From the NCBI GenBank assembly GCA_024741835.1, contig JAENRP010000188.1, positions 1 to 64,000 on the forward strand: a DNA stretch of 64,000 nt, in the 5' to 3' direction. The notes under the pieces were generated by a model. The model searched no databases and had not been told where the DNA came from. It saw only the letters and a program-made list of their open reading frames with translations. A program made the translations under genes and the position numbers. Shown here in pieces: positions 1-64,000 of this stretch. Origin of the DNA: Diplocarpon mali (lineage: Eukaryota > Ascomycota > Leotiomycetes > Helotiales > Drepanopezizaceae). Every line of letters starts with the position of its first letter. Position 1 is the first letter of the stretch.

Positions 1-318
1 ATATTAGAAATATACAAGGTACGGAGATTACCGCACAGAGCGGAGGCTAAGGCTTGGTAAGCCTACCTTGTATATATACTACTTCAGCTCTCTAGAACTA
101 GAATCTATACCTTTCGATTCTGTCACTTAAATTTCATATACGCGCTATTCAAACTTCGTGATTTTCACTTAAAGAATCCAGACCTCCCTAGGCCTTACGA
201 AAGGCTTCCTGATTGGATCCGGGCCTATACTAATAGTATAGATGATTATAATGAGTTGGGTAGTAATAAACCTATAGTTGGACGCTTAAGGATAAGCTTT
301 TTTCAAAAGGGGAGGTGA
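1..318 (+). pseudogene. C-terminal tail of gypsy-A1 polyprotein
   Basis: The last ~53 codons (from about 160) are open and end with a TGA immediately before the LTR. They read DFHLKNPDLP, then LPDWIRAY, DDYNELGSNKPI and FFQKGR. Fungal chromodomain-type gypsy polyproteins have this kind of tail after the integrase and chromodomain (family knowledge). Gypsy-D1 ends in a similar way (60690-60854). Codons upstream of 160 are more degraded and I cannot delimit a chromodomain. The polypurine tract itself encodes the final QKGR residues, so coding end, priming site and LTR are packed together. Confidence 0.75.
305..318 (+). promoter_or_regulatory. Polypurine tract of gypsy-A1
   Basis: AAAAGGGGAGGTGA directly precedes the LTR. 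It is the expected primer for plus-strand DNA synthesis and also forms the last codons and stop of the polyprotein. Confidence 0.75.
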
Positions 319-634
319 TGTAACAGATTGTCACTATATATGGATTAACCCTTAGTGTTCGGCCCCGATAGGACCCTAGTTCGGCTATAGCTTAGCGCAA
401 TCTCAGTATAGGCTATAAACCGGGTTACCTCCTAATCGGCCCCGGTTAGCATCCGGTTCGGCTTCCCTTAAGCGAGTGACCCTCTTTTCTTTATATATAT
501 ATACTATATCCTTCCACTCCTTTAGGGCTCTGTAGTTATTGATTCTAAGTCATTACTAAGACATTCTATTAGCATTGCTATATGATTCGTATATGTATCG
601 GTGCCGAGCAGAGGTTATACTCCCAGTTGTCACA
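319..634 (+). repeat. 3' LTR of gypsy-A1
   Basis: The repeat starts TGTAACAG (RIP form of TGTGACAG) and ends TTGTCACA, which gives inverted termini TGTGACA/TGTCACA. It is 316 bp long. A shorter, RIP-altered copy lies at 21891-22116. The right flank GTCTC (635-639) should be the target duplication, but the left partner is outside the window. Confidence 0.85.
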
Positions 635-3026
635 GTCTCCTCCTCTATTTTTATTATTGCTAGAGGTTCCTTTAAAAGTCTAGGTGGCTTTATCTCTTAA
701 GCCTATAGTCTTTAAGCTAGTATTATAACTTAAGGTATTATATTATTAAGGCCTGCTCCTTTTATTAGGTCGCTTCTTATAAGACTATTAGAGCTTCTCC
801 CAGATCTTAGTAATAGTGCCTCTAGCCTTCTACTAAAGTTTATTAAGGCCTACTTTTATAATCGAAGACTTTATCTTAAAGCCCTTAAGCTATCTCTATT
901 CTTATATAGAATAGCAGCTAAAGATCTGCCGATCGCCTTATAGAACTTATCTTTAAAGACTCCCTTAGAATCGTCTATAGTTCCTTCTTTAGTAGGGCCT
1001 TTATAGGGAATTATCACCCTTAAGCTCTAGTTACTATTTGCCTTCTTAAAGATTAGCGAAGTGGCTTTTAATTCGCTTGCTTTTACCTTTAAGTTTTTAA
1101 ATAGGTCTTTTAAAGAATTTGGATTTAAGTTAAGGCCTTTTATATTATTAGTTAAAGGCTATAAAGTAGCGTTAGTCTATAATATAGGCTCTTCCTATAT
1201 AGCGGCTTCTTCTATAGCGATTGCATTCGGCCCTATAATAAGCTTTAATTCCTTGAAAATGCCTTCGAACTCAGCGTCCTAAGCTCCCTTTCCCTCTTTA
1301 ATTAATTAGAGGGTTATCTCAAGTTCTTAGCGCGATATAGGGTTTGCGCGCTTAGCTTCTAGACTATAGAAAAGAGACTTATCGAATTTGATATTATAAG
1401 TCATTATTACTCGCTAGAGTATAGGAATCTAGATTCTATAAATATTAAAGGTAATATATTTAATTAAGTAACCTAAGTGCCCTTATAGTTCAATTTTAAA
1501 GGTTCAGCAGTCCTTCCCTGCCTCCTTCTCCTTAATTAAAGGGTATATATAAGTACTATATATATAAATACAACTCTAGTCTAACTTTAAGCTTACTATT
1601 ATCTACTTAATAAGCAGCGGCTTATAAAATCGAAAATACTACTTAAACTAACTATAAAGAGCCTTGCTTAATAAGATCATCTTCTTCTTAGCAAGTAGGA
1701 AGATATTATAAAGGTATATAGTAGCCTTTACAACCTTTGGCCAAAGGCTTATTAAAAGCCTAGCGTAGATCCTTATTTTAATAAAGCGTTCAATTAACTC
1801 CCTTCTTACTTGCTCTACGCCTCTATTAGATTAGTATATATAAGCGGGAGTAAGCTTTAAATTGATTCCTTCCTCTTTTACCTATCTTTAGTACTTTATA
1901 AAAGAGTCTTCCCTTAAGGAGATTACTAAAGTATTATTATCTTACCTAATCTTGCAAATAGAAAGCCTATATTAGCGTTTCACCTATACTTCAAAGGCCT
2001 AAAGGACCTCTATAACTACATCTTTACCCTTCGATCTTAATAGGAACGTTTAAAGTATACTATTATACTTATCCTTAATTAAAAGAACTTATAAGCAGCT
2101 ATTATATAAGTTATTTAAAAAGTTAAAAAGAACCTAAGAGATCTTAAAGAAGGGCCTTAGAGATCGGTTCTTAAAGGTAGCGTAAGAAATAACTTGCCTA
2201 ACAAACGCTACTATATATATAAGGCACTCTAGCCTTTATATTCCCTTGATCTTTACTCCTTTAGCGCACTTGACTAGCACTTAAAGAGCCTCTGCACTTA
2301 AGTAGCTAGCGCAAAGGTGCTATATATACGCATTATTATCCTATACCCTAGTAGGCGTATAGCTAAGCTAAAACTTATTATAAAGCGTCGTCTTAGCTAT
2401 AGAGAATGCTATTAAGGCAGAGAAGTTATATTAAAGTATATTTAAAAGATCTAAATAGTTAATAGGCTTATATTTAAAGAAAATAAGGTTATAGCAACGC
2501 TTTAACTAAGCTCGCTTTATAAAGTCTCTAATGCTCTTAAAGCGCAAAGTAAGGTCTACCCTAGAGTACTAAAAACCCTTATCCGCAAGGAGCCTCTTTA
2601 AGATAATATTAATAGTAAACTCCTTTATAATAGCAATATTGCGTAGCGTTATCCTTATAAGAGAGCTATTATACTATAGAAGAGAGTCCGCCATATATCT
2701 ATTACCTCTCCTAATAATTAAGAGTCTTAAGGTACCTGCTTTAATATATTACTGCGAGTTGCTAAAAGGCTTAAAGGTACCTACGATAAGTAAATCCTTC
2801 GAATTAATAATATAAGTAGCTATGCAATTATTAAAGAGCGTACTTAAGGAGAGCGGGTGGCATTCTAACTTAAAGAGGTAATAGATATTAAACGATTCTT
2901 TAAAAGCGTTAAAAGCAAAGGGATCTATTATTATAAAAACTAGTAAGTTCTCCCTTTTACTTAAACCATCCTCTTTAAAGGCTAAAGCCTTTCCTTTAAA
3001 TTTATCAATTGCTATTACTGCAATAT
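635..3026 (-). mobile_element. Ty1/copia element copia-0, integrase-side fragment
   Basis: This is the 3'-ward part of a minus-strand copia element. It continues at 8504-10168 across the inserted copia-A1; AATAT occurs at both junctions (3022-3026 and 8504-8508). Its reverse transcriptase, RNase H and 3' LTR would lie left of the window, beyond the gypsy-A1 insertion. Confidence 0.85.
640..3020 (-). pseudogene. copia-0 protease-integrase remnant
   Basis: This is the central part of a copia polyprotein, read right to left. A protease-like segment lies near 2860-2770: NNCIATYIINSKDLL, where the ancestor probably read NCGATH. A GAG-pre-integrase zinc region follows near 2300-2200. The integrase core continues to about 1350, with SNRGVEQVRRELIER and SLWPKVVKATIYLYN, typical of copia integrase around its catalytic glutamate. 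More than thirty in-frame stops fall where Gln or Trp codons are expected, the RIP signature. The region from 1280 down to 640 is the integrase C-terminus and linker. The copia assignment is sure; exact ends are not. Confidence 0.85.
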
Positions 3027-3259
3027 TGTTGCAAGTATGCCCGTCACATGTTTATCACATGATCTATCATATGACATATCATACATATAATATATCATAT
3101 GACTTGCCATATGACTTAGTGGCAGCCCTTGTTAAATAGCTCGTAGTTAGAGAGCTCTTATAAATCAAGACACCTAATATTGTTATTTGCACCTTATACT
3201 TCTTTGTACCCTCTTTTAGTTTACTATCAAGTTTACTATTAGAGAACCTCCTTGCTATA
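3027..3259 (+). repeat. 5' LTR of copia-A1
   Basis: It begins TGTTGCAAG and ends CTTGCTATA (3' partner CTTGCTACA; CA to TA is a RIP change). The U3 part (3045-3120) is rich in overlapping TCATATGA-like palindromes. Identical length to the 3' LTR. Confidence 0.92.
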
Positions 3260-3271
3260 GGTTATGAGCCC
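3260..3271 (+). promoter_or_regulatory. Primer binding site, half initiator tRNA-Met
   Basis: GGTTATGAGCCC abuts the 5' LTR. It is the reverse complement of the anticodon arm GGGCTCATAACC (anticodon CAT) of eukaryotic initiator tRNA-Met. Drosophila copia and yeast Ty5 prime from a half-tRNA in this way (established). Copia-0, copia-B and copia-A2 carry the same site with TG changed to TA. Confidence 0.8.
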
Positions 3272-4706
3272 CGCATGCCTATAAATAGCATTCGACAAAT
3301 TCCATCAATTAGAGTCTCCCTTATAAACGAAAAGGCTAATTGATATTTTGAGTTTTACTTAACTAATGATATATAATAAGCGTTATTTTAATAATAAAAC
3401 AGTAGCTACTCCTCTTCTAAAGCGCTACGCAATAATCCAAGCTTACGCAAGATTCGTTACTATAGCTAAATCATTAGGACTGATAGCTAAGATTATTAGC
3501 TTAATTGCTAAAAGTACTCTATTGCCTAAATCACCTATTTTTAAAGGGACTAATATATAGTACCTTAAACTTGAATTCAATAGTTCATCTCCTCCTCCTC
3601 CTCCTTCTCCTCCTTTCGATAACTCTATATATATATATATAAATAAGATATCGTTATTATCTTTAGCTGCCCTTAGCCTCCCTAAGTCTTAAAAGCTTAA
3701 AGGCGCAAAGGACTATAGCTAGTAGAGGAATAAGGTTTTAAACCTTGCAAAGTCAAACGCCTTGATTATGCATTTCCATATAAAAGCTAAAATATATACT
3801 CTACCTAAGGTTGACTTATAGGACCGTTCTATTACTCTTAAGGAAAGGGACAATTGGATTAGATAGGAAGCTAAGGAATTTCAAATAAAGCTTACTATTA
3901 CACTTAATTGTAAACCAGGCCTATTAGCTTATATAGAAGGCGACAAATCTGCCTTAGATATATAAGAAGCTCTTTAAAAATAGTATAAAGGATCTGGAAT
4001 AGTACTTGAATATAACGCTATCCAGACTTATATTACTATTAAATATAACGACTTTAATTCACTTAAAGCTTACGTCGTCGCCTTTAGGCTTTTAATCACT
4101 AAATTAGAAGCTCTCGACTCTACCCCTCCCTTTTACTAGTACCCTATTATATTTATTACTAGCTGTTCTAATAGATGGCCCATTTAGGCAGATTAATAAC
4201 GCTTTAACCTTCGCTTAGCTATAGCAGCTGGACGAAAATCAAAGATTACGCTCGAAGCTCTTATTAAAGATATTACTAACGAAGCTCAAGCCTTATAAAG
4301 TTCAAAGATGAACAGAACCGCCTTATATAGTAACAAATCGGCTAGCAAGCCGCATTCCTCTGACTATAAGAAGTCAGAAAATAAGGGAGGTTTTAAAGAC
4401 TTAAAGAAGAGCACCTTTAGGAATACTACCAACTCCCCCAACTCCTCCTATCCTTATTGCAAGTAACTAGAGCTATACTATAAGGCAGAAGATTGCTTTG
4501 CAATTAATAAATCGAAAAGAGAGGCTTAAGAGAAGGACTTAGGGAAGAAGTACGTATTTCATTACCTTAAAGGCAAGGATAATAAGTCCTTGCTATTATT
4601 ACCAAAAGGCAAGAAGCCTTCTAAGAAGATTCAGAAGGAAGACAAAGAGTCAGATAATGACCTCTTTAGGCATACTATACCATTATTAACCCCAGGGCCA
4701 ATTTCC

Positions 4707-4729
4707 ACTCGCGGGCCGGGCCTAGGAGT
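4707..4729. repeat. 23-bp palindromic module in copia-A1, before protease
   Basis: A well-preserved copy of the dispersed palindrome: ACTCGCGGGCC, central G, GGCCTAGGAGT. It is read in frame as TRGPGLGV, about 15 codons upstream of the protease active site. Copia-A2 has two units at the equivalent place (34007 and 34061). Confidence 0.8.
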
Positions 4730-6116
4730 CAGTTCTTCTACTTATTTCTTATCAAAATTAAGGAATCGTTAGCTATACGATATAGGTACTAGTAAGCACG
4801 TTTCCAATAATCTCTTTAAGTTCACTTCCTATATTGCTTAAGACAATTTACCCTCCTTAAGTATAGTTAATAGATCTATTCAACCTTTCGGCATTGGCAC
4901 TTGTAAAGTTAATGCATTTAAATCCAATAGAAAGGTATATATTCTTAAGTTAATTAATACTCTTTATATACTTTAATCACTTATCTACTTATACTTAAGT
5001 GGCAAACTTAACAAAATCAAAGGCTTCTATCGAAATGGCAAGCTATTCTTATTTAATAAGAAGGAAATTTGCACTATCAATAATAATATATATATTAATA
5101 AGGAATAGCCTTCTACTAACTCCTCTAATTACATAAGTGGATATGCTCTCTTAGCTGCTATTAAGAATAGACCTTTTAATATTAAGCTCTAGTACTATCG
5201 ATTAAGCCACGCTAGCCTATAAACGGTCAGAAAGACCTAATCTACTATTACTAATATGCAAATTAAGGAAACGAAATTAAAGAAGATGCGAATTTGCGCT
5301 TCCTATAAGAAAGGCAAACCTCTCTAATACATTAATAAACGTTCAGCTCGCCTTCGACTTACAAAGGCACTTGATAAGCTATATATCAACGTAGTTCATT
5401 TAAAGCCAACTGGCCTTAACAGTTACAAATACGCCTCCATCTTCACTTACCTAGCTATAATAGCTAAATAGGGATAGACCTATATAAATAAATCTAATGC
5501 TTTTAAGGTAAATAAGAAAATGATCAGCCTTTTATAAACTTAGTATAATCGCATAATCAAGCGTTAGAGAACTAATAGAGGCAAGGAGTACTCTCCTATA
5601 TAGATGCGAATACTTATAGAAAACCTCGGTATGATTTTAAAGGAATCTACTCTATATATGCCAGAATAAGACGGCAGATCAGAACGATCAATTCGTATAT
5701 TAATAGAAAAGTTGCAAATAGCTATAATTAACTAAAATATCCTCTCCTTTCTCTAGCCTTACCTCCTTCTTTTGGTAATATATATCACTAATCTTACCGC
5801 CTTTAATATTCTCAGCAGCAAGACCCTATATAAGGTCTTTTAAGATAATATCGAGCCTAATAAGCCTTATACTCCCTTAATCAAGCATCTTCGAGTACTA
5901 GGCTATTGCGTTTATATACTAATTGAGAAAGAAAAGCGAACTTAAAGTAATAAACTCTCTCTAAGAGCAAAGGTAGGTACTCTTATCGGATTTGATAATA
6001 GAAGTATCTATCAGATCTATATACTATTATAAATAAGTAAAAAGATTATTCGATTATCTTATATTCGATTCGATAAAGACGGCCTAATTATAGAGCTGCA
6101 ATTAAAGGGTAATTTG

Positions 6117-6193
6117 ACTCCTAGTCTAGGACCGCGAGTCAATTCTAACTCTTATAATAATGATGATTTCACTCCTAGGCTAGGACCGTAAGT
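6117..6193. repeat. Pair of 23-bp palindromic modules in the copia-A1 integrase-RT linker
   Basis: Units at 6117-6139 and 6171-6193 start 54 bp apart (18 codons) and read TPSLGPRVNS and TPRLGPQVNS (stop restored to Q). They lie in a low-complexity linker just before a basic RKRGRPPS stretch. Copia-A2 has four units at the same site. Confidence 0.8.
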
Positions 6194-8069
6194 CAATTCT
6201 GACTTAAGAGAAGCTAAGCTTCTAACTTTAAGAAAGAGAGGAAGACCTCCTAGTTTAAAGAATAAAACTCACCCTTAGCCTTTTAAGAAGAGAGCTACTC
6301 GCTCTACTGCTCTTAGATTCAAAGCTGATAATTCTAATAATAAGAAAGCCTATTTAAGCGCCTTTTATATAGCCTTACTCGACTCTCCTTACCCAAATGA
6401 CCCGAAAACAGTCGAATAAGCCCTTTCTCGCGCTAACGCCGATAAATAGCGATCTGCAATCAACTTTAAGTATAATTCCCTCGCTTATAAGAATATATAA
6501 GTAGTAGTAAAACGCTTAAAACTCTCTAAAGACGATAGAGTACTCGGATTAAGACTTATCTTTAAAATAAAAAGAGATTAAAATAGGGAAATCTCCTGAT
6601 AAAAGGTCAGATTCATTATATAAGGCTATATATAATAACAAGGTTGAGATTACGACTAGACTTTTATTAGAGTTTGCAAATCTGCGGTTTAGAAGATCGC
6701 AATTGCGCTTGCAGCGCTATACAACTTTAAGCTAGATTAGTTTAACATCGAAATAGCTTTCCTTAATTCAAAAGCTGACTCTAATATCTATATTAAGTTA
6801 CCTTTTAGATATACTTAAGATAAGGTCGTTCTTTTACCTTAAGACTACTGTCTAAAGCTTCTTAAGGCCTTATATAGCTTAAAGCAATCTTTATAACTAT
6901 AGTAAGAAAAGCTACAGTCTAAGCTATAAAAGCTCGATTTTCAACCTCTTAATACTAATAATTGCATATATATCAACCGCGCCTCTCGGATTCTTATCGT
7001 TACCTACGTCGACGACTTCCTTATAGTAATAAAGAAGGGTAATATATATAATAAGTTCAAAAGAGATCTTTGCAACCTCTTTAAGATTATAGGTAGCGAA
7101 CCGGCTAACTACTTCTTAGGAGTACGTATAATTAAAGATCGATAAAACAGAACGATCTCGCTTTATTAAGATGCCTATATTAATAAGGTTCTTAAACGTT
7201 TTTATATAACTAATTGTAAGAGCGTATTAACGCCTTTTGCTAATAGCTATAAAGTTCATATAGTCAAATTTGAAGGCTAAGCCACTCTATAGGAAGTAAA
7301 GCTATACTAGGAGATCTGTGGTTCTCTATAGTACCTTGCGTACTATACGCATTAGGATATACTATACTACTGCTCTATTCTTAGTAAATTCCTTACTAAC
7401 CCTTTGCTATAATATATAGTAGCTTTAAAACGAGTTTTATAATACTTATAAGGAACGCGATTCTATTATACTACCTTCGGAAGTAAAACAACTGACCTAA
7501 AGCTTTAGAAATTGCATAGCTACTGCGATTCTGATTAGGCAGGTAATAGAGGAAGTAGAGCCTCCTATTCTAAGGCCGTATTCTTCCTTAATAATAGCGT
7601 AATTACCGCCTCCTTTAAGCGATAAACTATTATCGCTCTCTTATCTATAGAAGTAGAGTACGTCGCTATATGCAAATTCGCATAAGAGGCCTCTTAGATA
7701 CGCCAGGTACTTAAAGAAATAGGCTATATTAGCGATAATGCTACTAAAGTTGAGATGATCTGCAATAACTAAAGAGCCCTTTATCTCACCGAAAACCCCG
7801 AATATCACTAGAGAATAAAGCATATTGATATTAAGTTCTATTATATTCGGCAAGAGCTTCGGAAAGGCCATTTGGATCTCTAGTATACTAATACCAAAGA
7901 TAACGCCGCCGATAGACTTACTAAGAGCTTAAATAGCTCCAACTACGCCGCCTTTATCAAATTGTTGAATATAAAGGTTCTATACCTTAATTAAAGGGTG
8001 ATTTTTTTTATACCTCTATTATAGGGTGATTTTTTTTTTGCACTTCCATTAAGGGGTGATTTCTTTTTT

Positions 8070-8092
8070 ACTCCCAGGCCAGGCCCGCGAGT
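8070..8092. repeat. 23-bp palindromic module near the copia-A1 3' end
   Basis: Reads ACTCCCAGGCC, A, GGCCCGCGAGT: one of the most intact copies. It lies downstream of RNase H, among three repeats of the form AAGGGTGATTTTTTT (7996-8065). The counterpart in copia-A2 is at 30532-30554. Confidence 0.8.
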
Positions 8093-8270
8093 TGATTTTG
8101 ACTTTTTTAAAGGGTGGATTTCCTACTCTAAAATAGAATGCGCTAGCGAACTCTACTCTATTTCCTATATCTGCAGGTTGATTTTTCATATAAAACTATA
8201 GATTATAACAAAAGTTATAATATCATATATATTACTAGCAAGTACCTTTAAAGGTCTCTCCAAAGGGGTG

Positions 8271-8503
8271 TATTGCAAGTATGCCTATTATATATTTGTT
8301 ATATGATCTATCATATAATATATCATATATATAATATATTATATGACTTGCCATATGACTTAGTGGCAGCCCTTGTTAAATAGCTCGTAGTTAGAGAGCT
8401 CTTATGAATCAAGACACCCAATATCGTCGTTTGCACCTTATACTTCTTCGTGCCCTCTTCTAGTTTACTATCAAGTTCACTATCAGAGAACCTCCTTGCT
8501 ACA
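8271..8503 (+). repeat. 3' LTR of copia-A1
   Basis: The repeat is 233 bp and ends CTTGCTACA, followed by the AATAT duplication. It is preceded by the purine tract AAAGGGGTG (8262-8270). Its start TATTGCAAG differs from the 5' LTR start by a RIP-type G-to-A change. A short antisense open frame across it is fortuitous. Confidence 0.92.
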
Positions 8504-8508
8504 AATAT

Positions 8509-9670
8509 TATTCTCCTTAAGCTATGCTTAGAGACCCTTGAACTAGTCTCTTGCATTTAATGCCTTTTGTATTTATAGGACCTCCTTTCGTAAGGGGAGA
8601 ACCTTTATATTTTCCTTACGCCTATCTATAGTATATAACAGTTTCTAATAGTCCTAAGGCTTCTAATAGTAGTTAGTAGAGCCTCTATAAGGGCACTTAG
8701 GCCTGATCTCCCTTCTAAAGCTTATAGAGCGATTTCAAGAGCTACTTACTAGAGCTTGCAAAGGGGTTTCGGCATCTAAAAGAGACTCTTAAGTAGTAAA
8801 AACTGCTAGCCCTTTATTATTAATCGCTCTATTAGATTTAATGCCTACTAAGGTATAGCTCAGCTATATTAGGTCGTACTTATATAAGGTTCCTATCTAC
8901 TTATTAATAATTATTTCCTCCTTTAAGCGGGTCGCCTAACTTAAATTAATCTTTACTATAATTAAGTCTAAAAAGTCAATTACTCCTAGTCTCCCTTTAA
9001 TTTTAAGAAGACTATATTACTTTACTAGGCAGTACGCCTCCTACTACTCCCAGATCTATTACTAAGTATTAGTTCTCTTAGTCTTGCCTTAGCATAGTAC
9101 GTTATAATACTAAAGCCTTATCTAAGACTGAATAGCCTTATTAAAAGGCGTAATATCACACTTTAAAATAGATACTAGGCCTTAGAGTAAGAGTTGCTAG
9201 TTCACTAAATTAGCATATAAGTTATTAGCAATAGTTCCACTTATAAGAGTATCTTTATCAGGTATTAAAGAGGAAAGCTTCTTAGCTTAGATTTAAGCTT
9301 AAGCTATCGCAAAAGCTAAAAGTGTTCTATCGACAGTCTTAAAGACCTATTTTAAAAGTAGCTTATAGTATTTGCGTTAGGTCTTCTAAGTTTCCTTATA
9401 TATAAGGTGCTCCTTTATTAGGATTTCATATTTGTCCTTAATATCTTTATAAAAGGCCTATAAAGGAGGAGCTTTTAATAGATCTCCTAAGGGAAAGCAG
9501 GCGTAAATCTATTTAAATAAAGTTGCTATATACTCTTTATATAACCTCGCGTATACTATATAGAGGTTAGCCGTTTCTAGTTCCTTAAGCTCCTATATAG
9601 AGGGAGCTTAAGGCTCAGTTTCTATAATTGACTTAAATAGGAGTCTTAGATCGATAAAAATGGTAATATT
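8509..9670 (-). pseudogene. copia-0 gag remnant
   Basis: The N-terminal part of the copia-0 polyprotein. The minus strand keeps phrases such as KEHLIYKET, LIPDKDTLISGTIANNLYANLV and LKCDITPFNKAIQS, separated by TAA/TAG at former Gln/Trp codons. It has the size and position of a copia Gag (UBN2-like), between the 5' LTR at 9972 and the protease that resumes at 3020 beyond the copia-A1 insertion. I do not see a convincing start codon or an intact zinc knuckle. Confidence 0.7.
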
Positions 9671-9961
9671 ATAGAGCTTAGTAAAGAATATATATTTACT
9701 AAACTACTTTACCTAAAAGGCAGAGGTATTAAGGCGAGGCTTAGAGATACTTAAAGCATTAAATATATTAAATAGAGTTTAGTGAAAAAGGTTGGATATA
9801 TAAATGAAGTTTGCAAATAAGGTTCGATCGGAAAATAGAGATTTGTTAATTGAAAATAAAGGTCCTTTAAGTTATTATAAATACTTAAAGAGTCGGTTAA
9901 GAGCTTAAAGGGCCCTTTAGCCGGTTATATGCAAAGAGAAAGCATATTAAAGTGCTTATAA
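9671..9961 (-). other. copia-0 untranslated leader
   Basis: This stretch between the primer site and gag has no recognisable coding sequence. GGGCCTTT/AAGGGCCC motifs recur near 9908 and 9989 and could form local hairpins. Otherwise nothing is visible. Confidence 0.5.
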
Positions 9962-10168
9962 GGCTTATAACTATAGTACGGTCGGCTAAAGGGCCTTTAT
10001 TAGGTCGCTTAAGAGGCTCGCAGAAGTAGGAGAAGATAATTGATTGTATTATTATCTAGTATATATATAATAAGGAGACTTTAGAAAGAAAAGGGAGAGT
10101 CTATAACTTAGCAGAGTCACGTGGAGGGTCTCTAGAATAAGTGGAGACTCCGCCCATTTTGCACGACA
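9962..10168 (-). repeat. 5' LTR (9972-10168) and primer site of copia-0
   Basis: Read on the minus strand, the LTR runs from TGTCGTGC to GTACTATA (197 bp). It is followed by GTTATAAGCC (9962-9971), the RIP-altered initiator tRNA-Met half-tRNA site also seen in copia-A and copia-B. The U3 part contains CACGTG (near 10119). The right flank CTTAA (10169-10173) belongs to copia-B1. The 3' LTR is outside the window. Confidence 0.75.
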
Positions 10169-11258
10169 CTTAATCTAATTAGAGTTCTTAAGTAGAGCGG
10201 TTCCTTATAATACAAATGCTAAGGATCTTATGAATTCCCCTTAGATCCTTAGTATTAAAACGTTTCCGAATAGTTATAAAGAACTAATTTAATTAAGTAA
10301 TTGTTTTCGCAGCTATAGTAATATTATTAATATATAATAGTAACTTGATTCTATACTTAATATAGGTAAATAGATAAGGGTTAGCTAGGCTTTAAACGAA
10401 TCCTATTTCTATTAAAGTAGAGCTATATAAGAGGTTTTAATTATAAGCTGATTGCTTAAGCCTATAGATATTATAAAGTATATAAAAAGAGTAGCTAGCG
10501 CATATAGGAATACCGTTAGATCAAGAGAGAAAAATCCGTTCCTTTATAATTGCTTTAGTAAATGCATTTTTAATATTATACTATCTGCATTTAAGGTCCT
10601 TAGCGGCTACTATTATTATAAATATACAAAGGGTATCTATGCGAACTATTAGCGCAAATGTGTCGAAGTAGTCTTCTTTATACTATTAGGAGAAGCCCCT
10701 AGCTATAAGCCTTGCCTTATAATATTCTAGGGTCCTATTTGCATATATCTTAATTATAAAGACCCACTTTATTAAAACTAGGTTTACGTTCTTTAGCGTC
10801 GGTTCTTCTATTTATATACTATTTATAGTAAGAGAACTTTAGATTGCCTTATTCTATACTACTCTATTCTCCAGATTATTAATAGCTTTATTATATATCT
10901 TTAGAAGAGAGATTTTCATTATCCCCTTAGCGGCTAAGAATGTATTATCTTTATTAAAGCTCTATTAAAGTTCAAGCTTATAGATCTTATGCGCTATTAT
11001 AGCTTAGATACGCTTAAACTCGCGTTTATCTAAGGTGTCTTCTAGTTCTAGGTCTCTATTCCTCTTTAAAGGCGTAGGTTCAGCTATAGGTTCTATAGGC
11101 TTATTATCTAAGGAACCGCTTTCTAATAGTAGAGGCTTATTATTACTTATACCTATTTCGGGAATATCTTTTACTATAGGTACTTTAACTAAAGGGATAA
11201 TAATATTAAAGTTATTCTATACTTTAAGTAGTTCGCAGATAATAGGAATAGTCTATTC
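10169..11258 (-). mobile_element. copia-B1 (outer copy), integrase/RT fragment
   Basis: This segment aligns base for base, with RIP-type differences, to 12536-13625 of the inner copia-B2. It encodes the remnant of the reverse transcriptase and the integrase-RT linker on the minus strand. On the right it is cut by copia-B2, and continues at 17298 after the TATTC duplication (11254-11258, 17298-17302). On the left it is cut by copia-0. Short open frames on the plus strand here are antisense shadows. Confidence 0.85.
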
Positions 11259-11453
11259 TATTGAGCTTAAGTAAGTCGGCGCAGTAGGTAAAGGAGGCTT
11301 CTAGAGGTCGATGGTCGATATATTAGTAAGAGTTAAGGAAGGAAGGTTACCCCTTTCTTCCCTATAGCTATATATGTGTTAATATCCTACTGATTAAGTA
11401 GTAGGGTCATATGATAATATATTAGAGTGATAGCTGTATTACCTATCTTAATA
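11259..11453 (-). repeat. 3' LTR of copia-B2
   Basis: The family LTR reads TGTTGAGATAGG...GCTCAACA on the minus strand; here the ends are RIP-altered (TATTAAG and CTCAATA). The same LTR occurs at 17103-17297, 26917-27111 and, truncated, at 27994-28109. U3 includes GTCATATGA (11407). Confidence 0.9.
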
Positions 11454-11599
11454 CCCTTACTTAGACCTTACTCTAATTGACTTATAGTTAGGAAAACAAT
11501 AACTATCCTTTTGCGCTAATCCAACTCTTAGGTATCTCTTTAAATTAAAAAAAACAATCAATTAATAATAACCTTTATTAAAATCACTAATCCTACTTA

Positions 11600-14500
11600 T
11601 AGGGCAAGACTAGGAGTTAAATTTCCAAAAGCGTTCCTTTATAAGACTATATAACTTAACTTGCGGTCTAGGCCCAGGAGTTGTCCTTAAGCCTACTAAG
11701 CCCTTACTATCTTTTATAACTTTAGTATATCTTTAAATGCTTTGAACTTTGCAACTATCTTTAATAGCTTTGTAAATCCATTTGCTACTATTTAATTAGT
11801 TAGGATATAGGTAATTGATAACTTATTCTTTGCAATAAGGTTGTAGATAAAGTAGTAGGCAATATCGATATATTTCGATCGCTTATATAAGTATGGATTC
11901 TTTATAAGTGCAATCGCCCTTATATTATCTACTTAAAGATTAATATAATTCTTATCTTATCTAATATACTTAGCGAAACTTATATCTTTTAGAACTTAAG
12001 CGATCTATAATCCTTGCTTGCAATTTGATAATATCGATATATATTCTGCCTTAGTGCTTGCGGTAGCTACTGATTTCTACTTCCTACTTTCCTATAATAT
12101 AGGTCTGCTATATAGCACTAATACGCTTTTAAATATACTTTTCTAACTTTTCATATTTGCCTAGTCGGAATCGGTATATACCTTAAGCTTTACGCTTATA
12201 TATTTCGTTAATCTGTATCTTACCTTTTATATAATTGTTAATCGAAGGTATCTTTTAAATCGCTTGACTGCATTCTTATATTAAATCGTCGGATCCTTTA
12301 GGTTCTGACTAAGTTACCTAATAACAAAGGCGATATCTGGTCTTATATATACTATAGTATATATAATCGCTTTAATATCCTATTAATACTTCTTCAGATC
12401 TCCTTTTTACTCATTTTCATTAGTAAACTCTAACTTATTATACTTTCCTTCGATTGGAGTACGCTTTGGCTTAAAGTTGGGAGTAGAAGCGGAAAGTCCT
12501 ATTTAATCTAGGATCTTCTTAATATACTACTCTTAGTCCAACTAGAGTTCTTAAGTAGAGCGGTTCCTTATAATGCAGATGCCGAGGATCTTATAAATTC
12601 CCCTTAGATCCTTGGTATTAAAACGTTTCCGAATTATTATAAAGAACCAATCCAATTAAGTAGTTGTCTTTGCAGCTGTAGTAATATTATTAATATATAG
12701 TAGCAACTTGATTCTACGCTTAATATAGGTAAATAGACAAGGGTTAGCTAGGCTTTAAACGAATCCTATTTCTATTAAAGCAAAGCTATATAAGAGGTTC
12801 TAATCATAGGCTGATTGTTTAAGCTTATAAATACTGCAAAGTATATAAAGAGAGTGGCTAGCGCGTATAGGAATACTATTAGGTTAAGAGAGAAAAATCC
12901 GTTCCTTTATAATCGCTTTGGTAAATGCATTTTTAATATTATACTATCTACATTTAAGGTCCTTAGCGACTACTATTGCTATAAATATATAAAGGGTATC
13001 TATACGAACTATTAGCGCGAATATATTAAAGTAGTCTTCTTTATACTATTAGGAAAAGCCTTTAGCTATAAGCCTTACCTTATAACATTCTAGGGTCCTA
13101 TTTGCATATATCTTGATTATAAAGACCCACTTTATTAATACTAGGTTTACGTCCTTTAGCGTTAGTTCCTCTATCTATATACTATTTATAGTAAAAGAGC
13201 TTATCTCCTCTTAGATTACCTCACTCTATACTGCTCTATTCTCTAGATTATTAATAGCTTTATCGTACGTCTTTAGAAGAGAGATTTTCATTATCCTCTT
13301 AGCAGCTAGGAACGCATTATCTTTATCGAAGCTTTATTAAAGTTCGAGCTTATAGATCCTATGCGCTATTATAGCCTAGATACGCTTAAACTTGCGTTTA
13401 TCTAAGGTGTCTTCTAGTTCTAGGTCTCTATTCCTTTTTAAAGACATAGGTTCGGCTATAGGTTCTATAGGCTTATTATCTAAGGAACCGCTTTCTAATA
13501 GTAGAGGCTTATTATTACTTATACCTATTTCGGAAATATCCTTTACCTTAGGTGCTTTAACTAAAGGGATAATAATATTAAAGTTATTTTATACTTTAGG
13601 CAGTTCGCGGATAATAGGAATAGTTTATTCGGCCTTTAAGCGACTAATAGGTCGTCGATCAGCAAGTGCGCTTAATATACCTAAGCTAAGAGAAAGGGGT
13701 TATTAGTTCGGCTTAATAGTATTACTATTAAGTAGTATACCTTACAAATCTCTAGGTATATAAAGCTTTAAGGATAGCTCCTTCCTATTTTAAGCTTTAT
13801 TAAACTTAACTACTAAGGATATAATTACTCGCTTTAGATCTAGCATATATACTATCTATTGCTTTATTATCTATTTAATATACTTAATAAATACACATTT
13901 TCTACCTTGGTCTATTAGCTTCTTACTCTTTATACCCGTAGGCTAGGACTTCGGGCTAATATAAGAGTAGCAGACGCTTCTAAAGACGCAGATATAATCC
14001 AGGCTTAATTTCTATTTAAAATATGCCTTATATAGTAATATTTAAGTACTATTGACTATTAGTCTACTACCTATTCTATTTCATAGGTATATATCTGCCT
14101 TAACCGCAAGGTCTTAGAATTCTAGTAGTAGGTTAGCATCTTATAATAGAGCGCGATAGTCAGTCTTTGCTTACTAAATGCTTTGCTTAGTAATACTATT
14201 CTAATAGGAACCTTTATATATTATAATTGGTTTATAACAAACTCCTTATTTTGCCTATTTATTAAGCTTTACCTTAATCTCTAATGTATTATTAGACTTA
14301 ATAGCTATTAGCTTTAACTAGGTCCAGCGTTCCTTTATTACTTTCCAAGTTTCTAGCTTTTCTATAAGCTTAGATTTAGTCCTAGCGCAAATAGTCCATA
14401 TTTGCTAAGTAGAGTTATCTACTATTTAAGAAAACTAATTATTTCCTTTAATTAAGGTTATAAATAGTCCAGTAGTATTAATAGATATTAGCGCTAGTAT

Positions 14501-16696
14501 CGAATCTTTCTATAGACTAAGCTTAATTTGCGTCCGATTTCGAAGTTTTATTAGCTTATAAATTCGGTATACTAGGCGATCCTTTAGTACTTAGATCTTC
14601 CATTTTAGGATCAAGACCTTATATAAGCCCTTCAATTTCTCTAGCTTTAAATATGCGAATCTTCTATATATTAGCTAATACCTTAATAGGCTTTCGACTT
14701 TTAATAGCTTTAATAGCCTATTATCAGTTGATGCTTTATTATCAATAGCTAGTAAGGACTAATAATAGCAATTTAAGGTTTTACCATTTTCTAATTACAA
14801 GCCTAGCTTAAGAGTTGTTTTTAATAAAACCGCAAGATCCACTTGCAATCCTAGCTTAAGAGTCGATTTCCTAGAAATAGCAAGATCTACTTGCAGTCCT
14901 AGCCTAAGAGTCATTTCTGCGAATTTTACTTACAATCCTAGCTTAAGAGTCATTATTAGCAAATTTGCAGAATCTACTTGCGGTCTTAGCCTAGGAGTCA
15001 TTTCTATTAAATTCACTTATAATCCTAGCTTAAGAGTCATCTTTAAAGATACCTTGCAATCTACCTATAGTCCTAGCTTAAGAGTCCATCTATTCTCCTT
15101 ATCCTTGCTCAATTATATTAAGGTAGAGAGTGCACTTTCCTTAAAGGAATCTACTTATAAGTTTAGCTTAAGAGTCAATTTCTATAATATTACCTTTAAG
15201 ATAATATAAAGTCTATCTTTAATTTTAGCCTTAAAGATCACTTTATAATTATTATTTATAAATTATATAAATTGATTATTAAAAACTCCTATACAATTCA
15301 ATTTTATATAAATCTTATAATTAGATAAAAGATTAATACCTAGGCTAAGTATAAGGAGAACATTTTGCAAAAGGAAAGAAATGCTAGCGATATTCATCTC
15401 TACTATACCTATTAAGTCTATATACAACCTTCTATTACCAACCTTAATAGAGCGCCTTTTTATTTTAGTAAGCGGGCCTTTAAATAGGTAGGGTTTATCA
15501 ATTATATATATTATATAATTAGTATTACTATACTAATCGGATTTAAGGATCTTATAAAGATCGGCTTTTAAGATATAAGCATCTTTATTATAATTATCGT
15601 TTAAATTATCAAAAGTGGATTTAGGTTCAGATAACCTACTATTATTATTAAAGGTATCTACTAAAGTTTTAGCTAAATAGCCTTTTCCTTTGCCTTTCTT
15701 TAATAGTTGCGGCCTTTAGTAGGATAAGGGCAGTTTGCTTCTTAACTTCTGCTTCGATTACTTTTTAATATTAAAGCTAGCGATTATATTAATCAATTGC
15801 CTTCTAACTTTACAATTAGTAATATTATAAGCACTATTATAGAAGTAGCATCCCTAATAAGCTTAAGGGCTCGTCCCGCGCTCCTTCCTCTTCTTAGGCT
15901 TATTATTGCCTTATAATACGGCGTTTGCCGATTTAAAGCGTCCTTTAAGGTCTTACTTAATAGTTTAAAGGAGGTCGATCTTCTTATAGATCTTAAGGTT
16001 AAGTTAAATAAGAAGGGATTATTTTATAATAGCAAACTTAAGAGGGAGGCTATTAAATAAGAAACTAAAAAGCTGAGTTTTCTTAAAAGTTATAGCTATC
16101 TTAGGATTTGCAGCTCTTACTCTTCTTCTCGCTTTATATAGTATAGATTAAGTAGAGTCTATATTTATATCTATATCCTTACTATCTTTATCTTTTCTAT
16201 ATTAAAATAAAGTGATCTGCTATAGTAGATACTAGGTATTAATAGTAGTTATTTAAGAGTATTTTACTTTTAAAGTATCTTATCTTATCTTTCTATTATT
16301 ATAAACTTAAATAAAATCTCGATCTTTATCGCTTAAACCTTTATTAATCTTAAGCTTATATTTAACTAAGGCTAGCCTATACTCCTTCTCCTTTTTCACA
16401 TTTAAAATCTACCTTTAGGATTCTTAGTTATTATCTACTAAAGCTCTTAAGCTAAGCTTATTTAATATATCTAGCAAATCCTTAGCAGTTATATTAGCTA
16501 TTGAAGTAGAAGTAGATAAATCAGTAGAGGGAGTATAAGGGGCTATTCTTATGTATTTAATAAGTGTCTTTTAAATCGCCATTTCAATACCTTTGCTCTT
16601 AAAGTAAAGCTCTAAATCGTCGAACTATTATTGCCAGTTCTTTTAAGAGAGTTAAAGGTCTTTAGGCCTAGTGTTTCGATCGGAATCAGAAGCCAT
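11600..16696 (-). pseudogene. copia-B2 Gag-Pol polyprotein, RIP-inactivated
   Basis: The likely start is the ATG at 16696 (MASDSDRNTRPKDL). Gag is followed by a zinc knuckle CYFYNSAYNITNCKVRRQ at about 15860-15800 (ancestrally CX2CX4HX4C). Protease follows at 15530-15350 (IGIVEMNIASISFLLQNVLLI). Then come the palindrome array (14793-15175), GAG-pre-integrase and integrase (14650-13850; TTGLFITLIKGNN and the C-terminal YISPKS part), and reverse transcriptase (13120-12530; YDIKNAFTEA and YINNITTAA, ancestrally YVDD). RNase H is at 12200-11760 (VATASTKAEYISI, RSKYIDIAYYFI). Numerous TAA/TAG codons replace Gln/Trp. The domain order is standard copia; the array between protease and integrase is the unusual part. 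Confidence 0.93.
14793..15175. repeat. Array of eight 23-bp palindromic modules inside copia-B2
   Basis: Units start at 14793, 14841, 14889, 14928, 14976, 15015, 15063 and 15153. Start-to-start distances are 48, 48, 39, 48, 39, 48 and 90 bp, every one a multiple of three, with spacers of 25, 16 or 67 bp. On the coding minus strand each unit reads like TLKLGLQVDLA (RIP has changed Pro/Arg codons), so the array adds a repetitive linker between protease and integrase without shifting frame. Best-kept unit: 14976-14998. Confidence 0.88.
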
Positions 16697-17091
16697 TGCC
16701 ATTTCGAATAGAATTATATTAAAAAATCAAATAAATTAAATAGTTAAGGGCACTCCTCCTATCGAAAAGTCGAAATGATTAAATAGCAGGTATTATAAAA
16801 GTATTAAATAGGGAAGAAGTCCTCTTATTAAAAAGGGTTTTTAAATTATAATATAAGGAATCACACCTCCTGCGAAATATAATAAAGCAAAGAATCATAC
16901 CTCTTGCAGTACCAAAGGGTTATAAAGTAAGGAATTATACCTCTTATAATACAGGTTAGCTAAATAGGGAATCATACCTCCTATTCGCCGATTGCTCGCC
17001 TCTTACTACAAGTCTTATTCAACTTCCTACTAATAGTTGCAGCGCAAGTGCTTTCTAAAGGAAGTTAATAATCTATTATCGGTCTATCCAA
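16697..17091 (-). other. copia-B2 leader with repeated ATG-containing motif
   Basis: This is the region between primer site and gag. A motif written GGAATCATACCTCC on the plus strand (sense GGAGGTATGATTCC) occurs at 16857, 16891, 16931 and 16968. It recurs with the same spacing in copia-B3 (26671, 26705, 26745, 26782). Each motif carries a potential upstream ATG on the sense strand. No protein domain is visible here. Confidence 0.6.
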
Positions 17092-17297
17092 GGCTTATAA
17101 CCTATTAAGCTTAAATAAGTCGGCGCAATAGGTAAAAGAGGCTTCTAAAGGTCGATAGTCGATATATTAGTAAGAGTTAGAGAAGGAAGGTTACCCCTTT
17201 CTTCCCTATAGCTATATACATATCAACATCCTACTAACTAAGCAGTAGGGTCATATGACAATACATCGGAGTGATGGCTGTATCACCTATCTCAATA
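17092..17297 (-). repeat. 5' LTR (17103-17297) and primer site of copia-B2
   Basis: The 195-bp LTR is followed on the minus strand by GGTTATAAGCC (17092-17102), the TG-to-TA form of the half-tRNA initiator Met primer site. The right end CTCAATA abuts the TATTC target duplication. Confidence 0.88.
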
Positions 17298-18741
17298 TAT
17301 TCGGCCTTTAGGCGACTAATAGGTCGTCGATTAGCAGGTGCGCTTAATATACTTAAGTTAAAAGAAAGGGGTTATTAGTTCGGCTTAATAGTATTACCGT
17401 TGAGTAGTATACCTTGCGAATCTCTAAGTATATAGAGCTTTAAGGATAGCTCTCCCTTATTTTAAGATTTATTAAACTCAACTACTAAGGATATGATTAC
17501 TCGCCTTAGATCTAGCGCATATACTATCTATTACTTTATTATCTATTTAATATACTTAATAAATATATACTCTTTACCTTAGTCTATTAGCTTTTTACTC
17601 TTTATACCTATAGGCTAGGACTTCGGGCTAATATAAGAGTAGTAGACGCTTTTAAAGACGCAGATATAATCTAGGCTTAGTTTTAATTTAAAATATGCCT
17701 TATATAATAATATTTAGGTGCTATTAACTATTAGTCTACTACCTATTCTATTTTATAAGTATGCGTTTACCTTAATCGCAAGGTCCTAGAATTCTAATAG
17801 CAAGTTAGTATCTTGCAGTAGAGCGCAATAGTCAGTCTCTACTTATTAAATGCTTCGCTTAGCGATGCCATTTTAATAGGAACCTTTATATATTATAGTT
17901 AGTTTATAATAAACTCCTTATTTTGCCTATTTATTAAGCTTTGCCCTAATCTCTAATGCGTTATTAGATCTAATAGCTATTAGCTTTAATTAAGTCTAGC
18001 GTTCCTTTATTACTTTCTAAGTTTCTAGCTTTTCTATAAGCTTAGATTTAGTCCTAGCGCAAATAGTCTATATTTATTAAGTAGAGTTATCTACTATTTA
18101 AGAAAACCAATTATTTCCTTTAATTAAGGTTGTAAATAGTCCAGTAGTATTAATAGATTTAGCGCTAGTATCGAATTTTTCTATAGACTAAGCTTAATTT
18201 GCATCCGATTTCGAAATTTCATTAGCTTGCAAATTCAGCATACTAAACGATCCTTTAGTACTTAGATCTTCTATTTTAAGATTAAGACCTTATGCAAGCC
18301 TTTTAATTTCTTTAGCTTTAAATGCGCAAATCTTTTATATATTAGCTAATACTTTAATAGGCTTTTGGCTTCTAATAGCTTTAGTAGCCTATTATTAATC
18401 AATACTTTATTATTAGCAGCTAGAAAGGAATAGTAATAGTAGTTTAAGGTTTTGCCATTTTCCAATTGCAAGCCTGGCTTAAGAGTCGTTTTTAATAAAA
18501 TCGCAAGATCTACTTGCGGTCTTAGCTTAAGAGTCGATTTCCTAGAAATAGCAAGATCTACTTGCGGTCCTAGCTTAAGAGTCATTTCTAACAAATCTGC
18601 GAAGTTCACTTATAATCTTAGCTTAGGAGTCATTTCTGCGAATTTCACTTGCGATCCTAGCCTAAGAGTCATTATTAGCGAATCTGCAGAATTTACTCGC
18701 AAGCCTGGCCTAGGAGTCATTTCTACTAAATTCACTTATAG
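17298..18741 (-). pseudogene. copia-B1 integrase and palindrome-array fragment
   Basis: This continues copia-B1 to the right of copia-B2 and aligns with 13626-15022 of that element. It holds the integrase remnant (17300-18350) and then the palindrome array. From 18464 the array units start at 18464, 18512, 18560, 18608, 18647, 18695 and 18734, the last being split by gypsy-C1. A short minus-strand open stretch at 18346-18609 is the true coding frame (TLKLGPQVDLAISRKS repeats); the plus-strand frame over the array is its shadow. The sequence resumes at 21673. Confidence 0.85.
18464..18741. repeat. Palindromic module array in copia-B1, left part
   Basis: Seven units, spacings 48, 48, 48, 39, 48, 39. 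The array resumes at 21677 after gypsy-C1, with further units at 21717, 21756 and 21846, giving ten units against eight in copia-B2. The unit at 18695-18717 (ACTCGCAAGCC, T, GGCCTAGGAGT) is among the least mutated. Confidence 0.85.
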
Positions 18742-18988
18742 TATAGAGACCTGGAAGTGGAGGATCTCGTGATATAAGTCATATAGTTGGATAAGGACTA
18801 AGAAAGGGGTATAAATAGGACTACTATTATACTTAAAGATAGCGCGCAATGCTAACTACCTATTCTACCCCTAACTAGTGAATTGTCCTAATTCTTATCT
18901 TCAGAGAGCCTACTTATAGTGCTTCCTCCCTCTTTATCTTTGGTCTTCCCTTAGGCCTATTCTTATATTATTCCTACTCCCTCTTATA
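18742..18988 (+). repeat. 5' LTR of gypsy-C1
   Basis: It starts TATAGAGACC (ancestrally TGTAGAGACC) and ends CCCTCTTATA. The U3 keeps GGATCTCGTGATATAAG, a mutated form of the ATCACGTGAC seen in gypsy-C2 at 28936. TTAGTAACC directly after it (18989) is probably a RIP-altered TGGTAACC primer site, of unidentified tRNA. Confidence 0.88.
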
Positions 18989-19299
18989 TTAGTAACCTAC
19001 GCAGGGACGATTCCTTTAAGATTTCGTCTTTATACGACTTCTCCTCTTAATTCTCTTAATTCGCAAATAAGAGATTAACCCTTTGAAAACCCCTTTTAAA
19101 ATAATAATTATTTAGTTATTTATAACTATCGATTATTATTCCTCTATTATAGACCTTGCAATTATTTAATTATTTAGAACTATCGATTGCCACTCTTTAC
19201 TATTAATAACCTTAGATTTTCCTATTTCAGCTCCTATTCCGCCTCTCCTACCTTTAATTTAAAAAGCTTGAATTGTTAGCTTATTAGTACGATTATCGG

Positions 19300-20900
19300 A
19301 TTTCTAACCTTTTTAATATAAAGAAGTTTAATTAGCTATAATAGCTACTTTAAATAATAGCAGTTTCGAGTATTTATATAATACTAAATAAAAGCTCTAA
19401 TCGGAAGTATCTCTTTAGTTTTCTTAAAAAGCTAAATCGGATACTTTAGCCGCCTTTACTTAATAGAACTCTATTCTTTACTTTAGAAATAATCCTTAGG
19501 ATATACTAATTTTAAAAACTAATAAGAATTGTCTTAAAAGCTAAGATAAATCTTTTTTACAAATTCTATCTTAAAAATTAGTCTTTAACTTAATAAACCT
19601 TTTCTTACTATTAGTGATTATAATACCCTTATTTGCTACTTTGCACCTACTCAAGAAGTCTTAGTAAAGTATAAATAAACTTTTTATAAAAGCCGGATTT
19701 TCACTCTTAGGCTAGGCCTATAAATAGGAATATAAAAATGCAATTTTATATAACTCGAGTTCTTTACCTTCCCCTTTAATAACTGTACTTGCTTTTTTAA
19801 TATTAATACTTGAAAATACTAAAAATATCAATTTTAAACCTCTTTCTAACCTTTTGCTCGAATCTTTTTAAGCCTATCCTAATTACTCTAAGATTAACTT
19901 AGATTCTGAAAACTCTTTAAAATACCTTAAGCCTTATATTCGACCTAGCTCCCCTTTTATCGAAATAAATAAAGCGATAATAGCTGCCTTTAAAGCTATT
20001 ACTAATCATTTTCCCCTTCTTAGTTCCCTTAGCGCTCCTTATTTTACTAAAGCTAATATTACTAATTTCCTTAAATAATATAAGAAGACTTATTATAATT
20101 TTAATATTAAATATAATAAGATAATTAATTAACTTCTTTACTATTGCAATCAAATTAGCAAAGATATTATTAAATCTCTACTTAAGTAGAAGCTTTGCAA
20201 ATCCTAAGAACTCCTTATTAAGGCTTTTAAATCTGAATTTTAGGAATTTAATAGATAGCAGATTTGCAATACTTTAGCCTTTTTAAAGGAGTTTATTCTT
20301 ATTACTTACACTCTTAAGGAACTTAAAAACTACTATCGGACTTTTACTTAAGTGTCGAATACCTTAATTAATTAGAATATTCTTAGTAAAGTTGAAAAAG
20401 GATGCCTTTTTTTACTTAAATTACTTATTAGCCTTTAAAATAGGATTATTAAGCATTTTAGAATTAATAAGCGTAATCTTATAATATACGCTTAATTCGA
20501 AGACTTCTTAACCTTTGCCTTAAAATCAGACCTTAGTAAAAGGACTATTAAGGTAATAGAAAAGGAGAAAGAGCCTACTTCCTCCTTTACTAAAGATCTT
20601 AAAAGCCTAGTGCAAGAACATTCGAAGGCTTTAAAGGTTATTAAAAAGGTAAAGAAAAATCTAATAGTGATTCCCTTTACTTGCAGTCCTAGCTTAAGAG
20701 TAAAATCTGCTTTAAAAATCAAGGAACTTAAAGCTTAGTTTTCTAAACTTTATATTTAATATTTAAAAACCTTAATCGAAGGCCTTCTTTAAGAAACTTA
20801 TCGCGCCCTTTAGTTTGATAATCGATAGGCTTTAAAAGGTAAAAACTAATACGTAAACTTTAAATACCTAAATCCAGCTTCCCTTAAGTTAAATAAGCGA
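19300..20900 (+). pseudogene. gypsy-C1 gag remnant
   Basis: This matches the gag of gypsy-C2 (35790-36650) and gypsy-C3 (about 52600-51700). Recognisable phrases are INKAIIAAFKAITNHFPLL (about 19960), ANITNFLK (20050), FALKSDLSKRTIKVIE (20515) and VKKNLIVIPF (20655). A palindromic unit at 20679-20701 is read in frame as TCSPSLRV at the same position as in C2 (36529) and C3 (51850). The zinc knuckle present in C2 and C3 is missing because the deletion begins upstream of it. TAA/TAG codons are frequent. Confidence 0.75.
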
Positions 20901-21108
20901 ATTGCTACCTTAAAAAGGCTTGATAATCGTATATAGCTATATTAAAAAAATTCTTAAATTATTAGTCTAATTTTATATAAAGCCTGATTTTCTTTAGCAA
21001 GGACGCCTCTTAAGTTAATTAAGGTATATATACTTAGGATTATTTGAAATTGTCTTCGAATTTTCTTTAAAATTGCGATTTAATAGCTTTAATAACTTTA
21101 AGCTTTTA

Positions 21109-21273
21109 ACTCGTAGGCCTAGCTTAAGAGTCGTATTACCAAAGGAGGAAAAGGAGTTTTTATTATTTTTATTCATTTACTACTGCACCTCCCCCCTTTC
21201 CTTTCTCCTTTTATATATTTCTTTAAAATCCACTCGTAGGCCTAATCTGTAAGTTAAAAAAAAAAAAAAAAAC
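21109..21273. repeat. Two palindromic units and an A tract in gypsy-C1
   Basis: Units at 21109-21131 and 21232-21254; the second runs into a tract of 18 As. These lie past the internal deletion, in the noncoding 3' region. Equivalent units in the full-length family member sit around its C-terminal coding and 3' region. Confidence 0.65.
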
Positions 21274-21425
21274 CCTCTTTCTTCTCCTTACCTTTACAAC
21301 TTTAGGTACTAACCTTACTTGCACTTATTATTTTTACAAATAGGGATTAGTATTCTCGACTTATAAGAGTCTTATATTCTTTACTAATAGTAGCAAGGGC
21401 CGCTACTTAAGTTAGTTAAAGCATA

Positions 21426-21672
21426 TATAAAGACCTAGAAGTAGAGGATCTTATAATATAAGTCATATAATTAGATAAGGATTAAGAAAGGGGTATAAAT
21501 AGGACTACTATTATACTTAAAGATAGCGTGTAATACTAACTACCTATTCTACCTTTAATTAGTGTATTGTCCTAGTTCTTATCTTCAGAGAGCCTGCTTA
21601 TAGTACTTCCTCCCTCTTTGTCTTTAGTCTTCCCTTAGGCCTATTCTTATATTGTTCCTGCTCCCTCTTATA
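21426..21672 (+). repeat. 3' LTR of gypsy-C1
   Basis: 247 bp, starting TATAAAGACC and ending CCCTCTTATA, then the ATAG duplication. It is more RIP-altered in U3 than the 5' LTR (ATCTTATAATATAAG where the 5' LTR has ATCTCGTGATATAAG). Confidence 0.88.
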
Positions 21673-21890
21673 ATAGTCCTAGCTTAAGAGTCATCTTTAA
21701 GGACACTTTGCAATCTACCTATAGTCCTGGCTTAAGAGTCATTTTTGCGAATTTCACTTGCGATCCCGGCTTAGGAGTCCATCTATTCTCTCTATCCTCA
21801 TTCAATTGTATTAGGGCGGAGAGTGCACTTTCCTTAAAGGAATCTACTCGTAAGTCCGGCCTAGGAGTCAATTTCTATAATATCACCTTT
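21673..21890 (-). pseudogene. copia-B1 array and protease-linker fragment
   Basis: This continues copia-B1 after gypsy-C1, with palindromic units at 21677 (remainder of the split unit), 21717, 21756 and 21846. It aligns with 15019-15190 of copia-B2, plus one extra unit. It is cut at 21891 by the gypsy-A2 LTR. The unit at 21846-21868 (ACTCGTAAGTC, C, GGCCTAGGAGT) is well preserved. Confidence 0.8.
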
Positions 21891-22116
21891 TGTAACGGAT
21901 TGTCACTATATATAGGTTGTACCCCGGTTGGTACCCGGTTCGGCTACGCCTTAGCGCGTGACCCGCTTTCCTTTATATATATATACTTCGCTCCTCTACT
22001 CCTTTTAAGCTCTATAGTTATTGATTCTAAGTTATTACTAAGACGTTCTATTAGTATTACTATATAACTTATATATATATTAGTGCTAAGTAAAGGTTAT
22101 ACTCTTAGTTATTATA
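21891..22116 (+). repeat. 5' LTR of gypsy-A2
   Basis: It starts TGTAACGGATTGTCAC and ends GTTATTATA (RIP form of GTTGTCACA). It is about 90 bp shorter than the gypsy-A1 LTR because of a deletion in the U3-R region. Confidence 0.85.
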
Positions 22117-22189
22117 TTATTAATAACTCTTTCGCTTCGCTAAAGATAGCATTATAATATCTATTTAATTTATCCTTAGTAGTCGACCG

Positions 22190-23720
22190 AAACCCTAAAA
22201 AGTACGATAATATATTAGAAGGCCTATACTAAGCTCTTGCTATAAGCTTAAAGAATGGCTCCTCCTATCACTAGGTCTTTAAAGTCCCCTTGCTTTCCCT
22301 CTTAAAGAGGTGCTAGTATTACCCTTAGTACCTTTCCTACTAACTCCCTATTAGCCGATAACAATAGCCTTAAAGTCACTATATTATAAGCCGAATTAGA
22401 CTCCCTATAGGCACGCCTTACGTCTATAGCAGATAAGCGCAATAAGTATAGTTATAAGCTAAGTTCTATATACTAATAATTGATCGATTGGGAAAGGGAT
22501 TTAGATAACCTTCGAAACGCCTTTAAAGGCATCCTTAGGTCAATTGAGAAAACCCTAGCACTAGAACGATATCCCTCTAGTTCACTTACGCGCCTCTAGC
22601 GCTCTATAGACTTCGACTTACCTCCTTCTATTTCCTCTACTGCGCGTAGTAAGCGATGCGACAATTAAGACGATCCTTCTTTTACTTCCCTTAACCGATA
22701 TACTACTAATTTACCTTTAGCTTAGCAGCTAAACCTCCTCTATATTTATAATGTACTAAACCTTATTTAAAAACTGTCTAATGGTTGTAATTACTACGCT
22801 AAATATTAAGAGGCCTATATACTTAATAATTTAGAGCTTTACTACCCCTACTTTCGTAAGGAACAGGCCTGGCTTAATTACGTTTTAAATTAGATTAAGG
22901 GTATAGCTAGGGACTAGCTGACCCCTTAGGTACTTAATAGGGACGCCTATATTACTGCTAAAACCTTAGTAAGTCAATTTGCTAAGTTTTTAACTAACTT
23001 AGTAGAATGCGAAAAAGCTAAGATCGAGTTTACTACCCTTTATATAAAGGCTAATAAGTCATTTTAAGAGTTCTACCTTAAGTTCTTCTAACTGGCTGCT
23101 ATAGTAGAGATTAACGATAATAGTCGACTTTATAGCGCCCTTAAGGAGAAGATCCTAAAACGCCTCTATACCCCTCTTATATAGAAGTAGTATAAGACTA
23201 GGATATTAGATAAGTAGGTTACTACTATCTAATAAGAAGACGCTAAATAGCGTACCGAAAGGATATTATATAATTAGATACGATATAAAGAGAGATCGGA
23301 TACTAAAGCTAAAGCTAATTCTAATAAAAATGCCTAATAAGGAGATACTAATAAATCAAATCCCTTATTTAAAAGCCGATCCGAATCCTATTTGAATTAA
23401 CCTTAGTATAGTACCCTTAGCCTTAGTTTCGCTAAGTCCGAAACCTCCTCTTTTCTTCTATATTAGATTAATACCCTTAATATTCCCTTTCCTTTAGCTA
23501 ATCGAAAAAATCAGTTTGATAAGCGGCCGAAATCCCCTTCTGCTACCCTTAGGTATTATAGCTCTTACGTTAATAAACTAGAGTATAATAATAACCAAGA
23601 TTAGGAAGATAGTAAAGAGGAGGACCTTAAGGCCGAATAAGATAATAGTAGCGCTCCCCTTCCCCCTCCGACTCTAAGGGAAAACGCCCTTGCCTAAGTA
23701 AAGCCTCCTTCTTAGGCGTT
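22190..23720 (+). pseudogene. gypsy-A2 gag remnant
   Basis: This region encodes a degraded Gag. Readable stretches include LVECEKAKIEFTTLYIKANK (about 23000), AAIVEINDNSRLYSALKEKI (23100) and LIGFEK-like charged segments, followed by a Ser/Pro-rich region (23480-23690). Gln/Trp codons are mostly TAA/TAG. Its position between LTR and protease is standard for gypsy. I see no intact CCHC knuckle, and the start codon is not certain. Confidence 0.7.
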
Positions 23721-23724
23721 CTTC

Positions 23725-24160
23725 GAAATATGCGGTACTTTAACTTAAGAAACCTCCTTAGTAGTAATTCGATAATAAAACGGATCCTACTCTTAAAGAA
23801 TGGTATTTCTTATAAGGTATTAGCATTAATCGATATAAGCGCTAATAGGTATACTTTAATTAATTCGGCGTTATTTAAATCTTTATCTTTTTTCCTTAAA
23901 CCCTTGATTTAAATACTCCCTATACCCTTCTTAATTAAAGGATATAATAGCTCTTAAGGTAGTACTATTACTTATTATATACTATTTAATCTTTATATCG
24001 ACTAGCGAATTTAATCTTTTACTCCCTTTCTTATTACCAACCTTAGCAATTATAGAGTGATTTTAAGACAAGCCTAGCTTAAGGAGTATAAAGTTTTTAT
24101 TAATTATGCCTTTTATAAGCTTATCTGGCCCGATTCCTACCTACCTATTATTACCTTTGC
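23725..24160 (+). pseudogene. gypsy-A2 retropepsin-like protease fragment
   Basis: A 60-codon open stretch (23730-23912) reads ILLLKNGISYKVLALIDISANRYTLINS. ALIDISAN corresponds to the D-[ST]-G-A active site of fungal gypsy proteases, with the central residues mutated. After a stop the homology continues with FLIKGYNSS and LTNLSNYRVIL-like segments to about 24160. The aspartate is retained, but Thr/Ser-Gly is replaced by Ile-Ser, so this copy could not be functional. Confidence 0.75.
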
Positions 24161-24787
24161 TAAAAATATCGAAATCACTAATACTAAGCTACGCAATTTA
24201 GATTAATATTATTAGCAAGATACTATTTAATATAACGCAGTACTGGAACGCTCCCTTTCTAAATATAAGGCTTAGCGCTAGGAAGCCCTTTCTTAGCTCC
24301 CTCCCTTTAAATCACCTCCTATTTCGATTAAATACTCTTTTACCTCTGATTCCACCCCGATTCCTCCCTAAGTCGAGGGTAATACCTTTTCTAAGAACTA
24401 CTCCTATAATATATTGATTATAAAGCGAGAGCTTAATACAACTAAGCCTAACTCAGTTCCCTTTCCCGTTTCTGCCTTAAAACGCACCTGCAAGTAGATA
24501 GCAAAGTATAAAATTCCCCTTTCTTCTTTAAATATATATGCAATTTTAGCCTATGCTTGTCGTATAATAGCTAAGAATCAATAAGGTATAAAGCTCTTTA
24601 ATACCTTATTTTATAAAATTGATCGATTGATTCGAGACAATTAAGAAAGTCAGACCTAATAGCAAGAAACCGATACTCTCTTAAACCGCTTCCGAAACGG
24701 AAAGGTATTAGTAGCCACTTTAACTACCTCCTTCGAACCAGTCGAAAAACCGATTCCAGCCGCCTATAAGGAGTACTAATATATATT
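24161..24787 (+). pseudogene. gypsy-A2 protease-RT linker
   Basis: This stretch resembles the variable spacer before RT. It contains a Pro/Ser-rich segment at 24300-24380, then VATLTTSFEPVEKPIPAAYK at about 24710-24770, a motif type found just before the RT domain of fungal gypsies. The frame is interrupted by F. Confidence 0.6.
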
Positions 24788-25222
24788 TGTGAAATATGAG
24801 GGCTGGCCGATATGGTAAAGAGAGTATAAGGTAGTATTGAGTAGTAAGTAATAGTAGTAGTTGAAGAACTTGGAGACTTAGGAGGCTTAGGAGGCTTGAT
24901 TCCTAACTATAGGAGTAAAGCAATCTATATATACAAAATATCTTGAGCTTCTAGAACCTTCTAGTATATTGGAGTTATACTAGATTATAAATCAATATAG
25001 GTATACGTAATGCAATACGTAATCCTTTGATTTNNNNNNNNNNNNNNNNNNNNNNNNNNNNNNNNNNNNNNNNNNNNNNNNNNNNNNNNNNNNNNNNNNN
25101 NNNNNATAGAGTTCATAGCTAAATTTAGTATAGCTATGATTTCTAATCCAACTTAGCTAGTATAGCTACTCCACCTTAGCTATTCCTACTTAGCTAGTAT
25201 AGCTATGATTCTATATTTAACA
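24788..25222. mobile_element. Element F: LTR-like ends around an assembly gap
   Basis: The left end TGTGAAATAT and right end ATATTTAACA are near-perfect inverted termini, suggesting an LTR or a small LTR element. The interior contains an assembly gap and, right of it, short direct repeats of CTTAGCTAGTATAGCT (25142, 25178). The two outside flanks differ (gypsy-A2 left, copia-B3 right) and the 5-bp flanks do not match (ATATT versus CCTAT). The two sides may therefore not belong together. No coding domain is seen. Confidence 0.4.
25034..25105. other. Assembly gap (72 N)
   Basis: Run of Ns. The sequence on either side cannot be assumed to be contiguous. Confidence 0.99.
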
Positions 25223-26515
25223 CCTATTGAGTCTGTATACAACCTTCTACTACTAACCTTAATAAAGCGCCTTTTTATTTTAATAAGCGGGCCTTTAAAT
25301 AGGTAGGATTTATCAATTATATATGCTATATAACTAGTATTACTATACTAGTCGGATTTAAGGATCTTATAAAGATCGGCTTTTAAAATATAAGCATCTT
25401 TATTATAATTATTATTTATATTATTAGAAGTGGATTTAGGTTTAAATAACTTAATAATATTATTAAAGGTATCTGCTGAAGTTTTGGCTAAATAGCCTTT
25501 TCCTTTGCCTTTCCTTAGTAGTTGCGGCCTTTAGTAGGATAAGGGCAGTTTGCTTTTTAACTTCTACTTCAATTGCTTTTTAATATTAAAGCTAGCGACT
25601 ATATTAATTAGTTGCCTTTTAACTTTATAATTAGTAATATTATAAGCACTATTATAGAAGTAGCATCTTTAATAAGCTTAAGGGCTCGTCCTGCGCTCCT
25701 TCCTCTTCTTAGGCTTATTATTGCCCTATAATATAGTATTTGCCGATTCAAAGCGTCCTTTGAGGTCTTGCTTAATAGTTCAAAGGAGGTCGATCTTCTT
25801 ATAGATCTTAAGGTTAAGTTAAATAAGAAGGGATTATTTTACAATAGCAAACTTAAGAGGGAGGCTATTAAATAAGAAACTAAAAAGCTGAGTTTTCTTA
25901 AAAGTTATAGCTATCCTAGGATTTGCAGCTCTTACTCTTCTTCTTGCTTTATATAGTATAGATTAAGTAGAGTCTATATTTATATCTATATCCTTACTAT
26001 CTTTATCTTTTCTATATTAAAATAAAGTAATCTACTATAGTAGATATTAAGTATTAAAGGCAATTGTTTAAAAGTATTTTACCTTTAAAGTATCCTATCT
26101 TATCTTCGCATTATTATAAATTCAAATAAAATCTTAGTCTTTATCGCTTAAACCTCTATTAATCTTAAGCTTATATTTAGCTAAGGCTAGCTTATACTCC
26201 TTCTCCTTTTCTATATTTAAAATCTACCTTTAGGATTCTTAGTTATTATTTATTAAAGCTCTTAAGCTAAGCTTATTTAATATATTTAGCAAATCCTTAA
26301 TAGTTATATTAGCTATTAAAGTAGAAGTAGATGAATTAGTAGAAGGAATATAAAAGGCTATTCTCGCATATTTAATAAGTGTCTTTTAAATCGCTATTTC
26401 GATGCCTTTACTCTTAAGGTAAAGCTTTAAATCGTCGAACTATTATTACTAATTCTTTCGAGAGAGTTAGAGGTCTTTAGGTCTAGTATTTCGATTAGAA
26501 TCGGAAGCTATTGCT
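25223..26515 (-). pseudogene. copia-B3 gag and protease remnant
   Basis: Same Gag as in copia-B2, but the start ATG (counterpart of 16696) has become ATA near 26510. The zinc-knuckle region is at 25690-25640. The protease N-terminal part reaches 25230, where the copy is cut. Many RIP stops. The palindrome array of this family would lie beyond the break and is not present. Confidence 0.8.
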
Positions 26516-26916
26516 ATTTTAAATAGAATTGCGTTTAAAATCAAATAAATTAAATAGTTAAAGGCACTCCTCCTATCGAAAGGTTAAAATGATTAAATAA
26601 TAGGTATTATAGAAGTATTAAATAGGAAGGAAGTCCTCTTATCGAAAAGGGTTTTTAAGCTATAATATAGGGAATTACACCTCCTACGAAATACAATAAA
26701 GCAAGGAATTATACCTTTTGCAGTACTAAAGGATTATAGAGCAAGGAATCATACCTTTTGCAATACAGGTTGGCTAAATAGGGAATCATACCTCCTATTC
26801 GCCGATTGCTTGCCTTTTACTATAAGTCTCGTTCAACTTCCTACTAATAGTTATAATATAAGTGCTTTCTAAAGGAAGTTAATAATCTATTATTAGTCTA
26901 TCTAGGGCTTATAACC

Positions 26917-27111
26917 TATTAAGCTTAAGTGAGTCGGCGCAGTAGGTAATAGAAACTTCTAAAGGTCAATAGTCGATATATTAGTAAGAGTTAAGGAAGG
27001 AAGGTTACCCCTTTCTTTCCTATAGCTATATACGTATCAATATCCTATTAACTAAGCAATAGGGTCATATGATAATACATCGGAGTGATGGCTATATCAC
27101 CTATCTCAACA
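26917..27111 (-). repeat. 5' LTR of copia-B3
   Basis: 195 bp. Together with 11259, 17103 and 27994 it defines the copia-B LTR. It retains GTCATATGA and CGGAGTGATGGC. Confidence 0.9.
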
Positions 27112-27993
27112 ATTATACTGCTTTAAATGAGTTCTTAGCTATTATAAATTATAAGGCCTATAATATTAAGTAAAAAGAGGCCTATAACGCTTAATAAGTC
27201 GCCTTTGCTATCGCATTCTCCCCTTTAAAGGACCGCGTCCTTAGTATATTAAAAAGGGAGTTATAAAAACCTATAGCTATAGCTACCTCTTTAGCTCCTT
27301 GCACTCGTTCTCCTTTACTAGCAGCCTATTAAGAAAGGTCTACTAGCTTAAAGCTATTGTCTAATCTCTACTATAACTATAAAGCCCTTAGTTATTATAC
27401 AATAGACTGCCTTAAGTTAAAAAAATAGGGCGAGTTTATAATAGCTAAAGTTAAAATAGAAAGCAACTTACTATTAGGAAACTGCTAAGCTATAGTAAAG
27501 ACTCTTACTATAGTATAAGTTATAATTTATAAAAAGATTTAGATTTTAATTCCTACTTATTAATAGGCGGCCGCTAGTTCTTAATTCTTATAGAACTAGC
27601 TTGAAATAAATCATTTATTAAAATAGTTACTTATATTAATAGTAGAGCTAATATTTTTAATATTATTAAAACGTCTTTAATATACTAGCTCTTTTAAAGA
27701 CTTAAGGTGAAATTTATTAAACTGCTTAAACCAATTACCTTTATTAGCTATAATAGCCTTAAGGGAGAAACCATTCGATTCACTATCTTTCTTACCCTTA
27801 TAATTGATAGGCGATAAATAAACTTCCCTTTTTTAATTATAAGCTTAAGAGCAACCGACGTCTTAATCGGCAGGAAGTTCCTAAAGTACTATAACCTTAA
27901 ATAGTCTTATAAAAAGGGGAAGAATAGTATCTCTTAGCTTAAGGATATACCTATTATCCCTTACTTTAATTAACGCGTATTAATCGATCTCTC
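27112..27993 (+). pseudogene. gypsy-D2 gag-protease fragment
   Basis: Aligns with 56193-57067 of the complete gypsy-D1. The zinc knuckle near 27370-27420 (NYKALSYYTIDCLKLKK) is the CX2CX4HX4C motif with two Cys and the His turned to Tyr. The protease region follows at 27550-27870. It is bounded on the left by copia-B3 and on the right by another copia-B LTR, so this gypsy copy took two copia-B insertions. Confidence 0.8.
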
Positions 27994-28109
27994 TATTAAG
28001 CTTAAGTGAGTCGGCGCAGTAGGTAAAGGAGGCTTTTAAAGGTCGATGGTCGATATATTAGTAAGAGTTAAGGAAGGAAGGTTACCCCTTTCTTCTCTAT
28101 AGCTATATA
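27994..28109 (-). repeat. Truncated copia-B LTR (copy B4)
   Basis: The left 116 bp of a copia-B LTR, with gypsy-D2 sequence rather than a primer site on its left. It is therefore the 3' LTR of a fourth minus-strand copia-B. It is cut by element E at 28110; the rest would lie right of the window. Confidence 0.8.
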
Positions 28110-28427
28110 TGTGACGGCGGAAGCAAGGCATAAGTCGATAAAGTCACTGAGATCAAGGCTGCCAAATCGTATAGAATTCAAAGCTAAGGAGTGTGTATAA
28201 AGTAGGAAGCCTTCCTCCTAATATGCTCTCCTCGGCCTACGACTTCTAGGAGTCGATTTCTACTAGCAAGTCATATTCTATCTATTAAAGGAAAGGTATA
28301 GTAAAGGTGCGGCGTATCTATTGTATTAGTCTATTTCGCCTCTGTTTATACTACTGTCTCTATTGCACCTGCTCTAATAGTTCTTATGCTTCTATCGCGA
28401 CTATAGTACAACTGTGCTATAATATCA
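28110..28427 (-). repeat. 3' LTR of element E
   Basis: 318 bp between the purine tract and the broken copia-B LTR. The TGA at its first three bases (28425-28427) is also the stop codon of the upstream ORF. Confidence 0.6.
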
Positions 28428-28909
28428 CCCCCTCCCTCTTAAGAAGCAAGGTGCCCTCATCTTGACCTACTCTTAGATAAAGTCGTATATAATTCTGTTT
28501 TTAGCTTTATTAACAAAGCCCTTTATCTTTTCGCTTATCGGATCCCCTTTTGCTTAAATAGTCTTAATAGCGGTCTCGACTAGTTTATTAAGATTATCGA
28601 ACGCACTAATTAGCTTTCGGTTATAGGGGTCTTTGAGATTGCGTCGTTGTTATTGATTTTCGTATATCTATTCTAGCTAATCCATCTGGTTTGACTTTTG
28701 TCGCTTGGCGGGGGTGCTAGTAGTAGTAAGGGTGGCCTTCCTCTTCTATATGATAGCACGAGTAGCGATTTGCTATTATAGCTTATTATTCTTATCTTGC
28801 AATTTCTTAAGCTTCTGCTCATCCTCTTCTGATTTAGCGCGCAAGGCCTTCAATTCGTGAGATTGTTCGTCGAGATTGTTATATAAGCGATTGAACTCGA
28901 CTGCCTTAA
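28425..28909 (-). pseudogene. Element E ORF, C-terminal part, coiled-coil protein
   Basis: The minus-strand frame of 161 codons keeps a heptad-like charged segment near its left end (VEFNRLYNNLDEQSHELKAL, then EEDEQKLKKLQDKNNKL). A basic part follows (TSTPAKRQKSNQMD), then FDNLNKLVETAIKTI and a C-terminus MRAPCFLRGRG. Only about nine in-frame TAA/TAG codons, again at expected Gln/Trp positions. A Gag-like structural protein of an LTR element is plausible because it ends on the polypurine tract, but no domain confirms this. Its N-terminal part is displaced by gypsy-C2. Confidence 0.5.
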
Positions 28910-28913
28910 ATAG

Positions 28914-29160
28914 TATGGAGACCTGGGTATAGATGAATCACGTGACAAAAGTCATATGATAGGGCAGGGCCGATAGGAGGATAAAAGGAGCCTCTTCTAT
29001 ATATAGAGACAGCGCGCGTTACTATAAGTACTGAATATACCCTATACTTAGGACTTATTCCTAATATCTTATCTAGGAGAGCCTGCTTATAGTGCTTCCT
29101 CTTCTTGTTTTTAAGTCTTCCTTTAGGCCTATTCTTATATTATCTCCCTTCTGTTTTATA
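28914..29160 (+). repeat. 5' LTR of gypsy-C2
   Basis: This LTR keeps ATCACGTGAC (28936) and GTCATATGATAG (28951), the least mutated version of the U3 motif in this family. It begins TATGGAGACC and ends TGTTTTATA. Confidence 0.88.
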
Positions 29161-30106
29161 TTAGTAACCTACGCAAGGACTGATTTCTTAAGATTTCCAT
29201 CCTTATATAACCTTATTAATCTCTTAGTTCGCAGATAAGAGACCGGCCTTTCGAAAAATACATCTTCGAAATACTTATAGCATTTTAATCAACTTTAAAA
29301 ACCTTATCCTCAACTGCTTAATTACTTAGAACTATCGATTTTCGTTTAGCAATTATCAATAACTTCAGAATTTCCCTTTTCGGCTCTACTTCGAAAAACC
29401 CTTATTTTTCTCCTTAACTCTAAGATTCTCGGAATTTTCAGCTTTTCAATATGAAAAGTTTGACAAACTCTATAATAGCAATTTCAAATAATAGTAGTTT
29501 TAAGTACTTGAGTAATACTAAACGCAAACTTTAACTAGAAGTATCTCCTTAGAATCCTTAGAAATCCGAATCTGATAATTCAGCCGCCTTAGCTTAATAG
29601 AATTCTAAAAATTACCTTAGAATCGTCTCTAGAGACCCTTTTATTTTAAGGACTAATAGGAATTAGCCTAAAGGTTAAGAATAATCTTATATATAAATCT
29701 TATCTTAGAAATTGGTCTTTAATTAAGTAAACCTTATCTTATTGCGATTAGTTGCAACGCTCTTATTAGCTATTTAGTACCTACTTAGAATCTCTTAGCA
29801 AATTCGGATTAAACTTTTAATAGAATCCGGAATTCTACTCTTAGGCCTAGCTTATAAGTAGGAGGATAAAAAGACGTCTTTAAATAACTTAAGACTGCTA
29901 CCTACTTTTTTAATATTAATACTAGAAAATACTGAAAATAATAATAATTTTAAACTTTTCACTAACCATTTATTTAAATCTTTTCAAACTTGTCTTAATT
30001 ACTCTAAGATTAACTCGGATTCTAAGCGTTCTTTAAGCCCTTTTGAATTTCGAAGTATTCCTCTTAGCAATCAATCTCGCAATATTAAAACTTCTCCTTT
30101 GCCTCT
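28914..30106 (+). mobile_element. gypsy-C2, 5' LTR and gag start
   Basis: First segment of a plus-strand gypsy-C copy that is split three times: by copia-A2, gypsy-C3 and gypsy-D1. It continues at 35785-38089, 53804-53845 and 61099 to the window end. The LTR is 28914-29160 (247 bp) and the left flank is ATAG (28910-28913). From 29161 the leader TTAGTAACC and the start of gag follow. A palindromic unit is at 29837-29859. Confidence 0.88.
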
Positions 30107-30353
30107 TATAGCAAGGAGGTTCTCTGATAGTGAACTTGATAGTAAACTAGAAGAGGGCACGAAGAAGTATGAGGTGCAAACGACGATATTAGGTGTCTTG
30201 ATTCATAAGAGCTCTTTAACTAGGAGCTATTTAAGGTAAGCGGCCTTCTTAGTAAAGGCGCTAAGTTATATAGCAAGTTATATAATATATTATATATATA
30301 ATATATTATATAATAGATTATATGATAAACATATAATAGGCATACTTGCAATA
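30107..30353 (-). repeat. 3' LTR of copia-A2
   Basis: Read on the minus strand it begins TATTGCAAG and ends CTTGCTATA. The purine tract AAAGGGGTG (sense) abuts it at 30354-30362. Confidence 0.92.
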
Positions 30354-32437
30354 CACCCCTTTAGGAAGACCTTTAAAGGTACTTGCTAATAATATATATG
30401 ATATTATAACTTTTGTTATAATCTATAGTTTCGCATGAAAAATCAACCTGCAGATATAGGAAATAGAGTAAAGTTCGCTAGCGCGCTCTACTCTAGAGTA
30501 GGAAATCCACCCTTTAATAAGTTAAAAATCAACTCGCAGGCCCGGCCTAAGAGTAAAAAATCACCCCTTAATAGAAGTGCAAAAAAAAATCACCTTATAA
30601 TAGAGGTATAAAAAAAATCACCCCTTAATCGAGGTATAGAACCTTTATATTTAACAATTTGATAAAGGCGGCATAGTTAGAGCTATTTAAGCTCTTAGTA
30701 AGTCTATTAATGGCATTATCTTTAGTATTCATATACTAAAGGTCCAAATTGCCTTTCTAAAGCTCTTGCTAAATATAATAGAACTTAATATTAATATGCT
30801 TCATTCTTTAATAATATTTAGGGTTTTTAATAAGATAAAGGGCTCCTTAGTTATCGCAGATCATCTCGACTTTAGTAGTATCGTCGCCGGCGTAGCCTAT
30901 TTCCTTAAGTACTTAGCGTATCTAAGAGGCCTCTTATGCGAATTTGCATATAATAACGTATTCTACTTCTATAAATAAGAGAGTAATAATAGTTTATCGC
31001 TTAAAGGAGGCGGTAATTACGCTATTATTAAAGAAGAAGACGGCCTTAAAATAAGAGGCTCTACTACCTTTATTACTTACCTAATCAGAATCGCAATAGC
31101 TATACAATTTTTAAAGCTTTAGGTCAGTTATTTTACTTTTAAAGGTAGTATAATAGAATCGCATTCCCTATAAGTATTATAAAACTCGTTTTAAAGCCGC
31201 TATATATTATAGCAAAGGGTTAATAAGGAATTTGCTAAGAATAGAGTAGTAGTATAGTATATCCTAATGCGTATAGTGCGCAAGGTACTATAAAGAACTA
31301 TAGATCTCTTAGTATAGCTTCACTTCCTATAGAGTGGCTTAGCCTTTGAATTTGACTATATGAACTTTATAGCTATTAGCAAAAGGCGTTAGTACGCTCT
31401 TGCAATTAATCATATAAAAACGTTTAAGAACCTTATTAATATAGGCGTCTTAATAAAGCAAGATCGTTCTATTTTATCGATCTCTAATTATATATACTTT
31501 TAAGAAGTAGTTAGCTAGTTTGCTACCTATAATCTTAAAGAGGTTGCAAAGATCTCTTTTAAACTTATTATATATATTACCTTTCTTAGCTATTATAAGG
31601 AAGTTATTAATATAGGTAATAATAAGAATCCGAAAGGCGCAGTTAATATATATGCAATTATTAATATCGAAAGGTTGAAAATCGAGCTTTTGCAGCTTAG
31701 ACTATAGCTTTTCTTACTATAGTCGTAGAGATTACTTTAAGCTATATAAGGCCTTAAGAAGCTTAAGATAGTAGTCTTAAGGTAAAAGAATGACCTTATC
31801 TTAAGTATATTTAAGAGGTAACTTGATATAGATATTAAAGTCAGCTTTTAAATTAAGGAAAGCTATTTTAATATCGAATTAATTTAACTTAAAGTTATAT
31901 AGCGCTATAAGTGCAATTGCGATCTTTTAAACTATAGATTTGCATACTTTAGCAAAAGTCTAGTTGTAATCTTAACCTTATTATTATATATAGCCTTATA
32001 TAATAAATCTGACCTTCTATTAGGAGATTTTCCTATTTTAATCTCTTTTTATTTTAAAGATAAGCCTCGATTTAAATACTCTATTATCTTTAAAGAGTTT
32101 TAAGCGTTTTACTACTACTTATATATTTTTATAAGTAAAGGAATTATACTTAAAGTTGATCGTAGATCGCTATTTATTAGCATTAGCGCAAGAGAGGGCT
32201 TATTCGACTATTTTTAGGTTATTTGGGTATAGAGAGTCGAGTAAGGCTATATAGAAGGCGCTTAAATAGGCTTCTTTATTATTAGAGTTATTAGCTTTAA
32301 ATCTAAGAGTATAAGTTAAGCGAGTAGCTCTCTTTTCAAAAGGCTAAGGGTAAGCCTTGTTCTTTGAACTAAGAGGTCTTCCTCTCTTTCTTAGAGTTAG
32401 AAGCTTAGCTTTATTAGCTTCTCCTAAATCAGAATTG

Positions 32438-32616
32438 ACTTGCGGTCCTGGCCTAGGAGTGAAATTATTATAAGAGTTAGTATTAACTCGCGGTCCTGGC
32501 CTAGGAGTGAAAATATCGTTTTTATAAGAGTTAGAATTGACTTGCGGTCCTAGCTTAGGAGTGAAAATATCGTTTTCGTAAGAGTTAGAATTGACTTGCA
32601 GTCCTGGTCTAAGAGT
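32438..32616. repeat. Four palindromic modules in the copia-A2 integrase-RT linker
   Basis: Units at 32438-32460, 32486-32508, 32540-32562 and 32594-32616, with start-to-start distances 48, 54, 54. The spacer carries AAGAGTTAG(A/T)ATTG repeats. Copia-A1 has only two units here, so the block expanded or shrank by whole in-frame units. On the coding minus strand each unit reads like TPRPGPQVNS. Confidence 0.85.
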
Positions 32617-34006
32617 GAAATTACCTCTTAATTACGGCTCTATAATTAGACTATCTTTATCGAATCGAATATAAGATAATCGAATAATCTTTTTACCTAT
32701 TTGCAATAGTATATAGATCTAATAAATACTTTTACTATCAAATCCGATAAGAGTACCTACCTCTACTCTTAAAGCAAGTTTATTACTTTAAGTTCGCTTT
32801 TCTTTTTCGATTAGTATATAGACGCAATAGCCTAATACTCAAAGATGCTTGACTAAAGGAGTATAAGGCTTATTAGGCTTAATATTATCCTAAAAGACCT
32901 TATATAAAGTCTTGCTATATAGAATATTAAAGGCGATAAGATTAATAATATATATTATTAAAAGAAGGAGGTAAGGCTAGAGAAAGGAGAGGATATTTTA
33001 GTTAATTATAGCTATTTGCAACTTTTCTATTAATATACGAATTGATCGTTCCGATCTACTATCTTATTCTAGCGTATATAAAGTAGATTCCTTTAAAATT
33101 ATACTAAGGTTTTCTATAAGTATTTACATCTATATAAAAGAGTACTCCTTGCTTCTATTAGTTCTCTACCGCTTGATTATACAATTATATTAAGTTTATA
33201 AGAGGCTGATCATTTTCTTATTTACCTCAAAGGCATTAGATTTATTTATATATATCCATTCCTATTTAACTATTATAGCTAAGCAAGTAAAGATAGAAGC
33301 ATATTTATAACTATTAAGGCTAGTTGGCTTTAGATAAATAATATTAATATATAGCTTATTAAGTGCCTTCGTAGGTCAAGGGCGAGCTAAACGTTTATTA
33401 ATATATTAAAGAAGTCTGCCTTTCTTATAAGGAGCGCAAATTCGCGTTTTCTCTAATTTTATTTCCTTGATTTGCATATTAATAATAGCAGATTAAGTCT
33501 TTTTAACCGTTTATAGGCTAGCGTAGCCTAATCGACGGTACTAGAGCTTAATATTAAAAGGTCCATTCTTAATAGCAGCTAAAAGAGTATATCCACTTAT
33601 GTAACTAAAGGAGTTAGTAGAAGGCTATTCTTTATTAATATATATATTATTATCGATAGTGCAAATTTCCTTCTTATTAGATAAGAATAGCTTACCATTT
33701 TAATAGAAGCCTTTGATTTTATTAAGTTTGCTACTTAAGTATAAGCAAATAGGTAATTAAGGTATATAAAGAGTATTAATTAACTTAAGAATATATACCT
33801 TTCTATTAGATTTAAGTGCGTTAACTTTGCAAATACTAACGCTAAGAGGTTAAATAGATCTATTAACTATACTTAAAGAGGGTAGATTATCTTAAGCAGT
33901 ATAAGAAGTGAACTTAAAGAGATTATTAAAGATATACTTACTAGCACTTATATTATATAGCTAATAATTCTTCAATTTTAATAAGAAGTAGGAGGTAAAA
34001 GAACTA

Positions 34007-34083
34007 ACTCTTAGACCTGGCCTGCGAGTGGAAATTGGCCTTAAGGAGGAGTTGGAATTGACTCCTAGGCCCGGCTCGCGAGT
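34007..34083. repeat. Two palindromic modules before the copia-A2 protease
   Basis: Units at 34007-34029 and 34061-34083, 54 bp apart. The second is nearly intact (ACTCCTAGGCC, C, GGCTCGCGAGT). Copia-A1 has one unit here (4707). Confidence 0.82.
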
Positions 34084-35525
34084 GAGAATTAGCCCTAGGG
34101 TTAGTAATAGCATAGTATGCCTAAAGAGGTTATTATCTAACTCTTTGTCTTCCTTCTAAGTCTTCTTTAAAGGCTTTTTACCTTTTAGTAATAATAGTAA
34201 GGACTTATCGTCCTTACCTTTAAAGTAACGGAATATATACTTCTTCCTTAAGTCCTTCTCCTAGGCCTCTCTTTTCGATTTGTTAATTATAAAGTAATCT
34301 TCTGCCTTATAGTATAGCTCTAATTACTTATAATAAGGATAGGAGGAGTTAGGGGAATTAATAGTATTCCTAAAGGTGCTCTTCTTTAAGTCTTTAAAAC
34401 CTTTCTTATTTTCTGACTTCTTATAGTTAAAGGAATATAGCTTACTAGCCGATTTATTACTATATAAGACGGTTCTGTTCATTTTTAAACTCTATAAGGC
34501 TTGAGCTTTATTAGTAATATCTTTAATAAGAGCTTTAAGTATAATCTTTAATTTTCGTCTAGCTACTATAGCTAAGCGAAGGTTAAAGCGTTATTAATCT
34601 ACTTAAATAGGCTATCTATTAGAACAACTAGCAATAAATATAATAGGGTGCTAGTAAAAGGGAAGGGCAAAGTTAAGAGCTTTTAATTTAATGATTAAAA
34701 GCCTAAAGGCGATAACGTAAGCTTTAAGTGAATTGAAGTCGTTATATTTAATAGTAATATAGGTCTATATAATATTATATTTGAGTACTATTCCAGATCC
34801 TTCGTACTATTTTTAAAGAGCTTCCTATATATTTAAGGCAGATTTATCGCCTTCTATATAAGCTAATAGGCCTAGTTTGCAATTAAGTATAATAGTAAGC
34901 TTTATCTAAGATTCCTTAGCTTCCTATTTAACCTAATTGTCCCTTTCTTTAAGTGTAATAGAATAGTCCTATAAGTCAACCTTAAGTAGAGCATATATTC
35001 TAGCTTTTATATAAAGATATATAGTTAAGGCGTTTGACTTTGCAAGGTTCAAAACCTTATTCCTCTACTAGCTATAGTCCTCTGCGCCTTTAAGCTTTTA
35101 AGACTTAAGGAGGCTAAGGGTAGCTAAAGATAACAATAATATCTTATTTGTATATATATATATAAAGTTGTCGAAAGGAGAAGGAGGAAAAGGAGAAGGA
35201 GGAGGAGATAAACTATTAAATTCGAGTTTAAGGTACTATATATCAGTCCCTTTAAAATTAGGTAATTCAAGCAATAGAGTACTTTTAGCAATTAAGCTGG
35301 TAATCTCAACTATTAGTCCTAATAATTCAACTGCAGTAACAAATCTTACGTAAGCTTAAATTATTATATAGCGCTCTAGAAGGAGAGTAGCTACTATTTT
35401 TATTATTAAAATAACGCTTATTATATATTATTAGTTAAGTAAAACTCAAAATATCGATTAGCCTTTTCATTTATAAAGGAGACTCTAATCGATGGAATTT
35501 GTCGAATGCTATTTATAAGCATACG

Positions 35526-35784
35526 GGGCTTATAACCTATAGCAAGGAGGTTCTCTGATAGTAAACTTAATAGTAAACTAGAAGAGGGTATAAAGAAGTA
35601 TAAGGTGCAAACGATAATATTAGATATCTTAATTTATAAGAGCTCTTTAATTAGGAGCTATTTAAGGTAAGCGGCCTTCTTAATAAAGGCGCTAAGTCAT
35701 ATGGCAAGTTATATAATATATCATATATATAATATATCATATGATAGATCATATAACAAATATATGATAGGCATACCTGCAATA
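35526..35784 (-). repeat. 5' LTR (35538-35784) and primer site of copia-A2
   Basis: The LTR is followed on the minus strand by GGTTATAAGCCC (35526-35537), the initiator tRNA-Met half-tRNA site with one RIP change relative to copia-A1. The right end GCAATA abuts the CCTCT duplication. Confidence 0.9.
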
Positions 35785-38089
35785 CCTCTTATAGATTCTA
35801 TTAACCTAGACGGTTAATATAAAACGATAATAGCTATATTTAAGGCTATTACTAATTACTTTCCCCTCCTTAGTTCCCTTAGCGCTCCTTACTTTATAGG
35901 CGCCAATATTACTAATTTCCTTAAGTAATATAAGGAAACTTATTACAATTTTAATATTATATAAAAGGATATGATTTCTCGACTTCCTTACTATTATAAT
36001 TATATAAGTAAAGATATTATCAAATCCTTTTTTAAATGGAAAACTTATAATTTATAGGAACTCCTTATTAAGGCCTTTAAATCTGAATTTTGCGAATTTA
36101 ATAAATAATAGATTTGCGAAACTTTGGCTTTCTTAAAGGAATTTATTCTAATCACTTATACTTTTAAGGAAATCAAGAACTACTATTGGACTTTTACTTA
36201 TATATCAAATACTTTAATTAGTTAGAAAATACTTAATAAAGTTAAAAGAGGCCGCCTTTTCTTACTTAGATTACCTATTAGCTTTTAAAATAAGATTATT
36301 AAGCATTTTAAGATTGATAAGTAAGACCTTATAACCTTCGCCTTATTTAAGGAATTCTCGGCCTTTGCTTTAAAATCAGATCTTAGTAAAAGAACTATTA
36401 ATGCTATAGAATAAGAAAAAGCCCTTACTCCCTTTTATACTAAAGACCTTAAGAGCCTGGTTTAAGAATACTCGAAAGCTCTGGAAGTTATAAAAGAGGT
36501 AAAGAAGAACCTAATAGTCATACCTTTCACTTATAGGCCCGACCTAGGAGTGAGATCCAACCTTAGAATTAAGGAACTTAAGACCTAATTTATAAAACTC
36601 TAAATCTAAAGCTTAGAAACTAGGATTAATAATCTCTTATAGGAAAAATAGTATATTCCTTAATTTGGTAATAGGTAAAACTCGGCTATTATAAGCCAAC
36701 CTAGTAGTTCTTATTACCAGACTCCTGCTTCTTATTATTCGGAATAACTAGCTAATATAAAAATTCAATAGTTGATTAAAAAAGGAGAAATTGATCCTAA
36801 CTAGCACTTTGCTAATATTAATACTATAAGATACTAAAGGAATAGCAATAGAAGAAGACTAACTTGCAACTTTTATAATAATAAGGAACCTAACTACCTT
36901 TTATATAAGTATTATAATAAATGTCCTCTTTTCTATTATTTTATTAATACTAAGGTTATATATTAATAAGTATAGGATGCTTTATATTAGAGATCCTAGG
37001 CTAAAGGCTATCCTTATTAAAAAACATCAGAATCGCTTATAGCTATAGACTATTCGAATAATGATATATAGTATAAAGTAGGATAAGGATTTAGCTAAAC
37101 GAAAGCGTATTGTCGAAATAAACTCTAAGGTCTTAACTTATATATATAGGTTTAGTTAGCAATCTACCTAAGGGAGTGCTTACTAATTAAACTTTAAATC
37201 AGACTGCTACTAAAGTTAGAGGAATCTCTATTTTAAAGTAGGTTAATAATAACGTATCTACTAATATTAATGCTACTTCTATATCTAGAAACCCTTAGAA
37301 TACTTAGCGTCCTTTTAGATCTACTACTCTTTTAATACTAATAAAACTAGCTAAAGTCTAAAAATCAATGCGTATAACTTAGGAATCTTAATATAGAGTC
37401 CAAATGCTAAAAGATATTTAATAATCTAGAACTATAGTAGATAAGGATAAAGCTAATATAGCAGACGAATTAATTAGGGATATAATAGATAAAGATAGCT
37501 TTAAGCTTAAAGATTAAGAAGTTGAAGTTATTACGCAGACCTTTGATCCTAAGCGAAAGAGATAAATATTGAAATAGGAAAAATTCATTAATAAATACGC
37601 CAGTTTAACTGTAATAGAGAAAGCTGTAGAGAATGTTATAGCTTAATAAATAAACCTTATATTTAAAGACCTATTTAGGTTAATTAGATAGTTTGATAAA
37701 GTATTAAGAAAGCATATCCTAATTACATTTAAAGATTTAAATAATAATAAGGAAATGGAAATTGTAATGCAAAAGAACTTTAAGAAGCATTTAGCCTTAA
37801 TTAAATATCTTTAGATTATAAAAGATAAAGGAACCTAAAGGTACTATAATATTATAGTAATAGCTTTAATATCTTAGAATATTAATTGAAATTGTTTAGT
37901 AGTTATAATAAAAAGCCCTATAGTTATTTATTTTATAAAAGAATTAGTTAAAGCAAAGGCTCTAATCGATTATAGTTTAGAATTTAATATAATAATTAGA
38001 AAAGTAATAGAAATGGCTTAATTGATAATTATTAGCGATCGACTTCTTATTTATTTAACTATCTTTAGATCGAAATACAATTTTAATAG
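35785..38089 (+). pseudogene. gypsy-C2 gag, zinc knuckle and protease remnant
   Basis: Continues gypsy-C2 after copia-A2. Gag phrases AITNYFPLLSSLSAPYF (35850) and FALKSDLSKRTI (36370) match C1 and C3. The palindromic unit at 36529-36551 is read in frame as TYRPDLGV. A zinc knuckle lies near 36860-36925 (TCNFYNNKEPNYLLYKYYNKC, ancestrally CX2C...H...C). A protease-like segment is at 37960-38030 (AKALIDYSLEFNIIIRKV, an ancestral D-[CS]-[GS] site). It is cut at 38090 by gypsy-C3 in the opposite orientation, with the ATAG duplication. Confidence 0.82.
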
Positions 38090-38335
38090 TATAAAACAAA
38101 GGGGAGATAATATAAGAATAGGCCTAAAGGAAGACCTAAAAACAAAAGGAAGAAGCACTATAAGCGGGCTCTCTTAAATAAGATATTAGGAATAAGTCCT
38201 AAGTATAGGGTATATTTAGTACTTATAGCAACGCGCGCTATTTATATATATAGAAGATGGCCCTTTTATCCTCCTACTATCCTACGCCGATCATATAATA
38301 TATATTATAAGACCTATCTATCTTAGGTCTTTATA
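38090..38335 (-). repeat. 3' LTR of gypsy-C3
   Basis: 246 bp. The minus strand reads TATAAAGACC to TTTTATA. U3 carries TATCATATGATCGG (38288-38300 region), the CpG-decayed form of the CACGTG-type site of gypsy-C2. Confidence 0.9.
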
Positions 38336-38639
38336 TATATCTTAAATAATAAAAGTAATAGCCCCTACTACTATTAGTAAAGAATATAAAATAATATAAG
38401 TTAAGGTAATAGCATATCAATTATTAGCAAACCCTTAAGTGCGAGAAAACTAATATATTAAAAGGCTTAAACTAGGGCTATATTATTATTAAAGGTAAAA
38501 GAAAAAGAAAAANNNNNNNNNNNNNNNNNNNNNNNNNNNNNNNNNNNNNTTTTTTTTATACGCTTTTCACCTATAGGCTAGGCCTAAGAGTTAGAAAACG
38601 AAACTAGTAAAATAAATAAATAAGCTATAGAGTTGTAAA
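38336..38639 (-). other. gypsy-C3 3' noncoding region with assembly gap
   Basis: Between ORF-Y and the 3' LTR. The part next to the LTR (38336-38400) matches the 3' end of gypsy-C1 (21365-21425), confirming C1 as a deletion derivative. A gap of 37 Ns (38513-38549) is flanked by an A-rich run on the left and T9 on the right. A palindromic unit lies at 38569-38591. Confidence 0.7.
38513..38549. other. Assembly gap (37 N)
   Basis: Run of Ns between GAAAAAGAAAAA and TTTTTTTTT. The homopolymer context may be why it was not resolved. Confidence 0.99.
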
Positions 38640-41600
38640 AATAATTAAAAATAGTACTAACTTAGATGTTAATTTTCCTTAGTTCTCTTTAAGGGATAAG
38701 GAGAACTATTATTAGATAATACTCTCTTTATAAAGCGCCTACTTCTTTTTAATAGTTTACTATTAATATCGGAAGAGTCTAGTCTTAGTATTGCGGGAGC
38801 TTTAGTATTTTATAAAGATACTAGTATAGTTTAATAGCTTCTGCTAATAGGAAGGGAGACTTATATTATAGCATTATTATTATCATTCTCTTTATTATTA
38901 TTATCATCCTCTAAAGAGTCTTCTACTATAGAAGGGGATAAGGCAGGCAATTCAATAGATAATACTTCCTTTTCTTTACCTTTAATTGATATAAGTTATA
39001 AGCTAGGCCTAGGAGTTATATTAGAGGGTTTAGCATAAGGTTTCTTAATACTATACTTTTCGAAAAGGATCGTCTTATCGATCATATTATCAGCCTTAAT
39101 ATTATTATTAATACCTTTTATCTTAATCTAGGACTTATCCTTATATAGTTATAGCTTTAACTATTGAATCAGCTTCTAAGTATAGGTGAAATTATTAAAA
39201 AGTTCCTACTTATACTTCTTCAGATATATTATCAATTAAGTTATATCTTTAAAGAATAACTCCTTTACTATTATTACTACTAATAGATTATTCTATAGCC
39301 GTTTCCCTATAAGTGCCTCTAATAGTAGGCCTCCTTTTATTATACTAAGCGTTATATGAAATTTAGCTAACGATTCTTTAATAATACTCTATCTTATAAT
39401 ACTAGGTCTCTTTATACTAATAAAATCAATAAGAAAATCTTCTAAGTCTATGCCATTCTTTAGTAAATTATTGCTAACAACTTTTATATAGTTGTTACTA
39501 ATAGTAAGAAAGCTACCTTTTCCTAGTTCTCTAGCAGATTCTATATTAATAAACGTACCTTATCTAATAAATATAAAGAACAGAGTCGTCTTATTAGAGA
39601 TATACTCCTTTAAAAGTGTCTTCTCTCTAGTGTTTAATTCTTTCTATTATACTATATTTCGAGCCAGATTCAATAAGATCCATTAAGCATTCTTAAGGCG
39701 TTAGGGTATAAGATTTGATAATTTATAGGATTTTTCTTAAATAGCAAATTCTCCGGTCGATTGTTTAGCTGCTAGAATCATATAGTAGTTAATAGTTCTA
39801 TTATCAGGTGGATTAACCCGTAAGCTAGGCCTAAGAGTCAATCTTATAAATCTTATATTAACATTAATCTTAGTAGTAATAACTCTTAAGTAGTAGTCAA
39901 TTCTAATAAACTATATAAGCTTAAGATATATTACTAATTTATATAAAGACTTATATTAAGTTAGCAGAGCACTTAAGTATAATTTATAATATATTCTTAG
40001 TATCTATTATATTAAGCTATAAGTTATATTATAAAGGTAGGTAGAGGAGGGGTTTGGCTTCTTATCTAAGGTCCGGAAGTAGTATTAGTATATTTCTAGT
40101 TCTTCTTATACTAATGTTAAAAATGAATTCTTTCTATAATTACTATAACTATACATGCGTATAGCGCCTAAAAAGGCGCAGCTAAATAACTTAGGCATAT
40201 TTAAAAAGCCTTTGCTATAAAATGATATAAAGTTGTTAATAGTTAGTATAGCATTATACTAGGCAGGGGTCTATGCGATATTATAGAACAATTTAAAGGC
40301 TTTAAGTGCTACTTTGAACTTAGAGAAGCCTAACAACATATCCTTTTTAACTTAGCTTGCTATTCTATTGCTAGTAGCCATAATTGCATAGTTTCCTAGA
40401 TATAATAAAAATAAGGTCGGGTTAAGAGCAGTATAAAATTTATAAATATTAGACGATATATCTTTATTAATAAGGCCTATTATTACTAATCTATAGTACT
40501 GCGTATATTGGCATTTATAAAGGGCGTAGAACTTTTTAAAATTGAAGTCCTTAAACATTCCTATTATAAACTTTGCAAGTCTTATCTTTATTTTTAATAT
40601 TACTACTATTTTAAAACTATTGCTATACTATAGTATTATCTTTATATTAAAGGGGACCTAATAACATTCTATAAAGATGATATTTGTATTGACTTTGGAT
40701 TTCTCCTTAAGAATATAGAAGTCACCCTTTAATTTCTTATACTTAATAAAGAACTATATGATATTATCTATAGAAAATTCGTCTTATAGCAGTTTTATAA
40801 TCTGCTTAACGGCTCTTATTATCCCTTCTTATATTAATAAGACTTCTCCCTAACCTTCTTTTCTTAAACGCTTTATTATTAACTTATAGAATTTAAGAAC
40901 AAATTTTTATAAGTTATTAGGGAAAGATTGTATAATATCGGCAGTATCCTTTTTAATATTATTAAAAATTTCTAGCATATTAGTAATAGTGCCTATTTCT
41001 TTATTAAATAATTTATCTTCTAAGTCTATAATATTATATATATTAACCTATAGGCCGGGACTGTAAGTTATTTTCTTTGCTACTAGTATTTAAGGTATTT
41101 AAGGCATTTCTAAGGATAGTAACTTAAATTCGTTTAAGTTAGAGGATTAGTAGTTAAGTAGATCAGCTGCTTAAGTTCCTAGTATTATAGGCACCTTTAA
41201 CTTAAGGACATTCTCCTTATATACTGATTCCACTTATAGGCCAGGCCTATAAGTCAAATTCTCCTTATTAGTTATTCCTACTAAGGGTAGTAGTATTTTT
41301 AAAGTAATAGGGATAATAAACTCCTATCTCTCTAACTTATTATTAAAGTAATTTATAGTATACTTAGTAAGATAAGTCATCTTTTCTTTTATAATAAGTA
41401 AACTATATTACGACTATTAGAGGCTAAGTGTATTTAGAATAGTTTAGTCAGAAAGTATAAAATTATCATATTATAAGGGTTTATCTTTTATAGTCTAAAT
41501 AGTAGAATATATAATAGTGCTTAAGAACTTAATAAATTTTCTACCTCTAATGCTATTTCCCTATAGCTTTTTTATACCTTCTTAGATAGTGAAATAATTT

Positions 41601-42180
41601 AATACTTATATAGCCTTTGCTATAGGTTAGTATATCTTAAAGATTTTGCCAAGCCCTTATAAGGCGTTATTAGCAGTAATATTGGTTATAAAGTAGGTCT
41701 GGAAAAGTATACTATAGGTACTACTTGTAAATTGTAATAATCTTTTTATATACTTATTCTTCTTATCTTGATTTTTTGAAAATAAATCTATTGAATTGGC
41801 ATACTCTTAATATTCCTATAAAAATTTTTTATAATTAATCCCTTTTATCTTAAGCTTATTCTTAAGAAAATCATCAAAGTCTAAAAATCCTTCTTCTATA
41901 GTAGAAATTCTATAGTTTAATATTTCTATAAATGAGTTTAGGAATACTTGCTATTCTATTTTACTTAATATTTTATAAGTACTTACTATATCTTCTAATG
42001 ATCTTAGAGCTTTTCTATCTTATGAAAAGTTACCTTTTAATATTAGTTTATTATTAGCAGTATTTAAGGGTTTGCTACCCGAAGCTACAACTGATATATT
42101 CTTCTTAAGTATAGCTTTCTTACTTAAGCTTAGTAGTGCTATAATAAATTATTTAATAGGAGGAGGTAGTTTTAAATAAA
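38640..42180 (-). pseudogene. ORF-Y of gypsy-C3, unknown large protein, RIP-inactivated
   Basis: One minus-strand frame of about 1,150 codons can be followed with TAA/TAG only at plausible Gln/Trp positions. Its longest open part is 40352-40558. Readable parts: RKALRSLEDIVSTYKIL (about 42010-41960), DFDDFLKNKLKIKGINYKKF (41870), IAKAI-VLNYF (41610), GNSIRGRKFIKFLSTIIYS (41540), LEDKLFNKEIGTITNMLEIF (41000), LEDFLIDFISIKR (39430). The C-terminal third has an acidic Asp/Asn run (about 38880-38910), then basic SRRFIKRVL and PLKRTKENQ. Four palindromic units are read in frame (41232, 41046, 39816, 38994). I recognise no known domain, transmembrane segment or enzyme motif. It is paralogous to ORF-X. 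The start is not certain. Confidence 0.6.
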
Positions 42181-42599
42181 GAGATGATTATTTAAGAAAG
42201 ATTAACAATATAAGAGGCTTATACTAGAAAAGATTAATAATAAAAGATAATAGTAGTAGTGCTAGTATTATAAGTCTAATAGGGTTATAGAAAAAGTAAA
42301 AAAAGTAAAATCGTAGTGCAGGAAGAGGCTTATTTATAGAGTTTAGAGTTGCACTAGTATATAAAGGAAAAGTAGGTATAAAGAGGCTAGAAGTAGGAAC
42401 AAAAGTAGAGTATAACGCATATAAGGACCTATAATTAGTAAATGATAATTCTTTAAAGGTAAGGATGATATTTTAAAAGTGAGTATTAGAAAATTGTATA
42501 TAAAGGAAATAATCAAAGGATAGATTATATAAAGAATAAAGTAGAGTAAAGAATATATATAAAATAGAATAATAAATAGAGAATAAAGAGGTACTAGTA
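42181..42599 (-). other. Spacer between ORF-X and ORF-Y
   Basis: Very AT-rich, purine-rich on the plus strand (GTATAAAGAGG...AGAAG). A short minus-strand open frame (42343-42630) is extremely Leu/Ile/Tyr-rich. I attribute that to pyrimidine-rich noncoding sequence rather than a real membrane protein, because it is in a low-complexity tract and has no counterpart after ORF-Y. Confidence 0.5.
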
Positions 42600-45500
42600 T
42601 ATAAGAAGTAGATAATCTTAAAAGATTCAACTCGAATTCGTAAGTCCTTTAAATAGTCTTCTTTAAAGGTAATAGGCTAGATTCTTTAGATTGCTTAACT
42701 TAATTATCAGTTCTATTATCACTTTAGAGTCTTCTTCTCTTGCGTTAGTTCTTACCTCTTAGCGTTTTTACTAATTTAGGTAACTGAGGTTCATTTGAAC
42801 CATCTTATAGGCTTAAGCTAGCTAAGTCCAACCTCACTCGTAGACCAGGCTCGCAAGTCAGTCTTAGCGTTTCTAAGCTTAAGGGTAAAAATAGGAGATT
42901 GGTTCCTAAATCAAAGTCTAATACTATACTAGCATCTCAGTTTATCTCTTTTCCGAATTTTCTTATAATAATGCCTTTATTAATTAATGCATTAAGCTCT
43001 TAGATAGCATTTACTTTATCGCATTATCTTTAAGACTTAAGTTTATAAAGAAGCGACTTAGTATTTATAACGTTCGTCTAGGCCTTAATAAGGGTATTAA
43101 AGAGTTTTTAATTATATTTTGCAAAGTGGATTTTCAATTTATCCTTATTAAGAAGGAATAACTCCTATACTTTAGTTATAATAGAAGGATCTATCTAAGA
43201 GCGCTAACTAATAATAGCTTTAAAGAGGCTATTACAGTTCTTAAGATGAAAAGCTACTTTAAAAGGTGCAGTAGTTCTACTTGCGTTAATCTATTAAAGT
43301 ATTAGAAGTTGCTTTAAAGTAAAGATTGAAAAGATAAAATCGGAGATTTAAGTCTTATTTTCTAAGGTATTCTTATTAAAGACGGCTATATAGTTATTAT
43401 AAAAGGTTATAAAACCACTAGTCTTATAAGAATTATCCAAAAGCATTTTAAAAAGGTATCCTTATTTTATTATTATTATAATTAGATTACTATTATTAGT
43501 AATAGGTCGCAAGATCTCCTTTTACTTTAATTTTATAATTATTTAAGCTAATTGAGATTTTAAACTGAGTGCTTAAGAAGTCTATTGACTTATCTTCTTT
43601 GCAAATGGAATGAGTTTTATAATCGATTGAAAGCCGACCTACTTATTAAGGCTTTTAAAAGCTGGCCCTTATCCGATTAGTAGGATCTAATAATCTAAGA
43701 CTTGCTTTTTAATAAAATTGACTCGCGGGCTAGGATTATAAGTAAAAATCGGAATTTCTTTATTAATAGCACTTGCATCTCTCTTTATTAAAACAACTTG
43801 ATTATAAAGACTAAGGCTAATTAATTAAAGAGGTTTAAAGTAAGCTATAAGTTGATAGGTTCCTCTACTTCTTACTATTATAGCTAAAAGGTAAAGTCTA
43901 TAGTACATTTAAAGGACTTATTAAGTAAGATTAAATATTATATTATAAAGAAAATAAGAAGGTATAAAGGTTATGCTATTTATAAGGTAGAAGTAATAAA
44001 GATATATCTTTGCTTTTTATCTTATAATAAAGAGGAATATACTTATAAAAGTACTATTATTAGTAGTAAAATTGTCAGTTAAGAAGCGGTATTCGAAGGG
44101 CTTAGGCATTATAATTGACCTTTCTTCCTTTATTTCCTCTTGCTATTTATTACTTAATAATATTAATAAGAAGGAATTGTTCTATTCAATCGGCTCTAAT
44201 GCTTTTAAAGCTTTAGGATCAGCCTTAAATTTTACAATACTTAAAGATGCCTTTATTATTAATTGATTGGATTTGCGTATCCTTAAAGAGATAAAGAACT
44301 AATTATTAAAGTAGATTAGAAAAAGATCGACATTTTCTACTATATAAAGAAGTTTAAAGTATTTAATAGTTTTATTAATATTAAATCCTTTCTAATTAAG
44401 ACTATAGTAAATCGAAAGAGAGCAAATATAAAGGTCGCAAAGTCTTCTCCCTTTAATTCCTATGCTAAGAAGATATTATCGAAAGCGAGTCTTTATTATA
44501 AAGGATACTTAAATATTACATTATTCTTTAAGCTTAAGGTTAAGAATAACCGATTAAGGCATATTATTATAATTATAAATGTTTTAATTAATAGATTCCT
44601 TTTTATATTCTCTTTCTTATAAGATAAAATAGTCTCATTTGACATTTAAAAGACTAGGTTCTTAACTTTTATAATTATTAAAGAATTGAATAATATTTAT
44701 AAGGGCGAACTCGTTTAAGATAAGCTATTGAATCTATTTAATAGCTCTTTTAATTATCTTTAGAGCAATTGGAATAGGGTCTTCTCTTATATTATTATTT
44801 TTAAAATAGTTATATATAGATATAAAGAAGTTAAGAATTAGCTCCTTTAAGTTATTAAGGAAGGAGTTTAAGCAAGCGCGCAATCCTTTGGTTTTAAATT
44901 GCAAATTAGTTAAAGTGGCTATTAAATGATCTATCCTTCTTAAAGGTTGAGCTAAAATAGGTCATTTAGCTAAAGGAGAGTCCTTTAAAGATTTTGAAAA
45001 TTCTAAAGAGGCTACGCTAAGCGTTTAGGTAGTTTGTTTAATAGCGGTTTCTAGAATTATTTTAATAAGAGGCAGGTTAGGTCTAGTTTTAAAATTCTTA
45101 TTTCTAACTCTTAGTTTAGGACCGCGAGTCAAATTATATAGTTTAGCACTTATTATATCTTTAGGTTAAAAAGCGAATTTTAAAGTAGGCTTAACTATAA
45201 ATAACCAATTCCCTTCTTTATTATTAAAGAAATCTCGTTTAAACCTTAATATAGGAGTCTAATTCTCTTTTAAAATAAGTAAACTATAAGCAGAAGCGCA
45301 AAGCCTTAGTATATTAATAATAGTACTATTAGGTAGGGTAATATCTATAGCTTAATTTGATCTTTTTATAGCCTTATTAGCTATTATAAGTATTGCATTA
45401 GATAAGCCTATAAATCTGCGACTGCGAATTCGATTGCCTTAGAATTTTACTACTCCTTTTTAAATAATAAAGAAATTGAGAATTTGAATAGCTTTAGCTA

Positions 45501-45954
45501 TAGGAGTATTTTCCTTAAGAATTTTTAATAACACTTGCCTTTTATTATTAGAATCAATATTTATTAGGAAGCGCAAACGAAATAGGAGTCTTCTCTTATT
45601 AGTAGCTAAATTATCCAATTATCAAATAGATTCTTCCCTTTTATCTTAGTCTATTTTAAAAGTATTAGCTAAGGTTATATATTAATCTATATCGGCTAAG
45701 AATTCCTTTTTAAAGATTCCTTTTAATCTTAATTCTTTAGTTAAAAAGTCGTTAAATTAGAGAATTCCAAGGGCCACTTAGGTTAAAAGGTTATTAATAG
45801 CATTCGTATAAGCTAAAAGGAGTTTTTATTACTTTATATTTCCTAAGGCTACGTAGGTCGATTTGAAGCTCTTTAATAATACAATAGCTCTACTATCTTA
45901 AGAGAAGTTTATAACTAATGCTTATTTATCCCTTATTGTAGTAGATAAAACCAT
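42600..45954 (-). pseudogene. ORF-X of gypsy-C3, unknown large protein, RIP-inactivated
   Basis: The likely start is the ATG at 45954 (MVLSTTIRDK, then NFS-DSRAIVLLKSFKSTYVAL). A single minus-strand frame of about 1,100 codons, possibly with one or two small frameshifts near 44000-44700, runs to about 42600. Readable parts: FLTKELRLKGIFKKEFLADI (45750-45690), IAKAI-ILNFF (45510), GNRIRSRRFI (45430), AAPFKVAFHLKNCNSLFKAI (43260) and KLKIHFAKYN (43130). A basic C-terminus follows near 42720 (KTLRGKN, RKRRRL). These align in order with ORF-Y. Palindromic units at 45107, 43721 and 42836 are read in frame (TRGPKLRV, TYNPSPRV, TCEPGLRV). No known family recognised. Confidence 0.6.
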
Positions 45955-46299
45955 TTATGAATTCTTTAAAGGCATATTACTTATAAAAGATAGGGAGTAT
46001 AAATAAGAGAGTTTAATAGGATATAAGAATTAAAAGGGCATATAAGCTGCAATAGGTTTACTATATATATATTAAGGAAATTGGACTTTTTATTTATTAT
46101 TTAAGGAAAGTAATAGGAATGCTATAATTAAAGGCTAATATTAAGAATGTAAAATAAGTTAGAGTAGGTAAGAATTTAAGGTAATTTTAAAAGATCTATA
46201 TCTTAAATAATAAAGGAGGCGACCTTGCTAAAAATATAAAAATAAGGATTATAAAAAGGTAGGACAATTAATAGGCTAGGAAATTATTTAATATTCCCA

Positions 46300-49200
46300 T
46301 CTGCATTCTTCGGATATTTTAAGAATAATAACTTAAGGTTATAATTTATTAGGTATTTTGATATTCTTTACTTGCGGGATTGGCTTATAAGTTAAGTTGG
46401 AAAAATCTTAGTCTTCGTTTAAGGGTTTAAAATTGCTTATATTACTATTAGTTTTTATAAAAGATTCGAAGGTTATATTAATTTCTAATTCGTCTTTTAA
46501 AGGGAATAAGGTCTAATTGCATTAATAAAAGTGCTTCAGTCGGTTAACTGCAAAGGTTCTTTTAATATCAACTCTATTAAGTTCCTAAAGAGAATAGTAT
46601 CCCTTTTCTTTCTACTTAGACTTAACCTTAAATAGACTAAGCTATTAATAGTCAAGTTTAGTATTTGCTAATATATTAATACTTCTTATAATATTATAGA
46701 TTAAGATAAGATCATCTTTTCGAATAGGGTGCGTTTTAAGTACTTTAGAAGCAGCTTATACTTCTTTAGCTTTTTCCTAATATCGTTTCTTTCGCAAAAT
46801 GATTTCCTCTATATCTATATCTTAAAGCTTAAGTTATTAGTATCTTATTATAAGTAAATCGGAATAGTTCTGAATTTGACTATAGTCGAATAATCTTTAA
46901 ATAGACTATTAGGATTTAAAAGGGAGCTATGCCTCTTTACTATAGATAAGGAAAAATAGTATAACTCTAATTGATTTATAAATTATCATTCGATAAGTAA
47001 AAAGTATTTTATAAAAGTGTTTTATCTAATTCTTAAATCCTCTATAAGTAACTTTAGATAGCCTATTAAGAATGTTATAATATCCTTGCTCTACTACTCT
47101 ATTAGCTTTCGAGTTATACGCTAAGATTTAAACCTATTTAATACTATATTTTTATAAAAAAGCTTTAACTACTCCTTTATTTTCAAGGCCTCTATTAATA
47201 GTTAATCTATTAAAAAGTCTATAGCAATAGACTACATCTTCTTAAAGGAACTTTATAATAGATTTAAAGTTAGCAGATCTTAAAGGTCGCCCTTTAAGCT
47301 ATTTTAATAGGTTTTCCTTTATTAGAATAAAATATATAATCCTATTTTCGATTATTAGTACTTATATAATATCAAGACTAACTTTATAGAAAAGGCCTAA
47401 TAGCTAAGTTAAGAATAAGGGATTCTTTTTACAATTAGGTTTTCGTTTTTAATAAGGGATGCAACTTTTTATAAAGGCTTTACAGTCCTTAAAAGAACCC
47501 TTTTAAAAGAATTTCCTTAAGAGTTAGTAGTAGGTGGACTTAGCTCCTTAGTGGCCAGTTTCCTTATAAATATCCTAGATAGCCTTAGCTTATAGTTTAT
47601 TATTATCTAAATAGAGCTATATAGGAAATAAGTTATTACTCCTTTTAAATAATTGCCATTCTTATACTAGATAAATCAAAGCTTTAGCTTTAAACTTTTG
47701 AAAATCCTTAAGAGGAACTGTCTTTAGTTGTTTAAGCGTGATTAAAAATTTCGCGATTTCTTTAGAGTCACTTAAGTAGTTAGGTAATAAAATTCTCTTA
47801 TTTAACTCATAGGCCGGGATTAGGAGTCAAGTCCCTTTAAGGCAATATATTAATAGATAATCAACTTCGTTCTCTACCCACTTATTAATATCTATTTCGT
47901 CTTCTTTAATTAAATCAAAGGGGTAAGGGCAAGTTCTTTTTAAAAGGCCGTTAGTAGTAGTGTTTTTCATTTTTAAAATTTATTTGACTTTAAAGTCCAT
48001 TAGTCTTATTTAAGCAATCCATTTTATTAGCAAAGCTCTTAATAGGTCGCTTATAGCTCTATTCAATTATTCTACTAATACTTTAACATTAGTTTTAAAG
48101 ATGAAGTAAGTACTATAAAGGTCGCTTCTTATCTTTTTTATTACCTTTAAAGCGCTTTTGCATTCCTATTTAATAATATTATACTTTATCTCTATTAGAT
48201 TCTAAAGACTACTTTCAAAGCAAGCTAGATATCTTTTCTATTAGCTATTAGCTTATTAAAAGACGGCATCCTATCTAATTAAGCTTATATCAACTATTAG
48301 TATAATTGGCCTAGCGTCGGCTCTATAGTCTATTTTAATCAGATATAGCGCTTTAAGTAACGCTTGCTTTAGTTATTTCATAGCCTCTATTTAAGGTTCC
48401 TCCTATTAAAACTCAGCTCCTTTCCAAAATAAGGAGTAAATAGGTACTGCCTTTTTAGCAAAATCCTTAATCTAAATGCAATAGTATACTATAATACTAA
48501 TAAATGCGCAAGCTTTTGCTATATTATTATACCTCTTCTATTTATCGATTTTAAGTACTTTAGCCCTCTAAGGACTTCGGCTATTAGAATCAGTAATAAA
48601 ACCAACAATTTCTATTAATAGAAGATAGTATTATAACTTTGGACCAACTATTGCTTTTACCCTTTCGAATCGTATAAGCACTTAATTTAAGTTCTAAATA
48701 TATTCTATTATAAATTACTATATACTAAAGAGAACTTCTTTATAGTTATAAAATGATCTTAATCCTTTTACTCTTATATTATTTATATAAAAGAGCGTAA
48801 TATTAGGTATACAATCTACTAGTATCTTATAGATTACTTAAATAAATTAAGCGATCGAATTTATAGCCCCTTAAGGTAATCTTATTATTTAAAGTAGCTT
48901 AAGAGGGGTTTAAATTGCTATTATATCTTTCGATTTAATATTAAGAATGAATTAGTTATATTTAAAGAAGAAGTTAATAAGAGAGCTATAAGTTAATCTT
49001 ATGAATTGATTTAAGAACTTATCTATATTCAAAAGAACGTTAGCGTCTTTAATAGTTACTTAGTTTATCTTTACTACTACTATTATTAGTTTATAAGTTC
49101 CCTTCTCTTTCTTAATAACTAAGAACTATTTGTTCTTATAAGGGCTATTATAGAACTCGAGAATACCTTACTTTAGCCTATCCTTTAATATTTCGATTAC

Positions 49201-50600
49201 CTTTTCTTAAAGAGCTTTAAGGACCTCGAATGTTTTCTCTTACTAGGCTTTGTAGGGTATTATCTTAATCTTAATATAAGGCGTAACCTCTTCTTAAATC
49301 TGGCTAAGTTCCGTTTAATTAAAAGCTAAGGCGTCCTTTCGATTTATTAAGGTTTTATAAAGTAGTTTGCATTCTTACTTTATTAAGTCTTCTTTAATTT
49401 TTAATATATTAAAACGTTCTTTTATTAGCCGATATCCAATAGGTTTATTAGAAAATCTACCTATAATAAACTTATCGAATTTACCACTTAGCTTTAAAGG
49501 TCGAAGCTTCTTATCTTATTTAAACTAATTATCTAGTTCTTTAGGCTTTAAGCTATTAGAGATTCCTTAATCTACCGGTTATACTTTATTAGCTTTGCTT
49601 TTATATATAATTCGAATATTAGCTAATACTATATTTCTTTACTTCTTTCCTTTTTTATCAAATCCTATAAAACGGTTTGAATTTTCCTTTTTAAAAATAA
49701 ATAAAAGATTTTCTAAGTCGTTAATTTAAAGTGTATAAATAGAAATGTTATTAGTAATTTTATTGTTTTTTACTCGCAGGTCCGGCCTATAAGTGGTTTT
49801 TAGGTTTTTCAAAATGATTAGTAAACTATTGAAATTTATAAAACAAACCCTCTTTTCTACCTTATTTTTCTTTTTTCTTAATTATTAATCTAATAAAACG
49901 CTAATTATACTATTTTTCAAAATTCCAGATTTAACTCCTAGTCTAGGATTGCGAGTTAAATCTCTATTATTTAAAATCGGCAAACTTACCTTTCTTTTGC
50001 TATAACTCCTTATTAAGTGCCTTCCTTTATTAGCATTAAGCCTAGCTCTTATACTAGCTAATCGTTTCCTAAAACCTTATTTTAGAATTCGACTATATCT
50101 CTTATAATAACCATTTATCTTTCTAAAGATCGATCTATATTCTAAAGATTAGCTTTTATAAGACTATCTCTAGGATAGTTAAATATTAGCTAAGATTTTA
50201 AAATAAAGGGTATTTTTAAAAGAATATCATTTAAAGAATTCTCTATTATTAGAAAGTCAGTATAATTAACGATTCCTTTAACTCTAACCTTTACATTTTT
50301 CACCTATCTATCAAAATTGTATTTTAATCTAAAGATAGTCGAATAAATAAGGAGTCGATCGCTAACGATTATCAATCGAGCTATTTCTACCACTTTTCTA
50401 ATTATTATATTAACTTTTAAACTACAATCGATCAAAGCCTTTGCTTTAACTAATTCTTTTATTAAATAAATAATAATAGGGCTTTTTATTATAACTACTA
50501 AACAATTTCGATTAATATTCTAAAATATTAAAGCTATTACCATAATATTATAATACCTTTAGGTTCCTTCGTTTTCTATAATCTAAAGACATTTGATTAA
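46300..50600 (-). pseudogene. gypsy-C3 protease-RT-RNase H-integrase remnant
   Basis: Standard gypsy order on the minus strand. Protease at 50560-50150: AKALIDCSLKVNIIIRKVV, then NYTDFLIIENSLNDILL. RT at 49200-48700: LKDRLKQGILEFYNSPYKNK, LPQGAINSIA and FYINNIRVKG (ancestrally YIDDV). RNase H at 48370-47930: VDISLI and LYSTYFIFKTNVKVLVE. The integrase zinc domain is at 47580-47470: GHQGAKSTYYQLLRKFF, CKAFIKSC. The integrase core is at 47350-46800: STYNPKAN-type block and GHYNILNALSKI. The closest family style is the fungal gypsy type with DKSRDMTAF/LPQGATNS-like RT. Palindromic units lie at 49934, 49772, 47805 and 46370. RIP stops throughout. Confidence 0.88.
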
Positions 50601-51499
50601 GGCTAAGTACTTCTTAGAGTTCTTTTATATTACAATTTCCATTTCCTTATTATTATTCAAATCTTTAAAGGCAATTAAGATATACTTTCTTAATACTTTA
50701 TTAAAGCGTTTAATCAAATTAAATAGGTCTTTAAATGTAAGGTTAATTTGCTAAGCTATGATATTCTTTACGGCTTTCTCTATTGCAGTTGAATTAGCGT
50801 ATTTATTAACGAATTTTTCCTATTTTAATATCTGTCTCTTTTGCTTAAGGTCAAGGGTCCATATAATAACTTCAACTTCTTAATCTTTAAGTTTAAAGCC
50901 ATCTTTATCTATTATATCTTTAATTAATTTATCTACTATATTAGCTTTATCCTCATCTATTATAGTTCCAGATTATTAAGTGTCTTTTAGCATTTGGACT
51001 CTATATTAAGATTCTTAAGTTATATGCATTAATTTCTGGACTTTAGCTAGTTTTATTAGTATTAAAGGAGTGGTAGATCTAAAAGGATACTAAGTATTCT
51101 AAGGGTTTCTAAATATAGAAGTAGCATTAATATCAATAGATATATTATTATTAATCTATCTTAAGATAGAGATACCTTTAACTTCTATAGCTATTTAATT
51201 AAAAGCTAGGTCCTTAAGAACTCCCTTAGGTAGGTTGCCGATTAGACTAATATATATATAAGTTAGAATTTTAACATTTATATCTATAATATGCTATTAT
51301 TCGACCAAATTCTCGTCCTATTTCATATTATATATTATCATTCGAATAGTCTATAACTATAAGCGATTCTAATGCTTTTTAATAGGGATAGCTTTTAGCC
51401 TAGGATCTCTAATATAAAGCATCCTATACTTATTAATATATATAATCCTAGTATTAATAAAATAATAGAAAAGAGGGCAATTATTGCGATACTTATATA

Positions 51500-53553
51500 A
51501 AGCGCAGTTAGGTTCTTTATTATTGCAAAAGTTGCAAGTTAGTCGTCTTCTATTGCCATTCCCTTAGTACCCTATAGTATTAATATTAGCAGAATGCTAG
51601 TTAGGATTAATTTCTCCTTCTTTAATCAACTATTAAGTTCTTATATTAGCTAGTTGTTTTAAATAATAAGAAGTAGGAGTCTGGTAATAAGAACTATTAA
51701 GTTAGCTTATAGTAGTTGAGTTTTATCTATTACTAAACTAGGGAATATGCTATTTTTCTTATAAGAGATTATTAATTCTAGTTTTTAAGCTTTAGATTCA
51801 GAGTTCTATAAATTAGGTCTTAAGTTCCTTAATTCTAGGGTTGGATCTTACTCCTAGGTCGGGCCTATAAGTGAAAGGTATAACTACTAGGTTCTTCTTT
51901 GCCTCTTTTATAACTTCTAGCGCTTTTAAGTATTCTTAGACCAGACTCTTAAGGTCTTTAGTATAAGAGGGAGTAGGGGCTTTTTCCTATTCCATAGTAT
52001 TAATAGTTCTCTTACTAAGATCTGATTTTAAAGCAAAGGCCGAGAATTCCTTAAATAAGGCGAAGGTTATAAGGTCTTGCTTATCGATCTTAAAATGCTT
52101 AATGATCTTATTTTAAAGGCTAGTAGGTAATCTAAGTAAGAAAAGGCGGCCTCTTTCAACTTCGCTAAGTATTTTTTAGCTAATTAAGGTATTTGATATA
52201 TAAGTAAAAGTCTGATAGTAGTTCTTAAGTTCCTTAGGAGTATAAGTGATTAGAATAAATTCCTTTAAGAAAGCCAGGGTATTGCGAATCTGCTATTTAT
52301 TAAATTCTTAGAATTCAGACTTAAGAGCCTTAATAAGGAGTTTTTATAAACTATGCGTTTTCTATTTAAGGAGGGATTTGATAATATCTTTGCTTATATA
52401 ATTATAGTAGTAAGAAAGTTAGGAAATCATATCCTTTTATATAATATTAAAATTGTAATAAGTTTCCTTATATTACTTAAAGAAATCAGTAATATTAGCG
52501 CCTATAAAGTAAGGAGCGCTAAGGGAATTAAGGAGGGGAAAGTGACTAGTAATAGCCTTAAATGCGGCCATTATCGTTTTATATTAACCGTCTAAGTTAA
52601 TAGAATCTATAAGGGGTAAAGGGAAAGCTTTAATATTATAAGATTAATTATTAAAAGGAGTACTTCGAAATTCAAAAGGGCTTAAAGAATATTTAGAATC
52701 TGAGTTAATCTTAAAGTGACTAAAACGAGTTTGAAAAGATTTAAATAAAGGGTTAGTAAAAAGTTTAAAATTATTATTATTTTTAATATTTTCTAATATT
52801 AATATTAAAAAAGTAGGTAGCAGTCTTAAGTTATTTAAAGATATCTTTTTATCCTCTTACTTATAAGCTAGGCTTAAGAGTAGAATTCCGGATTCTATTA
52901 AAAGTTTAATCCGAGTTTACTAAGAGATTTTAAGTAGGTGCTAAATAGCTAATAAGAGCATTATAACTAATTGTAATAAGATAAGGTTTACTTAATCTAA
53001 GATTAATTTCTAAAATAAGGTTTATATTTAAGATTCTTCTTAGCCTTTAAGCCAATTTCTATTAGTCCTTAGAATAAAGGGGTCTTTGGAAACGATTTTA
53101 AGGCAATTTTTAGAGTTCTATTAAGCTAAAGCGGCTGAATTATCAGATTCGGATTTCTAAAGATTCTAAGAAGGCACTTCCGATTAGAGTTTGCGCTTAG
53201 TATTACTTAAGTACTCGAAACTACTGCTATTTAAGATTGCTATTATAAGGTTTGCTAAACTTTTTATACTAGGAAGTCGAAAATTCCGAAAATCTCAAAG
53301 TTAAGGAAGAAAATAAGGGTTTTTAGAGCAGAGCTGAAAAGGGAAAATCTAAAGTTATTAATAATTGCTAAACGAAAATCGATAGTTTTAAGTAATTAAG
53401 CAATTAAAGATAAGGTTTTTAAAGTTAATTAAAATGCTATAAGTATTTTAAAGATATATTTTAAAGGCCAGTCTCTTATTTGCGAATTAAGAGATCGATA
53501 AGGTTATATAAGGATGGAAATCTTAAGAAATCGGTCCCTATATAAGTTACTAA
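51500..53553 (-). pseudogene. gypsy-C3 leader and gag with zinc knuckle
   Basis: Leader 53553-53270 begins TTAGTAAC next to the LTR (a possible RIP-altered TGGTAAC primer site). Gag matches C1 and C2: AITSHFPLL-type segment near 52560, SDLSKRTI near 52020, palindromic unit at 51850-51872 and another at 52859-52881. A zinc knuckle TCNFCNNKEPNCALYKYRNNC is at about 51545-51480, the best-preserved knuckle of the family. It continues into a long Gag-Pol linker down to the protease at 50560. Open frames on the plus strand at 52353 are shadows. Confidence 0.82.
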
Positions 53554-53799
53554 TATAAAATAGAGGGGAGATAATATAAGAATAGGCCTAAGGGAAGACT
53601 TAAAAACAAAAGGAGGAAGCATTATAAGCAGGCTCTCTTAGATAAGATATTAGGAATAAGTCCTAAGTATAGGGTATATTTAGTACTTATAGCAACGCGC
53701 GCTGTTTCTATATATAGAAGATAGCCCTTTTATCCTCCTACCGTCCTACGCCGATCATATGATATATGTCATAAGACCTATCTATCTCAGGTCTTTATA
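53554..53799 (-). repeat. 5' LTR of gypsy-C3
   Basis: 246 bp, the partner of 38090-38335, from which it differs by scattered RIP-type transitions. It keeps TATCATATGATCGG-like U3 sequence near 53755. Confidence 0.9.
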
Positions 53800-53803
53800 A
53801 TAG

Positions 53804-53845
53804 ATAGGTGAAAAACGTAAAGGTTAGAGTTAGAGGGATTATTAA
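53804..53845 (+). mobile_element. gypsy-C2 sliver between gypsy-C3 and gypsy-D1
   Basis: Forty-two bases (ATAGGTGAAAAACGTAAAGG onwards) that match 50265-50306 of gypsy-C3 in reverse. This is the protease/RT junction of gypsy-C2 left between two insertions; it ends with the ATTAA duplication (53841-53845). Confidence 0.85.
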
Positions 53846-54089
53846 TGTTACGGCCGCATCACGTGCACGGTTATATCACGTGGCGAAGTCAGGTGCACGC
53901 TAAGGTAGCGAGGTGGCTGGATCACGTGCACGCTAATAAAGCACTTATACTTATTCTAAAGGAGCTCTACTAAAGACTTTCTCTTTTTCTTTATCTTTTC
54001 TTCTCTATTATATAGCGTACCTCTTAAGGTAATATAGTTAGCGTTACTCGATTATCGCCCCTTTATACGCTTTAGAGTAAGTCGTAATA
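53846..54089 (+). repeat. 5' LTR of gypsy-D1
   Basis: Its U3 carries three CACGTG cores within 60 bp (53864-53925, in ATCACGTGCACG and ATCACGTGGC contexts) plus AGGTGCACGC. The 3' LTR has only one intact CACGTG (60933); the others have decayed to CATATG or TTACGTA. Confidence 0.92.
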
Positions 54090-55221
54090 TAAGAAAAGAT
54101 CAACTTAACCTCTGCTAAGAAGCTTAATATCTACCTCCTTTAGAATTGTCATTTCGAACTGCCTTAAGCAACTTAATCTCTTAATCTCAACTTCTACTAC
54201 AAACTGCCCTAAGCAACTCGTATATAGCGCCTAGATCTTATTAATCTAGTTTTCAAAGGAAGCTGAAAAACGACCTTTAAATACGAGATTAGCTTGTTTT
54301 TTCGACCCCTTACCTACTCCATTTTGCAAACGGAAATTCACCTTCAATTTCAATTCGAAAAGAAAAAAAAATTTATTTACTATATCCTCGCTTTGCTAGC
54401 GTAGGCTACTACCTAGAGTAGTATAATAACTTTTCTCTTCTTAACTCTCTTCCTCTCTTATAAATACTCTATACTACTCTTTTTTATCGACCTTATACTT
54501 ATTAATAACTCTCCTTATACTCTTCAATAACTCTCCTTATACTCTTTAAAGCTCCTCACTCCTTCCTTTGAAACCCTTGAATATAACTCGACTCTTTAAA
54601 GACCCCTCCTTGCGAATAAGTTATCGACCTTCTTTATACTCCTTATCGACCTATACTTATCGACTCTTCCTTATACTCTTCAAAGCTCCTCACTCCTTCC
54701 TTCGAAACCCTCGAATATAACTCGACTCTTTAAAGACCCCTCCTTGCGAATAAGTTATCGACCTTCTTTATACTCCTTATCGACCTATACTTATCGACTC
54801 TTCCTTATACTCTTCAAAGCTCCTCACTCCTTTCTTCTTATACTTAGGTACAAACTAGGGGACTTATACCTATATATATATATAAAGACTTAGTTAGCCT
54901 TAATAGGTTATACTATACCGTTTAGGACTAGGTCAACTTTAGTAGAGTAATAAGCTTTAAACCCTACTTCCTTAGATTTGCACTACACCCCTTCTTATAT
55001 AACCTTATTGCAACTCTTAATTAGTAAAGAGATATAATTCTAAAGTAAAACCTTCTCTCTTAAGATTTATAAACCTATAATACCTTAATATATACTTTAC
55101 TAAAAGGCTTTAAGAATATATATAGCTTTACCTATACTAATCTTCTCCCTTTTAAATAGGTTACTATTTAGCATTAGGTCCCTTTAAATTAAACTAGATA
55201 ATATAAGAAGAGTTAGTACTT
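54090..55221 (+). other. gypsy-D1 leader with 134-bp tandem repeat
   Basis: About 1.1 kb with no coding domain. A 134-bp unit beginning ACTCTTYAAAGCTCCTCACT is repeated in tandem at 54541-54674 and 54675-54808, with a partial third unit at 54809-54832. The sequence is pyrimidine-rich (CTCCTT, TCTTCC). No primer site is obvious after the LTR (TAAGAAAAGATC). Confidence 0.7.
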
Positions 55222-56640
55222 ATGACCTCTAATCTTATACCACTTAAAAGAAATAAAAGGTTAATTGTACCTTTACTACTAGGCCTTATTACTATCAGTT
55301 CTATAGGCCTTATTACTACTAGTTCTATAGGCCTTACTGCTAACCCTAGTCCTAGAGATATTCCTCCTCTTAAGCCTACTTAAGAAGAAACCTCCCTTAA
55401 TACAGATTTTACTCCTAGGTTTAGCCTATAAGTAGATTTTCAAAATACCCTATTACTATTAATTAAAGTTAAGGAAGAAGATACGCTTTCCTTAATAATA
55501 TCTACCTTTACTATATCGGCCCCTCTTTTCTTAGCTGCTTAATAGGCTGAAATCGCGAATCTTATTAGCGCTACTATAGCTACTGCTCTTTAAAATAATA
55601 CTATCGCCCCTTTTTCCTTAAGTACTAGTCCTTAGAATACTTAGTCCTTTACTGCCGACTTACTGCCTCCTTTAGACTATTACCTCTTAATCATCCGACC
55701 TTTAGTCTTAGCTATCAACCCTTATTAGATTAAGTACCTTTAAATCCATTTTAGCAACTATTAAGGCGAAATCACTTATAACGCTTAAAAGATAATTATA
55801 AAGGTATTTATTTAAAAGTACTTAAGCAACTTTACTTTAAAAAAGGATTAGATTACTACTTACTTTAAGTTTATAATAGGTAAAGCTTAAAACCTAATCC
55901 TATAATATATAGATCCTATCTTTACTAATAAGTTTATATATACTATTAATATCCTTAAGGTCTTAAATTAGAGGTTCTTTAATTATAATTATATTTAGTT
56001 TACTAAGCTTAAATATAATAGGCTAATTATAGGTTTAATATTATATAATAAGTTCTAATCTAAGTTTATTACCTTTACTATAGCTAATAAGATTGATTAA
56101 TTTTACTAATTTGATAACATTTATAAAAAGGTCTCCTTAGCTTTAAAGAACAACCTTTAAGTAGAGAAGTATAAAATAAATAATAATTATACTACTTTAG
56201 ATAAGTTCTTAGTTATTATAGACCGCAAGACTTATAATATTAAGTAAAAAGAAGCCTATAACGCTTAATAAATCGCCTTTGCTATTGCATTCTCCCTTTT
56301 AAAGGACTGCGTCCTTAGTATATTGAAAAGGGAGTTATAAAGACCTATAGCTATAGCTACCTCCTTAGCTCCTTATACTCGTTCCCCTTTGCCAGCGGCC
56401 TATTAAGAAGGGTCTGCTAGCCTAAAGCTATTATCTAGTCTCTACTATAATTGCAAAGCCTTTAATTATTATATAATAGATTGCCTTAAGCTAAAGAAAT
56501 AAGGTAAGTTTATAATAGCTAAAGTTAAGATGGAAAATGACCTACTATTAGGAAACTGCTAAGCTATAGTAAAGACTCTTATTATAGTATAGGTTATAAT
56601 TTATAAAAAGACTTAGATTTTGATTCCTGCTTATTAATAG
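55222..56640 (+). pseudogene. gypsy-D1 gag remnant
   Basis: The likely start is the ATG at 55222 (MTSNLIPLKRNKRLIVPL), followed by three 8-codon near-repeats (GLITISSI, GLITTSSI, GLTANPSP). A palindromic unit (55411-55433) lies in frame as TPRFSLQV. The body matches fungal gypsy Gag (YYLLIIRPLVLAINPYQIKY, FIYTINILKVLN), and a zinc knuckle YYNCKAFNYYIIDCLKLKK is at 56445-56500 (ancestrally CX2CX4HX4C; one Cys and His now Tyr). TAA/TAG codons are at expected Gln/Trp positions. The gypsy-D2 copy at 27112 covers the second half. Confidence 0.82.
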
Positions 56641-57197
56641 GCGGCCGCTAGTTTTTAATTTTTATAAAACTAGCTTAAAATGGATTATTTATTAAAACAG
56701 TTACCTATATTAATAGTAGAGCTAATATTTTTAGTATTATTAAAACGTCTTTAGTATACTAGCTCTTTTAAAGACTTAGGGTAAAGTTTATTAAACTGCT
56801 TAAACCGATTATCCCTATTGGCTATAATAGCCTTAAGGGAGAAACCATTCGATTTACTATCTTACTTACCCTTATAATTAATAGGCGATAAATAAACTTC
56901 TCTTTCCTAATTATAAGCTTAAAAGCAATTGACGTTTTAATTAGTAAGAAGTTCCTAGAGTACTATAACTTTAAATAATCTTATAGAAAGGGGAAAAATA
57001 GTATCTTTTAGCCTAAAGATATACCTATTATCTCTTACTTTAATTAATATATATTAATTGATCTTTTACAATTAATAAAACCCTTAATAGCTTAGTAAGA
57101 CGTCGATTATTAAGCAGCTATAATAGATGCTGAGGATAAAGACCTAAGAATGGCCTAAGCCTAGCTCTTGGTGCTAGTAAGTAATAACTCGAATTCT

Positions 57198-57265
57198 ACT
57201 CCTAGGCCTAGCCTGCGAGTAAAAACTGCGAACTCGAATTCTACTCCTAGGCCTAGCTTGCGAGT
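57198..57265. repeat. Pair of palindromic modules in the gypsy-D1 protease-RT linker
   Basis: Units at 57198-57220 and 57243-57265, 45 bp apart. The intervening 22 bp ends with the same GAATTCT that precedes the first unit, so one unit plus flank was duplicated. Both read TPRPSLRV on the coding strand with no stop. Confidence 0.88.
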
Positions 57266-59129
57266 AGCCTCTTATAAATCTAAGGATAGTAGTTTCTTTA
57301 AAGACTTGAAAAGAGATTTGAACTATATAAAGAAGGCCTTACTAAGAGTATTAAACCTCTTGCTTCCTCTTTTAATAAAGAGAAACGCTCTTTTGAAAAT
57401 AGCTTATTAGATTAGCCTAATCTTAGCCTTAGCAATCAGTGCCCTCTACTACTACTTTATAATTAAAGTAAGATAAGTTATATAAACTTAAGAACTAGCG
57501 CTTAAAGAGTTTATATTTATAAGCTCTATTTATAATCTAGACTGAGAAATCAATCGCTAAGAATTGGCTAGGCAATTTGAAATTAGCTCCCTTAGCCTTA
57601 GTTTAGCATTATAAGTTAAGTATAAGAGTAATAATAAGCTAATAGATTAGAAGCTCCTGTCTTAGTACGCTAAGTTTAAGAATATCTTTAATTGCTAGGC
57701 CTTTGATTAGCTGCCGAAACCTAAGCTAAGGGTAAATTATAAAATCAAGCTAATAGGTAAGAATAACTTAATAATCGAACCTTTTTACCGCCTAACTAAC
57801 GAATAGCTTTTAAAGGTCAAGAGCTATATTCTTAAGAACTTATATAAAGGATTTATTAAAGCTTTAAGTTCCCTTTAGGTAGCCCTAATCCTCTTTATTA
57901 GAAAAGCTAATAGCTCCTTATATTTATATATCGATTATTAGAAACTGAACGCTTTAATAAAGAAAGACCCCTATCTGATTCCACTTATTAATAAGATAAT
58001 AGCATATATATTAAAAGCTTGTATTTTTATAAAAATCGATATATAATAAGCCTTCTACTATATTCGCATATTAGTTAATACTAAGGACCTAACTACCTTT
58101 TATATGCGCTATAGGACTTATAAGTATAAGGTTTTGCCATTCGAGCTAATAAATAGGCCTATTACCTTTTAAAGGTTTATTAATAATATTCTCCTTAATT
58201 ATCTTAACGATTTCTACTCTACTTACTTAAATAATATTCTAATCTATTTAAAAAACTCCCTTAACTATAAGATTTATATTAAGAAGATCTTAGGAATTCT
58301 TTAATACTATAGCCTTTAAGCAAATATTAAGAAAAGCGAGTTTAAGGTTACTAAGACTAAGTTCCTAGGGTTTATTATTAAAGTTTATAAAATTAAGGTA
58401 GACCCTACTAAGGTCTTAGTTATTTAGAAGTAGAAATACGCTAAGAATATACGCAGTATATAAAGCTTCCTAGGGTTTTATAACTTTTACCGAAGGTTCA
58501 TTCAAGGCTATAGTCGTATCTGCCGACCTTTAATAGCTCTTATAGGAAACGTTCCTTTTAATTTTAATAACGCTTATAAGAAAGCTTAAGAAGCTTTGCA
58601 TACAAGGCTTTAAACGACCCTAATTTTATACTACTATTACCTTTAAAAGCAGATAAGGCTTAAGACCGACGCCTCCGATAGCATAGTTGCTAGCGTACTC
58701 TTTTAACTCTAGGAAGATAAGAACTACTACCTAATCGGGTACTTCTTAAAGACTATAAATGATATTAAGCTAAATTACCCTATTTATAATAAGGAGCTTC
58801 TAGCGATTTTTAGATCGTTCTATTAATATAAGGCAAAGCTACTTAAGGCCTAGAAAATAGTATATATATATATAGATCATAAAGCCCTTAAGTACTTTAT
58901 AATAACTAAGGACTTAATAGCCTAGTAAGCTCGCTAGGCGGAGTTCTTCGCTAACTTTAACTTCTTTATCATATACCAAATAGGCATAACGAATATACTA
59001 GCTAATATACTCTTATATTAAGACTAAGAGCTGACCCCTCTTAAGGCTAGGAAATAAGCTTTATACTACTAGCAGCTCTTACCTAACGATAAGCTCTCTA
59101 TAGAAGTACTTGCTATTAGAGGCGATTCT

Positions 59130-59197
59130 ACTCCTAGGCCCGGCCTATAAGTGACTTTAGCGCAGATCAATTCCACTCCTAAGCCCGGCCTATAAGT
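59130..59197. repeat. Pair of palindromic modules in the gypsy-D1 RNase H-integrase linker
   Basis: Units at 59130-59152 and 59175-59197, again 45 bp apart, reading TPRPGLQV and TPKPGLQV in frame (stops restored to Q). The same period as the other gypsy-D pair, but a different location. Confidence 0.87.
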
Positions 59198-60837
59198 AAC
59201 GATTATACCAATCGCGCTAATAGAGGCACCTACTAACCTAATGTCTAAAGTCGAATATAATATAGCAAACTACTACATTATCGACAAGGTCATTTAAGCT
59301 AATAAGACCTCCCTTAAGCTATAGAAGTTCCGAGATAAGGCATAGAGCTATAGCCTTAATTACGAACTCAGCTAAGGCAAACTCTTTTTTTAAAGTAGAC
59401 TTATTATACTATTATAACCTCTGGAACTATAAATAGCCTTAATTCGTTATATATATAAGTAACCTTGCGTCGCATACGCTGGAATCAGGAAAACAAGGCT
59501 TCTAATAGGAAGAAAATACTATTAGAAAAGCCTTAGTAGTAATGTTAGTACTTATATTTAGAACTATTATTATTTAAGAATGAAAGCTCGTTATAATAAA
59601 ACCCTAGGTTTCCTATAACCCTTGCCAATTTCCGAACAAGTATACTAACACTTGACTATGGATTTTACAAAGCTCCTGCTTAATAAACTCGGCTACGACT
59701 TTGTATTAGTAATAATAGACCGATTATTAAAGAAGGCAGTATCGATCCTATACTATAAGATAGTTAATGCAAAAGGCCTTGCAGAGTTGTTTTTAATTCA
59801 TTAGATATACTATTTTAGTATACCTAACTCGATTCTATTAGATAGAGGCGCCTAATTCATCTCTTCCTTTTAAAAAGAGCTCTATCGGATACTAGATATA
59901 AAGGTTAAGCTAACTATAGCCTATAACCTTAATATCAATAGCCAAATTAAAATTATGAATTAGTACTTAAAATAACGCCTTAGACCGTTCTACTTATACT
60001 ACTAAGATAATTAGAGTCGTCTCTTGCTTTTAATAGATATTGCCTAATTGACCTTGCCTTATAAATCCTTAAGGCAAATTTCCCCTTTTTAAGTGCTAAA
60101 CAGCTATAAAGCTCGCTTATCTTAGAATTTAATTAACCTAAAGCCTTTATAGATAGCAATTAAGAGATTAAATTGTAAAACGGCGCTTTATATAACTATT
60201 AGAGCTTTAAAAGTAGTCTAATTCGCTTAATTATCTCTTTAAGTATAATAGGCTAAAATGAAATAGCTTGCAGATCTCTACTGCTAGCTAGTTAATTAGA
60301 CTATAGGAGATAATATGCTAATTAGTACTAAAAATTGGAAACTAAACCGGCCGAGCCGAAAGCTCTTTAATAAGTGGTATAGCCTAGTAAAAGTACTAGA
60401 AAAGCTAAGAGAAAGCTAGAAGTTACAATTGCCTAATTCGCTCTATTCGATCTACCTTATATTCTACTCCCACTTATTGCGAAAATATATTCCTAACCTT
60501 TTACTAGGCTAAGCTTAGGAACCTCCTGCCTTAATTAAAGTACTATTAGAATAAGAAGAGTAGGAGATAGAAGAAATAATTGGATCTTGTATTTAAGTTA
60601 AGAAGCTTAAATATTAAATTAAGTAAAAAGGAGCTGATAAAGACCTCGAATAGTACCTATGCTCTAATACTATAATAGCGCTATATGCTATTTGAGATTT
60701 CCATCTAAAGAACCCTTAAGCTAAAGGGCCACTAAGGGTGCTATTAAGCTGGCTTAGGTCATATAATAATAGAGTTGACGATTATAAGGACTTAAAGGAT
60801 AATACACCTATAGATACAATTGTGCAAGCGCAGTTTT

Positions 60838-60854
60838 TCAAAAGGGGAGGGTAG
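60838..60854 (+). promoter_or_regulatory. Polypurine tract of gypsy-D1
   Basis: AAAAGGGGAGGGTAG directly before the 3' LTR. It encodes the last residues and the stop, as in gypsy-A1. Confidence 0.75.
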
Positions 60855-61098
60855 TATTACGGCTATATCATATGCATAGTTATATTACGTAGCGAAGTCA
60901 GGTGCACGCTAAGGTAGCGAGGTGGCTAAATCACGTGCACGCTAATGAAGCACCTGTACTTATTCTGGAGGAGCTCTACTAGAGACTCTCTCTTCTTCTT
61001 CATCTTTTCTTCTCTATTATATAGCGTACCTCTTGAGGTAATACAGTCAGCGTTACTCGATTATCGCCCCTCTATACGCTCCAGAGCAAGTCGTAATA
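60855..61098 (+). repeat. 3' LTR of gypsy-D1
   Basis: 244 bp, TATTACGG to GTCGTAATA, followed by the ATTAA duplication. Confidence 0.92.
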
Positions 61099-64000
61099 AT
61101 TAATTATACTGACTTTCTAATAATAGAGAATTCTTTAAACGATATTCTTTTAAGAATGCCCTTTATTTTAAAATCTCAGCTAATATTTAACTATCTTAGA
61201 AATAGTCTTATAAAAGCTAGTCTTTAGAATATAGATCGATCTTTAAAAGGATAAATAGCTACTATAGGAGATATAGTCGAATTTTAAAACGAGGTTTTAA
61301 AAAACAATTAGCTAGTATAAGGGCTAGGCTTAATACTAGTAAAGGAAGGCACCTAATAAAGAGTTATAATAAAAGGAAGGTAAGTCTGCCGATTTTAAAT
61401 AATAGTAATTTAACCTACAGTCCTGGCTTAAGAGTCAAATCTGGAATTTTAAAAAATAGTACAATCGGCGTTTTATTAGATTAATAATTAAAAAAAAAGA
61501 AAAATAAAGTAGAAAAGAGGGTTTATTTTATAAATTTCGATAATTTACTAATTATTTTAAAAAACCTAAAGACCACTTATAGGCCGGACTTATAAGTGAA
61601 AAATAATAAAATTACTAATAATATTTCTATTTATATACTTTAAATTGACGACTTAGAAAATCTTTTATTTATTTTTAAAAAGGCAAATTTAAACCGTTTT
61701 ATAAGATTTGATAAAAAAGGAAAGAAGTAAAGAAGTATAGTACTAGCTAATATTCGAACTATATATAAAAGTAAGGCTAATAAAGTACAACTAATAGATT
61801 AGGGAATCTCTAATAGCTTAAAGCTTAAAGGCTTGAATAATTGGTTTGAATAAGATAAGAAGCTTCGACCTTTGAAACCGGGTGGCAAATTCGATAAGTT
61901 TATTATAAGTAGATTTTCTAATAAATCTATTAGATATCGGCTAATAAAAGAGCATTTTAATATGCTAAAAATTAAAGATGATTTAATAAAGTAAGAAGGC
62001 AAACTACTTTATAAAACCTTAATAAATCGAGAGGACGCTTTAGCTTTTAATTAAATAGAACTAGGCTAGATTCGAGAAGAAGTCATACCTTATATTAAAA
62101 TTAAGATAATACCTTATAAAGCTTAGTAAGAGAAAACATTTAAGGTCCTTAAAGCTCTTTAAGAAAAGGTAATCGAAATATTAAAAGATAGGCTAAAGCA
62201 AGGTATTCTCGAGTTCTGTAATAGCCCTTATAAAAACAAATGGTTCCTAATAGCTAAGAAAGAGAAGGGAACTTATAGACTAATAATAGCAATAGTAGAG
62301 ATGAACCGAGTAACTATTAAGGATACTAATATCCCTCCGAATATAGATAAGTTCTTAAATGAATTTATAGGATTAACTTATAGCTCTCTTATTAACTTCT
62401 TCTTTAGATATAACTAATTTATTCTTAATATTAAATCGAAAGATATAATAGCAATTCAAACCTCTCTTAAGCTACTTTAAATAATAAGATTACCTTAAGG
62501 GGCTATAAATTCGATTGCTTAATTTATTTAAGTAATCTATAAAATACTAATAGATTATATACCTAATATTACGCTCCCTTATATAGACAATATAAGAGTA
62601 AAAGGATTAAGATCATTTTATAATTATAAAGAAGTTCTTCTTAATATATAACGATTTATAATAAAACACATTTAGAACCTAAACTAAGTACTTATACGAT
62701 TTAAAAGGGTAAGAGTAATAGTTAGTCTAAAGTTATAATACTATCTTTTATTAATAGAAATTATTAGTTTTATTACTAATTCCAATAGCCGAAGTCCTTA
62801 AAGGGCTAAAGTACTTAAAATCGATAAATAGAAGAGGTATAATAATATAATAGAAGCTCGCGCGTTTATTAGCGTTATAGTATACTATTGTATTTAGATT
62901 AAGGATTTCGCTAAAAAGGCAGTACCTATTTACGCCTTATTTTGAAAAGGGGCTAAGTTTCAATAAGAGGAACCTTAAATAGAGGCTATAAAACAACTAA
63001 AGCAAGCGTTGCTTAAAGTGCTATATTTGATTAAAATAGACTATAGAGCTAACGCTAGGCTAATTATATTAATAGTTGATATAAGCTTAATTAAATAGGA
63101 TACTATCCTTTAATAAGCTAATAGCTAATAGAAAAGACATCTAGCTTGCTTTAAAAGTGGTCTTTAGAATCTAGTAGAGATAAAGTATAATGCTATTAAA
63201 TAGGAATGCAAAGGCGCTTTAAAAGCAATAAAAAAGATAAGAAGCGACCTCTATAGCACTTACTTTATCCTTAAAACTAATACTAAAGTGCTAGTAGAAT
63301 AATTGAATAAAGCTGCAAGTGACCTACTAAGAGCCTTGCTAATAAAATAGATTACTTAAATAAGACTAATAGACTTTAAAGTCAAATATATTCTAAGAAT
63401 AAAAAATACTATTACTAATAGCCTTTTAAAAAGAACTTATCCCTACCCCTTTAATTTAATTAAAGAAGATAAAATAGATATTAATAAGTAGGTAGAAAAC
63501 GAAGTTGATTATCTATTAATATATTGCCTTAAAGGGACTCGACTCGCAGTCCTAGCTTATAAGTTAAATAAGAGAATTTTATCACTTAACTACTTAAGTA
63601 ACTTTAAAGAAATCGCAAAATTTTTAATTACGCTTAAATAACTAAAGACAGTTTCTCTTAAGGATTTTCAAAAGTTCAAAGCTAAAGCTCTGATTTATTT
63701 AATATAAAGAAGGCGGTTATTTAAAAGGAGCAATAACTCATTTCCTATATAACTCTATTTAAATAATAATAAACTATAAGCTAAGGCTATTTAAGATATT
63801 TATAAGGAGATAGGCTACTAAAGGGCTAAGTCTACTTATTATTAGCTCTTAAGAAAATTCTTTTAAAAAGGTTCTTTTAAAGATTGTAAAGCTTTTGTGA
63901 AAAGCTATATCCCTTATTAGAAACGAAAACCTAATTATAAAAAGAATCCCCTATTCCTAACCTAGACATTAGGCCTTTTTTATAAAATCAGCCTTAATAT
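61099..64000 (+). pseudogene. gypsy-C2 protease-RT-RNase H-integrase remnant, runs off the window
   Basis: The last visible segment of gypsy-C2, the plus-strand counterpart of gypsy-C3 50260-47430. Protease end at 61104-61330 (NYTDFLIIENSLNDILL). RT at 62160-62660: LKDRLKQGILEF, WFLIAKKEKGTYRLI, FRYNQFILNIKSKDIIAIQT. RNase H at 62990-63450: QALLKVLYLIKIDYRANARL, LYSTYFILKTNTKVLVE. Start of the integrase zinc domain at 63790-63920 (YYQLLRKFF, KDCKAFVKS). Palindromic units at 61413, 61575 and 63542 sit at the same places as in C3 (49934, 49772, 47805). Whether this copy also carries ORFs X and Y lies beyond the window. Confidence 0.88.

Follow-up and report, generated by a model that had tools for sequence, protein, structure and literature searches.

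In the 64,000 nucleotides of Diplocarpon mali contig JAENRP010000188.1 analyzed here (hereafter the window), a short palindromic sequence recurs within several families of LTR retrotransposons. The question raised by this locus is whether the repeat is a product of chance or composition, a relic of one ancestral domain, or a discrete unit that has been copied between unrelated elements.

The repeated unit and its abundance

The initial annotation reported more than 50 copies of the palindrome, and as a number of sites this holds. With up to seven mismatches the window contains 55 sites, compared with 0, 1, 0, 1 and 0 in five Markov shuffles; a neutral score that sets the cost of transitions (C/T, G/A) at 0.35 finds 53, compared with 0 in each of three shuffles; and the exact 23-mer with up to three mismatches is found at 13 sites where 0 are expected. 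Equal frequency in random sequence is thus not what we observe (0 to 1 site versus 53 to 55). As a number of events the reported figure is overstated, because homologous sites and local tandem duplication account for many of the sites. The repeat is real and genome-wide: a degenerate 23-mer matches 4337 sites in the 49.4-Mb genome and its reversed control matches 1, and at up to three mismatches the counts are 1176 on the forward and 1234 on the reverse strand (a few sites may be counted on both), with 0 and 0 in the control. The window shuffles and the genome-wide controls together rule out chance or composition as an explanation. Exact matches in IMG/VR are attributed to chance, given their GC content of 0.56 to 0.60 and the lack of any further copy at up to six mismatches.

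Near-unmutated copies share the core ACTCSCGGKCC-N-GGMCCGSGAGT. The 23-bp consensus first proposed describes a real unit in letters that had already mutated (CCTAGG where near-unmutated copies have CCCGGG). These copies have a higher GC content. Since they also form a better palindrome than the mutated version, RIP mutation is ruled out as the origin of the palindrome. The unit measures 23 bp, or about 35 bp with degenerate flank boxes, and encodes a peptide of 8 residues that recurs in the window with periods of 13 to 18 residues. The otherwise near-perfect symmetry is broken at C5/C19, and the retention of this asymmetry in 21 of 30 position clusters points to common descent. A stretch of gypsy-D coding for LPEPRLGVD is not convincing as a palindrome.

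Arm matches in the fetched DNA fall within full sites in 268 cases and stand alone in 11, four of which are cut by the end of a locus (two loci were entered twice in this count); 7 to 12 lone arms occur in four shuffles, so that their number is at chance level. No matches were found with arms separated by 2 to 30. The fetched DNA gives no sign of a longer parent transposon bearing these ends, such as the autonomous partner of a MITE (miniature inverted-repeat transposable element); genome-wide there is an excess of arm matches without a partner (88 versus 47 in the control), many of which read ACTCGTAGGCCT[CT]. An RNA hairpin was rejected, as folding of four copies gave no strong hairpin (z-scores -2.17 to 0.07).

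Carrier families, reading phase and flanks

Three copia groups in the window and two or more gypsy-type families carry the palindrome, which occupies 20 to 30 distinct positions across families. Copia and gypsy carriers had both been recognized at the outset; the third copia group (11595 to 11659, 14793 to 14976 and 18464 to 18695) had been missed. The coordinates that we checked are right, the presence of both orientations is confirmed, and the sites at 20679, 36529 and 51850 do align as a position common to family members. The sites in the window are as follows.

4707..4729, minus strand: one copia-A palindrome in opposite orientation, lying between Gag and SH3 matches, phase 0
6117..6193, plus strand: array of two (6117, 6171), phase 0, in the part of copia-A that runs from the SH3 to the RT match
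8070..8092, plus strand: one palindrome shortly before the copia-A 3' LTR, homologue of 30532, probably non-coding
11595..11681, minus strand: two palindromes (11595 in phase 1, 11659 in phase 0) upstream of RT in the third copia group
14793..14998, minus strand: array of five in the third copia group (assigned by homology), phase 0
18464..18717, minus strand: array of six (18608 strongly mutated) in a second copy of the third copia group, phase 0
19703..19725, plus strand: one palindrome near one end of a long gypsy element, phase 2; homologues 29837 and 52859
20679..20701, minus strand: one palindrome, phase 0, in what is presumably gag of the long gypsy element; homologues 36529 and 51850
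30532..30554, minus strand: one probably non-coding palindrome, homologue of 8070, on the 3' side of the copia-B RT and immediately ahead of the 3' LTR
32438..32616, minus strand: array of four in the copia-B integrase to RT linker, phase 0
34007..34083, plus strand: two palindromes in phase 0, running against the coding strand of copia-B, between its Gag and SH3 matches
38994..41254, minus strand: phase-0 palindromes 38994, 39816, 41046 and 41232, all within ORF B of the long gypsy element
42836..45129, minus strand: phase-0 palindromes 42836, 43721 and 45107, all within ORF A of the long gypsy element
47805..49956, minus strand: palindromes 47805 (phase 2), 49772 and 49934 (both phase 0) in pol of the long gypsy element
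55411..55433, plus strand: one palindrome in the 5' part of gypsy-D, without an assigned frame; near-unmutated homologues in loci L100, L101 and L105
57198..57265, plus strand: array of two with a 45-bp period in gypsy-D, upstream of RT, phase 0
59130..59197, plus strand: array of two with a 45-bp period, phase 0, in the linker between RNase H and integrase of gypsy-D, where other copies hold 1 to 4 units
61413..61597, plus strand: phase-0 palindromes 61413 and 61575, in a second copy of pol from the long gypsy element
63542..63564, minus strand: one palindrome, phase 2, homologue of 47805

In-frame reading, as originally proposed, applies to most of these sites and not to all. Codon phase 0 is found at 39 of the 44 window sites given a frame, and at about 16 of 19 positions after homologous sites were collapsed by hand; the exceptions are 19703, 52859, 47805 and 63542 in phase 2 and 11595 in phase 1. 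Frequent stops meant that ORF calling gave little, and 12 of the 55 sites found with up to seven mismatches have no frame (8070, 13934, 21109, 21232, 21717, 21756, 21846, 29837, 30532, 38569, 46370 and 55411). Among these, 8070 and 30532 lie just before a 3' LTR and are probably non-coding; the 16-bp left flank of 8070 (GAAATCACCCCTTAAT) is common to the 6117 position. The placement in interdomain linkers is borne out in copia on either side of SH3, towards Gag and towards RT, and in gypsy from RNase H to a weak match to an integrase zinc domain; no protease was matched by Pfam. Two palindrome positions are common to ORFs A and B, which are 27% identical.

A reading of 2.5 to 3 kb around RT in further copia families (ten loci) and gypsy families (nine loci) revealed no copy of the unit, and the gypsy families without it have shorter RNase H to integrase linkers. 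There are 0 sites in ten 6-kb samples of gene-rich DNA, and none on contigs C2 and C5 among the sites listed genome-wide. All 16 near-unmutated copies that were fetched (50 listed, 208 counted) lie at known transposon positions; therefore, the suggested analogy with Rickettsia palindromic elements fails as far as insertion into host genes is concerned. As regards DNA transposons as possible carriers, the genome has only one DDE_1 match.

Flanks of different families show no similarity above the null beyond 6 bp, and no larger shared unit was found there; the one strong flank match, between 14928 and 21756, arises from copies of one array. Within this short distance the unit is bordered on both sides by RAWTY boxes: across 87 flank clusters position 2 is R in 86, position 4 is W in 78 and position 6 is Y in 73. 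A direct-repeat test for RAWTY was weak (z 2.11, 1.77 and 1.85 at periods 29, 30 and 31) and did not single out 30 bp. Non-homologous and mostly in-frame positions, unrelated families, both orientations and the lack of flank homology beyond 6 bp lead us to conclude that neither chance nor descent of all copies from one ancestral domain explains the unit.

No clean empty site was found within any family and no insertion event was seen directly, so the sites are old within each family. Presence and absence are seen between distant gypsy families, with borders that are not clean. Within a family only copy number changes: the gypsy-D RNase H to integrase linker holds 1 to 4 units, and every one of the 91 copies measured at one position is at least as long as a single-unit copy, with no zero state. 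Several positions are tandem arrays grown in place, and a unit spacing of 45 bp occurs at several places. Thus the proposal of a tiny spreading module is upheld insofar as a discrete 23-bp unit occupies many non-homologous positions, while the missing empty sites and the known positions of all 16 fetched copies give no sign of current mobility.

Alternative explanations for the spread of the unit

The reading we favor, tentatively and at somewhat less than even confidence, is that an ultra-short interspersed palindromic module, consisting of the core usually bordered by N-RAWTY boxes, entered several unrelated LTR-retrotransposon families through about 20 or more copying events, in one orientation or the other, and was inherited from then on. 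Transfer probably occurred by microhomology template switching at RAWTY boxes, conceivably while RNAs from different families packed into one particle were being reverse-transcribed, or else during DNA repair. Copying RAWTY-N-palindrome-N into a RAWTY target would add 5+1+23+1 = 30 bases, which is ten codons, so that any target would keep its frame. The targets that usually survive would be Asp/Asn-Ser-rich linkers in which RAWTYN is read as two codons, and such survival would produce the common phase. The palindrome may then promote short tandem duplications around itself in units of 45 to 54 bp. Several observations run against this picture. The two positions common to ORFs A and B are better conserved than a neutral insert should be, and the lack of a clean empty site, the weak direct-repeat test and the genome-wide excess of lone arms also count against it.

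The main rival, which seems to us rather improbable, is that the peptide [DN][SF]-T-[PR]-G-P-G-P-[RG]-V-[DN][SF] is selected as a spacer or processing signal between polyprotein domains and has spread by recombination between elements, the DNA palindrome being a by-product. The predominance of phase 0, the linker positions and the sites shared by ORFs A and B would all follow from this, and so would the pattern of variation (neutral selector): at the strictest threshold, orientation column 5 aside, purine/pyrimidine variation in the unit touches only columns 9, 12 and 15, each the third position of a codon, and flank variation is likewise highest at third codon positions (permutation p 0.001 to 0.010 for 35 columns minus 5 and 19; 0.055 to 0.079 inside the unit without its centre). 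However, columns 3, 6, 18 and 21, which are third codon positions too, are frozen, varying at 0 of 21 positions at the strictest threshold and, at the laxest, only in column 6 in 1 of 33, despite the fact that in two near-unmutated copia copies no more than 53 of 104 Thr codons are ACT. Both orientations, the phase-2 copies and the probably non-coding copy (8070/30532) are also difficult to reconcile with selection on a peptide.

Frozen outer arms that include third codon positions are what a DNA-level cis site would predict, such as a dimeric protein-binding or recombination site kept in several copies per family; dyad symmetry, the probably non-coding copy and the 45-bp spacing are in line with it. 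We consider such a site distinctly unlikely, as the asymmetry at columns 5/19 is conserved, columns 9/15 show no pair covariation (Fisher p 0.64), positions and numbers vary freely among families, and other copia and gypsy families of the same genome lack the unit in the stretches read. Ordinary local minisatellites with a single origin in an ancestral linker domain common to the families, passed down since, would account for the arrays grown in place and for the flank that 8070 has in common with 6117. This explanation is already largely refuted and very improbable, since copia and gypsy polyproteins are unrelated at these places and differ in domain order, and the flanks are unrelated beyond 6 bp.

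Returning to the copied module, a more specific form of it is possible and yet doubtful: a nuclear, frame-preserving selfish module of 23 bp, without genes and confined to LTR retrotransposons, which would move between unrelated families when their RNAs are copied together, add about ten codons via 5-base RAWTY microhomology in hydrophilic linkers, and multiply locally by palindrome-centred duplications.

Relation to known short palindromic elements

A literature search covering mainly open-access papers listed none recognizable as a description of this element. The D. mali unit shares with mitochondrial GC clusters and MUSE elements the character of a short, dispersed, GC-rich palindrome. The yeast GC42 clusters are 42 nt long, with a putative AG target duplication and presence/absence at homologous positions (PMC4478555); like the present unit they are very short, GC-rich, palindromic, interspersed and numerous, and RNA-mediated copying is suspected in both, whereas our unit is nuclear, 23 bp long and located inside retrotransposons, with no empty site seen. 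MUSE1 of Podospora and the PstI palindromes of Neurospora mitochondria are likewise ultra-short and dispersed in filamentous ascomycetes, the Neurospora ones being GC-rich palindromes; they are mitochondrial, unlike the nuclear unit described here, and the passages on them in PMC7218506 mention no reading-phase bias. Rickettsia palindromic elements are similarly palindromic, interspersed, often in frame in coding regions and encode a conserved peptide, but they are bacterial, measure about 150 bp and lie in unrelated metabolic genes (PMC10969869), compared with 23 bp (at most about 35 with flank boxes) found so far only in retrotransposons. PARCELs (PMC2996958) are also coding repeats with dyad symmetry and variable-number tandem arrays, tied to mobile elements in some taxa; as described, they differ in size, forming long tracts of a 25-residue amphipathic domain in membrane-targeted proteins, compared with an 8-residue peptide here.

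Ultra-short palindromic dispersed elements are already known from organelles and bacteria. A nuclear one, seen in retrotransposons only, in either orientation and mostly in one phase, would show the smallest mobile DNA occupying a new niche, and the spread of such elements would become testable by standard retrotransposon assays. If the frame-preserving selfish module is real, it would parasitize elements that are themselves parasites, and would serve as a joint at which polyprotein domains are shuffled. Should selection instead act on the peptide, the recurrence of one 23-bp sequence in copia and gypsy polyproteins would still imply that unrelated retrotransposon families have exchanged sequence.

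Abundance and sequence of the palindromic unit

The genome (49.4 Mb in 676 contigs) is divided into two compartments, gene-rich DNA (46 to 68% GC per kb in ten 6-kb samples) and AT-rich transposon blocks. The window belongs to the latter, with 26 to 36% GC per 2 kb and dinucleotide ratios (TpA/ApT 1.47; (CpA+TpG)/(ApC+GpT) 0.55) that we take to be the signature of RIP; it also contains N letters, 72 in 24001-28000 and 37 in 36001-40000. The 23-bp quasi-palindrome, two arms around one central base, is found at 13 window sites with up to three mismatches (0 expected) and at 55 with up to seven (0, 1, 0, 1 and 0 in five shuffles), and a score discounting transitions gives 53 sites (0 in three shuffles). 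The unit is far more frequent than in shuffled sequence, against the equal frequency in random AT-rich sequence that the initial annotation had named as a refutation. Across the whole genome, a limit of three mismatches gives 1176 forward and 1234 reverse matches (control 0 and 0), and a degenerate self-complementary form has 4337 sites (control 1). Besides the window, about 0.3 Mb of sequence was read.

Two copia copies barely touched by RIP (loci L069 and L078; GC 0.46 and 0.43) give the pre-mutation form ACTCSCGGKCC-N-GGMCCGSGAGT, a near-perfect palindrome in which the central base is free and columns 5 and 19, numbered along the unit, are usually mismatched. With at most one mismatch this form occurs at 208 sites in the genome (control 0). 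The palindrome described initially stands, its CCTAGG being a CCCGGG changed by transitions. In the fetched DNA, where two loci were entered twice, full sites contain 268 arm matches and 11 arms are alone (four of these cut by the locus end), against 7 to 12 in shuffles. Arms with a spacer of 2 to 30 have zero matches anywhere in the genome, and partnerless arms number 88 genome-wide against 47 in the control. Many of these 88 are a repeated half-site, ACTCGTAGGCCT[CT], as at G000:C1:379017. The flanks tend to read N-R-A-W-T-Y outward on each side: R occupies position 2 in 86 of 87 flank clusters, A position 3 in 62, W position 4 in 78, T position 5 in 59 and Y position 6 in 73, neighbours within arrays not being independent. 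Past position 6, similarity between the flanks of different families does not exceed that of random transposon DNA.

Carrier elements and reading phase

The gypsy-C element with ORFs X and Y, at 37501-53100 (minus strand), looks like one element of about 14.5 kb, judging by sequence comparison and by the spacing of sites on contigs C1 and C4. It has two adjacent ORFs, each about 1000 residues long or longer and sharing 27% identity, and Pfam matched neither of them even with E values as high as 10 allowed. A less mutated copy of gypsy-D (L067, C4:224000-233500) has a probable LTR pair of 257 bp, 91.8% identical. Most copies seen are heavily mutated; because L069 (C185:1256-4000) and L078 (C21:6211-9000), both copia-A/B, are little touched by RIP, recent activity of copia-A/B is suggested.

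Frames were fixed by Pfam matches in copia-A (Gag, SH3, RVT_2), copia-B, the third copia group, gypsy-D and the pol of the long gypsy element, and on a weaker basis elsewhere, by low-stop frames or, for 36529, 51850 and the third copia group's arrays, from a homologous copy whose frame is clearer. Among 44 window sites with a frame, a count that leaves out 12 of the 55 sites (up to seven mismatches) given none, 39 are in phase 0, four in phase 2 and one in phase 1; with homologues and arrays collapsed by hand, phase 0 is found at about 16 of 19 positions. Copia sites lie in the Gag-SH3 and SH3-RT intervals between Pfam matches, and gypsy-D sites lie between RNase H and a weak integrase zinc-domain match. 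Palindromes are found in both orientations, and these linker positions agree with those initially proposed. The frame of 11595, the sole phase-1 site, may be shifted, since its copy lacks a 65-bp unit present in locus L038 (by eye). One position is probably non-coding:

8070/30532: palindrome just upstream of the 3' LTR, with T runs of varying length alongside

The LTR is recognized by repetition of the stretch 3029 to 3257 near 8270 to 8500. This position and 6117 have 16 bp of flank in common, and the palindrome at 8070/30532 may be derived from the latter.

Other families were sampled as RT-centred stretches of 2.5 to 3 kb, which are partial elements. The unit is present in 2 of 2 copia-A/B loci and absent from the other 10 of 12 copia loci, all of other families; it is also absent from 9 of 10 gypsy loci (families E and F), the tenth (L088) carrying one unit solely in adjoining long-element sequence. 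The RNase H-integrase linker has the palindrome and extra residues in gypsy-D and is shorter in E and F, families too distant for the alignment to give a clean border. Insertion into host genes, as in the Rickettsia elements with which the unit was initially compared, was not seen in the sample read: ten 6-kb gene-rich samples contain 0 sites, and 16 of 16 near-unmutated sites (chosen among 50 listed of 208) are at transposon positions known from the window. Contigs C1 to C5 (2.49 Mb) have 49 degenerate-form sites among the matches listed (hand count), none of them on C2 or C5, and each of ten site-bearing regions from C1, C3 and C4 matches transposons of the window.

Local multiplication and constraint

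At the gypsy-D RNase H-integrase linker, at least 45 genome copies match a one-palindrome query with unchanged length, and 46 longer copies have both halves among the matches listed (104 scored candidates, minus about 13 without a measurement). The gain is 45 bp in 37 of these, 90 bp in six, and 135, 54 and 108 bp in one each. Eight longer linkers that were read contain two to four palindromes, in agreement with their gain in length, and each additional unit includes one. In the 54-bp longer form the first unit's left flank is repeated (by eye); therefore, new units are made by tandem duplications that span the palindrome. No unit-free copy of this linker was seen among the copies measured, most by length only. 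Within the window's arrays, neighbouring palindromes are spaced at 39 to 54 bp, in multiples of three except for 11595/11659.

Column variability was scored as purine/pyrimidine changes over 21 to 33 collapsed positions, depending on the threshold. At the strictest threshold, variation within the unit is confined to columns 5 (orientation), 9, 12 and 15, the last three of which, like the W and N columns of the flanks, fall on the third base of a phase-0 codon. By permutation, p is 0.001 to 0.010 over 35 columns (5 and 19 excluded) and 0.055 to 0.079 within the unit, centre excluded; a trace of coding constraint is present. Columns 3, 6, 18 and 21, likewise third positions, vary in 0 of 21 positions at the strictest threshold and in 1 of 33 (column 6) at the laxest, although ACT accounts for 53 of 104 Thr codons in the two near-unmutated copia copies, and therefore identity at the DNA level, unexplained by codon choice, is superimposed on the coding constraint. 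Columns 9 and 15 do not covary, RNA folding of the unit is unremarkable, and the 5/19 mismatch is retained in 21 of 30 clusters.

Spread between families and comparison with known elements

Unrelated families share a unit that is mostly in one phase, old and locally multiplied, and its route between them we infer. A template switch at the RAWTY boxes would lengthen the target by exactly 30 bases, preserving any frame. Repeats at the flanks lean weakly to direct over inverted (direct z 2.11, 1.77 and 1.85 at periods 29, 30 and 31; inverted z -1.7 to -2.2), and period 30 is not singled out. Stop avoidance does not explain the phase bias, since the pre-mutation unit is stop-free in all six frames. 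Selection of the translated linker peptide, with the DNA palindrome as by-product, keeps real weight because the two long-gypsy ORFs, for all their divergence, have two palindrome positions in common.

A literature search by sequence strings and topic terms yielded no recognized description of this 23-bp element. In the way it works, the unit comes closest to the ultra-short palindromic elements known from fungal mitochondria (GC42, MUSE1, PstI palindromes); yeast VAR1 clusters and the byps of Magnusiomyces offer additional parallels. Yeast GC42 (PMC4478555) and the MUSE1 and PstI palindromes (PMC7218506) are similarly ultra-short but mitochondrial, and Rickettsia palindromic elements (PMC10969869) are likewise often in frame. 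The present unit differs from them all in being nuclear, 23 bp long and so far confined to LTR retrotransposons in our sample, with no empty site seen. We read it as a polar DNA unit of common descent that has been translated for a long time.
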